A stretch of 48,337 nt of DNA from assembly GCA_016191335.1 (NCBI GenBank), contig JACPOW010000039.1:24783-73119 (forward strand), written 5' to 3'. The notes under the pieces are model-generated. The model was not told where the DNA came from. It saw nothing but the letters and a program-made list of their open reading frames with translations, and searched no databases. A program made the translations under genes and the position numbers. Shown piece by piece: positions 1 through 48,337 of this stretch (positions are counted from its first letter, which is position 1; the number at the start of each line of letters is the position of its first letter). This stretch comes from Elusimicrobiota bacterium. Lineage in GTDB: Bacteria > Elusimicrobiota > Elusimicrobia > UBA1565 > UBA9628.

Positions 1-3000
1 ACCGTGTGCGTGCCGACGGCCAACTCGAAAGGCCCCGCGTAGGTCAGATTTTCGCAGGTGCCGGGCGGAGCGGCGGTGCTCTGCGCGACGTTGCATTCGG
101 GGTCGTGATCGACCAGATATTGGATCTGCCCGACGCCGGAAGCTGCGCCGCCGACGACCGGGTCGACGGCAACGATCGAGAAGATGCTCCCGCTCGAGAC
201 GAGCGTGACGACCGGCGCGGTCAAGTCGACGCCCACGGACTGCGTCTTCACCGCCTCGGCACGGCCCTCCAGATCGATGCTGTAGAAGGAAACCGTGTGC
301 GTCCCCTCGGCTACGAGCGTAAAGCTGCTCGTAAATCGCGAGTACGCGCCTCCACCGTCCGCGTAGAACGTCTGCGTGGAGCCGACGCCGAGGCCGTCTC
401 CGAACGCCGCGTAGTCATCGGCGACGGCAAAGCCCAGGGGCGTAGCGCTCGTCACGTAGACCGTCTGCGCTTCGGTAAACGAGGGCGCGCCTGCCGACAG
501 GCTCGTCCTGGGCGGCACGAGGTCGACTAAGGAGCCGGCGACGGCGACCTCGGCTTGAACGCGGTAAGGAACCGTCGAGCCGTCCACCGACAGCCAGAGT
601 TCGCTGCCCCGGAACACCGCGCCCGTAGCACCCCCGGCGTCGGTCGTCGTAACGCCCTGCAGAGCGCCGTCAAAGCCGAAGCGCCACAGGCCGGCCTCGG
701 TCAAATTCCCCCCGATGCCTCCGGCGACAAGAATTCCCGAGGCCTCGGGCAGCACGGCGATGGGATAAGACGGAGCTCCGAGGGCCGAGCGCCAGGCAAT
801 CTCAGAGGTCGGCAGCCCGGAGGCCTTGTCGTATCTCAGGAAGGCCATGTCGGTGCCGCCCGAGTTGTTCGCGCGCGGGGCCGCGACGTAGACGGCCTGG
901 CTCGACACGAAGACCCGGGCCGTGAGGCCGCCATCGATGTTGTCCAGGTAACCCGGGCGCAGGAAGGGGCCGCCGAGCAAGGTCTGGCCGTCCGCCGCGT
1001 AATGCCACAGCGCCAGGTCGAAGCCGCCGACGGCCGGCGCCGCGGGGCTCAGGGAGTAGCCGGTGATCCAGAGGCTTCCGTCTGCGTCCACCGCGAGGCC
1101 CGCGCCGAGGTCGAAGCCCGCCCGCGCGTAGGTCGTCTTGAGCTGGACCGTCCCGAGCGCCGGGTCGAAGCGCCACAGCGCCATGGAGAATTCGGCGGGT
1201 CCCGGCGCCGCGAGATCGGTCGGGCCGCTCGTCTGCGCCGCGCCCACGATCCAGCCCGGCGCCTTGGCGTCGAAGGCGATGTCGTTGTTCGCGTAGCCGC
1301 TGTCGAAGAGGGTCCCCTTGTACACCGCGAGGTCCAGTGCCTGTGTCGCCGGCCCGGCGGCGCCGCCGACCGCGTAGGCGCGGCCGTCCGGGCCGAAGAG
1401 CACCGACCACGGAAAGCCCTCCACAGCGTCCTGCAAGGTCGAAGACGAGATCAAGACTCCCGAAGAGTTCGAGTGGGCGAAGGCGAGGGCGTTGTTTTGT
1501 GAGACGACGGTCCAGAACGCGTCGAGGGCGTCCTTGCCGATCCCCATGCCGCCCGCTGACGGGCCGGAGCCGGGCGCTTCCACGAACGGGTAGGTAGTCC
1601 GCAGGACCTCGGCGTTGCCGACGGCGTCGTAGGCCTGGAAGTGAAGCGTGTGCGGGCCGTTCGACAGGGTGAACGGTCCCGCGTACCAGGGATTTTCGCA
1701 CGTCCCGCGCGCGGCGCTCGTGTCCTCGGCGACGTTGCTGCAGACGTCGGGATTGCCGTAATCCACGAGATACCGAATTCGAGCGACACCGGAGGCAGCG
1801 CCGCTGACGACGGGATCGACAGCATCGATTGTAGCGGCATTTCCGTTTAATTCCAGTGTTGCTGAAGGAGGCGTGAAATCCGCGCCTACGGACTGAATCT
1901 TAGGCGTTTCAGGATTACCGACGCGGTCAATGCTGAAGTATGAGATAGTGTGAGTTCCCTCGGAAACGAGGCTGAAGCTATTCGAGAATCGAGCAAATAC
2001 GGCGTCGTTCAGCGCATAGAAGGTTTGCGTCGCCCCAACGCCCAGCCCATCGTTCAATTCCCGTTTGTCATCGAAAACGCTGAACCCAAGGAGCGACGAA
2101 CTGCTCACATAGGTTGTTGTCGTCAAGGGAACCGACGGGATTCCGCCGAGAAGAAGAGTCCTCGGTGGGGTTGTATCCATCAAAAAATCCGAGGTAGAGG
2201 AGACGCTGATCGTATAGTAGTGCAGCGAATCCATATTACGAGCTCGATCAGTCCCCGAAAAAACCAACGAATGCGATCCTATCGAGAGCGTGAAAGTCGA
2301 CGTGTAAATCGAATTCGCACAGCTTCCGGGCGGGGCATAGGGATCAGCGCCGATATCGGCAAGGGCGCCTCCGCAACTCGCGGGGTCCGCATCCACGAGA
2401 TACCTGATTTCAGCAAGGCCCGAGGAGGAGGGGCCCGATGGATCGGCCCCGGAAAGAACGATATTTGTGTTTGGCGCGATGGTCGCCAAGTCACCCTGGA
2501 TCAGCCCGAGGCCGTCGAGCGATAGTGAAATGATCGGCGGAGCTGAATCGATGTCGACTCCTACGAATAACAATACGCTATGTGCATCTTCGATGCTCCC
2601 GACGTTGTCACGCGCTCTGTAAAACAATTCATGAACACCGTTGGGCAAATTAATCGACCCCGCAAATTGTGCCAATTCCGAACCGGTCGAATAATCAATC
2701 GCATAGACGCCCGAAGCTAAATCTTTGGCGAGAAAACTTGCCTGCCCGCCTTCAGGAACAGCCAAACGCCCAAGCGAATCAGGGCTCACGGATGAATTGT
2801 TGATCAGCAAGTGTGAAATAGGAGGAGTTCCGTCAAAAAATGCAGCCGTGGAGAATATCGGTTCAACATTATTGGCGCTATCAGTCGCGGAAAAGGCAAA
2901 GACATGCGCACCTTCAGGAAAAATTAAATCGATTTCCCCGAGGCCTGGAGGGACTGTCGCTGAGGTGCCGTCGATGGAATAAGTGAACGCGTCGATACCC

Positions 3001-3572
3001 GAAGTTGCATAACTGGAAATTTCGACGTCTGAATAGGCGAGAGTAATTCGTGTTTGCGTGGAATAATAAACCATCCCGCCCATGTCAATAAAAGCCGGGG
3101 CGCTCGTCAGGATTTTGGTTTGAGGAGGCGAATGATCGGCATAGAGCGTTTCGGCTATTCGAAGTCCTGCCTGATCTGAGCAGTCCTGTATGTGGGAAAC
3201 AAATCCATCTTTAGAAGATATTCGGCATATCAGACTCTGCGCAAACATGTCCGAAGGTTGGAAATTGAGCGCGACAACCATCTCATCTGTCTGATTCGTG
3301 GAGTAGCCTGCACCGGCTTTAAATTCAATTAAAAGAGGCGATGTTTCATTTGCTGGTATCGATACGGGGCCATAATTGGAACGCGGCAACAACAGCATCC
3401 ACGAAGGTTTCGACAGAATCTCAATTGAGGCGGAGATTGGTTGATTGTCCGAGCGGGAATTTTTAAAAGGAAACGCAAGCCGACCTCTTTCCCCCAATTC
3501 CATAGCGGCAACACACTGCGAGAGAATGGGCAGTGATATTACAGCCATCGCAAGCAAAGAGCGCGTATTCAT
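1..3572 (-). CDS. Giant exported repeat protein, C-terminus beyond window
   Basis: The frame stays open from an ATG at 3572 to the window edge, giving at least 1190 residues with the stop outside. A hydrophobic N-terminus (starting MNTRSLLAMAVISLP) looks like a Sec signal peptide. Two kinds of module alternate. A Cys-pair module (SGV..I.YLVD...C...GTC.N..Y..PF.L..G.H) occurs near 1-175, 1620-1825 and 2270-2440. A module resembling OmpL47-type beta domains (YV.S...LGF.V.DD...DGLGVG.TQTFYA...EGTHT..) occurs near 240-480 and 1920-2150, with a divergent copy near 2880-3110. A propeller-like stretch (about 500-1600) separates two copies. These features suggest a surface or secreted adhesive protein; no catalytic motif is seen. 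The ATG overlaps the upstream stop as ATGA. DNA 5' of about 1850 is much more AT-rich than DNA 3' of it. Confidence 0.8.
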   Translation of the reverse strand, partial: MNTRSLLAMAVISLPILSQCVAAMELGERGRLAFPFKNSRSDNQPISASIEILSKPSWMLLLPRSNYGPVSIPANETSPLLIEFKAGAGYSTNQTDEMVVALNFQPSDMFAQSLICRISSKDGFVSHIQDCSDQAGLRIAETLYADHSPPQTKILTSAPAFIDMGGMVYYSTQTRITLAYSDVEISSYATSGIDAFTYSIDGTSATVPPGLGEIDLIFPEGAHVFAFSATDSANNVEPIFSTAAFFDGTPPISHLLINNSSVSPDSLGRLAVPEGGQASFLAKDLASGVYAIDYSTGSELAQFAGSINLPNGVHELFYRARDNVGSIEDAHSVLLFVGVDIDSAPPIISLSLDGLGLIQGDLATIAPNTNIVLSGADPSGPSSSGLAEIRYLVDADPASCGGALADIGADPYAPPGSCANSIYTSTFTLSIGSHSLVFSGTDRARNMDSLHYYTISVSSTSDFLMDTTPPRTLLLGGIPSVPLTTTTYVSSSSLLGFSVFDDKRELNDGLGVGATQTFYALNDAVFARFSNSFSLVSEGTHTISYFSIDRVGNPETPKIQSVGADFTPPSATLELNGNAATIDAVDPVVSGAASGVARIRYLVDYGNPDVCSNVAEDTSAARGTCENPWYAGPFTLSNGPHTLHFQAYDAVGNAEVLRTTYPFVEAPGSGPSAGGMGIGKDALDAFWTVVSQNNALAFAHSNSSGVLISSSTLQDAVEGFPWSVLFGPDGRAYAVGGAAGPATQALDLAVYKGTLFDSGYANNDIAFDAKAPGWIVGAAQTSGPTDLAAPGPAEFSMALWRFDPALGTVQLKTTYARAGFDLGAGLAVDADGSLWITGYSLSPAAPAVGGFDLALWHYAADGQTLLGGPFLRPGYLDNIDGGLTARVFVSSQAVYVAAPRANNSGGTDMAFLRYDKASGLPTSEIAWRSALGAPSYPIAVLPEASGILVAGGIGGNLTEAGLWRFGFDGALQGVTTTDAGGATGAVFRGSELWLSVDGSTVPYRVQAEVAVAGSLVDLVPPRTSLSAGAPSFTEAQTVYVTSATPLGFAVADDYAAFGDGLGVGSTQTFYADGGGAYSRFTSSFTLVAEGTHTVSFYSIDLEGRAEAVKTQSVGVDLTAPVVTLVSSGSIFSIVAVDPVVGGAASGVGQIQYLVDHDPECNVAQSTAAPPGTCENLTYAGPFELAVGTHT

Positions 3573-4282
3573 TTCATTCGCGGATAAATGTCAATTTTGC
3601 CGGGTGCATCGATGCTGGAAATCACAACTTGCCAAGATGTCTTATTAGTTGCTGCGATATGGTTTAAGGCGTTGCGGATTGATATCTGCACTCGCTTCTC
3701 ATACGAGTACGAACCAGCCAGGGCCCCCCCTTTTATTGGCAGGTCGGCCTCAAGGTTTGACGCCTTGCTCAATTCGTATACATCTTGCTCGGCGCCTTCC
3801 GATCTAGCCACATTCCAAACGATTGTTCGGTCAAGCGCGGTCGGCCCCTGTTTGGGCCTTATCGTCAACACATTGGGTTGGCGTCCTGCCACATAATCGG
3901 GGGCGACCCAAAGGATCTGAGCCTCTTTGCCGAGAGCGTCACGGAAAACGGAATATAGCGTACGGCGCTTTGGCGATGGCCTGGCCATAATCTTTAACAT
4001 CTTGTAATTAAGCTCCAGACCACAAATAATCCCGACATCGGCGCATGCCTTCAGTATATTCATATGCCCATCGGATCCAAGGACATCTGGAATCTCCCGA
4101 TTAAGGGCAAAACGATGCTCTTCCGTATCAAATAATGTGTCGGGTATCTTTGACTGCTTGCCACCGTTTTCTTGATGCTCGGCAATGAGGCGCCCATCGT
4201 TCGTCTGCGGTTGCTGAGCCCGAGCCGTCACAGTCCAGAGCGTCAATACTATTAGCCAACTGCTGCGCACACGGTTATTCAT
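3569..4282 (-). CDS. Exported protein of unknown function
   Basis: This encodes 237 residues with a clear signal peptide (MNNRVRSSWLIVLTLWTVTARAQ, written here as an N-terminus ending in ARA-Q) and no later membrane segment, so it is probably periplasmic or secreted. I do not recognise the family. The middle (about residues 75-150) alternates helix-like and strand-like stretches and could be a small secretin/STN-like fold, but this is a weak impression. Both ends overlap the neighbours by 4 bases (ATGA), so it is translationally coupled between two large exported proteins and may help their assembly or secretion. Base composition is AT-rich like its neighbours and unlike the rest of the window. 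Confidence 0.7.
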   Translation of the reverse strand: MNNRVRSSWLIVLTLWTVTARAQQPQTNDGRLIAEHQENGGKQSKIPDTLFDTEEHRFALNREIPDVLGSDGHMNILKACADVGIICGLELNYKMLKIMARPSPKRRTLYSVFRDALGKEAQILWVAPDYVAGRQPNVLTIRPKQGPTALDRTIVWNVARSEGAEQDVYELSKASNLEADLPIKGGALAGSYSYEKRVQISIRNALNHIAATNKTSWQVVISSIDAPGKIDIYPRMK

Positions 4283-6282
4283 GGTGGTGGGAGTGGGTAA
4301 GGCATGGTGTTATTGTCGTGATCACTTCGGGTCATGAACATGTGATTCCCGCCACCAACAACTCGCACATCTTTGACGAGACTCACTGGTCCTAAAACGC
4401 ACTTTCCGATGAAGAATCGCTGGGTTTCACGATCCTTACAATTTGTCGGGAGTAGCGCCATGTATGGTGGGCCCTTGTATCCGTTTAAATCACCAACTGT
4501 GTAGGGATTGCGCCCACTTGGCAGGGCTGGGCTGTCGCCCGTTTCTGATGAAAAGACGCATCCCGGCATCTCAGTATCCACTTTTTCGGAAACTATTGGG
4601 TATGGCGCCAAATTCATCGGCCTTGTTTCAGATTCGCCCCTTTCAAAAACGATCACATGCTCATATCCCATGCAGTGCGGATATTTTTTCGGGCAGATAG
4701 CTGGAGGCAGGCCTGTAACTTGGGGCCTAAAGGGATTCATCATGTGATTGACGAATCCATAAATTTGGGAGTATTCCTTCTTGGGAGTAATTATGTCGTA
4801 ACTAAGGCGCCCCACTATCTGAGATCCCATATATGCGCGGATTTCAGTGTGATCATTACATCCTGTGACAAGCGCTGGTGTTGGATTTGCGGAGGTGGGA
4901 ATAATCGATGCGAAAGACACTATTTCATCGGGGGCTCTGCACCGGGTATCGGGTTGCGAATGTTGCGAGACGACCACGCTGTCTTGCGGATATGACTTAA
5001 AAACGATTGAATTTTTTAAGGTCGGCGAAGAATAGTGCACACAGATTTCGCGATGCTCGCCAAGACCCATAAAGGGTGTTGGCGTTGTCGGAACGAGAAA
5101 TTGGACGAGCGCAGTGTTGAACATATCCGAAACCACACCTTCACCAACAAAAGTGGCGGTCAATTCTAACGCACCGAGGATTGCTGTCGCACCATGCAGG
5201 AAATCAAGCGCCGTTGCTGTAACGGTATACGAGCTATCAGATAGCATCTGATCAGAATCCAACCCCGCATATTCCCAGGAAGAAATTTCCACCTGGGAGA
5301 GCGGTATCGTTAAGGTCGTGATTCCTATGGCGAACTGAGATCCATTCCAGTACTTGCCTGTGGAATTTTCCTTAATGTTGAGCTGAATCTTGTCGAGCTT
5401 GTAATTGTCGCTCGCAGTTCCTCGGATCGACGTGATCTGCTTGAGTGACCCAATGCTGCTTGACGAAAAGTCAACGGTCGGCGGAAGTCCATCGAAGTAC
5501 CAATGATGGGCCATGGTCGGATCTGCGACCCACATGGGATTGGTGATGAATTGAGACTCGGTAGACACGGCGATCAAATTGCCGACAATATCAGTTGCTT
5601 TGACCGAAAAATCCATCCGCCCACTTAATGGTATTCCGACTGTAGTGGGCGGATTCCCGACTGCGCCGGCGGTCGTAATGTCCACGAACCACTGCGAACC
5701 ATTGGTGGAAATTTGAATGCCGCTTTCCGTTTGGAATAAAACGACCGGGCTTGCATCGTCGATAGTCCCCTCGACGCGAAAGGATGTATACGGCAGGGTG
5801 GACCCGTCCGGCGGCGCCTGGGTGATTGTTATAGCCGGCGGCACACTGTCGATAACGATGGGCACGCTGTCGGTATCGTATTTGAAATGCGGCACGCCAT
5901 TCTCCCAGTCAAACCAATCCAAAGCCTTGCACGTAATAGTGAAGGTTCCGAGACCATCCGGGACATTTGGCGCCTCCGGTGCCGGAAATTCGCAATATTG
6001 ACCGCTGAAAGAAGTGCATGGTTGCGCGCTAAACCCCGGTCCACCCAGCGTGATTTCCACGCCCGAACTATTTTCGGGACACGGAGTATCTGGGTACCGT
6101 TGCACGGCAATCTGATTTCGGCCCCAACTGTAATATACGCCGCCTGCGGTTTGGAGGGTTGCTTCAGGGAGAATCTTACACCAACAGGATGTGGCCATCG
6201 CATTGCTCGCCAAGCACGCGAGGGTGAACGCCAGCAATGGAACTGCCCGTCTTATGCGACGAAGAAGAGGCCTCCGTAAAAT
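4279..6282 (-). CDS. Large exported protein with Ig-like domains, start uncertain
   Basis: The frame encodes a secreted or surface protein. After a signal peptide (hydrophobic core near 6198-6250, ending ASNAMA) comes a Cys-containing region, then Ig-like beta-sandwich segments (PPAITITQAPPDGSTLP, VKATDIVGN; later PPTVDFSSSS and a second repeat-like unit), then a C-terminal region with several Cys. No enzyme motif is visible. An in-frame ATG exists at 6576, but the first 100 residues from it look non-coding and a strong promoter (6416-6444) lies inside that stretch, so the real start is downstream. No ATG, GTG or TTG sits properly in front of the signal peptide; ATT at 6282 or ATA at 6255 are the candidates. 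It is the first gene of a three-gene coupled operon. Confidence 0.65.
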   Translation of the reverse strand: MLRRPLLRRIRRAVPLLAFTLACLASNAMATSCWCKILPEATLQTAGGVYYSWGRNQIAVQRYPDTPCPENSSGVEITLGGPGFSAQPCTSFSGQYCEFPAPEAPNVPDGLGTFTITCKALDWFDWENGVPHFKYDTDSVPIVIDSVPPAITITQAPPDGSTLPYTSFRVEGTIDDASPVVLFQTESGIQISTNGSQWFVDITTAGAVGNPPTTVGIPLSGRMDFSVKATDIVGNLIAVSTESQFITNPMWVADPTMAHHWYFDGLPPTVDFSSSSIGSLKQITSIRGTASDNYKLDKIQLNIKENSTGKYWNGSQFAIGITTLTIPLSQVEISSWEYAGLDSDQMLSDSSYTVTATALDFLHGATAILGALELTATFVGEGVVSDMFNTALVQFLVPTTPTPFMGLGEHREICVHYSSPTLKNSIVFKSYPQDSVVVSQHSQPDTRCRAPDEIVSFASIIPTSANPTPALVTGCNDHTEIRAYMGSQIVGRLSYDIITPKKEYSQIYGFVNHMMNPFRPQVTGLPPAICPKKYPHCMGYEHVIVFERGESETRPMNLAPYPIVSEKVDTEMPGCVFSSETGDSPALPSGRNPYTVGDLNGYKGPPYMALLPTNCKDRETQRFFIGKCVLGPVSLVKDVRVVGGGNHMFMTRSDHDNNTMPYPLPPP

Positions 6283-6301
6283 GTCACCCTCAGGACATTT
6301 T
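6278..6301 (-). promoter_or_regulatory. Hairpin next to the ribosome binding site of the first exported gene
   Basis: Perfect 8-base arms (AAAATGTC / GACATTTT) enclose an 8-base loop. In the transcript the hairpin is followed directly by ACGGAGG (6271-6277), a good Shine-Dalgarno sequence. It could control access to that site or act as a weak terminator, since it ends in TTTT. A role is inference. Confidence 0.4.
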
Positions 6302-6415
6302 GAGACAGCTCCGCCTAGGTGGGGAAGTCGGGCGGACGGCGGTTGTTTGTTCGGCGTAAAGTTTCCGCGCGGTCCTCGGACGCCTCTGATCGGAAACAAT
6401 CTGGATCGCTGGTTC

Positions 6416-6444
6416 AGCTTAACTCCGGCATTCGAATCCGTCAA
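6416..6444 (-). promoter_or_regulatory. Sigma70-type promoter of the exported-protein operon
   Basis: On the minus strand TTGACG (6439-6444) is followed after 17 bases by TAAGCT (6416-6421). The predicted transcript starts near 6409, leaving a 5' leader of about 130-150 bases. The stretch 6283-6611 holds no gene that I can support; it contains this promoter, the leader and the hairpin near 6290. Confidence 0.6.
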
Positions 6445-6611
6445 GCCCCCAAACGAAGCATCGCGCCATAATTTACAATAAGCCTCAAAATATAGTTCGA
6501 CGCCGCCTCGAGCGCGCCGCGAGGAACTCTCAAGGCGCCGACAACATGAAGCCGGCGTGCGCTTGGAATCGGGCATAATGACGATAGTCGAACTGCCGCT
6601 CTCGGTCCCCG

Positions 6612-6962
6612 CTATCGAATCTCTTGCGGATCGAGAAGATTCTTAAGGTCGTCCAGATCGAAGGGTTTTCGCAGGCACGCGGATAGCCCGGAGTCGCGGG
6701 CCTTTTTCAGGTTGTCGGGATTCCCCGAAACCATCACCACTCGCGTGCCCGGTTTGGCCGCGCTGAAAACGCGAGCGAGAGCGATCCCGTTCCCATCGGG
6801 CAGATCCACGTCGCACACAGCCAAGTCATACCGGCCTTGCCGAAACGCGTCCAAGGCCCCGGCGGCCGTATGGCTCGCGTCGCTGGCCCAGTCCCACCGC
6901 GAGAAGCAGCTCTGGAGCATTTGAGACATGCCCATATCGTCGTCCACGATGAGAACCCGCAT
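6612..6962 (-). CDS. Single-domain response regulator (receiver only)
   Basis: This 116-residue protein is one CheY-like receiver domain. It opens MRVLIVDDD with the acidic pair, has the phospho-acceptor Asp in LAVCDVDLPDGNG, the Ser/Thr position in VVMVSGN, and the conserved Lys in CLRKPFD. There is no output domain and no histidine kinase nearby, so it is an orphan that must act by protein contact or phosphotransfer. I chose the ATG at 6962 because GGAGGG precedes it at good spacing and the receiver fold begins there; the frame extends further upstream but reads as non-coding. A consensus promoter lies just upstream. The XRE regulator is divergent. Confidence 0.85.
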   Translation of the reverse strand: MRVLIVDDDMGMSQMLQSCFSRWDWASDASHTAAGALDAFRQGRYDLAVCDVDLPDGNGIALARVFSAAKPGTRVVMVSGNPDNLKKARDSGLSACLRKPFDLDDLKNLLDPQEIR

Positions 6963-6986
6963 GAAGGACCCTCCGCCCGCCCCCGG

Positions 6987-7015
6987 AGCATAGCCCCGCG
7001 GCGAGTGCATGTCAA
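6987..7015 (-). promoter_or_regulatory. Consensus promoter of the response regulator
   Basis: On the minus strand a perfect TTGACA (7010-7015), a 17-base spacer and TATGCT (6987-6992) form one of the best sigma70-type promoters in the window. It predicts a leader of about 18 bases with the GGAGGG ribosome binding site in it. Confidence 0.7.
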
Positions 7016-7038
7016 TAGGCACTACTATTAAAAATTGT

Positions 7039-7054
7039 CTAAAGGCATATTTAG
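7039..7054. promoter_or_regulatory. Small dyad in the divergent intergenic region
   Basis: CTAAA-GGCATA-TTTAG is a perfect 5-base dyad in an AT-rich patch between the divergent response regulator and XRE genes. Its place, 23 bases before the XRE start, fits an autoregulatory operator, but the arms are short and chance is possible. Confidence 0.3.
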
Positions 7055-7076
7055 CCGCCGCCCCATTAGGCGTAAT

Positions 7077-7466
7077 ATGGCTGAAAGCCAGATGAAAGAA
7101 AACCAGCTGTTGGCACAAGTCGGAGCGGGCATCCGCGCGTGGCGCAAGAAAGCCGGCCTCACGATGACCCGTCTGGCCGAGCTGGCCGACATCGACGGCG
7201 GCTTCCTCGCCACCATCGAGACCGGCAAGAAGGCCCCCAGCGTCGTCACGTTGGCCAAACTCGCCAAAGCGCTCGAGATAAGGCTCGGCGACCTGTTCAG
7301 CGAGGTGCCGAAGCAATCGGAACCTCTCGACGCTCAACTCGAGCGCCGGCTCCGGTCGTTGGCACACGGACGCAGCGCGTCGGAGAAAGCCGATCTATTG
7401 GCGATCCTCAAGCAGCTTCAGGACCCCGAGCGGGTCAAGGCACTGCGCCGCCTCATCCGCAAGTAG
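7077..7466 (+). CDS. XRE-family helix-turn-helix regulator
   Basis: This 129-residue protein has a Cro/C1-type HTH in its first 70 residues: VGAGIRAWRKKAGLTMTRLAELADI, then the recognition segment DGGFLATIETGKKAPSVVTLAKLAKAL. The C-terminal 55 residues are helical and charged, probably for dimerisation. It should bind DNA in the cytoplasm; targets are unknown, perhaps its own divergent intergenic region. A TTG at 7035 would add 14 residues; I chose the ATG at 7077 because the HTH starts soon after and the dyad at 7039-7054 would otherwise be coding. It converges on the helicase gene with a 9-base gap. Confidence 0.85.
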   Translation: MAESQMKENQLLAQVGAGIRAWRKKAGLTMTRLAELADIDGGFLATIETGKKAPSVVTLAKLAKALEIRLGDLFSEVPKQSEPLDAQLERRLRSLAHGRSASEKADLLAILKQLQDPERVKALRRLIRK

Positions 7467-7475
7467 CGCCGCGCG

Positions 7476-8702
<1,227 letters not shown>

Positions 8703-8839
8703 TGAAGGAGCCTTATTGTAGCAAACGCGACCGAGCCATGCGTCCTTTCCGCGCTCCGGAACCCTAGGGACTAGGACAGGGTCGGGGGTGGGCCCAATGG
8801 CCCATGCCGGCGGGTCCGGCCTGATGCATAATTGGAAGG

Positions 8840-10183
8840 ATGAAACGAACGACGGCCGGAATGCTCGCGGCGCTGCTCCTCGTCCCCTCCCTTCGGGCCC
8901 AGAACGTGCGGGTCAACGGGGCCTTCGTCCCGACCACCGCGGCGCCCATCGTCACGGGCCTCGGCTCGCCGGTGGCCATATCCCCTCTCGCCATGACGCC
9001 GCTGTCGGCCGCGTCGCTCGTGCCGACGCTGGCCGCGCCGGCCCTGTCCCCCGCTTTCGCGCTGCAGCCCGCCATCACGCCGGTGCCGGTGGGCGCGCTC
9101 GCCATCGCCCAGCCCGCGGCGGCGCTTCCCGCCGCGGCCAAGGCCGCCCCCCGCGGCGAGCCCGAGAGCGCGAAGACGCCCGTCAAGGCCGCGACCCCGG
9201 TCGACGGCTGGGCGAGCCGCTTCAATTTCCAGCCCTCCGGCCAGGTCTTCGACGGCTCGCGCGCGATCCAGGACGAGGCCGGCGCCACCTTCCAGGCCGT
9301 GCCCAAGGGCCAGGGCGCGGTCCGCGTCCACCTCGTCGAGCGCGCGCCGCTCGCCGCCCAGAAGCCCGTCTCGGGGACCGAGGGGCTGACCGGCAAGGCG
9401 CTCCTCGACGCCCTGAACCAGATCTCCGCCAGGAACCACAAGGAACGCTCCTACAACGAAGCCTCCGACTTCATGTTCGCCAAGGCCGACCACGTGATCA
9501 TCAACGGCGTGAGCGGCGTCGTCGACGCGTACTCGGGCATCTTCGTGCCCGGCACCAGCAAGGAAGGCGGAGACTACCCCGAGCAGGGCGATCCCAACGA
9601 CGACGGCTACAACGACAAGGCGGGCATGAACGTCGAGCACACCTGGCCGCAGTCGCTGTTCAACAAGGCCCTGCCGATGCGCTCCGACCTGCACCACCTG
9701 ATGGCGACCTTCATGCACCCGAACTCGATCCGCGGCCACATGCCCTTCGGCGTCGTCACGGGCAACGCCGACTACGAGAACAAGGCCGGCGCCAAGCGCG
9801 GCAACGGCGTCTTCGAGCCCCCGGACGCGGTCAAGGGACGCGTCGCCCGCGGCCTGCTCTACTTCTACTCGCGCTACAAGGATTCGCGCATGTTCGGCCG
9901 CACCTCGGTCGTGTTCTGGAACCAGCAGGTCGAGCTCATGATGGAGTGGAACCGCCGCTTCCCGCCCGACGCCTTCGAGGCGCGGCGCAACGACCTCGTC
10001 GAGGGCTGGCAGGGCAACCGCAACCCGTTCATCGACGACTACACCTTGGCCGACCGCGTCGGCGCCGACGCCTTCCGCGCCGGCAACGGGCCGTCGCGCG
10101 GCGCGGACGCCGCGAGCTTCACGCCGTCGAGCCGGGGCTCCTCGAGCCGGCGCCCGTCGGGCCGCGGCTACTCCAGACGCTGA
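8840..10183 (+). CDS. Secreted endonuclease I (EndA/NucM family)
   Basis: This 447-residue protein begins with a signal peptide (MKRTTAGMLAALLLVPSLRAQ), then an Ala/Pro/Val-rich leader to about residue 115, then an endonuclease I domain (about 185-400). The metal and catalytic signature is clear: NVEHTWPQSLF with the general-base His, followed by DLHHL and HPNSIRGHMPFG. The family cuts DNA non-specifically outside the cytoplasm for nutrient recovery or biofilm turnover. The last 30 residues are a Ser/Arg-rich basic tail that may bind DNA or the cell surface. GGAAGG precedes the ATG, and a CATAAT box (8827-8832) lies 7 bases upstream. Its 3' end overlaps the convergent MFS gene by 65 bases. 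Confidence 0.9.
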   Translation: MKRTTAGMLAALLLVPSLRAQNVRVNGAFVPTTAAPIVTGLGSPVAISPLAMTPLSAASLVPTLAAPALSPAFALQPAITPVPVGALAIAQPAAALPAAAKAAPRGEPESAKTPVKAATPVDGWASRFNFQPSGQVFDGSRAIQDEAGATFQAVPKGQGAVRVHLVERAPLAAQKPVSGTEGLTGKALLDALNQISARNHKERSYNEASDFMFAKADHVIINGVSGVVDAYSGIFVPGTSKEGGDYPEQGDPNDDGYNDKAGMNVEHTWPQSLFNKALPMRSDLHHLMATFMHPNSIRGHMPFGVVTGNADYENKAGAKRGNGVFEPPDAVKGRVARGLLYFYSRYKDSRMFGRTSVVFWNQQVELMMEWNRRFPPDAFEARRNDLVEGWQGNRNPFIDDYTLADRVGADAFRAGNGPSRGADAASFTPSSRGSSSRRPSGRGYSRR

Positions 10184-11327
10184 ACGGCAGCAGCACCGCC
10201 GCCGCCGCCGCGCACGCCGCGCCGAAGTAGAAGGGCGCCGCGGGCGATATCCGCGTCCACATCAGCCCGGCGAGCGCGCTCGCCGTGAACCCCAGCACCC
10301 CCGCCGCGCCCTGGAACACGCCCTGCGCCACGCCGCGGTTCCCGGCGTCGCTCGCGTCGGCGACCGCCGCGCGGAACGAGCCCTCGATCAGCGCCGCCTG
10401 CAGGCCGTACAGCGCGAACAGCGGCCACAGGGCCTGCGCGGTCGTCGCGCGCGCGAAGCCGAGGTAGCACAGGGCGTAGACGCCCATGCCCGCGGCCACC
10501 GTCAGCCTCCGGCCGACGCGGTCGGCGACGTGCCCGATCGCCGTCGCGCAGCTCGCGTTGACGACGTTGAACAGGACGTAGGCGAGGATGACCGCCGTCG
10601 CGCTCAGCCCGGCGTCGCGGCCCTTGAGCAGGACGAACGAGTCGGACGAGTTGCCCAGCGCGAAGAGGCCGTACACCGCGAGGAAGCGCCAGAACTTGGG
10701 CGGGAGCGGCGTCGGCGGGACCCGCTCGGGCGACGGCGCCTTCCGGGGGGCCTCGCGCTCGCGCACGAACAGGACGAGCACGAGCACCGCGGCGAAGGCG
10801 GGAAGGCCCGCCCAGAGGAAGACCGAGCGATAGGAGGCGCCGGAGCTCAGCAGCCACAGCCCGATCAGCGGCCCCGCGACGGCTCCCGCCGTGTCCATCG
10901 CGCGGTGGAGGCCGAACGCCTTGCCCAGGTGCTGCTTGTCCGTGGACGAGGCGATCAGCGCGTCGCGCGCGGCGCCGCGCAGCCCCTTGCCCGTCCGGTC
11001 GGCGAAGCGGGCGACGAGCAGCCCCGGCCAGCCGGCCGCCAGCGCCAGCCCCGGCTTGGCCAGGGCGGACAAGGTGTAGCCGAAGACGACCGTCGGCTTG
11101 CGCGCGCCCGCCCGGTCGCTCCACCAGCCCCCGACGCCGCGGAAGACGCTGGCCGCGAGCTCGGCGGAGCCCTCCACGATCCCGACCGCCGTCGGCGGCG
11201 CGCCCAGCACCGCGGTCATGTACAGGGGCAGCAGCGGCGCGATCATCTCGCCGGCGATGTCGGCCAGGAAGCTGACCGCCCCCATCCAGTAGACGTTGCG
11301 GCCGACCCCTTTGACCATGGGAAGCAT
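10119..11327 (-). CDS. Major facilitator superfamily transporter
   Basis: This 402-residue protein is hydrophobic throughout, with about 12 membrane segments. The loop 2-3 signature region reads GGWWSDRAGARKP, and a second similar loop is HVADRVGRRL at the start of the C-terminal half, as in MFS carriers. A typical drug or metabolite antiporter is likely; the substrate cannot be read from sequence. Residues ADRTGKGLRGAARDALIASS resemble a subgroup of bacterial MFS proteins with this loop. Two starts are possible (11327, or Met-4 at 11318). It diverges from the FKBP gene; the two -10-like boxes overlap around 11344-11350. The 3' end runs 65 bases into the endonuclease gene. Confidence 0.85.
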   Translation of the reverse strand: MLPMVKGVGRNVYWMGAVSFLADIAGEMIAPLLPLYMTAVLGAPPTAVGIVEGSAELAASVFRGVGGWWSDRAGARKPTVVFGYTLSALAKPGLALAAGWPGLLVARFADRTGKGLRGAARDALIASSTDKQHLGKAFGLHRAMDTAGAVAGPLIGLWLLSSGASYRSVFLWAGLPAFAAVLVLVLFVREREAPRKAPSPERVPPTPLPPKFWRFLAVYGLFALGNSSDSFVLLKGRDAGLSATAVILAYVLFNVVNASCATAIGHVADRVGRRLTVAAGMGVYALCYLGFARATTAQALWPLFALYGLQAALIEGSFRAAVADASDAGNRGVAQGVFQGAAGVLGFTASALAGLMWTRISPAAPFYFGAACAAAAAVLLPFSVWSSRGPTGAGSRSPGSTA

Positions 11328-11375
11328 TCTAGTATTGATGTGCTATCATACGCCGATTTCTCCAGGAGAACTTCC

Positions 11376-12161
11376 ATGAAACTCGCCCTGATTTCCCTGC
11401 TCCTCGCCGCCGCGCCCGCCTTCGCCGCCGACGCGCCGAAGGCCGAGGCTCCCAAGGCCGAGGCCCCGAAGGCCGCCGCGGCCAAGCCCGAGGCGAAGAA
11501 GACGGCTCCCGCGGCCCCGAAAGAGGCCTACAAGACCGACGAGGAGCGCGCGATCTACACCATCGGCTTCCTGATGGGACGAAACCTCAGCCCCTTCGGC
11601 CTGAGCGCGGCCGAGGTGAAGGTCGTCCAGGCGGGCATCGCCGACTCGGTCCTCAACAAGGCGCCGCAGGTGGACGTCCGCTTCTACCAGCCCCGCGTCA
11701 CCGAGATCCTTTCCAAGCGCCTCGAGGCCGCCACCAAGCGTCAGGAAGCCGCCATGGCCGCCGCGGCGGCGCCGGAGAAGGAGAAGGGCCGGGTCTTCAC
11801 GGAGAAGTTCGTCAAGGAGAACAAGCCCACGGCCATCCCCGGCGGCGGCTGGTACCTCGAGACGAAGGCCGGCACCGGCCCGATCCCCTCGAAGACCGCC
11901 GCGATCAAGGCCCACTACCGCGGCACGACCGTGGACGGGGCCGAGTTCGACTCCTCCTACTCCCGCGGCGCGCCCACGGAGTTCTCCCTCGACGGCGTCA
12001 TCAAGTGCTGGACCAACGGCATCTCGATGATGAAGGTCGGCGGCAAGGCGAAGCTCGTCTGCCCGTCCGACGTCGCCTACGGCGACCCGGGCCGCTCCGG
12101 CATCAAGCCCGGCGCGACCTTGGTCTTCGAGGTCGAGCTCGTCGAGATCGTCAAGCCCTGA
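11376..12161 (+). CDS. Exported FKBP-type peptidyl-prolyl isomerase
   Basis: This 261-residue protein has a signal peptide (MKLALISLLLAAAPAFA), then a Lys-Ala-Pro repeat (PKAEAPKAEAPKAAAAKP), an FKBP N-terminal dimerisation-like helix region (ERAIYTIGFLMGRNLSP...), and a C-terminal FKBP domain from about residue 165 (IKAHYRGTTVDGAEFDSSY, VPS-like PSDVAYGDPG, LVFEVELVEI). The architecture matches Mip/FkpA periplasmic chaperones, which catalyse prolyl isomerisation and help fold outer-membrane proteins. AGGAGA lies 9 bases before the ATG. One odd point is a Cys pair (VIKCWTN, KLVCPSD) inside the FKBP domain that could form a disulfide in the periplasm. It converges with the CoA-binding protein, 3 bases apart. 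Confidence 0.9.
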   Translation: MKLALISLLLAAAPAFAADAPKAEAPKAEAPKAAAAKPEAKKTAPAAPKEAYKTDEERAIYTIGFLMGRNLSPFGLSAAEVKVVQAGIADSVLNKAPQVDVRFYQPRVTEILSKRLEAATKRQEAAMAAAAAPEKEKGRVFTEKFVKENKPTAIPGGGWYLETKAGTGPIPSKTAAIKAHYRGTTVDGAEFDSSYSRGAPTEFSLDGVIKCWTNGISMMKVGGKAKLVCPSDVAYGDPGRSGIKPGATLVFEVELVEIVKP

Positions 12162-12164
12162 CGG

Positions 12165-12527
12165 TCAGCCGCGGCGCGAGTGCTGCCGCATCAGGCAGTC
12201 GTTCGACACGACGAGCAGGCCCGCTTCGCGCGCCATGAGCTCGCCCTCGTCGTGGTAGACCCCGTCCTGCAGCCAGACGGCCTTCGCCTTCTTGGCGATC
12301 GCCTCGAGGATGGGCGTCAGCGCCTCCTCCGGGCGGCGGAACACGCACACCACGTCGACGGGGAAGGGGACGTCCGCCACGCTCGGCCAGCATCTCTCCC
12401 CTAAGATCTCCTTGTGGCCGGGATTGACGGGCACGATGGTGTAGCCCTGCTCCTTCAGGTACTCCGAGACATAGTGGGAGGGGCGCTCCGGCTTGGGGGA
12501 CATGCCGACGACGGCGATCACGCGCAT
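12165..12527 (-). CDS. CoA-binding domain protein (YccU-like)
   Basis: About 120 residues form a Rossmann-type CoA-binding domain: VIAVVGMSPKPERPSHYVSEYL, then VPVNPGHKEILGE, DVVCVFRRPEE, and AVWLQDGVYHDE. Single-domain members of this family (CoA_binding_2) are thought to bind CoA, with no defined reaction. The start is uncertain. ATG at 12527 directly precedes the first strand, but family members usually carry a short helix before it, and in-frame CTG at 12596 overlaps the upstream stop as CTGA, mimicking the ATGA coupling used elsewhere here. It follows the CPXCG gene on the same strand. Confidence 0.75.
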   Translation of the reverse strand: MRVIAVVGMSPKPERPSHYVSEYLKEQGYTIVPVNPGHKEILGERCWPSVADVPFPVDVVCVFRRPEEALTPILEAIAKKAKAVWLQDGVYHDEGELMAREAGLLVVSNDCLMRQHSRRG

Positions 12528-12592
12528 CGCCAGTATCTTTCCGACGACATCGCCGGGGGGGCCGCCGGAGGGAAGGCGGCAGGACTCGTCCG

Positions 12593-12916
12593 TCAGGCGG
12601 CTTCTACGCCCACGTGAGCTTCGCCGTCGTCGATCTCGATGTGGGCGACGAAGGAGCGGCAGCACACCGTGCAGTCCTGGTCGATGGACTGGCCGTCCAT
12701 GTCGGAGATCACGTGGAGCTCCGCGCCTTCCGAGCAGTGCGGGCACTCGATGGTGATCCACTGGTCCAGGCGCTCGGTGGACGCCTCGACGCTCTGCTCC
12801 TTGAGGACCGTCTCCATGATCCGCTCGGCGGTCTTGTGCTCGGACGCGTCGGCGTGACGCTCGGGCGCGGCCTTCTTCGTCTTCTTCGCCTTCGCGGGAG
12901 CTTTGGTCTTCGGCAT
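12593..12916 (-). CDS. CPXCG-type cysteine-rich small protein
   Basis: This 107-residue protein has a Lys/Ala-rich basic N-terminus (about 1-45) and a C-terminal cysteine-rich domain: ITIECPHCSEGAEL, then DQDCTVCCRSFVAHIEID. This fits the Cys_rich_CPXG family, small predicted zinc-ribbon proteins of unknown role. The basic N-terminal tail is longer than usual for the family and may contact nucleic acid. A strong promoter sits only 6 bases upstream of the ATG, so the mRNA is probably leaderless. Confidence 0.8.
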   Translation of the reverse strand: MPKTKAPAKAKKTKKAAPERHADASEHKTAERIMETVLKEQSVEASTERLDQWITIECPHCSEGAELHVISDMDGQSIDQDCTVCCRSFVAHIEIDDGEAHVGVEAA

Positions 12917-12922
12917 GCTTTC

Positions 12923-12951
12923 AGTGTAGAGGGTGAAGCTTTTTCCGTCAA
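12923..12951 (-). promoter_or_regulatory. Promoter for leaderless CPXCG gene
   Basis: On the minus strand TTGACG (12946-12951), a 17-base spacer and TACACT (12923-12928) are followed by only 6 bases before the ATG at 12916. The start of transcription should coincide with the A of the start codon. Confidence 0.65.
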
Positions 12952-12956
12952 GGGGG

Positions 12957-13997
12957 TTACTGCAATTTAAACGGCTCGACGACGATGACGACGCGGCGGT
13001 TGGCCGCGCGGCCCTCGGGCGTGTCGTTGGGCTTGGCCGGGCGGAACTCCCCGAAGCCGGCCGCCGAGAGGCGCGCGGGGTCGAGGCCCGCGTGCTCGTG
13101 CAGCCAGCGCGCGACGGCCGTCGCGCGCGCGGCGGTCAGCTCCCAGTGGCCGGCGTAGCCGCCGAGCAGGCCTTTCTTGAACGGGGCGTTGTCGGAATGA
13201 GCCTCGACGCGCAGCGACTTCGCCGGCAGCGCCTTGAGCGCCGCGCCGACGCGCGCGAGCAGGGCGGCCCCGGGCTCCGTGACCTTCACCGAGCCGTCGT
13301 CGAAGAGCGCGGCGTCGTTGAGAGAGATCGTGAAGGCCTCGCCGCTCTGCTCGACGGACGCCCGGCCCGCCTGCATCTCCTTGAGGACGGCGTCGGCGGC
13401 CGAGCCCATCTCCTCGCGCGTCTTGAGGAGCAGCGCGGCGCGCGCCTCGCCGGCCTGGCGGGCCTCGGCGTCGGTCTTCTTGAACGCCTCCTGGGCCGCG
13501 GACAGGCGCGCGACGAGCGCCTCGCGCTCCTCCTTCAGCCTGGAGACCTCGCGGCCGGCCTTCTCGCGCGCCGATTGGATGACGCTCTTGAGGCGCTCGA
13601 GCGCCAGCTTCTCCTTGACCGCGTCGGAGAGCTTCTTCGCGAGCTCGTCCTTCTCGGCGACGACCGCGTTGAGCTTCTCGCCGAGCTCGTCCTTGCTCGC
13701 GCCGATCGCGTCGGACAGGGACTTGTTGGATTTCGTCAGCGTCGTCACGCGGCCCTCGGCGGCGGCGGAGCGGCCCTCGAGCTCGGCGATCCGGGCCTCG
13801 CCCTCGGCGAGGCGGTTCTCGAGCTCGGCCTTCGACGCCTTGAGGGCCTCGATCTCGTCGGCCTTCTCGCGGAGCTGGGTGTAGAACGCGCCGGCCTTCG
13901 TCTGCAGGTCCTCGATCTCCTTGCGCTGCTTCTCGATCTTCGCGCCGCCGCAGGCGGCCGTCGTCAGCAGCAGGAGGACCGGGAGGAATCGTTTCAT
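12957..13997 (-). CDS. OmpA-family lipoprotein with long coiled coil
   Basis: This 346-residue protein starts MKRFLPVLLLLTTAACGG, a lipoprotein signal with Cys-17 as the lipidation site. Residues 20-200 are a charged heptad-rich coiled coil. The C-terminal 130 residues are an OmpA/MotB peptidoglycan-binding domain (VEAHSDNAPF, HWELTAARATAVARWL, LSAAGFGEFRP, EGRAANRRVVIVV). It should sit in the outer or inner membrane and bind peptidoglycan through the C-terminal domain, bridging the envelope like Pal. I chose the ATG at 13997 because the lipobox then falls at the usual distance; an ATG at 14015 lies upstream. TATCAT (14004-14009) ends 6 bases before it. Confidence 0.85.
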   Translation of the reverse strand: MKRFLPVLLLLTTAACGGAKIEKQRKEIEDLQTKAGAFYTQLREKADEIEALKASKAELENRLAEGEARIAELEGRSAAAEGRVTTLTKSNKSLSDAIGASKDELGEKLNAVVAEKDELAKKLSDAVKEKLALERLKSVIQSAREKAGREVSRLKEEREALVARLSAAQEAFKKTDAEARQAGEARAALLLKTREEMGSAADAVLKEMQAGRASVEQSGEAFTISLNDAALFDDGSVKVTEPGAALLARVGAALKALPAKSLRVEAHSDNAPFKKGLLGGYAGHWELTAARATAVARWLHEHAGLDPARLSAAGFGEFRPAKPNDTPEGRAANRRVVIVVEPFKLQ

Positions 13998-14003
13998 GAC
14001 GAG

Positions 14004-14009
14004 ATGATA
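14004..14009 (-). promoter_or_regulatory. -10-like box for leaderless OmpA lipoprotein
   Basis: TATCAT lies 6 bases before the ATG at 13997. No convincing -35 box is seen 16-18 bases upstream and no Shine-Dalgarno sequence is present. Confidence 0.4.
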
Positions 14010-14027
14010 AAACATACCCGCCGCGGA

Positions 14028-15578
14028 TTAGAAGGCCTGACCGGCCAGGATGGAGAGAGACCAGGAGGAGAGGCCGGTGCGGCGGCTGACCGGGTAGGCC
14101 AGGTCCACGCGCACCGGGCTGTTGCTCCCGGAGCGCGAGGGCGCCACGCGCAGGCCCAGGCCGACGCTGCTCTTGAGGTCGGCCAGGTTGACCGAGGACC
14201 CCTCCGGCCACGCGTAGCCCGAGTCGTAGACGGCCACCGCGCCGACGTCGAGCAGGCGGAAGAGGTTGTCCCAGACGTAGACGCGGTCCTCGATGTTGTA
14301 AAGGAAGCGGCGGCTGCCCGTGAATCGGCTCAGGCCGTAGCCGCGCAGGCCGTTGAGCTCGCCGAGCGACAGCTGGCTGTCGGCGTCGAGCTGCCAGCCA
14401 TGGTCCAGGGCGGCGTGGAAGGCCAAGGTCTGGTAGCTCAGTCCGCGCACGAACAGCGAGCCTTCGAAGGAGGCCACGCGGTCTCCGTTGTTCCCGTTGG
14501 CGTACTTCGAGCGGTAGCCGGATTTGAGGAGCAGCAGCTCGCTCGACCAGGCGAAGCCCTTGGTCAGCTCGACGCGCGGGAGGAGCTGGGCTTCGCGGGT
14601 CCCCAGCGCGGGGGCCCTGGGCGCCCACGCCACCGAGGGGAAGACGCCGAGGCCGAGGTTGAAGTCCTCGTCGCGGGTGAAGACATGGATGCGCCGCGCG
14701 GTGATGAAGTCCAGCTCCTGCCACTCCCCGCCGAGCTTCAGGAAGGTCTGCTGCTCGACGTCGGGAAGGGGCCCGTCGGACACGGCGCGGCGGGTGGACA
14801 GGCCGAGGGTGACGCGCCGGGTGCGCGCGGTGGAGGTGGCGAGCGCCACGCCGAAGCTGACCCCGGCCTCGCCGCTGCGGCGCAGCGTGCCGGCGGGCCT
14901 GTTCTCCGCGTAGACGACGGAGCCGCCGAAGGCCGTGCGCGCGATCGAGGCGTAGAACGGGCGGTCCACGCCGATCGAGTAGCTCTTGCTGCCCTGCGCC
15001 GTCTGCGCGGCCGTCAGGAACTGCAGGCGCTTATGGCGGAGGAACTGGCGGTCCTTGTAGCTGAAGGAGCGCGACACGGCGTCCCCGTCCTTGCTGTACA
15101 CGGCGGAGGCCGCCTTGCCCTGGCCCAGGATGTTGTTCTCGGCGAAGCCTCCCTTGATGTTCGTGACTCCGCCCGCGCGCTTGAAGCCCGCGACGACCTC
15201 GAGCGTCCAGGAGTCGAAGGTCCGCACGGTCACGTCGACCGTGCCCTTCTTGTTGACGATCGCGGAGATCTCGACGCGGCGCAGGAAGGGCAGGGCGCGC
15301 AGGTTGCGCTCGGTCTCCTCGATGAGGAGCGGGTCGTAGCGGTCGCCGGCGGCGAAGAGCAGCTCTCTCTCGATGACGTGGTCGCGGGTGCGGATGTGGG
15401 CGCGGTTGGCCGCCTTATACAGCAGCTTGTTCTCCGGCGGGGCTTCGGTCTCGAAGACGTTGCGGGCGTCGATCGTGACGGACGCGATGACGAGCCCCGC
15501 CGGCAGGCGGGCCTTGCGCGGAGGCGCGGCCGCCGACGACGCGGCGTGCAGGCAGAGCAGGAAGGTCAGGAGGCGCAT
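14028..15578 (-). CDS. Omp85-family outer-membrane protein (POTRA plus barrel)
   Basis: This 516-residue protein has a signal peptide (MRLLTFLLCLHAASSAAA), a POTRA-like domain (about 75-140: VIERELLFAAGDRYDPLLIEE, TERNLRALPFLRRVEI, VDVTVRTFD) and a long beta-barrel region that ends in an aromatic residue (SILAGQAF), the usual outer-membrane barrel signature. The NLRALPF.R.VEI pattern is typical of BamA-like POTRA repeats. It is shorter than BamA and has only one clear POTRA, so it may be a two-partner-secretion or lipid-assembly pore. I chose the ATG at 15578 because the signal peptide begins there. The OmpA lipoprotein lies directly downstream on the same strand. Confidence 0.82.
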   Translation of the reverse strand: MRLLTFLLCLHAASSAAAPPRKARLPAGLVIASVTIDARNVFETEAPPENKLLYKAANRAHIRTRDHVIERELLFAAGDRYDPLLIEETERNLRALPFLRRVEISAIVNKKGTVDVTVRTFDSWTLEVVAGFKRAGGVTNIKGGFAENNILGQGKAASAVYSKDGDAVSRSFSYKDRQFLRHKRLQFLTAAQTAQGSKSYSIGVDRPFYASIARTAFGGSVVYAENRPAGTLRRSGEAGVSFGVALATSTARTRRVTLGLSTRRAVSDGPLPDVEQQTFLKLGGEWQELDFITARRIHVFTRDEDFNLGLGVFPSVAWAPRAPALGTREAQLLPRVELTKGFAWSSELLLLKSGYRSKYANGNNGDRVASFEGSLFVRGLSYQTLAFHAALDHGWQLDADSQLSLGELNGLRGYGLSRFTGSRRFLYNIEDRVYVWDNLFRLLDVGAVAVYDSGYAWPEGSSVNLADLKSSVGLGLRVAPSRSGSNSPVRVDLAYPVSRRTGLSSWSLSILAGQAF

Positions 15579-15590
15579 GCGGGCCCCGGC

Positions 15591-15619
15591 ATTATGCCCG
15601 TTTCCGGGGGCACGGCCAA
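15591..15619 (-). promoter_or_regulatory. Candidate promoter of the Omp85-like gene
   Basis: On the minus strand TTGGCC (15614-15619), a 17-base spacer and CATAAT (15591-15596) lie 12 bases before the ATG, predicting a leader of only about 5 bases. Confidence 0.4.
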
Positions 15620-15793
15620 GACGCGAGCGCGTAACGGCCCCTTGACGGCCGGCGGGACGCCGCCGGAGCGCGGGCAGAAGGCCGGCCCGAAGTGAGGCTC
15701 CCGGGATAAACCCGGTACGAAAGCGTTGCGCCCCTATCACGAGGGCCCGCGCGCGTTCATGTTAGGATGGCGGCGCCGAAAGGAGACCTCGCC

Positions 15794-16132
15794 ATGTACA
15801 TCATCCTCAACATACTCGTCAGCGCCGTCGCGGTCCTCGTCACGGGGCGTCTGCTCAGCGGAGTGTCCATCGACGGGTTCGGGACGGCCGTCGTCGTCGC
15901 GATCGTGCTCGGCCTCGTCAACGCCGTGCTGGGCCCGGTGCTGATGTTCCTGACCTTGCCCATCAACGTCCTGACCCTCGGCCTCTTCACCTTCGTCATC
16001 ATCGGCGCGCTGGTCATGCTGACGGCGGCGATCGTGCCCGGCTTCCGGGTGGCCGGCTTCTGGTGGGCGCTGGGCTTCGCGTTCGTCCTCGCGCTCGTCA
16101 ACTCCGCGTTCCACGCCGTCACGAGGGTATGA
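15794..16132 (+). CDS. Phage-holin-superfamily small membrane protein (PF04020-like)
   Basis: This 112-residue protein has four hydrophobic segments and the family pattern of a GRLLSGVSIDGF loop after helix 1, AIVLGLVNAVLGPVL in helix 2 and TLPINVLTLGLFTFVI in helix 3. Despite the family name these are chromosomal membrane proteins of unknown function; nothing else phage-like is here. AGGAGA lies 7 bases before the ATG at 15794, which decides the start over an upstream in-frame one. Its stop overlaps a possible start of the next gene as ATGA. Confidence 0.88.
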   Translation: MYIILNILVSAVAVLVTGRLLSGVSIDGFGTAVVVAIVLGLVNAVLGPVLMFLTLPINVLTLGLFTFVIIGALVMLTAAIVPGFRVAGFWWALGFAFVLALVNSAFHAVTRV

Positions 16133-16134
16133 TC

Positions 16135-16335
16135 ATGAACCGGATCGCGTCCATCGCGCTGCTGGTGCTCGGCGTCGTCCTCCTGGCCATGGGCTGGGAC
16201 GCCTACCGCTCGGTGAGCTCGGACGTCTCGCGTCTCTTCACCGGCGCGCCGACGAACCGCGCGGTGTGGCTGCTGGTCGGCGGCGGGCTGGCGGCGGTCG
16301 CCGGCCTCGGCGGCCTTACCCGCGGTTCGAAGTAG
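16135..16335 (+). CDS. DUF3185 family membrane protein
   Basis: This 66-residue protein has two membrane helices (IASIALLVLGVVLLAMG and AVWLLVGGGLAAVAGLGG) joined by a conserved loop (SSDVSRLFTGAPTNR), matching DUF3185, a family of unknown function. GAGGG 7 bases before the ATG at 16135 supports this start; an ATG at 16129 overlaps the preceding stop and is also possible. It is co-transcribed with the holin-like protein. Its 3' end overlaps the convergent PilZ gene by 20 bases. Confidence 0.8.
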   Translation: MNRIASIALLVLGVVLLAMGWDAYRSVSSDVSRLFTGAPTNRAVWLLVGGGLAAVAGLGGLTRGSK

Positions 16336-16621
16336 GGTCGAACCGCACGGCGTACAGCGTGTAGTTCGCCTTCTCCTCCACGCGGACCACCGTCCCCCGG
16401 ACGTCGAGGACGCCCGACCTCATGAGGCGCAGGCGCGCGCGGATCGGCGCGCCCAGCACGAACACCTCCGTCGCGGCGAACCGCGCCCCCGACGAGGAGA
16501 CGTCGACGAGGCGCGCGGTGCCGGCCGGCGCTCCGCCGCGGTCCCCGAGCAGCTCCACCGTGGAATCATGCCGCGAACGCGGCGCGCGGCGCGACTCCCG
16601 GGTGAACTTGGCCATGGTCAT
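16316..16621 (-). CDS. PilZ-domain protein
   Basis: This 101-residue protein is a single PilZ-like domain. The N-terminal Arg cluster (RRAPRSRHD) fits the RxxxR c-di-GMP-binding motif, and DVSSSGARF fits the D/NxSxxG motif. Strands follow to RVEEKANYTLYAVRF. It probably binds cyclic di-GMP in the cytoplasm and signals to a partner; no GGDEF or EAL protein is nearby. Two starts 6 bases apart (16621, 16615) are possible. A TACAAT box (16642-16647) lies about 20 bases upstream. Confidence 0.82.
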   Translation of the reverse strand: MTMAKFTRESRRAPRSRHDSTVELLGDRGGAPAGTARLVDVSSSGARFAATEVFVLGAPIRARLRLMRSGVLDVRGTVVRVEEKANYTLYAVRFDPTSNRG

Positions 16622-16688
16622 CTGGAGGACCTCACGGCGGCATTGTAGCGGGCCGTCGCCGGCTCGGCCATGGCGGGGATGTGAAGGT

Positions 16689-18905
16689 TCAGTAGCGGTT
16701 GAACCATTCGAGGAAGGTCGTCGCGCCCGCGCCCTCCGTGCCCTGGTCGCTGATCTCCGACTGGATGGCCCAGTGCGGCGCCAGGGACTTGCGGAGCTTG
16801 AGCTGGCGGCTCTGGTCGAAGTCGCTGCCGATCGTGAGGTTCGCCCCGCCCGGCAGGCGGAGCTTGACCGTCGTCGTCTTCGTGGCGGGATCGTAGCCCA
16901 CGTGCTCGATCGGCGTGGCGCCGAACAGGTACAGCGAGGCGAGTCCGAAGGCGCGGCTCTCCAGGGCCGTCTCGGTGTTGCTCACGGAGACGGTCTGCTC
17001 GGGGTCGAGCTCGGCGGGGCTCTTGCCGAAGATCAGCAGCGCGATGATGTCCTCGCGCTTGAGCGGCGGGACGCTCGTCAGCTCGATGCGAGGCTTCTCC
17101 ACGGTGCCCAGGATCAGGATGCCGATCTCCACCTCCGGGGTCTTGTAGCGCACGAGCCCCTCCAGCGCCCCGGAGCGGGAGCCGGAGGACACCTCGACGT
17201 TCAGGTGATCGACCGTCGCGTTGCGGCGGAACAGCTCCACGGCGAAGCTCCGGACCGAGACCGTCCCCGCGGCCGCGGCCGGCGTGGAGGTCAGGACCAG
17301 GTCGAGGCCGATCGGCACCGGGTCCTTCGCGAGGTTCGAGAAGAGGATCAGCGGCTTCTCGGTCCTCACGACGAGGCTCCCGCGCGGCGCCGCGAACCGG
17401 CCGCCCCCTCCGGGGCGCCGCGCCGGCGCGGCCCGCTCCGGGACCACCGCTCCGGTCTTGATGCGCTTGTCGACGAACACCTTCGGCGCGCGCCCCACCT
17501 CGAGCCGGGGGGCCTCGAGCGCGACCTCCGCGAGGATCGTCTCGCCGGAATGCTCGAAGGCGCGCCCCGGCGTCCAGGCGTCGACGGCCGCCGCCTCCCC
17601 CTTGGCCCGCAGGACGAGGCGCTGACGCCCGCCCGCGAGGTCGGTCGTGAACGCGTAGCGCGCGGAGAGCCGCGCGGAGCGCGGGTCGCCGCGGCTCTCG
17701 AGCGTCAGAGACAAAGGGCCCGTCAGGACGTGGACGGGCGGCGGCACGGCGAACTCCGTCTCCTTGAGCAGGGCGACGAGGTCCTCGAAGCGGGGCACCT
17801 TGACCGTCGCGCGGACCTCGTGGGCCATCGCCGCGTCCTTCAACGGGCGGCCGAGGCGTCCGCTGACGCGGAGCGCGGCGTCCCCCGCGACCTCGTACCA
17901 GGCCTTGACCGGCTCGACGCCCGCCTTCAGCTCGGCCTCGTACCTGCCGCCCCCGGCGCGGCCGGTCAGCGAGACGCGTCCGGTCAGCGAGCGCACCGAC
18001 CGGAAGGGCGCCGCGGGCGGCCGGGCCGGCGCCAGCTGATAGCGGCAGGACAGCTCCCCGCCGGACGGCCGGGCGGCACCGGGGTCCAGCGGCGCGGCGC
18101 CCTCGCAGGCGTAAAGCCGCAGCGAGCGCAGCGGTCCTTCGGACGGCGTGAGCTCCGCGCCGCCCGTGGCCTCGTAGCCGCGCGGCCCGCGCCGCGCCTT
18201 GAGGTCGGCCCGCGCCCGGCCGCCGGGCCGGAGCTCCGCGCTGGCGGCGAGCTCGACGAAGGTCGGCGCCCCGCCCTGGAGCAGGTCGGTCGCCGCGCCG
18301 AGCTCGGCCTTCAGACGGCGGACGCCGGAGGCGGCCTTGATCCGCACGTCGGCGGCGACCGTCAGCGGACGCCGGGCGAGCGGATCGAGGACGGCCCGGA
18401 AGTCCCCCGCGACCGCGGCCGACGCGGCGGTGACGGTGAACGAGGACAGCTCGACGCGCAGCTCGCGGACCGGGGTCGAGTACAGGACGGCGGGGATCCG
18501 CCCCGCCCCGCCGGGCTCGCGCCGGCGCAGGTCGAGGCGCGCGTCGCCGGAGACCGCGACGAGGCGCTCTACGCGCTCGACGACGGGGCCGCGCCGCGAG
18601 TAGAAGACGACCGCCCTCAGCTCGAGCTCGGAGAAGCAGGCCGAGAACACGCCCGGCCGGTCGCCGACGCAGAAGCCGAAGGCGGTCAGCGCGTAGCGGT
18701 GGCGGCGCGGCGCGAGCGGCTCGGCGGAGAAGCGCAGGCTCGACCACGCGGGAGCGTACGGGGCGCCGAAGACCTTGAGCGCCGCGCCCACCGTCCGGCT
18801 CGTGAGCAGCGCGCCGGGACGCGCCAGGAACACGGACCCGGCGACGGCGGCCGCCGCGAGCGGCGCGCCCGCGAGCCAGGCCAGACGCCGCGCCCAGGGC
18901 CGCAT
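16689..18905 (-). CDS. tamB: TamB-like translocation and assembly protein
   Basis: This 738-residue protein has one N-terminal membrane anchor (residues 8-30, LAWLAGAPLAAAAVAGSVFL), a long region of short beta strands, and a C-terminal TamB/DUF490 domain with the usual closing pattern (LTSVPPLKREDIIALLIFGKSP, then LTIGSDF..., ending FLEWFNRY). TamB proteins form a hydrophobic groove across the periplasm and work with TamA in lipid transport or outer-membrane protein insertion. At 738 residues it is shorter than E. coli TamB. Its ATG overlaps the stop of tamA by one base (TGATG), so the two are coupled. The frame continues upstream into tamA but the coding start is here. Confidence 0.88.
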   Translation of the reverse strand: MRPWARRLAWLAGAPLAAAAVAGSVFLARPGALLTSRTVGAALKVFGAPYAPAWSSLRFSAEPLAPRRHRYALTAFGFCVGDRPGVFSACFSELELRAVVFYSRRGPVVERVERLVAVSGDARLDLRRREPGGAGRIPAVLYSTPVRELRVELSSFTVTAASAAVAGDFRAVLDPLARRPLTVAADVRIKAASGVRRLKAELGAATDLLQGGAPTFVELAASAELRPGGRARADLKARRGPRGYEATGGAELTPSEGPLRSLRLYACEGAAPLDPGAARPSGGELSCRYQLAPARPPAAPFRSVRSLTGRVSLTGRAGGGRYEAELKAGVEPVKAWYEVAGDAALRVSGRLGRPLKDAAMAHEVRATVKVPRFEDLVALLKETEFAVPPPVHVLTGPLSLTLESRGDPRSARLSARYAFTTDLAGGRQRLVLRAKGEAAAVDAWTPGRAFEHSGETILAEVALEAPRLEVGRAPKVFVDKRIKTGAVVPERAAPARRPGGGGRFAAPRGSLVVRTEKPLILFSNLAKDPVPIGLDLVLTSTPAAAAGTVSVRSFAVELFRRNATVDHLNVEVSSGSRSGALEGLVRYKTPEVEIGILILGTVEKPRIELTSVPPLKREDIIALLIFGKSPAELDPEQTVSVSNTETALESRAFGLASLYLFGATPIEHVGYDPATKTTTVKLRLPGGANLTIGSDFDQSRQLKLRKSLAPHWAIQSEISDQGTEGAGATTFLEWFNRY

Positions 18906-20641
18906 CAGAACTCCCTCCCGTAGCTGAAGAAGAACTGCCAGTGCCGCGGGCCGGGCGCCGTGGCCGGGTCCCGACGCCAGACCAGGCTGCGCGCGAAGGT
19001 CACGCGGAAGGCCCCGATCGCGGTCGGCCAGCGCGAGCCGAAGCCGGGCGCGTAGTACACGTCGGGGTCCAGATGGAGCGAGGAGCGCCCCGCCATCGCC
19101 GCGTCGAGGAACACGAGCGGCTGCAGCCTCCACGGCAGCAGGTCCCCCGCGCGCAGCTCCAGCCCCTGGTAGACGCCCGTCAGGAAGCCGCCCTCGTCGC
19201 CGAGCTCGCCCGGGCCGACGCCGCGGAAGTCCGCGTTGCCGCCGATGAAGAAGCGCATCGCGGGAGACAGCTCGCGCTGGGCCGCCGCGCGGTCGCCGAC
19301 GACGGTCGTCCCCGCCCAGCCGCGCAGGCCGAGCACGGCGAGCGGCGGGTCGTAGCGGCCCACGTTCCAGAGCTTCTCCGTCCCGAGGCGGAAGCGGTGC
19401 GCGGTCAGCGACGAGGCCAGCTCGGAGACCCGCGAGGCCGTGTCGAGCTCCGCGCGGAACCCGCCGCGGGGCTCGCGCACGTGGTACTCGAAGAGATGGC
19501 TCGTCGCCTCGAAATGGGTGTTGAGGGTCTGGAAGTAGGAGTCCTGCGGGCCGATGCCGCGCCGGGTGTCGGCGTACTCGATGGCGGGGCCCGCCTGGAA
19601 CTCCAGATGCACGGCCTGGTCGTCCCAGGTGAGGCCGGGGCCGACCGAGACCGAGTAGGAGACGGTCTCGAAGCGCGCCACGTCGGTGCGCGCGCCGACG
19701 ACCCGGGGCAGGAGGTACAGCCGCGAGGACGGGCTCAGGTAGAAGCGCATCCGGGCGTCCGCGGACTGCTCGCGCTTGGAGGCGAACAAGGTCGCCTCCG
19801 CGGCGCTCGCGCGCCAGCCGATGCGGGAATGGTTCCAGCGCGCGCGGACCCGCGCGAGGCCCTCGGTGTCGACGCCCACGCCGAGGCGGATCAGGCGGGG
19901 CGGGGCGACGGCCGCGCGGTGGACGATGCGCACGCCGGCGGTCCCGCAGGACACGTCGTAGGAGGAGTTCAGGAACAGCGCCTCGCTGACAATCCGGTCC
20001 GAGGTGAGGGCGAACAGGCGCGGGTCGATCGGCCGGAGGCGTTCGAAGGCCTCGTAGCGCCGGAAGATGCCGGGGTCGACCCCCTCGAGGACCGGCTCCT
20101 CGATGGGCGACGCGTCGTGCTTCGCGCCGCCGGGGAAGCGGGCGACGACCGTGCCGCTGGCGGCGTCCGCCGACATCACGACCTCGGGGCAGGGATAGCC
20201 CTGGTTCTGGAGGTCGGCCGCCACGGCGGCCTTGACCGCGTCGAGCATCTTCGGGGTCAGCGGCGCGCCGACGACGCGGCGACGCTTGCTCAGGTCGATC
20301 CCCGGCGGCAGGTTGTCGCCCTCGAGCCGCCTGATCGCGATGATCCGCCCGGGATCGACGAGCAGGCGCCCGTCACGCTCGGTGAACGACGGGTACAGAT
20401 AGCCGCGCTGCTGGAGGAAGGCCGTCAGCAGGCGCCGCGCCTGCGCCCGCGGGGTGTCCTTCCACGCCTCGCTCTCGGGGTCGCCGCACACGAGACGGCG
20501 CTCGACGGCGGTCAGCGAGACCGGGGCGCCCGAGAACTCGACGCCCGGGCACGCGTCCGCCGCGGCCGCGCCGGAGCGTAGGAGCAGGGCGAGGCCGGCG
20601 AGAAGGACCGGGCGGAGGACGTCAAAGGTCGGTCGGGGTAT
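18905..20641 (-). CDS. tamA: TamA-like Omp85 outer-membrane protein, probable ATA start
   Basis: This reads as an Omp85 protein of 578 residues: signal peptide, POTRA-like repeats (about 60-200; RRLLTAFLQQRGYLYPSF, ADLQNQGYPCPEV) and a C-terminal barrel with RFFIGGNADFRGVGPGELG (the conserved R-G-F/Y loop pattern of the family) ending in FSYGREF. The first ordinary start is GTG at 20491, but that would remove the signal peptide. Upstream in the same frame there is an intact one (PVLLAGLALLLRSGAAAADA). The only start-like codon before it is ATA at 20641, 6 bases after a perfect AGGAGG. I therefore extend the gene to ATA. tamB follows, coupled by TGATG. Confidence 0.8.
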   Translation of the reverse strand: MPRPTFDVLRPVLLAGLALLLRSGAAAADACPGVEFSGAPVSLTAVERRLVCGDPESEAWKDTPRAQARRLLTAFLQQRGYLYPSFTERDGRLLVDPGRIIAIRRLEGDNLPPGIDLSKRRRVVGAPLTPKMLDAVKAAVAADLQNQGYPCPEVVMSADAASGTVVARFPGGAKHDASPIEEPVLEGVDPGIFRRYEAFERLRPIDPRLFALTSDRIVSEALFLNSSYDVSCGTAGVRIVHRAAVAPPRLIRLGVGVDTEGLARVRARWNHSRIGWRASAAEATLFASKREQSADARMRFYLSPSSRLYLLPRVVGARTDVARFETVSYSVSVGPGLTWDDQAVHLEFQAGPAIEYADTRRGIGPQDSYFQTLNTHFEATSHLFEYHVREPRGGFRAELDTASRVSELASSLTAHRFRLGTEKLWNVGRYDPPLAVLGLRGWAGTTVVGDRAAAQRELSPAMRFFIGGNADFRGVGPGELGDEGGFLTGVYQGLELRAGDLLPWRLQPLVFLDAAMAGRSSLHLDPDVYYAPGFGSRWPTAIGAFRVTFARSLVWRRDPATAPGPRHWQFFFSYGREF

Positions 20642-20647
20642 TCGAGG

Positions 20648-20653
20648 CCTCCT
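20648..20653 (-). promoter_or_regulatory. Ribosome binding site that decides an ATA start
   Basis: A perfect AGGAGG on the minus strand is followed by 6 bases and then ATA (20641-20639). No ATG, GTG or TTG occurs in frame until 20491, which lies beyond the signal peptide. Confidence 0.65.
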
Positions 20654-20769
20654 GTCCGCGGGTTCGAGGGGTTCTGTCCAGGCACGTTCCTTAGAGGAGC
20701 AACACTACGACCGCTCTCGCGGACGGCTTGAATGGGAAGCCGGGCCGTGATGTTGCTTGCGGGACGAAA

Positions 20770-20798
20770 TGATAAGATGCGCCATCGCCGTCTTATCA
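20770..20798 (+). promoter_or_regulatory. Dyad in front of the aconitase ribosome binding site
   Basis: TGATAAGA and TCTTATCA form perfect 8-base arms around a 13-base spacer. The left arm overlaps a -10-like TAAGAT; the right arm abuts the AGGAG ribosome binding site. It could be a repressor operator or, if transcription starts further upstream, an mRNA hairpin. Confidence 0.45.
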
Positions 20799-20809
20799 GG
20801 AGCGCCACC

Positions 20810-23521
<2,712 letters not shown>

Positions 23522-23556
23522 AGAAATCGCGGTTTCCGGACTTTTGATACGCGCTT

Positions 23557-23615
23557 CATAGCACGGATGCCCTGGCTGCTTGGGCGGACAAGGTAGCCAG
23601 GGCACCGTTGCTATG
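23557..23615 (+). terminator. Long imperfect hairpin downstream of aconitase
   Basis: Two nested perfect arm pairs, CATAGCA/TGCTATG outside and TGCCCTGGCT/AGCCAGGGCA inside, are separated by small 4-base mismatched segments and enclose a 17-base loop. It lies 36 bases after the acnA stop and converges on the CsgG-like gene. No T-run follows, so it is not a classical intrinsic terminator; it could be a bidirectional terminator, an mRNA-stabilising stem or a dispersed repeat. Confidence 0.45.
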
Positions 23616-23655
23616 CGGGCGGGCGAAGGGAAATCCAGCCGGTCGAAGGGCTTGG

Positions 23656-24345
23656 CTACTTCTTGAGCTGCGCCGGCCAGGTCTTCTTGACGGCCTTCAG
23701 GATCGAGTCCGCGACGGCGCGCGCACCTTCCTCGAAGGTGTACACGCTCGTCGAGTCGGAGCCGGACCAGAGGATCTCGCCGGTCGGCACGAAGACGAGG
23801 CGGGCGGTGACGCCCAGGCGGCCGTAGGTCGTCACGGTGCGCGGCTCGCGGCGCACGACGCGCGTGGTCCGGTAGCCCGACAGCTCGGTGACCTCGGCGT
23901 TCGCGAAGCTACCGTCGGGCTGCTGGACGCGCTTGATCTTGCGCACGTAGACGGGGTCCTGATGGGTGTCCACGACGTCGGCGCGGACCAACGATTCCCG
24001 CGGCTCCCGGAAGTCGGTGATGCGGCCCATCAGGAGGGCGTCCACGCCGAGCAGGCGCCCGAGCTCCTTGGCCGCCTTCGGCTCGCCGGAGGACAGCTTC
24101 TTCTCGCGCAGGACCTTGTCCACCTGGGAGCGCTCGACGAGGTCGTAGCCCGCGCCGATCAGGCCCTGCTCGAAGGCGCCGGACAGCGCCTCGCCGGAGC
24201 CCTGGCGGCCCGGATGGTCGGAGAAGCCGACGACGGCGACTCGCTTGACCTTCACGAACTCGAAGTCGGACTTGATCGCGACCGTGGCCGTGCCGCAGGC
24301 GCCCAGGACCATGACGGCCGCCAGCACGGGGAGGAGCTTCCTCAT
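23656..24345 (-). CDS. CsgG/LpoB-like lipoprotein
   Basis: This 229-residue protein starts with a lipoprotein signal (MRKLLPVLAAVMVLGAC, Cys-17). The rest resembles the CsgG/curli-assembly-like fold: KRVAVVGFSDHPGRQGSG, LSGAFEQGLIGAGYDLVERSQVDKVLREKKLS, then AAKELGRLLGVDALLMGRI, and late strands (ARLVFVPTGEILWSGS). Members are periplasm-facing outer-membrane lipoproteins, some forming secretion pores, others regulating cell-wall synthesis. No curli genes are present, so the role is open. It lies 4 bases after the flavoprotein gene and ends a three-gene minus-strand unit. Confidence 0.75.
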   Translation of the reverse strand: MRKLLPVLAAVMVLGACGTATVAIKSDFEFVKVKRVAVVGFSDHPGRQGSGEALSGAFEQGLIGAGYDLVERSQVDKVLREKKLSSGEPKAAKELGRLLGVDALLMGRITDFREPRESLVRADVVDTHQDPVYVRKIKRVQQPDGSFANAEVTELSGYRTTRVVRREPRTVTTYGRLGVTARLVFVPTGEILWSGSDSTSVYTFEEGARAVADSILKAVKKTWPAQLKK

Positions 24346-24349
24346 CCGC

Positions 24350-25501
24350 CTAACCTTTTTTCAGCTTGAAGCGGCCCAGGCGGAAGCGGTGCAGGTTGAG
24401 CTCGGACTTGCCGCCGACGATGAGCTCGGCCATGGACTTGCCGACGATCGGCGCGAACTTGAAGCCGTGGCCGGAGAAGCCGGCGGCGACGAAGCCGTTG
24501 GGCGCGTCGGGCAGGCGGTCCATGATGAAATCGTCGTCGGGGGTGTTGTCGTACCAGCACACGTGCCCCTCGAAGTCGACGAAGTTCGCGAGCTCCGGGA
24601 TGTACTGCTTGAGGAACTTGCGGCAGGTCTTCTCGAACTTCGGCGACAGCATGCGCATCTCGTCGGGGTTGGCGGCCTTCACGACAGGCCCCTTGCGGTG
24701 GTCGCCGATCTTGATGAAGCCCTGGATGTGCACGGGGAAGCCGTAGAAGCCGGCGGCCGCGCTCGCGAACACGGGGAAGTGCTCGGGGCGGTAGCGGCCG
24801 CGGCCTTCCTGGGGTCTCAAGAAAAGCTGTTCTTGTTTCGTGATCTTGATCGGGACGCCCCACGGCTTGAGCAGCTCGTTGGACCAGTAGCCCGCCGTGA
24901 AGAGGAACTTGTCGGCCTCCCAGACCTTGCCGGTCGAGTCCTTGACCGACCGGATCCCGTTCTTGTCCTTCTGGATCGAGACGACCTTGACGCCGTTGCG
25001 GATTTTGACGCCCTTGCGCTGCGCGATGGACGCGGTCGCCGCGACCGCGCGGCTGGCCCAGATCATGCCGCCGTCCGGGTGGAACAGCGCCCACTTGAAG
25101 GCGCCCGAGCGGTACATCGGGTAGCGCTTCTTGACCTCGGGGGGCAGGAGCTTCTCGAAGCGGACCTTGCGGTCCTGAAGGACGCCCATGCTGTGCGCCT
25201 CGTAGCCGGCGGCCTTGGGCGCGAGCTCGAGCACGCCGTTCTGGAGCAGCAAAGTCTCCTCGGCGAGCGTGTTCAGCTCGAGCCACATCGGCAGGGCCTT
25301 GAGGGCCATCTCGGTGTAGAAGGAGTCCTTGCCGTAGGTGAGGCGGAACACGCGCAGGTGGTCGCCCGAGGCCGCCCACTGGTTGGGGACGTCGCGCTGG
25401 TCGAGAAGGGTGACCGTGTGGCCGAGCAGGGCGAGATGGTAGGCCGTCTGCACGCCCATGATGCCGCCGCCGACGACGATCACCGAGTTCTTGACGCTCA
25501 T
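24350..25501 (-). CDS. Monomeric sarcosine-oxidase-like FAD oxidoreductase
   Basis: This 383-residue protein is a DAO-family flavoenzyme. The N-terminal Rossmann motif is VIVVGGGIMGVQTAYHLA ending in an acidic residue, and the C-terminal FAD motif is GFVAAGFSGHGFKFAP. Cys-315, in CWYDNTPDDDFIMD, lines up with the covalent-flavin Cys of monomeric sarcosine oxidase and N-methyltryptophan oxidase, so FAD is probably covalently bound. Such enzymes oxidise secondary amines or amino acids with O2, giving H2O2; the substrate here is unknown. There is no signal peptide, so it is cytoplasmic. The ATG overlaps the upstream stop as ATGA. Confidence 0.88.
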   Translation of the reverse strand: MSVKNSVIVVGGGIMGVQTAYHLALLGHTVTLLDQRDVPNQWAASGDHLRVFRLTYGKDSFYTEMALKALPMWLELNTLAEETLLLQNGVLELAPKAAGYEAHSMGVLQDRKVRFEKLLPPEVKKRYPMYRSGAFKWALFHPDGGMIWASRAVAATASIAQRKGVKIRNGVKVVSIQKDKNGIRSVKDSTGKVWEADKFLFTAGYWSNELLKPWGVPIKITKQEQLFLRPQEGRGRYRPEHFPVFASAAAGFYGFPVHIQGFIKIGDHRKGPVVKAANPDEMRMLSPKFEKTCRKFLKQYIPELANFVDFEGHVCWYDNTPDDDFIMDRLPDAPNGFVAAGFSGHGFKFAPIVGKSMAELIVGGKSELNLHRFRLGRFKLKKG

Positions 25502-25923
25502 TTGAGAAACCGCCCTCCGATCCGTCGCGCGACGCCTTCCGGCGGCGAGCCGTGGCCGACGCGCATCCACTTCCCGCCCTCCGCCTCGGCCATCTCGCCC
25601 AGCTCGACGTCGGCCGTCACGACCGTCGTCTTCCCGCCGTTCCACTTCCGGGAACGGACCCGGTCGAGGATCAGGTCGTCGGCCTTCAGCTCGCGCGTGA
25701 AGCTCACGCGGAAGTTGTCCGGCCGCGGGCCTCCGAGCGTCCGGAAGGCCCCGTCGTAAAAGAGCTCGACCTCGATGTCCCCGCCGGCGTCCTCGCACAG
25801 CTGGGCGAAGATCACCGTGATCCGGTCCGTGTCCGCGTCCTCCTGCGCCGAGTGGGCCGGGCCGCCGTAGCCGTAAGCGGTGCGGACCAGATTCGTGCCG
25901 TCGACGCAGAACAACCGGCTCAT
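25498..25923 (-). CDS. NYN-domain (YacP-like) predicted ribonuclease
   Basis: This 141-residue protein has the PIN/NYN-like order of acidic residues: FCVDGTNLVR at the start, DIEVELFYDG, a DDLILDRVRS helix and TTVVTADVELGEMAEAEG. This fits the YacP-like NYN family, metal-dependent RNases or RNA-binding proteins linked to RNA turnover. ATG at 25923 precedes the first strand; an in-frame start 45 bases upstream would add residues not in the family. A TAAAAT box (25932-25937) ends 8 bases before it. It heads a unit with the flavoprotein and the CsgG-like lipoprotein. The kinase gene is divergent. Confidence 0.75.
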   Translation of the reverse strand: MSRLFCVDGTNLVRTAYGYGGPAHSAQEDADTDRITVIFAQLCEDAGGDIEVELFYDGAFRTLGGPRPDNFRVSFTRELKADDLILDRVRSRKWNGGKTTVVTADVELGEMAEAEGGKWMRVGHGSPPEGVARRIGGRFLK

Positions 25924-25931
25924 CTTCGGGT

Positions 25932-25937
25932 ATTTTA
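25932..25937 (-). promoter_or_regulatory. -10-like box before the NYN gene
   Basis: TAAAAT lies 8 bases before the ATG at 25923, in an otherwise GC-rich context, with no clear -35 box. Confidence 0.35.
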
Positions 25938-25999
25938 GCAAATCGATAAGGAGGGCCGCGGGGTCCAAAAATCGTCAAGGAAATACGCCCGCAGGACCC

Positions 26000-26028
26000 T
26001 TGACGCCCCCATCCCAGGTCTTTACACT
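26000..26028 (+). promoter_or_regulatory. Promoter of the TPR-kinase gene
   Basis: TTGACG (26000-26005), 17 bases, then TACACT (26023-26028), the same hexamers as the CPXCG promoter. Transcription should start near 26035, giving a leader of about 16 bases with a weak AAGGA. Confidence 0.6.
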
Positions 26029-26050
26029 GACAAGGAATCTTCCTCTCATA

Positions 26051-28369
26051 ATGAAGCGTTCCCCCGCGCCCCTGGCGCTCGTCTTTTTTCTGGCCCTGTC
26101 GCCCGCCTTCGCGGCGGACGACGCCGCCGACGCCCCCGCCGCGATGCCCGCCCCCGCGGCGCTCAATTGGCGCGTGGCCCCGGCCGACGCGACCCCCGGC
26201 AACGGCGCGTCGCTGAGCGGCCTGGCCGGCACGCCGTCGCGCGGCCTGCTGCGCGACTTCAAGATGATCCTGGAGGGCCAGCCCGAGAGCAGGGCCAAGG
26301 CCGAGCTCGCCGCCGCCGTCGAGGACATGATCAAGGGCGCCGACGCGGTGAAGCCCGCCGAGCAGCAGATCTGGATCGACAACCACCTGGGCGAGCTCAA
26401 CAACACCGTCCGCCACCTCCCGCAGGACGCGCCGAAGACGTTCGCGGCGCAGGCGGCGGCCCAGGCCGCCGCGCTCAACAACCGCGCCGAGCGCTGGGCC
26501 GACGGCCGCGAGCTGGCCGGCATCGCGCTCACCTACGACCCGACGGACAAGGACGCCCTGATCAGCCGCTCCCAGGCCAGCTCCGCGCTCAACGACTTCG
26601 CGCGCGGCTACGCCGACGCCGACGCGGTGCTCCGCCGCCTGCCGAGCGAGGGCCCGGCGTGGACGGCGCGCGCGGCCGCGTCATACGGCCTCGGCAACTA
26701 CCTGCAGGCCGTCGAGGACGCGCGGCGCGCGCTGGCCATCGACCCGAACGACAAGACCGCCTTCGCCCTGATGAAGCTGTCCGAGGGCCGCACCGCCGCC
26801 GCCCCGAAGTTCGAGAACACGAGCCTCGCCCAGTCGGTCGAGCGCGAGTACCACGGCATGGTCCAGCAGCTCAACCAGGTCGAGGCCCTGCGCCAGGCGC
26901 CTCCGGAGCGCCCGGCCGAGAAGTCGGTCCGCCGCTTCATCGACACGGCGGGCTCCAAGCTCGCGGTCAAGGACTACCACGGCGCCATCGGCGAGGCCGA
27001 CAAGGCCCTCGAGCTCGAGCCCGACAACAGCGACGCGCTGTTCTACCGCGCCGCCGCGGAGAACCTGCTCGGGCGCTACGGCGACGCCGACCGGGACGCC
27101 TCGCGCGGGCTGTCCATCTCGCCCTCCGCCGCGTTCCTGCGCGACGCGCGCGCCTGGGCGTACATCCGCATGGGCCGCTTCGCCGACGCGATCGCCGACG
27201 CCAACCACTCGCTCGAGATCGACCCGAAGAACCCCTACGCCTACGCCAACCGCGGCCACGCGCACGAGGGCCGCGGCGACTACGAGGCGATGGCCGCCGA
27301 CCTCAAGACCGCCGCCGTGCTCAACAGCCAGTTCGAGCCCGACTACCGCGACTCGACCCGGCGCCACGGCCTGCTGCCCGCCCAGCTCGCGCACGACGGG
27401 GCCGAGCGCCCCTTCCTCGAGGCCGCGCTGCCCCCCCGCGCCCGCTCCTTCGGCGTCGTCCTGCTCTTCACCGTCGCGGGCGGCCTGCTCATCGGCTTCG
27501 GCCTCATGCACGTCAGCAACGGCCTGCGCGACGGCCGCGAGAAGAAGGCGCGCGCGCCGTCGGGCATCGAGCTCAACTACGAGCTCGGCAAGGCGATCGG
27601 CCACGGCGGGATGGGCATCGTCTACGAGGCCCGCGACAAGCGCCTCAAGCGCCAGGTCGCCATCAAGATGCTCCGCGAGGAGTTCCTGCTCGACGCCGAG
27701 GCCAAGAGGGGCCTCATCGAGGAGGCCGCGATGGTGGCCGAGCTCCAGCATCCCTCGATCGTGGACATCCACGGCATCGAGCAGGACGAGCGCGGGCTGT
27801 ACCTCGTCTTCGAGCGCCTCGAGGGCTGCACCCTCGACGAGGTCATCACCGAGCGGAAGATCCTGCCGCTGGCGGAGATCAAGCGCGTGCTCGGCCCCGT
27901 CTGCTCGGCGCTGACCTACGCGCACGGCCGCGGCGTCGTCCACCGCGACCTGAAGCCCGGGAACGTGATGCTGACCAAGGACGGCGGCGTGAAGGTCCTC
28001 GATTTCGGCATCTCGCGCCACGCGGCGCTCTCCGGCAAGGCGGCGGCGACGACGCAGACCGTCGTCGGGACGCCGCACTACATGGCGCCGGAGCAGGAGT
28101 ACGGCGTCATCCGCCGCGAGAACGACGTGTTCGCGCTCGGCGCGGTGCTCTACGAGATGGTGACCGGCTCGCGCCCGTTCGACGGCACGACGCCGGCCAA
28201 GCTCGCCAAGAGCTACCTGCGCCCCTCGACGCGGGTGCCGGGGCTGAGCCCCGAGCTCGACGCCCTCATCGACCGCACGCTCGAGCCGGACCCCGACAAG
28301 CGCATCCCCACGCCCGCCGAGTTCTGGACCGCCCTCGAGGCGATCAACGACCGGCGCCCGCCCTCCTAG
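26051..28369 (+). CDS. Transmembrane Ser/Thr kinase with N-terminal periplasmic TPRs
   Basis: This 772-residue protein has a signal peptide (to about residue 22), then 440 residues rich in TPR-like repeats (for example GAIGEADKALELEPDNSDALFYRAAAENLLGRY, split over two repeats), one membrane helix (about 465-490) and a C-terminal Hanks-type kinase domain (about 508-765). Kinase motifs are intact: GHGGMGIVYEA, AIKML, HRDLKPGN, DFG, APEQ. The predicted topology puts the TPRs in the periplasm and the kinase in the cytoplasm. Most bacterial kinases of this kind have the kinase first, so the order is reversed. The ligand and targets are unknown. It overlaps the convergent spermidine-synthase-like gene by 4 bases. 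Confidence 0.9.
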   Translation: MKRSPAPLALVFFLALSPAFAADDAADAPAAMPAPAALNWRVAPADATPGNGASLSGLAGTPSRGLLRDFKMILEGQPESRAKAELAAAVEDMIKGADAVKPAEQQIWIDNHLGELNNTVRHLPQDAPKTFAAQAAAQAAALNNRAERWADGRELAGIALTYDPTDKDALISRSQASSALNDFARGYADADAVLRRLPSEGPAWTARAAASYGLGNYLQAVEDARRALAIDPNDKTAFALMKLSEGRTAAAPKFENTSLAQSVEREYHGMVQQLNQVEALRQAPPERPAEKSVRRFIDTAGSKLAVKDYHGAIGEADKALELEPDNSDALFYRAAAENLLGRYGDADRDASRGLSISPSAAFLRDARAWAYIRMGRFADAIADANHSLEIDPKNPYAYANRGHAHEGRGDYEAMAADLKTAAVLNSQFEPDYRDSTRRHGLLPAQLAHDGAERPFLEAALPPRARSFGVVLLFTVAGGLLIGFGLMHVSNGLRDGREKKARAPSGIELNYELGKAIGHGGMGIVYEARDKRLKRQVAIKMLREEFLLDAEAKRGLIEEAAMVAELQHPSIVDIHGIEQDERGLYLVFERLEGCTLDEVITERKILPLAEIKRVLGPVCSALTYAHGRGVVHRDLKPGNVMLTKDGGVKVLDFGISRHAALSGKAAATTQTVVGTPHYMAPEQEYGVIRRENDVFALGAVLYEMVTGSRPFDGTTPAKLAKSYLRPSTRVPGLSPELDALIDRTLEPDPDKRIPTPAEFWTALEAINDRRPPS

Positions 28370-29043
28370 GCGCGGTTGACCGCGAGAAAGATCGTGTGGC
28401 GCTCGTTGCCGCCGTCTTCCGAGGAGTTCACGAGCTTCTCCTCGACGTCGAAGCCCGCCTTGCGCAGGCGCATGCCGAAGCCCTTGTCGGGCGTGGACGA
28501 CCAGATCGCCAGGATGCCCCCGGGGCGCAGGGCCGTGTAGGCGCTGGCTAGGCCCTCCTGGGAGTACAGCCAGTTGTTCGAGTCGCGGGTCAGGCCCTCG
28601 GGGCCGTTGTCCACGTCGAGCAGGATGCCGTCGAACTCGGCGAGCTCGGTCTGCAGGCTCAGCGCCACGTCCTGGAGGCGGACCTCGACGCGGGGATCGT
28701 CGAGCGGGCGGCCGGCCAGGTGCGCGAGCGGGCCTTTGTTCCATTCCAGCACGGCGGGCATCAGCTCGGCCACGACGACCTTCCCTTTAGGCCCCAGCTC
28801 CTTGAGCGCCGCCGCCAAGGTGTAGCCCATGCCCAGGCCGCCGATCAGGATCCTCGCCTCCGGCAGATGCGAGAGCTTCGAACAGACGAGCTGGGCGAGG
28901 TCGTCCTCGGACTTGTGGATCTCGCTGCTCATCAGCTCGGTGTCCTGCACCCAGATCGTGAAGACGCCGTCCTTCCGGGAGAGGCGCAAGGTCGCGCCCT
29001 CGCCTGGGATGCGGACGCCGCCGAGCTCGAAGGTATCGCCCAT
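28366..29043 (-). CDS. Spermidine-synthase-fold protein (SAM-binding-like)
   Basis: This 225-residue protein has the class I methyltransferase-like fold of the spermine/spermidine synthase superfamily: motif I ILIGGLGMGYTLAAAL, motif II acidic strand KVVVAELMPAVLEW, then DGILLDVDNGPEGLT and LRPGGILAIWSS. Small stand-alone members like this are common, but their substrate is not settled; an aminopropyl or methyl transferase role is inferred only from the fold. ATG at 29043 is preceded by TACACT (29052-29057) at 8 bases. It lies downstream of the EVE gene on the same strand. Confidence 0.75.
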   Translation of the reverse strand: MGDTFELGGVRIPGEGATLRLSRKDGVFTIWVQDTELMSSEIHKSEDDLAQLVCSKLSHLPEARILIGGLGMGYTLAAALKELGPKGKVVVAELMPAVLEWNKGPLAHLAGRPLDDPRVEVRLQDVALSLQTELAEFDGILLDVDNGPEGLTRDSNNWLYSQEGLASAYTALRPGGILAIWSSTPDKGFGMRLRKAGFDVEEKLVNSSEDGGNERHTIFLAVNRA

Positions 29044-29051
29044 GGTCCCCT

Positions 29052-29057
29052 AGTGTA
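29052..29057 (-). promoter_or_regulatory. -10-like box for leaderless spermidine-synthase-like gene
   Basis: TACACT lies 8 bases before the ATG. The predicted start of transcription is within 2-3 bases of the start codon. A -35 match is poor (TTCAAC at a 19-base spacer, inside the neighbouring palindrome). Confidence 0.4.
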
Positions 29058-29078
29058 GCCTTTGGGTGGTGAGCCCGT

Positions 29079-29102
29079 TGAACTGTTTCCGGAAACAGTT
29101 CA
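29079..29102. repeat. 24-bp perfect palindrome, copy 1 of the CTGTTTCCGGAAACAG family
   Basis: The core CTGTTTCCGGAAACAG is extended by TGAA on the left and TTCA on the right, giving a perfect 24-bp palindrome centred at 29090/29091. It includes the stop codon of the EVE gene and lies 36-59 bases before the spermidine-synthase-like gene. Confidence 0.7.
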
Positions 29103-29555
29103 CGCGAGACGGGTGATGATCTTCCACTGCAGAGCGGTCACGGGGACGATGGACAGGCGCGAGCGCCTGAACAGGGCCATGTCCGCGAGCGCGGGCGTCC
29201 CGCGCAGCTCGTCGAGCGGGACGAGGCGCGGCAGCTTGGCGACGAAGCGCAGATCCACCTGAAACCAGACGGGGGCCTCCGGCGCCGCGCGCGGCTCGAA
29301 GTAATCGCTCTTCGGGTCGAACTGGGTGGGGTCGGGGTAGGCGAGGCGGCTCACCTCGGCGATGCCGGCGACTCCGGAGGGCTTGGCGTTGGAGTGATAG
29401 AACAGGACCTTGTCGCCGACCTTCATGGACTTCATGAAGTTGCGCGCCTCGTAGTTGCGCACCCCGTTCCAGCCCTCGGTCTTCTTCTTGGCCAGGTCGT
29501 CGATGCCGAACACGTCCGGCTCCGACTTCATCAGCCAGAGGCTCGCCGCGCTCAT
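29100..29555 (-). CDS. EVE-domain protein
   Basis: This 151-residue protein is a single EVE (PUA-like) domain: LWLMKSEPDVFGIDDL, then GWNGVRNYEARNFMKSMKVGDKVLFYHSN, GVAGIAEV, DYFEP, and VPLDELR near the end. EVE domains bind modified bases in DNA or RNA (as in human THYN1) and in bacteria are often linked to restriction of modified DNA. No restriction partner is adjacent. Its ATG overlaps the stop of the exported nucleotidyltransferase-like gene as ATGA, so the two are translated together. Confidence 0.9.
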   Translation of the reverse strand: MSAASLWLMKSEPDVFGIDDLAKKKTEGWNGVRNYEARNFMKSMKVGDKVLFYHSNAKPSGVAGIAEVSRLAYPDPTQFDPKSDYFEPRAAPEAPVWFQVDLRFVAKLPRLVPLDELRGTPALADMALFRRSRLSIVPVTALQWKIITRLA

Positions 29556-30901
29556 CTCTTGACGAGCAGGTCCCGGAGGTCCGCGAGGCGGAAGTAGGAC
29601 CACACCCACGCCTTCCAGAAGGCGCCGGCGGCGCGGCCGCGCAGGCGCGACCAGCCCGTCGGCGCCGGCGGCGCGAAGGAGTCCTTCGACAGCGCGGCGA
29701 CGGCCGCGGGGTCGGGGGAGATCACGAGGTAGCCCTCGGCGAAGCTGTCCCGCACGACCTCGGGGGAAGGCGGCAAGGTCGAGGCGAAGCCCTCGATGTC
29801 CTTGAGGCGGTTCTCCGTCCAGTTGCGGTCGAGCGCGGCGGCGAACGGCTTGATCGCGGCGGTGCCGCCGTCCTCGGTGACGAGCTGGTAGTCGATGTCG
29901 CTCGAGGGTCCGGATTGGCCGATCGAGTAGGAGCCGAGCAGGGCCATCGCGATCACGCGGCGGCCGCGGGGAAGGTCCTTGTTGACCTCGAGGATCGAGG
30001 CGACGACGGCGGCGCGGAAGGACGCCAGGACGAGGGGCTGGCGCGTCGCGCGGTGCTCGTCGATCCTCGCGAGCTGCTCGTCGGTGAGCATCGCGTCGAT
30101 CTTCGCGGCGAGCAGCTCCGGGGCCATCGTGGGCAGCTCGTAGAAGACGCCGAAGGCCTTCTTGCGGTAGTAGCTGGGGCGCTCGAGCGGCACGACCTTG
30201 TCCACGCGGTCGAGGTAGCTCAGGAAGGACGCGCGCGCCTCGGGGTCCTTCGGGAAGTAGCGCTCCCAGAGCTTGACCGCCTCGCGGCGGATGGTCGCGC
30301 GGTCGGCGACCTGGGGGCCGGCGGTGCGCACGACGCCCGAGTACGCCTTAGTGCGCCAGTCGATCCACATGCCCTCGAGGTCGCGCACGGCGCGCGGCCT
30401 GCCCGCGGTGTCGGCCTTCTGCTGAAGGACCATCGAGCGCAGCAGGACGGAGCGCGAGCCGAGGAAGAACTTCGTCGTCTCCCAATGGGAGCGGCGCAGC
30501 AAAGCGCGCGCCTGCTCCGCGGGGACGGCGCCGGTCCACAGGGCCTCGGCGTCCGGGGCCTCGGCGAGAGCGGCGATCTGCTCGCGGGCCGAGGCCGCGG
30601 GGACGGCGGCGGGCGCCGGAGCGGCGGGACGCGCCGGCTCGGGAGCGGCGGCGGCGGGACGGGCCGCGGCGAGGGCGGCGGGCAGCGCGACGGCGGGGGC
30701 CGGCGTGAAGGCCGGCGCCGAGAGCGGCGTGGAGAGCACGGCGTTCAGCGACGGCGCGATCGACGGCGCGGAAACGGCCGGCGCCGCGAGGACGGGCATG
30801 CTCGTCTGCAGACCGACCCGCGCGCCGCGCATCTGAGCCGAGGCGAACGAGGGGACCAACGCGAGGCAAAGGACCGGCAGGAAGGAGAGGCGTTTCGCCA
30901 T
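29552..30901 (-). CDS. Exported protein with nucleotidyltransferase-like motif
   Basis: This 449-residue protein has a signal peptide (MAKRLSFLPVLCLALVPSFASAQ), an Ala/Pro/Ser-rich leader to about residue 105, then a helical region and, near residue 325, ALLGSYSIGQSGPSSDIDYQLV. This reads as the GS...G...SDIDY active-site motif of the nucleotidyltransferase superfamily (GlnD/DUF294-like), with the two catalytic acids. Such enzymes normally use cytoplasmic NTPs, so an exported version is odd. A basic hydrophobic C-terminus (WKAWVWSYFRLADLRDLLVKR) may associate with membrane. The gene has its own strong promoter and is coupled to the EVE gene. Function is unknown. Confidence 0.7.
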   Translation of the reverse strand: MAKRLSFLPVLCLALVPSFASAQMRGARVGLQTSMPVLAAPAVSAPSIAPSLNAVLSTPLSAPAFTPAPAVALPAALAAARPAAAAPEPARPAAPAPAAVPAASAREQIAALAEAPDAEALWTGAVPAEQARALLRRSHWETTKFFLGSRSVLLRSMVLQQKADTAGRPRAVRDLEGMWIDWRTKAYSGVVRTAGPQVADRATIRREAVKLWERYFPKDPEARASFLSYLDRVDKVVPLERPSYYRKKAFGVFYELPTMAPELLAAKIDAMLTDEQLARIDEHRATRQPLVLASFRAAVVASILEVNKDLPRGRRVIAMALLGSYSIGQSGPSSDIDYQLVTEDGGTAAIKPFAAALDRNWTENRLKDIEGFASTLPPSPEVVRDSFAEGYLVISPDPAAVAALSKDSFAPPAPTGWSRLRGRAAGAFWKAWVWSYFRLADLRDLLVKR

Positions 30902-30907
30902 TCCTCT

Positions 30908-30936
30908 ATTATGGATGAATACGGCGCCCGCGTCAG
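30908..30936 (-). promoter_or_regulatory. Promoter for leaderless exported nucleotidyltransferase-like gene
   Basis: On the minus strand CTGACG (30931-30936), a 17-base spacer and CATAAT (30908-30913) are followed by 6 bases and the ATG at 30901. Confidence 0.6.
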
Positions 30937-30969
30937 CGGTCCTTCGGCCCCCGCGCCGGGCCGATGGGC

Positions 30970-31821
30970 CTAAAAGGGCAGGAGGCGGCGCACGCGGCCC
31001 TCGATGAGGAACAGGGCCGTGTCCTCGCCCTTCGCGTGGGTGGCGGCGAGGTTGGCCTCGTCGACGGCGCGGTGCAGGGCGTTCATGTACTGGCGCATGA
31101 CGCTCGAGGAGGCGCGCACGAGCTCGAGGCGCTCGCCGAAAGGGCCTCCCTGCCGCGCGGCCATCGCGTCCCAGTAGCCGCGCACGCGCTCGAGCAGGGG
31201 CTCCATGCCCTTGCTGCGGCCGGGGAAGGTCCAGAACTTGCCGGGATGGCGCGTCTTGTAGCGTCCGGGGGAGGTGGCGCGCAGCAGCCTGACCTTCGTG
31301 AGGCGCTCGAGGGCGTCGGCCGCGGCCTTCGGCGGGCAGCCCAGGCGGCCGGCGATGTCCTTCGGGGTCCAGGAGCCGTCGTCGTTGAGCAGGAGCTCCG
31401 AGGTCCAGTACGAGGTCTCGTCGTGCGAGACGGCCGTGAACTGGTCGATGTTCATGTGCATCAGGTGCTCGCGCTTGAGGCGGTCGAAGCCGCCCTCGGC
31501 GAGCGTCGGCGAGACCGTCGGCACCGACTTGCTCACCGAGCCGACGATGAGCTCGTAGGCCTCCGGCGAGCCGAGCACGTCGAGGAGGTAGGCGCGGAAC
31601 AGGGCGCGCGCGCCGTCGGCGGCGGGGGCCAGGCGCAGGGCCTTGAGGATCGCGCCGAAGGCCTCCGCGCGCGGGGCCTTGGCGCCCTTCTCGAGGCGCA
31701 GGTAATGGACGTAGGTGAAGCCGAAGTGCCGGCGGCCGCCGTTGCGGTGATAGAAGCGGTACGCCGACGGGAATCCGGCCTCGCGGCGCAGGGACAGCAG
31801 GGCTTCGGAGAAAGCGCTCAT
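30970..31821 (-). CDS. HTH transcriptional regulator, TIGR02147/DUF4423-like
   Basis: This 283-residue protein has an N-terminal helix-turn-helix-like segment (YVHYLRLEKGAKAPRAEAFGAILKALRL), then a central winged-helix-like segment (WTPKDIAGRLGCPPKAAADALERLTKVRLLR) and a helical C-terminus (ERVRGYWDAMA..., SSSVMRQYMNALHRAVDEA). This layout resembles the TIGR02147/DUF4423 family described from Fibrobacter and other deep-branching bacteria. Target genes are unknown. TATGAT (31829-31834) ends 7 bases before the ATG. Confidence 0.6.
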   Translation of the reverse strand: MSAFSEALLSLRREAGFPSAYRFYHRNGGRRHFGFTYVHYLRLEKGAKAPRAEAFGAILKALRLAPAADGARALFRAYLLDVLGSPEAYELIVGSVSKSVPTVSPTLAEGGFDRLKREHLMHMNIDQFTAVSHDETSYWTSELLLNDDGSWTPKDIAGRLGCPPKAAADALERLTKVRLLRATSPGRYKTRHPGKFWTFPGRSKGMEPLLERVRGYWDAMAARQGGPFGERLELVRASSSVMRQYMNALHRAVDEANLAATHAKGEDTALFLIEGRVRRLLPF

Positions 31822-31828
31822 GCGCTAC

Positions 31829-31834
31829 ATCATA
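31829..31834 (-). promoter_or_regulatory. -10-like box for leaderless regulator
   Basis: TATGAT lies 7 bases before the ATG at 31821. No -35 match is seen at normal spacing and there is no Shine-Dalgarno sequence. Confidence 0.4.
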
Positions 31835-31848
31835 CCACTCTGATTATT

Positions 31849-32376
31849 CTAGAGGACGCGCGGCGCGCCGCCGTCGTCCCAGGCGACCGGGGTCAGGCCC
31901 AGGGCGCGGGCGGAGGCGGCCATGCGCTCGAGATGGGGGCCGAGGAGCTCGGGGATGAGCAGGACCGCGTCGGCGCCGCCCGCCCGGGCGCGCTCGAGCT
32001 GCCAGGAGTCGACCACGTAGTCCATCATCGCGAGCAGGGCGTCGGGGACCGCCGCGCGGACCGCGTCGAGGTGGGCGTAATCGCCGGCGTGGAAGTTGCG
32101 CTCGGTCCAGACGCCGAGGCCGGTGGCGCCGCGGCCCACGGCCGACACGGCGCGCCGGGCGGCGTACTCCGCGGTGACCTCGCCGCCGGAGACGAGAAGG
32201 CCGATGCCCGGCGTGGCGAAGCGCAGGTCCATCACGATCCCGGACAGGGCCGGCTTGAAGTCCCGGGGCGTCCGGGCGTATCCGGGCAGCGCCCTCAAGG
32301 CCTCGACGGGCTGCTGGGCCTTGAGCTTCTCGACGCGCCGCGCGGCGTGCGCGGCCCTACCGGCCAGCTCGCTCAT
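31849..32376 (-). CDS. Truncated TrpC-like (indole-glycerol-phosphate synthase fold) protein
   Basis: This 175-residue protein follows the first half of TrpC: FKPALSG, IVMDLRFATPGIG (where TrpC has an E-K-SPS motif), YAARRAVSAVGRGATGLGVWTERNFHAGDYAHLDAVR split by strands, WQLERARAGGADAVLLIPELLG and a strand AWDDGG (where TrpC has its EVH). TrpC is normally about 260 residues; the last four strands are missing. The catalytic Glu and Lys of the EIK motif read Asp and Arg, and the KDF lysine reads MMDYV. It therefore looks inactive as an indole-glycerol-phosphate synthase. The frame is intact and has its own promoter-like box, so it is probably expressed. TIM-barrel fold assignment is inference. 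Confidence 0.6.
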   Translation of the reverse strand: MSELAGRAAHAARRVEKLKAQQPVEALRALPGYARTPRDFKPALSGIVMDLRFATPGIGLLVSGGEVTAEYAARRAVSAVGRGATGLGVWTERNFHAGDYAHLDAVRAAVPDALLAMMDYVVDSWQLERARAGGADAVLLIPELLGPHLERMAASARALGLTPVAWDDGGAPRVL

Positions 32377-32382
32377 CGGCCC

Positions 32383-32388
32383 ATCATA
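32383..32388 (-). promoter_or_regulatory. -10-like box for leaderless TrpC-like gene
   Basis: TATGAT lies 6 bases before the ATG at 32376, inside GC-rich surroundings, with no Shine-Dalgarno sequence. Confidence 0.4.
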
Positions 32389-32398
32389 GCAAACGGCG

Positions 32399-32614
32399 CT
32401 ATTCGGTCTCGAAGCAGAACTCCATGTCCTCGACGGCCTGCACGACGAGGCCCGCCTGCGCGGGGAAGGAGAACTTGTGAGCCTTGTCCAGGACGAAGTC
32501 CCGGGAGTCCCCCTCGATCGTCGCCCAGCCTTTCCCGGAGACGCCGCGCACGGTCAGCTTCCCGGAGACGGACGGAGTCCACATCTGCCCTTTCGCCAGA
32601 GTTAAATTGGTCAT
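32399..32614 (-). CDS. DUF2917-like small protein
   Basis: This 71-residue protein resembles DUF2917: LTLAKGQMWTP, LTVRGVSGKGWATIEGDSRDFVLDKAHKF, then VVQAVEDMEF. The family is a small beta-rich cupin-like fold of unknown function. An ATG at 32620 would add two residues, but a TACACT box (32621-32626) touches it, so transcription should begin at the second ATG (32614), which I chose. Confidence 0.65.
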   Translation of the reverse strand: MTNLTLAKGQMWTPSVSGKLTVRGVSGKGWATIEGDSRDFVLDKAHKFSFPAQAGLVVQAVEDMEFCFETE

Positions 32615-32620
32615 GCCCAT

Positions 32621-32626
32621 AGTGTA
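32621..32626 (-). promoter_or_regulatory. -10-like box for leaderless DUF2917 gene
   Basis: TACACT on the minus strand, 6 bases before the ATG at 32614. The same hexamer serves the CPXCG, kinase and spermidine-synthase-like genes. Confidence 0.4.
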
Positions 32627-32677
32627 GCGCCGCCCCGACTATGAGTACAGATTCAGCGATATATAATTGTGACCATA

Positions 32678-32701
32678 ACAGTTTTATTTATGCTAAACTG
32701 T
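32678..32701. promoter_or_regulatory. Dyad operator candidate upstream of the MocR gene
   Basis: ACAGTTT and AAACTGT are perfect 7-base arms around a 10-base AT-rich spacer. A possible promoter, TTGTGA (32667-32672) with TATGCT (32689-32694) at 16 bases, runs through it. MocR/GntR regulators often repress their own genes, so autoregulation is plausible. Confidence 0.45.
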
Positions 32702-32752
32702 GCTTGTCGCCGAAGCGCGGGCCTGTGCCGGGTCGCGCGGCGGACGGCGTCC

Positions 32753-32758
32753 TATAAT
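32753..32758 (+). promoter_or_regulatory. Perfect -10 box for leaderless MocR gene
   Basis: TATAAT, a perfect -10 hexamer in a GC-rich stretch, lies 7 bases before the ATG at 32766. There is no Shine-Dalgarno sequence. Confidence 0.5.
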
Positions 32759-32765
32759 CATCGTC

Positions 32766-34190
32766 ATGCCCGCGGCCACCACCCTCTATCAGACCCTCGC
32801 CGGCGAGATCGCCGGCCTCATCGACGCCGGCACCTTGCGCCCCGGCGACCGCGTCCCCTCGGTGCGGGAGCTGTCGCGCGCCAAGTCGGCCAGCGTCTCC
32901 TCGGTGCTGTCGGCTTACCGCGTGCTCGAGGACCGCGGCCTGATCGAGTCCCGTCCGCAGTCCGGCTATTACGTCCGCACCGCCCCTCTCGGCCCGGCCG
33001 AGCCCGCGCGCAGCGAGCCCTCGCCCGCCGCGGCCTCCGTCGAGATCGGCGAGTTCTCCGTGCGCTACACGCACGACACGCACGATCCCCGGTTCGTCCA
33101 GATCGGGGCCGCGCTCCCGCACCCCGACCTCCTGCCCACGGCCAAGCTGGCGCGCAGCATCGCCCGGATGGGGCGCCTGCGGCGCCTTCAGAGCAACTCC
33201 TACGACCTCCCCGTCGGCTGCTTCGTCCTGCGCGAGCAGGTCGCCAAGCGCATGTTCAAGGCCGGCTTCGCCGTCGGCCCCGAGGACGTCATCGCGACGA
33301 CCGGCGCGCAGGAGGCGCTGAACCTGGCCCTGCACGCGGTCTGCTCCCCGGGAGACATCGTGGCCGTCGAGTCCCCCGCCTTCTTCGGCACGCTCCAGGC
33401 CCTCGAGATGCACGGCCTCAAGATCGTGGAGATCGCCAGCGAGGCGCGCGACGGCATGTGCCTCGACGCCCTCAAGCGCGCGCTCGGGCGCCACAAGATC
33501 AAGGCCGTGGTGGCGACGCCGACCTTCTCGAACCCCCTCGGCGCCCTGATGCCCGAGGCGAACAAGAAGGCTCTCGTCGAGATGCTCGCGGCCCGGGGCA
33601 TCCCGCTCATCGACGACGACGTGTACGGCGACCTCCCGCACGACGGCCTCGACCGGCCCAAGGCGGCGAAGGCCTACGACCGCGACGGCGGCGTGATCTA
33701 CTGCTCCTCGGTCTCGAAGACGATGGCCCCGGGCTACCGCGTCGGCTGGATCGTCCCCGGGCGCTGGCGCGCGCAGGTCGAGCGTTTCAAGATGGTGTCC
33801 AACGTCTCGACGGCCTGCCTCCCCCAGCTCGCGGTCGCCGACATCCTCGCCAACGGCGGCTACGACCGTCACCTGCGCCGCATCCGCGCCGCCTACGCCC
33901 GCACCACCGCCTTGATGCGCCACGCCGTCGCCGAGAGCTTCCCGGCGGGCACGCGCCTCTCGAACCCGCGCGGCGGCTTCGTGCTGTGGGCCGAGCTCCC
34001 GGGCAAGGCCGACACGCTCGCGCTGTACGACCGCGCCCGTCGCGCGGGCGTGATCATGGCGCCGGGGCCGTTGTTCTCCGCGACGGGGCGCTTCCGCAAC
34101 GCGATGCGCCTCAACTGCTCGCACTGGAACCCGCAGATCGAGCGCGCCGTCGCCTTGCTCGGGCGCCTGGCCGCCGAATCGGCGAGATGA
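32766..34190 (+). CDS. MocR-family regulator (GntR HTH plus aminotransferase domain)
   Basis: This 474-residue protein fuses a GntR winged helix (1-75: YQTLAGEIAGLIDAGTLRPGDRVPSVRELSR, in two helices, then SRPQSGYYVR) to a fold type I aminotransferase domain (about 100-470) with TGAQEALNLAL, the PLP-contacting VVATPTFSNPLG, DDDVYGDL and the lysine in CSSVSKTMAPGYRVGW. MocR proteins use PLP or an amino-acid adduct as effector and regulate neighbours such as vitamin B6, GABA or transporter genes. The next gene, an EamA exporter overlapping as ATGA, is the obvious target. A dyad upstream may be its operator. Confidence 0.92.
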   Translation: MPAATTLYQTLAGEIAGLIDAGTLRPGDRVPSVRELSRAKSASVSSVLSAYRVLEDRGLIESRPQSGYYVRTAPLGPAEPARSEPSPAAASVEIGEFSVRYTHDTHDPRFVQIGAALPHPDLLPTAKLARSIARMGRLRRLQSNSYDLPVGCFVLREQVAKRMFKAGFAVGPEDVIATTGAQEALNLALHAVCSPGDIVAVESPAFFGTLQALEMHGLKIVEIASEARDGMCLDALKRALGRHKIKAVVATPTFSNPLGALMPEANKKALVEMLAARGIPLIDDDVYGDLPHDGLDRPKAAKAYDRDGGVIYCSSVSKTMAPGYRVGWIVPGRWRAQVERFKMVSNVSTACLPQLAVADILANGGYDRHLRRIRAAYARTTALMRHAVAESFPAGTRLSNPRGGFVLWAELPGKADTLALYDRARRAGVIMAPGPLFSATGRFRNAMRLNCSHWNPQIERAVALLGRLAAESAR

Positions 34191-35050
34191 TCCCGGCCCT
34201 CTACGGCCTCGTCTGCCTCATCTGGGGCTCGACCTGGCTCGCGATCAAGATCGGCCTCGAGGGCGTGCCGCCGTTCCTCGGCGCGGGCCTGCGCTTCTCG
34301 CTGGCGGCGGCGATCCTGTGGGGCCTCGTGTTCTTCTCCGGCCTGTCGCCGCGGCTGACGCCGCGGGGGCGCCGCGCGGCCCTGACCGCCGGCGTGCTGG
34401 GCTTCGGCATCTGCTACTCGCTCGTGTACTGGGCCGAGACGAAAGTCGCCAGCGGCCTCGTCGCCGTGCTGTGCGCCGTGGCGCCGCTGATCACGGCCCT
34501 GCTCACCGCCTTCGTCTCGCGCACCGAGACCTTGACCCGACGCAAGGCCGCCGGGATCGTGACCGGCATCGCCGGCGTCATCATCCTGTTCTGGCCCCAG
34601 GGCGGCGTCGCCTCCGCCGACGGCCTGGGGCTGCTCGCCGCGTTCGTGTCGAGCGTGGGCGCCGCCGGAAACCTCGTCGCCCAGAGCCTCTGGTCCAAGA
34701 AGGACGACGCGCGCGTGCTCAACGCCTGGTCGATGACCCTCGGCGCGGCCCTCATCCTGGGCCTGAGCCTCGTCTTCGAGCGCGGCGCGGCCGTGACCTG
34801 GACCCCGGCCAACGTCGGGGCCATCTTCTACCTCGCCCTCCTCGGCACCGTCGTCGCCTTCCTCTCCTACTACAAGCTGATCCACGCCCTGCCCGCGACC
34901 CAGGTGAGCATGATCACCTTGATCTTCCCCGTCGTGGCGATCCTGCTGGGGTGGGTCGTGCTGGGCGAGACGCTCAACGCCAACGCCGGGATCGGCATCG
35001 CCCTGATCATGGGCGGCGTCGGCCTCGCGCTGATCAAAGCCCGACGGTAA
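34187..35050 (+). CDS. EamA/DMT-family exporter
   Basis: This 287-residue protein has ten hydrophobic segments in two five-helix halves, starting LYGLVCLIWGSTWLAIKIGLE, the typical opening of EamA (drug/metabolite transporter) proteins, with the second half beginning near GLGLLAAFVSSVGAAGN. These export amino acids, nucleosides or other small metabolites. Its ATG overlaps the MocR stop (ATGA), so the exporter is co-translated with a PLP-dependent regulator; an amino-acid-like substrate is a reasonable guess, not shown by sequence. Confidence 0.9.
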   Translation: MIPALYGLVCLIWGSTWLAIKIGLEGVPPFLGAGLRFSLAAAILWGLVFFSGLSPRLTPRGRRAALTAGVLGFGICYSLVYWAETKVASGLVAVLCAVAPLITALLTAFVSRTETLTRRKAAGIVTGIAGVIILFWPQGGVASADGLGLLAAFVSSVGAAGNLVAQSLWSKKDDARVLNAWSMTLGAALILGLSLVFERGAAVTWTPANVGAIFYLALLGTVVAFLSYYKLIHALPATQVSMITLIFPVVAILLGWVVLGETLNANAGIGIALIMGGVGLALIKARR

Positions 35051-35055
35051 GAGAG

Positions 35056-35082
35056 GTGATTGCGGTGATTGCGGTGATTGCC
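35056..35082 (+). repeat. Three tandem 9-bp repeats upstream of the radical SAM gene
   Basis: GTGATTGCG occurs three times in a row, the last copy ending in C. The repeat supplies TTGCGG at 35060-35065, which sits 17 bases before TATACT (35083-35088). Confidence 0.7.
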
Positions 35083-35088
35083 TATACT
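35060..35088 (+). promoter_or_regulatory. Candidate promoter for leaderless radical SAM gene
   Basis: TTGCGG, 17 bases, TATACT, then 7 bases to the ATG at 35096. This supports 35096 as the start over an in-frame TTG at 35078. Confidence 0.45.
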
Positions 35089-35095
35089 CCTCCTT

Positions 35096-37234
35096 ATGGA
35101 GGCCTCCGAACCGTTCCGGGTCGAACTGGCGACGATCTGCGACGGCTCCGAATGCGACTTCCGCTTCCCCCTCGCCGCGCTTAAGGCCTACGCGGACGCG
35201 CTGCTGGCCGCGTCGCCGCGCCCGGTGGAGATCTCGATCGCCGAGGTCGACGCGGCGTCCGCCGACGAGGCCGTCCGCGGGATCGCGGCGCGGTCTCCCC
35301 ATCTGGCCGGCTTCTCCTGCTTCGTCGGCAATCGCGCGGCCACGGAACGGGCGGTCCGCCGGCTCAAGCGCGCGGCGCCGGGGATACCGGTCGTGATCGG
35401 CGGCCCCGAGGTCTACGGCGACCCCGCCGGGATGCTGCGCGGATCCGCGGCCGACTTCGTGGTCTTCGGGGAGGGAGAGGAGACCTTCACCGAGATGTGC
35501 CGCCGCATGTCGGCGGGGGCCGGCGTCGAAGACCTCCTCGGGCTGGGGTTCCGCGACGGCCCCCGCGCGGCGATCAACGGGCCGCGCCCGTTCATCGACC
35601 TCTCGCGGTCGCCCTCGGCCTACCTGGCCGGCCTCATGGAGCCGCGGGGCAAGAGATGGTTCCTGCTCGAGACCGCGCGCGGCTGCCCCTACCGCTGCTC
35701 TTACTGCATGTGGTCCCGCCACAACGGCCGGCGCCTGCGCGCGATCCCCGAGGAGAGGATCCGGGCGGAGGTGCGCCGCTTCGTCGCGCTCGGCGGCGCG
35801 CAGCTCACCTTGGCCGATTCGGACCTCTTCGTCGACCGGGAGCGCGCCAAGCGCATCCTGCGCATCTTCCACGAGGAGGACCCCCGCCACTCCCTCGAGG
35901 TGGAGATCTGCACCGACCCGGCCAACGTGGACGCCGAGCTGGCCCGGCTCGTCGAGAAGAAGGGCCTCGAGATCATCTGCGGCGTGCAGTCCGTCAACCG
36001 CGCGACTTTGCGCGCGGCGGGACGCCCGTACCGCGTGCCGGCCGTCGAGCGCGGCCTGCGCCTGCTGCAGCGTCACGCGCCGTCCGCGGACTTCGCCATG
36101 CAGATCATCCATGGCCTTCCCGGGGACACCCCGCCGGATTACCGCCGGACCCTGGACTGGGCCCTGACCCGGGGCATCGACAGCGTCACGTCCTTCCCGC
36201 TCCAGGTGCTTCCGGGCAGCGTTCTGGCCGAGTCCGGCCGCGCGGCCGGCTTGCAGTGGGAGCCCCGGCCGCCGTACTTGGCGACGAGGACGCGGGAGCT
36301 CTCCCCCGCGGACCTGCGCCGCGCCCGCCGCATGATCTGCGGGGCCTCCTTCCTGCTCTCGCTGCCGCCGCTGCGCCGCCTCCTCGGGAGCCTGGCCCGC
36401 TCCCCGGCCGGCGGGGGCTCGATCACGGGCCTCTGCGACGGTCTTCTGGAGCATCTCGAGTCCCGCGGCGCCTACGATTTCTCGCGGACCTTCTCCCGCT
36501 TCGAAAAGGAGGCCGGGACCGGACGGGAGCTGCCGCTGAACGGTCATGCGGCGTGGCGGACGACGCCGGAGACGAGCCTGGCCATCCTGCGCGAGGCCGT
36601 CGCCTGGGCCGGCGGACGCCCCGGCGCTCCGGGGCCCGCGGCGCTCGCCCGTCTCGTCGCCGCGGCCGAGGCCCGCGTGCATTGGAGCGTCCTGGCCGCC
36701 GGCCCGGAGTTCGCCCGCCTGTTCGCTCCCCCGGCGCCCGACGGCGCCTCCCTCCTGGTCTGCTGGGCCGGCGACGTGCGCCGGATGCCTCCGCCCCCCG
36801 GCGTGACCGCGGGCGTGCTGTTCTCCGAGGACTGGAAAGACGCGCGCCCGGACCGCGCGCCCTTCCCGGTCAGGGACGTGGCGCGCGTCCACGGCCGTCT
36901 CACCCGCGTCGAGACCGACGGCTGGGGTGAGGGCTACGGGCGCGTCGTCCTGGGCGACGTCTGCGGCTCGGTCGCCCCGGCGGCCCGGCGGGATTGGCTG
37001 GCGCGCCTGCGCCGGGCCTGCGTGCCCGGCGCCCGCCTGACGATCTGCGACGACCTGCTGGGCTGGCCGCCGAGCGGGGAGCTGAACGGCCCGCCGCCCC
37101 CCTCCGGGCCGCGAGCCCTGAAAGCTCTGCTGGCCGACGCCGGGTCCGCGGGCTGGACCTTGGAGGCGCCGCCGGGCGTCGCCTTCGAGACGGGCGGGGT
37201 GAGCTGGCGTCTGATCGAGGCCCGGAACGCCTAG
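35096..37234 (+). CDS. B12-binding-like radical SAM protein with extra C-terminal region
   Basis: This 712-residue protein has a B12-binding-like Rossmann domain (about 20-150: AGFSCFVGNRAATERAV, VVIGGPEVYGD, FVVFGEGEETF) and a radical SAM barrel with CPYRCSYC (Cys-197, 201, 204) for the [4Fe-4S] cluster. This is the layout of BchE-like B12 radical SAM proteins, which do methylations and cyclisations, but the DxHxxG cobalamin motif is not obvious, so B12 may not be bound. Residues from about 400 to 712 are unlike known domains; the end reads somewhat like a decayed methyltransferase (VVLGDVCGSV, LARLRRACVPGARLTICDD). The product is unknown. Its stop overlaps trpG on the other strand in CTAG. 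Confidence 0.82.
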   Translation: MEASEPFRVELATICDGSECDFRFPLAALKAYADALLAASPRPVEISIAEVDAASADEAVRGIAARSPHLAGFSCFVGNRAATERAVRRLKRAAPGIPVVIGGPEVYGDPAGMLRGSAADFVVFGEGEETFTEMCRRMSAGAGVEDLLGLGFRDGPRAAINGPRPFIDLSRSPSAYLAGLMEPRGKRWFLLETARGCPYRCSYCMWSRHNGRRLRAIPEERIRAEVRRFVALGGAQLTLADSDLFVDRERAKRILRIFHEEDPRHSLEVEICTDPANVDAELARLVEKKGLEIICGVQSVNRATLRAAGRPYRVPAVERGLRLLQRHAPSADFAMQIIHGLPGDTPPDYRRTLDWALTRGIDSVTSFPLQVLPGSVLAESGRAAGLQWEPRPPYLATRTRELSPADLRRARRMICGASFLLSLPPLRRLLGSLARSPAGGGSITGLCDGLLEHLESRGAYDFSRTFSRFEKEAGTGRELPLNGHAAWRTTPETSLAILREAVAWAGGRPGAPGPAALARLVAAAEARVHWSVLAAGPEFARLFAPPAPDGASLLVCWAGDVRRMPPPPGVTAGVLFSEDWKDARPDRAPFPVRDVARVHGRLTRVETDGWGEGYGRVVLGDVCGSVAPAARRDWLARLRRACVPGARLTICDDLLGWPPSGELNGPPPPSGPRALKALLADAGSAGWTLEAPPGVAFETGGVSWRLIEARNA

Positions 37235-37797
37235 CGGGTCGCGGCGAGGAAGTTCGCGAGCATGCGCAGCCCCAAGGGAGTGGCGACCGACTCGGGGTGG
37301 AACTGAACGCCTTCCACGGGCCGATCGATGAGGCGTAAACCCATGAGCGAGCCGTCTTCTCCGCGCGCGGTCACGACCATGTTCTTGGGCAAAGGCTCCG
37401 CGGCCACAAGACTATGATAGCGCGCGACCGTCACTCGTTTGGGCAGCCCTCGGAAGAGGCCTTGGCCATCGTGAGTGATCACGCACGTTTTTCCGTGCAT
37501 AAGCTTTTTGGCTCTCACGACAGGCCCGCCGTTCGCGAGGGCTATCGCCTGATGGCCTAGGCAAACCCCCAGAACAGGGATCGTCGCTGGGACCTTCTTG
37601 ACGAGTTCCAGCAATATTCCGGCGTCCTCCGGCCGTCCGGGGCCGGGGGACAAGATTATTCCGTCGGGCTTCAAACCCAGGAATTTTTTGACCGTCAACG
37701 CATCGTTCCTCAACACCTTGCAGTCGTGCTTCAGGAACCGTACCGCTTGATATAAGTTGTAGGTGAACGAATCGTAATTATCCAGCAGGAGGATCAT
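37231..37797 (-). CDS. trpG: Anthranilate synthase component II (glutamine amidotransferase)
   Basis: This 188-residue class I glutamine amidotransferase has the catalytic Cys-79 in VLGVCLGHQAIA, the oxyanion-type segment SPGPGRPEDAG, and the His-Glu pair in VQFHPESV. It releases ammonia from glutamine for TrpE to make anthranilate, and may be shared with PabB. It is the last gene of the operon and overlaps trpE by ATGA. The DNA of this gene is clearly more AT-rich than trpE just upstream. Confidence 0.93.
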   Translation of the reverse strand: MILLLDNYDSFTYNLYQAVRFLKHDCKVLRNDALTVKKFLGLKPDGIILSPGPGRPEDAGILLELVKKVPATIPVLGVCLGHQAIALANGGPVVRAKKLMHGKTCVITHDGQGLFRGLPKRVTVARYHSLVAAEPLPKNMVVTARGEDGSLMGLRLIDRPVEGVQFHPESVATPLGLRMLANFLAATR

Positions 37798-39164
37798 CGC
37801 AATCCTCCCAGCGCGCGCCGCAACCCCGCGATCTTGTGCAGCACCTCGTTCCACTCCGCCGCCGGGCTCGAGTCCGCGACGATGCCCGCGCCGGCCTGCA
37901 GGCGGACCCGGTCCCCCTCGAGCTCGAGCGCCCGGATCGCCAGGCACGAGTCCAGGTTCCCCGCGAAATCGGCCTGCACCAGCGCTCCCGCGTAGAAGCC
38001 CCGCGGGGAGCGCTCGAGGCCCGCGATGATCTCCATCGCCCGGACCTTGGGCGCGCCGCTGACCGTCCCGGCGGGGAAGGAGGCGACGAGGGCGTCCCAG
38101 GCGGTCCTGCCCGCGTCGAGGCGCCCCTCGACCTCGCTGACGAGGTGCATGACGTTGGAGAACCGGCGCGTGACCATGAACTTCTCGACCTTCACGGAGC
38201 CGGGCGCGCAGACGCGGCCCAGGTCGTTGCGCGCGAGGTCGACGAGCATCAGGTGCTCGGCGCATTCCTTCTCGCTGGCGCGCATCTCCGCCTCCAGGCG
38301 CCGGTCCTGGGCCCGCGTCCTCCCGCGCGGGCGCGTTCCCGCGATCGGGCAGTTGCGCGCGACGCCGCCGACGATCCGGACGAGGCGCTCGGGCGAGGCG
38401 CCGATCCAGGCGCGCCCGCCGTCGAGCAGGAGGAAGCCGTAGGGCGTCACGTTGGCCGCGCGCACCGCGCGGTAGGCGGCGAAGGGGCCGCCCGCGACGC
38501 GGGCGCGGAAGCCGTCGGACACGACGGCCTGGAACACGTCGCCGGCGAGGATGTGGTCCTTGATCCGGGCCACGCTCTTGAGGTAGCGCGCGCGGCCGCG
38601 CTCCGCCTCGACGGGCAGCAGGCGCCCGGTGACGGGCGGGACCGGGACCGGACCCGCCCCGCGCAGGACCTTCGTCAGCTCGGCGGCGAGGGCCTTGGCC
38701 CGGCGGCGGCCGCCCGCGCCGGCGGCGAGCGCGGTCAAAGACGCCCGGCCGTCCTCGACGACGACCGCGGCGTTGAACAGCATCATGAAGCCCTCGGCGG
38801 CCTCGGCGTTCATCTTCACCGGCTCGAGGTGCCGGATCATCTCGTAGTCGAGCAGGCCGACGGCTCCGGCGTCGAAAGGCCGTCCTCCCCGGCTCCGGAG
38901 CTTGCCGAGGCGCTTGCCGATGACCTCGAACGGCTCGCCGGGAAGCTTCCTGCGGCGACGGGCGGTGACGGAATAGACTCGGCCTTTGATGACGCGCAAA
39001 GTCTCGAAGGGCTGCACGCCGATCCAGGCGCGACGCCGTCCGTCCTCGACCTTCTCGATGAGGTAGCCGCGGCCGCCCTCGCCGGCGAGGCGCTCGAAGC
39101 ACGTCGCGGGGTCCAGCCCTGTCAGGCCGAGGCCGATCCGGACGACGGAAAGAGCTCTCGCCAT
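37794..39164 (-). CDS. trpE: Anthranilate synthase component I
   Basis: This 456-residue protein belongs to the chorismate-utilising family. It has CPIAGTRPRGRT, with Ala where PabB has Lys (PIKGT), which argues for anthranilate synthase over aminodeoxychorismate synthase. Other signatures are HLMLVDLARNDLGRV, FSNVMHLVSEVEG, FPAGTVSGAPKVRAMEII and the C-terminal LQAGAGIVADSSPAAEWNE. It turns chorismate and ammonia into anthranilate with TrpG. Feedback by tryptophan is usual for the family; the N-terminal LLESA-type loop is not clear here. Its ATG sits just downstream of a palindrome at 39170-39185, the only gap in the operon. Confidence 0.9.
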   Translation of the reverse strand: MARALSVVRIGLGLTGLDPATCFERLAGEGGRGYLIEKVEDGRRRAWIGVQPFETLRVIKGRVYSVTARRRRKLPGEPFEVIGKRLGKLRSRGGRPFDAGAVGLLDYEMIRHLEPVKMNAEAAEGFMMLFNAAVVVEDGRASLTALAAGAGGRRRAKALAAELTKVLRGAGPVPVPPVTGRLLPVEAERGRARYLKSVARIKDHILAGDVFQAVVSDGFRARVAGGPFAAYRAVRAANVTPYGFLLLDGGRAWIGASPERLVRIVGGVARNCPIAGTRPRGRTRAQDRRLEAEMRASEKECAEHLMLVDLARNDLGRVCAPGSVKVEKFMVTRRFSNVMHLVSEVEGRLDAGRTAWDALVASFPAGTVSGAPKVRAMEIIAGLERSPRGFYAGALVQADFAGNLDSCLAIRALELEGDRVRLQAGAGIVADSSPAAEWNEVLHKIAGLRRALGGLR

Positions 39165-39169
39165 CTCAG

Positions 39170-39185
39170 CTGTTTCCGGAAACAG
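39170..39185. repeat. 16-bp palindrome before trpE, copy 2 of the family
   Basis: CTGTTTCCGGAAACAG is perfect and ends 5 bases upstream of the trpE ATG. As RNA it could fold into a 6-bp stem with a CCGG loop covering the usual ribosome binding position. Confidence 0.65.
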
Positions 39186-39195
39186 TCGCCGTCGA

Positions 39196-39211
39196 CTCGC
39201 ACCGGTGCGAG
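39196..39211. repeat. 16-bp palindrome directly after aroQ
   Basis: CTCGCACCGGTGCGAG is a perfect palindrome, also centred on CCGG, one base after the aroQ stop. It may be a hairpin separating aroQ from trpE expression. Confidence 0.55.
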
Positions 39212-39212
39212 C

Positions 39213-39650
39213 TCACTTCGCTTTCCTCTTCAGGAGCATGTCGATCGCCGTGAAATAGGACGCGCTGCCCTTGCCGTACAGCTGGCCCACGCACGCGGGT
39301 TCGATGACGGAGGTCCGGCGGAAGGGCTCGCGCTTCTTGATGTTGGAGAGGTGCACCTCGATCGTCGGCACGGAGATCGAGGCGACCGCGTCGCGCAGGG
39401 CGTAGCTGTAGTGGCTGTAGGCGCCGGGGTTGAACACGATTCCCGCCGCCCACTTGCGGTGAGCGTGGAGGATGTCGATCAGCTCGCCCTCGTGGTTGGA
39501 CTGGCGGGCGCGCAAGGCCGCGCCCTTCTTCCGGGCGTACACGGCCAGCTTCGCGTTGAGCTGCGCCAAGGTCATCGTGCCGTAGGTCTCCGGCTCGCGT
39601 TCGCCGAGGAGGTTCAGGTTGGGTCCGTTCAAGACGAGGATGTTCTTCAC
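39213..39650 (-). CDS. aroQ: 3-dehydroquinate dehydratase, type II
   Basis: This 145-residue enzyme has the type II signatures ILVLNGPNLNLLGEREPETYG (catalytic Arg and Tyr, written as parts: NGPNLNLLG, GEREPETYG), NPGAYSHYSYALRDAV and IEVHLSNIKKREPFR. It dehydrates 3-dehydroquinate to 3-dehydroshikimate, step 3 of the shikimate pathway. The GTG start at 39650 overlaps the aroB stop as GTGA. In-frame codons upstream lie inside aroB and are not used. Confidence 0.95.
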   Translation of the reverse strand: MKNILVLNGPNLNLLGEREPETYGTMTLAQLNAKLAVYARKKGAALRARQSNHEGELIDILHAHRKWAAGIVFNPGAYSHYSYALRDAVASISVPTIEVHLSNIKKREPFRRTSVIEPACVGQLYGKGSASYFTAIDMLLKRKAK

Positions 39651-40699
39651 AGGATCTCCCGCACGGCGCGCAGTATCTCCCGGTCCGACACGAACGCCGT
39701 CACCGGCCGTCCCGGCGCGCGCAGCAGCACGAAGCGGGCGCGGCCGCCGCGGGCCTTCTTGTCGCGGCGCGCGAGCTCCAGCAGGCGGCGCGGGTCGACG
39801 CGGCGCGGCAAGGGGACCGGCAAGGTCGCCAGGAAGCGGTCCGCCTCGGCGGCGAAGGACGCCTTGAGCCCCGAGCAGCGGTGGGACAGGCGCAGGGCGG
39901 CGCGCATCCCCCAGATCACCGCCTCGCCGTGGCGCAGGGCCCCGAGGCCCGACGCCGACTCGAGCGCGTGGCCGAGGGTGTGGCCGAAATTGAGGAGCTC
40001 GCGCGGGCCCTTGGTCTCGCGCTCGTCGCTGTCGACGATCCGGCGCTTCCACGCCGCGCAGCGCTCGACGACCTTGCCCGTCAGCGCGGGGTCGCCCGCC
40101 ATCAGGGCGTCCCAGTTCCCCGTGATCAAGGCCCAGATCCCGGGCTCGAACACCAGGCCGTACTTCAGCGCCTCCCCGAAGCCGGAGACCCGCTCGCGAG
40201 GAGGGAGGCTCGCGAGGACCTCGGGATCGCACACGACGGCGTTCGGGCGGTGGAAGCAGCCGGCGAGGTTCTTGCCCCCGGCGAGGTTGATCCCGGTCTT
40301 GCCGCCGAGCCCGCTGTCGAGCTGGCCGAGCAAGGTCGTCGGCACGCTGACCCACGGGATGCCCCGCTGATAGATGGCGGCGGCGAAGCCGGCCGCGTCG
40401 GTGACGGACCCGCCGCCGAGCGCGACGATCGCGCAATCCCGCCCCAGGCCGGCGGCGAGCATCGAGGTCAGCAGGTCGGAGACCGAGTCCCAGCTTTTGG
40501 CGGCTTCTCCGGACGGAAGAAGGTGGCGGTGGACCTTCAGCCCGGCGCGCTTCAGGGACTTCTCGACGCCGGGGCCGAAGCGGCGCCACGCGCCCGCCTC
40601 CGAGACGAGCGCGACGCGGCCCGACGGGGCCAGGCCGCGCGTCCAGGCGCGCGCGCTCAGGCGCGCCCCGGGCTCGACGAACAGCTTTTCGACGCTCAT
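39647..40699 (-). CDS. aroB: 3-dehydroquinate synthase
   Basis: This 350-residue NAD-dependent enzyme makes 3-dehydroquinate from DAHP, step 2 of the pathway. Signatures are LGGGSVTDAAGFAA, PTTLLGQLDSGLGGKTGINLAGGKN (seen as PTTLLGQ...GGKTGIN), GFGEALKYGL and the metal-binding NFGHTLGHALE with HGEAV. Family members usually have PTTLLAQ and DSSVGGK; the G and G-L variants are mild. GGAGG in the aroK tail serves the ATG at 40699, which overlaps the aroK stop as ATGA. Confidence 0.95.
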   Translation of the reverse strand: MSVEKLFVEPGARLSARAWTRGLAPSGRVALVSEAGAWRRFGPGVEKSLKRAGLKVHRHLLPSGEAAKSWDSVSDLLTSMLAAGLGRDCAIVALGGGSVTDAAGFAAAIYQRGIPWVSVPTTLLGQLDSGLGGKTGINLAGGKNLAGCFHRPNAVVCDPEVLASLPPRERVSGFGEALKYGLVFEPGIWALITGNWDALMAGDPALTGKVVERCAAWKRRIVDSDERETKGPRELLNFGHTLGHALESASGLGALRHGEAVIWGMRAALRLSHRCSGLKASFAAEADRFLATLPVPLPRRVDPRRLLELARRDKKARGGRARFVLLRAPGRPVTAFVSDREILRAVREIL

Positions 40700-41199
40700 G
40701 GGATCCTCCGGGCGATGATCATCGCCGCGGCCTTGGGGGAGTTGGCGGTGGTGGAGACGGTGAAATCCGCGACGGCGTAGGCGGCGCGGCGCTCGTCGAG
40801 GAGCTTCCCGATCCTCGCGCTCAGCGAGCCTCCGGCCAGCAGCGGCCGGGACGCCCGCGCGGGGCCAAGGCGCCGCGCGAGCTCCGCGCGCGAGCAGGAG
40901 AGGTTGACGAGCAGCCCCTTGGCCACCACCGCGCGGTGGCGCGGATCGAGCAAGGTCCCGCCGCCGAGGGCCACGACGACGCCCTGGCGCTTCGCCGCGC
41001 GCAGCAGCGCCTTGCGCTCGAGCTTGCGGAAGGCCGCCTCGCCGCGCCGCGCGAACAGCGACGCCACGCTCGAGCCCGCCGCGCTCTCGATGGACAGGTC
41101 CAGGTCGACGAACGGGCGGCGCAGCAGCCGGGCGAGCTCCTTGCCCACGACGGACTTGCCCGTGCCCATGAACCCGGTGAGGTAGATCGTCGGCCTCAT
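40696..41199 (-). CDS. aroK: Shikimate kinase
   Basis: This 167-residue kinase has the P-loop GFMGTGKSVVGKELA, the shikimate-binding Asp in FVDLDLSIE, the FRKLE segment and ALGGGTLLD. It phosphorylates shikimate at O3 with ATP. Start at ATG 41199 overlaps aroC's stop as ATGA. Confidence 0.95.
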   Translation of the reverse strand: MRPTIYLTGFMGTGKSVVGKELARLLRRPFVDLDLSIESAAGSSVASLFARRGEAAFRKLERKALLRAAKRQGVVVALGGGTLLDPRHRAVVAKGLLVNLSCSRAELARRLGPARASRPLLAGGSLSARIGKLLDERRAAYAVADFTVSTTANSPKAAAMIIARRIP

Positions 41200-42344
41200 C
41201 CGCGCCACGCCTTCAGCCTCGGGAGGATCTCCGCCATCGAATCGCCGCCGAACTTGGCGAGCACGGCGTCGGCGATGACCAGGCAGACCAGGGACTCTCC
41301 GATCACCGCCGCGGCGGGCACCGCGCAGGCGTCGGAGCGCTCGACGTGCGCCTTCGCGGGCTTCATCGTGCGCAGGTCCACGGAGTCGAGCGGCTTCATC
41401 AAGGTCGCGATCGGCTTCATCGCCGCGCGCAGGACGAGGGTCTGCCCCGTCGTCATGCCCCCGTCGAGGCCGCCGGAGCGGTTGCTGCGATAGCCGACCT
41501 TCTTGCCCTTCGGCTCGTACGCGTCGTGGGCGCGGGAACCGGGAACGCCGGCGCCGCGGAAGCCGTAGCCGACCTCGACGCCCTTGATCGCGTTCAGGGA
41601 CATCAACGCCTGAGATAAAGGACCCTCGAGGCGACGATCCCATTGGGCGTAGCTGCCGAGGCCGATCGGGAGGCCTTCGGCGAGCACCTCGAAGACGCCG
41701 CCGAGCGTGTCGCCGGCGGCTTTGGCTTCGTCGATACGAGTGATCATCCGCTTAGAGAACGCGGAATTGGCGCAGCGGACGGGGTTCGCGTCGGTGAGTT
41801 CATTGAGCTCGGAGACGGGGCACGGCAACGGGGAATCGTCGGTCTCGCCGCCGATCGCGATCACGCGGCTCGCGACGACGACCCCGCACTCGCTTAAAAA
41901 GCGACGCGCAGCGGCGCCAAGGGCCACGCGCATGGCCGTTTCACGCGCCGACGCTCGTTCCAGCACGTTGCGCATATCATCGAACCCGTACTTGAGTTTC
42001 CCGACGAGATCCGCATGACCCGGCCGCGGTATCTCGACGCGCCGCGCAGCGGCCGCGTCGGAAGGTTCGGCGCCCATGATGGATTCCCAGTTCTTGAAAT
42101 CGAGATTGGGGATAAGGAGGCCGAGGGGCGAGCCCAAGGTCTTGCCGGCGCGTATCCCCGACAAGATCTCGACTTTGTCCCCTTCTATTTTTTGCCGGTT
42201 CCCACGCCCGTGGCCCTTCTTCCGCCGCATCAGGTCGGCCTGTATGTCGCCGGCGGCGAGCTTCAGCCCGGCGGGGAGTCCTTCGAGGATGCCGACAAGG
42301 GCTTTGCCGTGGGATTCACCGGCGGTGAGATAACGCAAGATCAT
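41196..42344 (-). CDS. aroC: Chorismate synthase
   Basis: This 382-residue enzyme has the family signatures TAGESHGKALVGILEGLPAGL (GESHG seen near the N-terminus), GRGNRQKIEGDKVEILSG, a central RASARETAMRVALGAAA and the C-terminal GGLDGGMTTG with the FMN-binding region. It eliminates phosphate from EPSP to give chorismate using reduced FMN. AGGAG precedes the ATG at 42344, which also overlaps the aroE stop as ATGA. The 5' part of the gene is visibly less GC-rich than the 3' part, with the change near 41.6 kb. Confidence 0.95.
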   Translation of the reverse strand: MILRYLTAGESHGKALVGILEGLPAGLKLAAGDIQADLMRRKKGHGRGNRQKIEGDKVEILSGIRAGKTLGSPLGLLIPNLDFKNWESIMGAEPSDAAAARRVEIPRPGHADLVGKLKYGFDDMRNVLERASARETAMRVALGAAARRFLSECGVVVASRVIAIGGETDDSPLPCPVSELNELTDANPVRCANSAFSKRMITRIDEAKAAGDTLGGVFEVLAEGLPIGLGSYAQWDRRLEGPLSQALMSLNAIKGVEVGYGFRGAGVPGSRAHDAYEPKGKKVGYRSNRSGGLDGGMTTGQTLVLRAAMKPIATLMKPLDSVDLRTMKPAKAHVERSDACAVPAAAVIGESLVCLVIADAVLAKFGGDSMAEILPRLKAWRG

Positions 42345-43153
42345 GAGAGCTCCTTTATGAGCGCCGCGGCCAATAGGGCCTTTTTCCGAGGGCCGAGGGG
42401 ACGATCCCAGAATTCGTAGGCGCGAAGCGCCTGAAAAACGAGCATCGCCGTCCCGTCCGACGTCCGCGCCCCGAGCCGTTCGGCATGCCGTTGGAACGCC
42501 GTCTTCTTCCCATACACCATGTCCACCGCCGCGCCCGGGGCCCGCAGCGACTTCGGCGCAGGCGAAACGTCAGGGTTCCCGTTCTGCCCCAAGGGCGTGG
42601 CGTTGATCCAAACATCAGCGTTCCTCGGTGCCCCGGCGGAAAAGCTCGTCTTCGGGAAGTAGGGCGCTAGGTCGCGTGCACAAGTCTTTGCCGTTGAGGG
42701 CGTTCGGTTCGTGAATCGAACGGATCTGGCCCCGCCTTTGGCCACGGCGTAGCCCGCGGCCCTGGCGGCGCCTCCGGCGCCGAAGACCAGGACATGTACG
42801 CCGGACATTACGACGCCCGCGAATTTCAACGCGTCCATCAAACCGTCGGCGTCGGTGTTGTGCCCGGTGATTTTATTGTTCGCCTCGAAACGCAGAACGT
42901 TCGCCGCGCCTACGGCGCGTGCGGCGGGCGTCAAACGGTCCGCAAGACGAGCCGCCTCGATTTTAAACGGAATCGTCACGCTGGCGCCCCTCCACTTTGC
43001 TTTTCGCGACCGCTGCGCGGTCGCGGTGAAATCGTCGGGGTGAACGTCAACGGCTTTGTACGACAAAGATTTATTGAGCAACCTGCCGAGGTGCGAGAAC
43101 AGTCGCGGGGAGCGAGTATGCCCGATAGGGTGTCCGAAAATCCCAAGCTTCAT
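42341..43153 (-). CDS. aroE: Shikimate dehydrogenase
   Basis: This 270-residue enzyme reduces 3-dehydroshikimate with NADPH. It shows the substrate-site GHTRSPRLF, SVTIPFK with the catalytic Lys, HNTDADG with the catalytic Asp, the nucleotide-binding VFGAGGAARAAGYAV and FTNRTPSTA, and NATPLGQNG. I chose the ATG at 43153 (MKLGIFGHP), which overlaps the aroA stop as ATGA, rather than the ATG at 43162. Its DNA is less GC-rich than most of the operon. Confidence 0.94.
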   Translation of the reverse strand: MKLGIFGHPIGHTRSPRLFSHLGRLLNKSLSYKAVDVHPDDFTATAQRSRKAKWRGASVTIPFKIEAARLADRLTPAARAVGAANVLRFEANNKITGHNTDADGLMDALKFAGVVMSGVHVLVFGAGGAARAAGYAVAKGGARSVRFTNRTPSTAKTCARDLAPYFPKTSFSAGAPRNADVWINATPLGQNGNPDVSPAPKSLRAPGAAVDMVYGKKTAFQRHAERLGARTSDGTAMLVFQALRAYEFWDRPLGPRKKALLAAALIKELS

Positions 43154-44439
43154 GCGCCGCATCGCCTCGCGTTGAAGTCGTCATAAAACGTCGGATACGA
43201 GATTTCCGCACATGAAGCGCCCAACACCCCGCTCTCGCCCGACGCGAGCACCCCGGCGATGTATCCCGTCATCGCCAGCCGGTGGTCTCCCAGCGAATCC
43301 ACCTCGGCGGGTTTGAGCGTTTTGACGCCCGTGATGAGCAAGTCGTCGTTCTCGACCCGCGCCGAGGCCCCAAAGCTCGTTAATAGAGCCGCGATGCCCA
43401 TGAGCCGGTCGCTCTCTTTATGACGCAGCTCGCCGAGTCCGTTGAACCGACTTTCCCCCGACGCGAGCGCCGCCGCCAAAGCGAGTATCGGAACCTCGTC
43501 GATCAGCCCCGGTACCTCGTCGGCGGCCACGTTCACGCCGATCAATTCGGAGCACGACACGATCAGATCCTCGACGGATTCCCCGCCCTCTCCGCGCACC
43601 GGCTCGCGGTGGATGTCGGCCCCCATGCGCGCGAGCACGTTCAGATAGCCGGTCCGCGTGGGGTTCGCCCCCACCCCGCGCACCGCGAGCTCGCTGCCCG
43701 GGGCCAAGGTGGCGGCCACGACCCAGAACGCGGCCGAGGACGGGTCCCCGGGGATGAGCACCTTCGTGGCCGTCAGGCGCGAGCCCCCTTCGACCGACAC
43801 CGCGAGGCCGCGCGCGCTCACCGGCACGCCGAAGGCCGCGAGCATGCGCTCGGTGTGGTCGCGGGTGGCGGCGGGCTCGACGACGGTCGTCCGGCCCGAC
43901 GCGTGGAGGCCGGCCAGGAGGACCGCCGATTTGACCTGGGCGCTCGCCATCGGCAGGGCGTACTCGATGCCCTTCAGCGCGCCGCCGGAGACGGTGAGCG
44001 GGGCGGTCCCGCCCTCGGTCAATCCGATCGTCGCGCCCATCGCGCGCAGCGGCTCGGCCACGCGCTTCATGGGGCGGCGCGTCAGGGACTCGTCTCCGAC
44101 GAAACGGGATGCGAACCCGTGGCCGGCGACGACGCCGGCCAAGAGGCGCATCGTCGTGCCGGAGTTGCCAGCGTCGAGGTCCTTGGCCGGGGCGCGGAGC
44201 CCGCCGAGGCCGCGGCCGCGCACGCGCAACGTCGGCGCCGCGCCCGAGATCTCCACTCCGAGAGCCTCCAGGCAGGTCCGCGTCGAGGCCACGTCCGCCC
44301 CCGACGACAGCCCCTCGACGGCGGTCTCGCCCTCGGCCAGGGCGCCGAGGATCAGCGCGCGGTGAGAGACCGACTTGTCGCCCGGCACGCGGACCTCTCC
44401 CTCGAGGCGGCCGCCGCCGGCGACGGACCGGTCCTTCAC
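43150..44439 (-). CDS. aroA: 3-phosphoshikimate 1-carboxyvinyltransferase (EPSP synthase)
   Basis: This 429-residue enzyme transfers enolpyruvyl from PEP to shikimate-3-phosphate. Motifs are VPGDKSVSHRALILGAL, LDAGNSGTTMRLLAGV, the RRPMKRVAEPLRAMGA segment, MASAQVKSAVLLAGL, RHKESDRL and GDHRLAMT. GTG at 44439 overlaps the aroF stop as GTGA and begins just before the first barrel strand, so I chose it. The last 450 bases are less GC-rich than the first part. Confidence 0.95.
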   Translation of the reverse strand: MKDRSVAGGGRLEGEVRVPGDKSVSHRALILGALAEGETAVEGLSSGADVASTRTCLEALGVEISGAAPTLRVRGRGLGGLRAPAKDLDAGNSGTTMRLLAGVVAGHGFASRFVGDESLTRRPMKRVAEPLRAMGATIGLTEGGTAPLTVSGGALKGIEYALPMASAQVKSAVLLAGLHASGRTTVVEPAATRDHTERMLAAFGVPVSARGLAVSVEGGSRLTATKVLIPGDPSSAAFWVVAATLAPGSELAVRGVGANPTRTGYLNVLARMGADIHREPVRGEGGESVEDLIVSCSELIGVNVAADEVPGLIDEVPILALAAALASGESRFNGLGELRHKESDRLMGIAALLTSFGASARVENDDLLITGVKTLKPAEVDSLGDHRLAMTGYIAGVLASGESGVLGASCAEISYPTFYDDFNARRCGA

Positions 44440-45476
44440 CCGCGGCCCTTGAGCGCGGGCGTGGCCATGCCGCGCCCGAGCGCCCCCGCGATCGCGGCGA
44501 GGTCCACCATCAAGGTCGCGAAATCGTCGGGGTGCAAGGCCTGCGGACCGTCGCACAGCGCCTGGTCGGGGCGGTCGTGAACCTCGATCATGACGCCGTG
44601 CGCGCCGGCGGCGACGGCCGCCCGCGCCATCGGCGCGACGCGCGCGCGCACGCCGGTGGCGTGGCTCGGGTCGACGATGATGGGCAGGTGGCTCAGCTCC
44701 TTGACCGCGGGCACCACGTTGAGGTCGAGCGTGTTGCGCGCGTGGTCGGAGAAGGCGCGGATGCCCCGCTCGCATAGAAAAATATTCTTGTTGCCTTCGC
44801 TCAGCAGGTACTCCGCCGACATCAGCCACTCGTCGAGCGTGGCCGACAGGCCGCGCTTGAGCATGACGGGCTTCTTGAGCTGGCCGAGCTCCTTGAGCAG
44901 GGCGAAGTTCTGCATGTTCCGCGCCCCGACCTGCAGGACGTCGGCGAACTCGGCCACGTCTGCCAAGGTGCGCTGGTCCAGGATTTCGGTCACGATGGGC
45001 AGGCCGGTCTCCTTCTTGGCCAGCGCCAGGAGCTGGAGGCCTTTCTTGCCCAATCCCTGGAACGCGTAAGGCGAGGTGCGCGGCTTGAACGCCCCGCCGC
45101 GCAGCATCTGGGCTCCCGCCGCCTTCACGCGCCGCGCGATGCGCAGCATCTGCTCCTCGGTCTCCACCGCGCACGGCCCCGCGATCACGACGAGGCCGGG
45201 GCCGCCGATGCCGTAAGGGCCGACGTTCACGACGGTATCTTCATGCTTAAAGTCGCGCCCGGCGAGCTTGTACGACTTCGACACGCGCACCGCCTCGCGC
45301 ACTCCGGGCATGGCGTCGAACAAATGAGGATCGAGCGCGCCGGAGTTCCCGGTGATGCCCACGGCGACGCTCAATTTACCGGGGATCACATGCGGCTTCA
45401 GCTTCAGCGCCTTTACCTTCGCCAAAACGTCCTTGAGCTGTTTTTTCGTGTGGTCCGACTGCATCAGGATCAGCAT
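44436..45476 (-). CDS. aroF: DAHP synthase, type I beta with N-terminal regulatory domain
   Basis: This 346-residue enzyme joins PEP and erythrose-4-phosphate, the first step of the pathway. The catalytic barrel shows IAGPCAVETEEQM, RGGAFKPRTSPYAFQGLG, VMLKRGLSATLDEWL, NIFLCERGIRAF and IIVDPSHATG, with metal ligands Cys, His, Glu and Asp in those segments. The first 70 residues form a ferredoxin-like domain as in Thermotoga DAHP synthase, where it gives feedback inhibition by Tyr or Phe. Its start directly abuts the trpA stop (no gap). Sub-type symbols vary between databases. Confidence 0.93.
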   Translation of the reverse strand: MLILMQSDHTKKQLKDVLAKVKALKLKPHVIPGKLSVAVGITGNSGALDPHLFDAMPGVREAVRVSKSYKLAGRDFKHEDTVVNVGPYGIGGPGLVVIAGPCAVETEEQMLRIARRVKAAGAQMLRGGAFKPRTSPYAFQGLGKKGLQLLALAKKETGLPIVTEILDQRTLADVAEFADVLQVGARNMQNFALLKELGQLKKPVMLKRGLSATLDEWLMSAEYLLSEGNKNIFLCERGIRAFSDHARNTLDLNVVPAVKELSHLPIIVDPSHATGVRARVAPMARAAVAAGAHGVMIEVHDRPDQALCDGPQALHPDDFATLMVDLAAIAGALGRGMATPALKGRG

Positions 45477-46262
45477 CTATATCTCCAAGGCCTTCACTAA
45501 TCTTTTGGCCAAACGCGAAACGTCGCCGGCGCCGGAGGCGCCGGCAAGCACCAGGGCACTTCCGACCACCACGCCGTCGGCATAAGGCGCCAGTTTCCGC
45601 GCCTGCGAAGGCTCCGCCACGCCGAAACCGACCATCAACGGTTTCCCCGTCATTTTTTTGACGTGCGAAATCCGTTGCGCCAGGTTGGGCGCCAGACCTT
45701 TCCGTACTCCGGTCACCCCTTCGCGGCTCACATAATAAACGGCCGTGCCGGAGGCACGGCCGATCTTCGCGAGCCGTCGATCCGTGGTGGTCGGCGAAGC
45801 GAGGGCCACTGATTCGATGCCGTACCGCGCGAGTTCCCCTTCCGTTGCCGTTGATTCTTCGATAGGAAGGTCCACGATCAGGACGGCCGAAACTCCGGAG
45901 CTGCTGCAAAGCCGCGCGAACTGTTTCGTCCCCATGCGCAGGATCGGGTTCAGGTAGGTGAACAGGACGACCGGGATCGTTGCCCCGCCTCTCCTGAGCT
46001 CCTTCACCAACCCCGCGGCCTTCTTCAGCGTCATGCCCTTGGCGAGCGCCCTCTGCCCCGCCGCCTGGATGGCCGGCCCGTCGGCGACGGGATCCGAGAA
46101 CGGCACGCCGACTTCCAGGATGTCCGCCCCCGCCGCGATCAGGGCCCGAGCCGCGCGCAGGCTCCCCGCGTAGGACGGGTCCCCCGCGACGAGGAACGGC
46201 ACGAAACCCGCCCTCCCCGAGGCGCGGCGGTCGCTCAAGGCGCGCGCGAGGCTCACGGGCAT
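45477..46262 (-). CDS. trpA: Tryptophan synthase alpha chain
   Basis: This 261-residue TIM-barrel enzyme splits indole-3-glycerol phosphate into indole and glyceraldehyde-3-phosphate. Motifs are [11 protein letters not shown], the catalytic Glu and Asp in [29 protein letters not shown], and GFGVAEPSQ near the end. Its ATG at 46262 lies inside the end of trpB (10-base overlap), so the two chains are coupled. The distal half of the gene (45477-45960) is less GC-rich than trpB. Confidence 0.95.
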
Positions 46263-47443
46263 AGCGTCCCCAGGTCCTTGTCCCCGCGGCCGGACAGGTT
46301 GACCAGGACCACGCCGTCCTTCTTGAAGCGCTTCCTCGCCTTGATCAGATACGCGATCGCGTGAGAGCTCTCCAGGGCGGGCAAGATGCCCTCGAGCCGG
46401 CAGAGCTCGTGAGCCGCCGCGAGGGCGTCCTTGTCCGACGCGTGGACGTACCTCGCCCGCCCGATGCGCCGCAGCTCGGCATGCTCCGGGCCGACGGCGG
46501 GATAGTCGAGCCCGGCGGAGATGCTGTGAGTCGGCAGGACCTGGCCGTTCGCGTCCTGCAGCAGGTAGGTCCGCGTCCCGTGCAGGACCCCGGGGAAGCC
46601 GCCCGCGAAGCGCGCCGCGTGGCGCCCCGGCGCCATGCCCGTCCCGCCCGCCTCGACGCCGGTCAAAGCCACGGACTTGTCCTTCAAGAACGCGGTGAAT
46701 ATGCCGATGGCGTTGGAGCCTCCGCCGACGCAGGCGATGACCTCGCGCGGCAGGCGCTTCTCCTCCTTCAGGATCTGGGCGCGGGCCTCGACGCCGATCA
46801 CCGTCTGGAAGTCGCGCACCATCGTCGGATACGGGTGCGGGCCCAGGGCCGAGCCGAGGACGTAGAAGGTCTCGCGGCTGTCGGAGGACCAGGCGCGCAG
46901 GGCCTCGCTCGTGGCGTCCTTGAGCGTTCGCGATCCGGAATCGACGGCGACGACCGTGGCCCCCATCATGCGCATGCGCGCCACGTTGGGCGCCTGGCGG
47001 GCCATGTCGTCGGTGCCCATGTACACGACGCAGGGCAGGCCCGCGCGGGCGGCGGCCGCCGCGGCGGCGACGCCGTGCTGGCCCGCGCCCGTCTCGGCGA
47101 TCACGCGCTTCTTGCCCATGCGCCGGGCGAGCAGGACCTGGCCGACGGTGTTGTTGATCTTGTGCGCCCCGGTGTGGGTCAGGTCCTCGCGCTTGAGCCA
47201 GACGCGAAGGCCGAGCTCCTGGCTCAGGCGCCCGGCGAAGGTCAGCGGCGTGGGGCGGCCGACGAAGGTCGCCAGCTCGTGCCCGAGCTCGGCCTTGAAC
47301 CTCGGGTCGCGCCGCGCGGCGGCGTAGGCGGCCTCGAGCTCCCGGAGCGGCTCGATGAGCGTCTCCGGGACGAAGCGACCGCCGAACGGCCCGAACCAAC
47401 CGGGCCGGTTCGCCTTCGGCGAACCGTGCGAGGGGATTTTCAT
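46253..47443 (-). CDS. trpB: Tryptophan synthase beta chain
   Basis: This 396-residue PLP enzyme joins indole and serine to tryptophan. The PLP lysine is in [10 protein letters not shown], catalytic Glu in AETGAGQHG, the phosphate loop is VGGGSNAIG, and the N-terminus has GRFVPETLI typical of TrpB1 that pairs with TrpA. It leads the eleven-gene operon. The -10 box TATCCT ends 8 bases before the ATG and there is no Shine-Dalgarno sequence, so the operon mRNA is probably leaderless and has no room for a trp attenuator. Confidence 0.96.
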
Positions 47444-47451
47444 GGCTCTGA

Positions 47452-47480
47452 AGGATAGCAGACCCCCCCTGGCTTGTCCA
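47452..47480 (-). promoter_or_regulatory. Promoter of the trp-aro operon
   Basis: On the minus strand TGGACA (47475-47480), a 17-base spacer containing a run of seven G, and TATCCT (47452-47457). The predicted start of transcription is 2-4 bases before the trpB ATG. Confidence 0.6.
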
Positions 47481-47503
47481 TGTACGCGCCGTCGCGCCTA
47501 CGG

Positions 47504-47519
47504 CCGTTTCCGGGAACAG
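47504..47519. repeat. Degenerate palindrome upstream of the trp-aro promoter, copy 3
   Basis: CCGTTTCCGGGAACAG differs from CTGTTTCCGGAAACAG at two positions. It lies 24 bases upstream of the -35 box of trpB, between trpB and a divergent membrane-protein gene. Confidence 0.45.
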
Positions 47520-47554
47520 GTGGGTGGAGGCGAAATGCTAGATTCATCGCCGTC

Positions 47555-48184
47555 ATGGAAACGGTCCTCCCGGCGTCGCTCGCGCTCCTTCGGTCCAAGG
47601 AGTTCCAGGGCGTGCTGCAGATCTTCGTCTGGCTGTGCAGCATCAACGCCGGCTTCTGGATCCTGGCCCGGGTCATGAGCGCGTTCGTGGACGTGTTCTC
47701 CGAGCTGTTCTGGGAGGACCTATGGGGCGCCTTCGCCACCGTCTACAACATCGCCCTGGCCGTGTTCTTCTCGGCCATCATCTTCGTCTCCGCGACGAAG
47801 GGAGCCCCGCCCAAGGACTTCCTGTGGCGCGAGATGTGCGGCTTCGTGCTCCTTTATATGGCGCTCGGGGCTTCCTATATGGACGCCGGCACCCATCAGA
47901 TCAACGAATACGCCCGCCCCGGCTACGCCTTGGGCCTGCTCGCCTACATCCTCTTCGCCGCTTTCCCCAAGATCGTGGCCCATCCCGAGCTGTACACCTT
48001 GATCACGGTGATGAAGGCCGTGGCCGACAGCTGGGTGGGCACCGCGTTCACGGTGTTCGTGGTCGGCGGCATCGTCTGGGGGATCGCCCGGAAGGGCCTG
48101 CGCGAGATGTTCTACCACCTCAGCCCCTTCCTCTGGTTCATCGGGGCCCTCAAGCACCCCCCCATCCGCATCCGCCGGGAATAA
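47555..48184 (+). CDS. Integral membrane protein of unknown function
   Basis: This 209-residue protein has about four to five hydrophobic segments (for example LQIFVWLCSINAGFWILARV, VYNIALAVFFSAIIFV, FVLLYMALGAS, YALGLLAYILFAAFP, GTAFTVFVVGGIVWGIA) and a basic C-terminus (HPPIRIRRE). I recognise no family and no catalytic residues. It is divergent from trpB. A TAGATT box (47539-47544) is a weak -10 candidate; there is no Shine-Dalgarno sequence before the ATG at 47555. The group II intron end follows 14 bases after its stop, on the opposite strand. Confidence 0.7.
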   Translation: METVLPASLALLRSKEFQGVLQIFVWLCSINAGFWILARVMSAFVDVFSELFWEDLWGAFATVYNIALAVFFSAIIFVSATKGAPPKDFLWREMCGFVLLYMALGASYMDAGTHQINEYARPGYALGLLAYILFAAFPKIVAHPELYTLITVMKAVADSWVGTAFTVFVVGGIVWGIARKGLREMFYHLSPFLWFIGALKHPPIRIRRE

Positions 48185-48244
48185 GAGGGATCACCCGATC
48201 GGGATAGGGGCGGCCGGGATTAGCCCCGGCCGTCCCCTCCCACA

Positions 48245-48276
48245 CCACCGGACATGCGGGTCCGCATCCGGCGGTT
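48245..48276 (-). ncRNA. Group II intron domain V-like hairpin
   Basis: This is the catalytic hairpin of the intron in minus-strand sense: stem CCGGATGCGG pairing with a near-complementary strand containing GCATGTCCGG, flanked by ACCG and GGTG. The motif is strongly conserved among bacterial group II introns. Confidence 0.6.
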
Positions 48277-48290
48277 GAAAAGGCTTCCGA

Positions 48291-48337
48291 TCAGGCGGCA
48301 AGCCGCGGCACTCCCAGTTCGTCGAAGTATCGCGACG
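48291..48337 (-). CDS. C-terminal tail of intron-encoded maturase (partial)
   Basis: Only 14 residues and a stop are visible, reading SRYFDELGVPRLAA. The RYFDELGVPRL ending, placed just before domain V, fits the C-terminus of a group II intron reverse transcriptase/maturase. The match is short, so the call rests mainly on position. Confidence 0.45.
   Translation of the reverse strand, partial: SRYFDELGVPRLAA

What the first reader, a model, noticed from the sequence alone, without database searches (positions are those of the whole stretch)
8827..47480. Widespread leaderless-type promoters
At least ten transcription-unit-leading genes have a TANNNT-like or CATAAT box 6-8 nt before the start codon and mostly no Shine-Dalgarno sequence: endonuclease (8827), CPXCG (12923), OmpA lipoprotein (14004), NYN (25932), spermidine-synthase-like (29052), exported nucleotidyltransferase (30908), HTH regulator (31829), TrpC-like (32383), DUF2917 (32621), MocR (32753), radical SAM (35083) and trpB (47452). 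Several also have a -35 box at exactly 17 bases. Operon-internal genes instead use ATGA overlaps. This predicts that leaderless initiation is a normal mode in this lineage, as in Deinococcus or Mycobacterium.
Basis: partly seen in the sequence, partly recalled or inferred. Interest (0 to 1): 0.7.

Follow-up and report, generated by a model that had tools for sequence, protein, structure and literature searches.

The report
Leaderless promoters in an Elusimicrobiota order
In one order of uncultured Elusimicrobiota bacteria, many genes at the head of a transcription unit have their promoter so close to the start codon that the messenger RNA should begin at or next to the start codon, a mode of gene expression known from Deinococcus and Mycobacterium.

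Summary
All 12 boxes exist, 6-8 nt before a start codon. Genome-wide, TANNNT-N6-ATG occurs 422 times, against 119 read backwards and 129 at spacing 15. In 448 kb of the genome the box peaks at spacer 6-7: 63 of 216 transcription-unit-leading genes (control spacers mean 4.2) but 5 of 153 operon-internal genes, which instead show Shine-Dalgarno (SD) sites (55 of 153, control 13.3). Features not selected for emerge: a -35 TTG at 17 nt, an extended -10 TG, a pyrimidine before the start codon. Box and start are conserved in 23 of 26 orthologue pairs. The 16S anti-SD is intact. Best reading: sigma70-type promoters with transcription starting at or within about 2 nt of the AUG, at roughly 37-41% of unit-leading genes here. 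The trait is strong in this order (23 of 28 genomes), patchy and weaker in two other families of the class (10 of 64 and 7 of 36 genomes). Leaderless genes are well known elsewhere; my searches found no report for this phylum. No RNA 5' ends were available, so leaderless mRNA is inferred.

The parts
8827..8842 (+). CATAAT box 8827-8832, spacer 7, ATG at 8840 of endonuclease I family gene (8840-10183)
   Evidence: Pfam PF04231
11316..11331 (-).
   Evidence: Pfam PF07690
12914..12951 (-). -35 TTGACG, 17 nt, TACACT box 12928-12923, spacer 6, ATG at 12916 of CPXCG gene; conserved in G010 and G013
   Evidence: Pfam PF14255
13995..14009 (-). TATCAT box 14009-14004, spacer 6, ATG at 13997 of OmpA-family gene; the box lies inside the longest ORF, which starts at 14015
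   Evidence: Pfam PF00691
25921..25937 (-). TAAAAT box 25937-25932 with TG extension, spacer 8, ATG at 25923 of NYN/YacP-like gene
   Evidence: Pfam PF05991 below its cut-off
29041..29057 (-). TACACT box 29057-29052, spacer 8, ATG at 29043 of a gene with a spermine/spermidine synthase domain; conserved in the one orthologue compared (G015)
30899..30936 (-). -35 CTGACG, 17 nt, CATAAT box 30913-30908, spacer 6, ATG at 30901 of a gene without Pfam match (29552-30901)
31819..31834 (-). TATGAT box 31834-31829 with TG extension, spacer 7, ATG at 31821; box kept in 4 of 5 genomes compared
32374..32388 (-). TATGAT box 32388-32383 with TG extension, spacer 6, ATG at 32376 of a short TrpC-like (IGPS) gene; box kept in 2 of 3 genomes compared
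32612..32626 (-). TACACT box 32626-32621, spacer 6, ATG at 32614 of DUF2917 gene; an in-frame ATG also lies at 32620
32753..32768 (+). TATAAT box 32753-32758, spacer 7, ATG at 32766 of MocR-type (GntR plus aminotransferase) gene; box kept in 2 of 2 genomes compared (G006, G016) while bases next to it differ
35083..35098 (+). TATACT box 35083-35088, spacer 7, ATG at 35096 of B12-binding radical SAM gene
47441..47480 (-). -35 TGGACA (47480-47475), 17 nt, TG-extended TATCCT box 47457-47452, spacer 8, ATG at 47443 of trpB, head of an aromatic amino acid gene cluster; box at spacer 8-9 in 11 of 11 genus genomes read

Best explanation
These are sigma70-type promoters whose -10 box (often TG-extended, with or without a -35 TTG at 17 nt) sits 6-9 nt before the start codon, so that RNA polymerase starts on or within about two bases of the A of the AUG and makes leaderless mRNA. 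Ribosomes would then start on the 5'-terminal AUG without an SD. Downstream genes of the same transcript use SD sites and 4-nt or 1-nt overlaps. Shown by sequence: box, spacing, -35, TG, pyrimidine at -1, conservation, split between leading and internal genes, intact anti-SD. Inferred: the transcription start, the absence of a leader, the mode of ribosome entry. It is a normal mode in this order of Elusimicrobiota, at roughly 37-41% of unit-leading genes in this genome.
For: Whole genome 422 against 119 and 129. Peak at spacer 6-7: own 63 of 216 leading genes (control mean 4.2) and 5 of 153 internal; genus set 66 of 232 (control 3.7); G010 58 of 306 (control 3.1) (the genus set and the G010 set share 8 stretches). 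Unselected features: TTG at spacing 17 in 21 of 129 aligned boxes against 0-5 at the other spacings from 13 to 21, TG extension in 37 of 129; pyrimidine at -1 in 69 of 81 spacer-6 genes against 210 of 395 internal (p 2.8e-8) and 224 of 366 other leading genes (p 2.8e-5). Orthologues keep box and start in 23 of 26 gene-by-genome pairs from 11 genes; in G010, 10 of 10 leading genes whose own copy has a box have one (4 at another in-frame start within 30 codons), against 1 of 7 without. trpB: box in 11 of 11 genus genomes, 0 of 7 genomes of two other families. SD at leading genes 34 of 216 (control 18.6), at internal 55 of 153 (control 13.3). Anti-SD CCTCC intact.
Against: No RNA 5' ends or N-terminal peptides. 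About 100 of 216 leading genes show neither a box at spacer 5-9 nor an SD and stay unexplained. The box is missing in G013 for two of the 11 genes. Spacers of 8-9 would leave a 1-2 nt leader. G010 has a lower share (20-23%). GTG and TTG starts also occur among box-led genes (34 of 179).
Confidence: 0.9

Rival explanations
1. The box is a translation element (an A/T-rich ribosome or S1 site) in a leader made from a promoter further upstream.
For: SD-poor lineages such as Bacteroidetes show A/T-rich signals before the start (passages of PMC5397173, and PMC9581028).
Against: The signal has promoter anatomy: TTG at 17 nt and TG extension, pyrimidine at -1. It is nearly absent from operon-internal genes, which are translated too (5 of 153).
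Confidence: 0.04
2. The promoters are real but the start codons are wrong: true starts lie downstream and the mRNAs have ordinary leaders.
For: Starts were not verified by protein data; 5 of the 12 genes have another in-frame start upstream, and orthologues sometimes use another nearby start (4 of 10).
Against: The peak is tied to the start codon at 1-nt resolution (spacer 6, then 7); 23 of 26 orthologue pairs keep the box before the same start; the OmpA-family protein read from the proposed ATG begins MKRFLPVLLLL, like a signal peptide (judged by eye).
Confidence: 0.03
3. Chance or composition: TANNNT is common and the reader picked matches.
For: Two of the 12 needed a second consensus (CATAAT); the -35 claim holds for 3 of 12. 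Pattern counts alone can mislead: in family f4 spacing 15 is depleted.
Against: Two genome-wide controls and the internal genes, Proteobacteria loci (0 of 160) and one genome each of f4 and f13 without the peak.
Confidence: 0.01
4. Short leaders of about 1-8 nt rather than none: functionally near-leaderless. This overlaps with the best explanation and may hold for part of the genes.
For: Spacers 8-9 make up 42 of 179 boxes, and trpB has 8-9 in 11 of 11 genus genomes.
Against: The commonest spacer is 6 (89 of 179) with C at -1, as expected if the A of ATG is +1.
Confidence: 0.25

Closest known systems
-10-motif-led leaderless genes of Deinococcus-Thermus (PMC12340547, passages seen)
   Same: TANNNT a few bp before the ORF, -35 optional, SD kept for other genes; the same spacer peak appears on a Deinococcus deserti plasmid with my caller (15 of 131 leading genes, control 1.7).
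   Different: Unrelated phylum; no expression data here; the share on my measure is higher here (63 of 216), but the Deinococcus sample is 250 kb of one plasmid.
TA-led leaderless genes of Actinobacteria and others (Zheng et al. 2011, PMC3160421, section 7 and passages seen)
   Same: TANNNT about 12 bp before the start in high-GC genomes; around 20% of genes in Actinobacteria, and by my rough estimate about a fifth here (net about 74 of 369 genes).
   Different: Their named list of bacterial groups with leaderless genes (207 of 953 genomes, one unclassified) does not include Elusimicrobia.
Archaeal split of leaderless leading genes and SD-led distal genes (Sulfolobus, as cited in PMC3160421, passages seen)
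   Same: Same division of labour between first and later genes.
   Different: Bacterial -10/-35 promoters at about -12, not a TA signal near -30.

Membership tests
Leaderless-gene-rich bacterial lineage (TANNNT-led genes) | TANNNT enriched about 12 bp before the start codon, genome-wide | tested here: met
Leaderless-gene-rich bacterial lineage (TANNNT-led genes) | Enrichment mainly at unit-leading genes, SD kept at operon-internal genes | tested here: met
   box 63 of 216 against 5 of 153; SD 34 of 216 (control 18.6) against 55 of 153 (control 13.3)
Leaderless-gene-rich bacterial lineage (TANNNT-led genes) | The box is part of a sigma70-type promoter (-35 at about 17 nt, pyrimidine before an initiating purine) | tested here: met
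   by sequence only
Leaderless-gene-rich bacterial lineage (TANNNT-led genes) | RNA 5' ends at the start codon | not testable with these tools
   no RNA data
Leaderless-gene-rich bacterial lineage (TANNNT-led genes) | Leaderless mRNAs are translated from the 5' AUG | not testable with these tools
   no proteomics or ribosome data
Lineage that lost the SD mechanism (anti-SD altered) | Loss of the CCUCC core at the 16S 3' end | tested here: not met
   CCTCC present at the 16S end in own and the 4 related genomes examined
Canonical SD-led initiation at unit-leading genes | SD clearly above background before leading genes | tested here: not met
   divergent genes 11 of 100 (control 8.0) and 16-39 nt gaps 3 of 26 (control 2.3); weakly met for same-strand genes after 40 nt or more, 20 of 90 (control 8.3)

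The most novel reading that the evidence does not exclude
Within a single phylum, one order has largely replaced SD-led initiation at the heads of transcription units by leaderless initiation, while sampled genomes of other families keep SD-led leading genes. Individual genes switch mode with their position in the operon: trpB is leaderless where it heads the operon (genus) and, in other families, internal with a 4-nt or 1-nt overlap and no promoter box. This would be a separate, comparatively recent and reversible rise of leaderless expression rather than an ancient relic. (Lowered from 0.5 to 0.45 after one search showed patchy weaker signals elsewhere in the class.)
Probability: 0.45. Interest if true: 0.65.

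Novelty: new member of a known kind. Interest (0 to 1): 0.48.

Why it matters
It adds a phylum of mostly uncultured bacteria to those with abundant leaderless-type genes and gives a within-phylum contrast (an order with many, other sampled families with few) in which the evolution of leaderless initiation can be studied. It also matters practically: a gene caller that ignores this signal misplaces starts (4 of the 12 genes in my own calls), which affects signal peptides, promoter prediction and any attempt to express these genes.

Tried and rejected
Class-wide spread. A first reading of the pattern survey (spacing 6 against spacing 15) suggested a broad excess in families f4 and f5 of the same class. 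One search used 149 of the 247 rows; the 98 left out are 40 of f4, 56 of f13, G176 (f20) and G197 (f21). With all 64 f4 and 36 f5 rows and the larger of two controls, 10 of 64 and 7 of 36 genomes have z above 3, ratio at most 1.37 and 1.56. Gene-based, the one f4 genome profiled (G051) has 6 of 87 (control 9.1), but it is not among those ten; the one f5 genome (G185) 10 of 125 (control 4.1). So a weaker leaderless share in parts of f4 and f5 is neither shown nor excluded.

A shoulder at spacers 10-15 in the own genome's divergent genes was not repeated in G010 and is not interpreted. High frequency in gaps of 16-39 nt (12 of 26 own, 15 of 34 genus set) was not repeated in G010 (10 of 40 against 28 of 102 divergent genes).

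Mobile-element origin of the recurring TAGAATC boxes: the flanks of the 8 TAGAATC-N5-ATG sites printed look unrelated by eye.

A same-strand open frame of 100 codons ends 4 nt inside trpB in own (ORF list); my caller did not accept it, it lies against a called gene on the other strand, and frames ending there appear in only 3 of 11 genus genomes, so I do not take it for a gene.

Dropped rows: 17 of 393 called genes have no row (partial, or too near a stretch end), and 7 'edge' rows are outside the class counts; searches count edge rows with the box-led genes. L158 (6.7 kb, G055) was fetched but not profiled. Second-codon A (+4) did not separate box-led from internal genes (49 of 81 against 235 of 395).
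Full report
Identity. The window is part of contig C71 of a 3.66 Mb, 135-contig genome; the window is 68% GC. Genome G019, of the same order, has its 16S at the same contig number, coordinates and score as G030, the genome of locus L068, titled 'Elusimicrobia bacterium CG_4_9_14_3_um_filter_62_55'.

The twelve sites. All 12 boxes are in the sequence: 10 TANNNT and 2 CATAAT, spacers 6, 7 or 8, none with an SD at the usual distance. NYN is below its cut-off, the 'HTH' gene gives only a DUF4423 match below its cut-off, and the 'exported nucleotidyltransferase' has no match. A -35 of at least 4 of 6 at spacing 17 is present in 3 of 12.

Genome-wide test. TANNNT-N6-ATG occurs 201+221 times; read backwards 51+68. 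At spacing 15, which keeps codon phase, 56+73. I wrote a simple codon-usage gene finder that does not look upstream of the start, ran it on the window plus 20 stretches (448 kb, 393 genes) and profiled TANNNT by distance. Spacers 6-7 hold 33 of 100 divergent genes, 18 of 90 same-strand genes after 40 nt or more, 12 of 26 after 16-39 nt and 5 of 153 operon-internal genes; mean counts at control spacers are 2.4, 1.5, 0.3 and 0.3. SD sites show the reverse: divergent 11 of 100 (control 8.0), same-strand 20 of 90 (8.3), 16-39 nt 3 of 26 (2.3), internal 55 of 153 (13.3). A box matrix trained on G010 and applied to the own genome gives a net 37-41% of leading genes with a box at spacer 5-9, depending on threshold; trained on own and applied to G010, 20-23%.

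Promoter anatomy that was not selected for. Aligning 129 boxes of spacer 6-7 from leading genes (own plus genus stretches) brings out TTG with 17 nt to the box (21 cases, 0-5 at other spacings from 13 to 21), a TG one base before the box (37 of 129), and A/C at box positions 4 and 5. A -35 of 4 or more of 6 at 16-18 nt occurs in 34 of 129, against 6% of random window positions. For spacer 6 the base before the start codon is C in 63 of 81, against 167 of 395 internal and 174 of 366 other leading genes; pyrimidine 69 of 81 against 210 of 395 and 224 of 366. RNA polymerase commonly starts about 7 nt after the -10 box, on a purine after a pyrimidine (general knowledge): that is the A of the ATG here.

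Conservation. Of 26 distinct gene-by-genome pairs (11 own leading genes with a box, 9 genomes, protein identity 67-97%; pairs were kept only if the alignment reached the first 12 residues), 23 keep a box at spacer 5-9 before the same start; trpB gives 7 of the 26 with one miss (G024, another family), the other two misses are both in G013. In MocR (32766) and the gene at 10374 of L099 the bases around the box have changed while box and spacing stayed. In G010, 10 of 10 leading genes whose own copy has a box have one (4 at another in-frame start within 30 codons), against 1 of 7 leading genes without; of 26 internal genes without a box in own, 3 have one in G010 (these overlap the pairs). trpB is instructive: 11 of 11 genus genomes with a readable N-terminus have a box 8-9 nt before a start; 0 of 7 genomes of families f2 and f3 do, and in 5 of those 7 (G019, G020, G021, G024, G028) trpB overlaps the frame before it by 4 or 1 nt, as an internal gene.

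Lineage. Against the larger of two controls, 23 of 28 genomes of the order (24 of f1, 4 of f2) show an N6 excess with z above 3; the five others (G137, G201, G226, G242, G256) are 2.0-2.3 Mb genomes of genera g9 and g11 of f1 (numbers). Family f3 was not in that survey. Gene-based, the genus set gives 66 of 232 and G010 58 of 306 leading genes, G128 (another genus) 9 of 38 (control 1.2) and G020 (family f2) 5 of 35 (control 0.7). Outside the order: in f4 10 of 64 and in f5 7 of 36 genomes pass z 3, with ratios up to 1.37 and 1.56, against up to 3.78 in the order. Gene-based, one f4 genome 6 of 87 (control 9.1), one f5 genome 10 of 125 (control 4.1), one f13 genome of another class 9 of 88 (control 10.6); SD sites precede their leading genes in 37 of 87, 55 of 125 and 46 of 88 (controls 6.0, 12.7, 3.3). 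Small samples of G097, G105, G271, G056, G081 and G073 show no clear peak. Other phyla: high-GC proteobacterial loci 0 of 160, acidobacterial loci 11 of 137 (control 2.9) (16 and 14 loci chosen by me from the 80); in 21 other genomes the largest ratio to the larger control is 1.47 (Ramlibacter), against 3.27 here. Positive control: a Deinococcus deserti plasmid, 15 of 131 leading genes (control 1.7), same spacer.

Translation side. The 16S ends GGATCACCTCCTTT in own, and CCTCC is present in the four related genomes examined. So SD initiation is available and used inside operons, with 4-nt overlaps in 63 of 153 and 1-nt overlaps in 21 of 153. How ribosomes enter the leaderless mRNAs is inferred from other bacteria, not tested.

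Literature. Zheng et al. 2011 (PMC3160421; section 7 and passages seen) report leaderless genes in 207 of 953 bacterial genomes and name the groups; Elusimicrobia is not named. PMC12340547 (passages seen) reports experiments showing that TANNNT next to the ORF drives leaderless expression in Deinococcus. PMC9581028 (passages seen) cites 21.6% of bacterial species predicted to use leaderless transcription; I could not see the species list (the original was not held), so Elusimicrobiota genomes may be in it. PMC10783764 (passages seen) lists Elusimicrobia for its anti-SD type. Searches pairing Elusimicrobi with leaderless, with promoter and translation initiation, with Shine-Dalgarno and with transcription start site, and leaderless mRNA with candidate phyla (no paper), listed no paper on leaderless genes in this phylum, judged from titles, abstract starts and the passages of PMC10783764.

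Verdict. The observation and its interpretation stand, for the order. It is a new member of a known kind; the contrast inside the phylum is the most interesting part.

Noticed in passing
window 29084 and 39171; 55 sites in the genome: A perfect palindrome, CTGTTTCCGGAAACAG, occurs at 55 places in this genome, 57 each in G006 and G016, 11-25 in G005, G007, G008 and G015, 1 in G001, and 0 in the other 22 of the 30 genomes searched, G010 included. 10 of 10 copies in the sampled stretches lie outside called genes, 4 of them within about 130 nt upstream of a called start. It looks like a recently spread intergenic palindrome or a protein-binding site.
   Followed up: partly
window 37231-47443, minus strand: An aromatic amino acid gene cluster in one direction: trpB, trpA, DAHP synthase, EPSP synthase, shikimate dehydrogenase, chorismate synthase, shikimate kinase, DHQ synthase, DHQ dehydratase II, then trpE- and trpG-like genes (Pfam), headed by the leaderless-type trpB promoter; the centre of one copy of the palindrome above lies 14 nt before the trpE-like start.
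   Followed up: partly
window 31849-32376, minus strand: A 175-aa TrpC-like protein matching positions 6-161 of the 254-position IGPS profile, with its own leaderless-type promoter next to a regulator-like gene.
   Followed up: no
window 2501-7500: GC falls to 50-56% against 65-76% elsewhere and few genes are called; a 765-aa ORF (4279-6576, minus) has no Pfam match. Possibly a horizontally acquired island.
   Followed up: no
window 48198-48276, minus strand: Group II intron (Rfam RF00029) match just at threshold, 40.4 bits against 40.
   Followed up: no
window about 20770-20810: Inverted repeat TGATAAGA...TCTTATCA just before the called start of the aconitase gene (20810; the longest ORF starts at 20732), seen in the upstream sequence printed; possible operator.
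   Followed up: no
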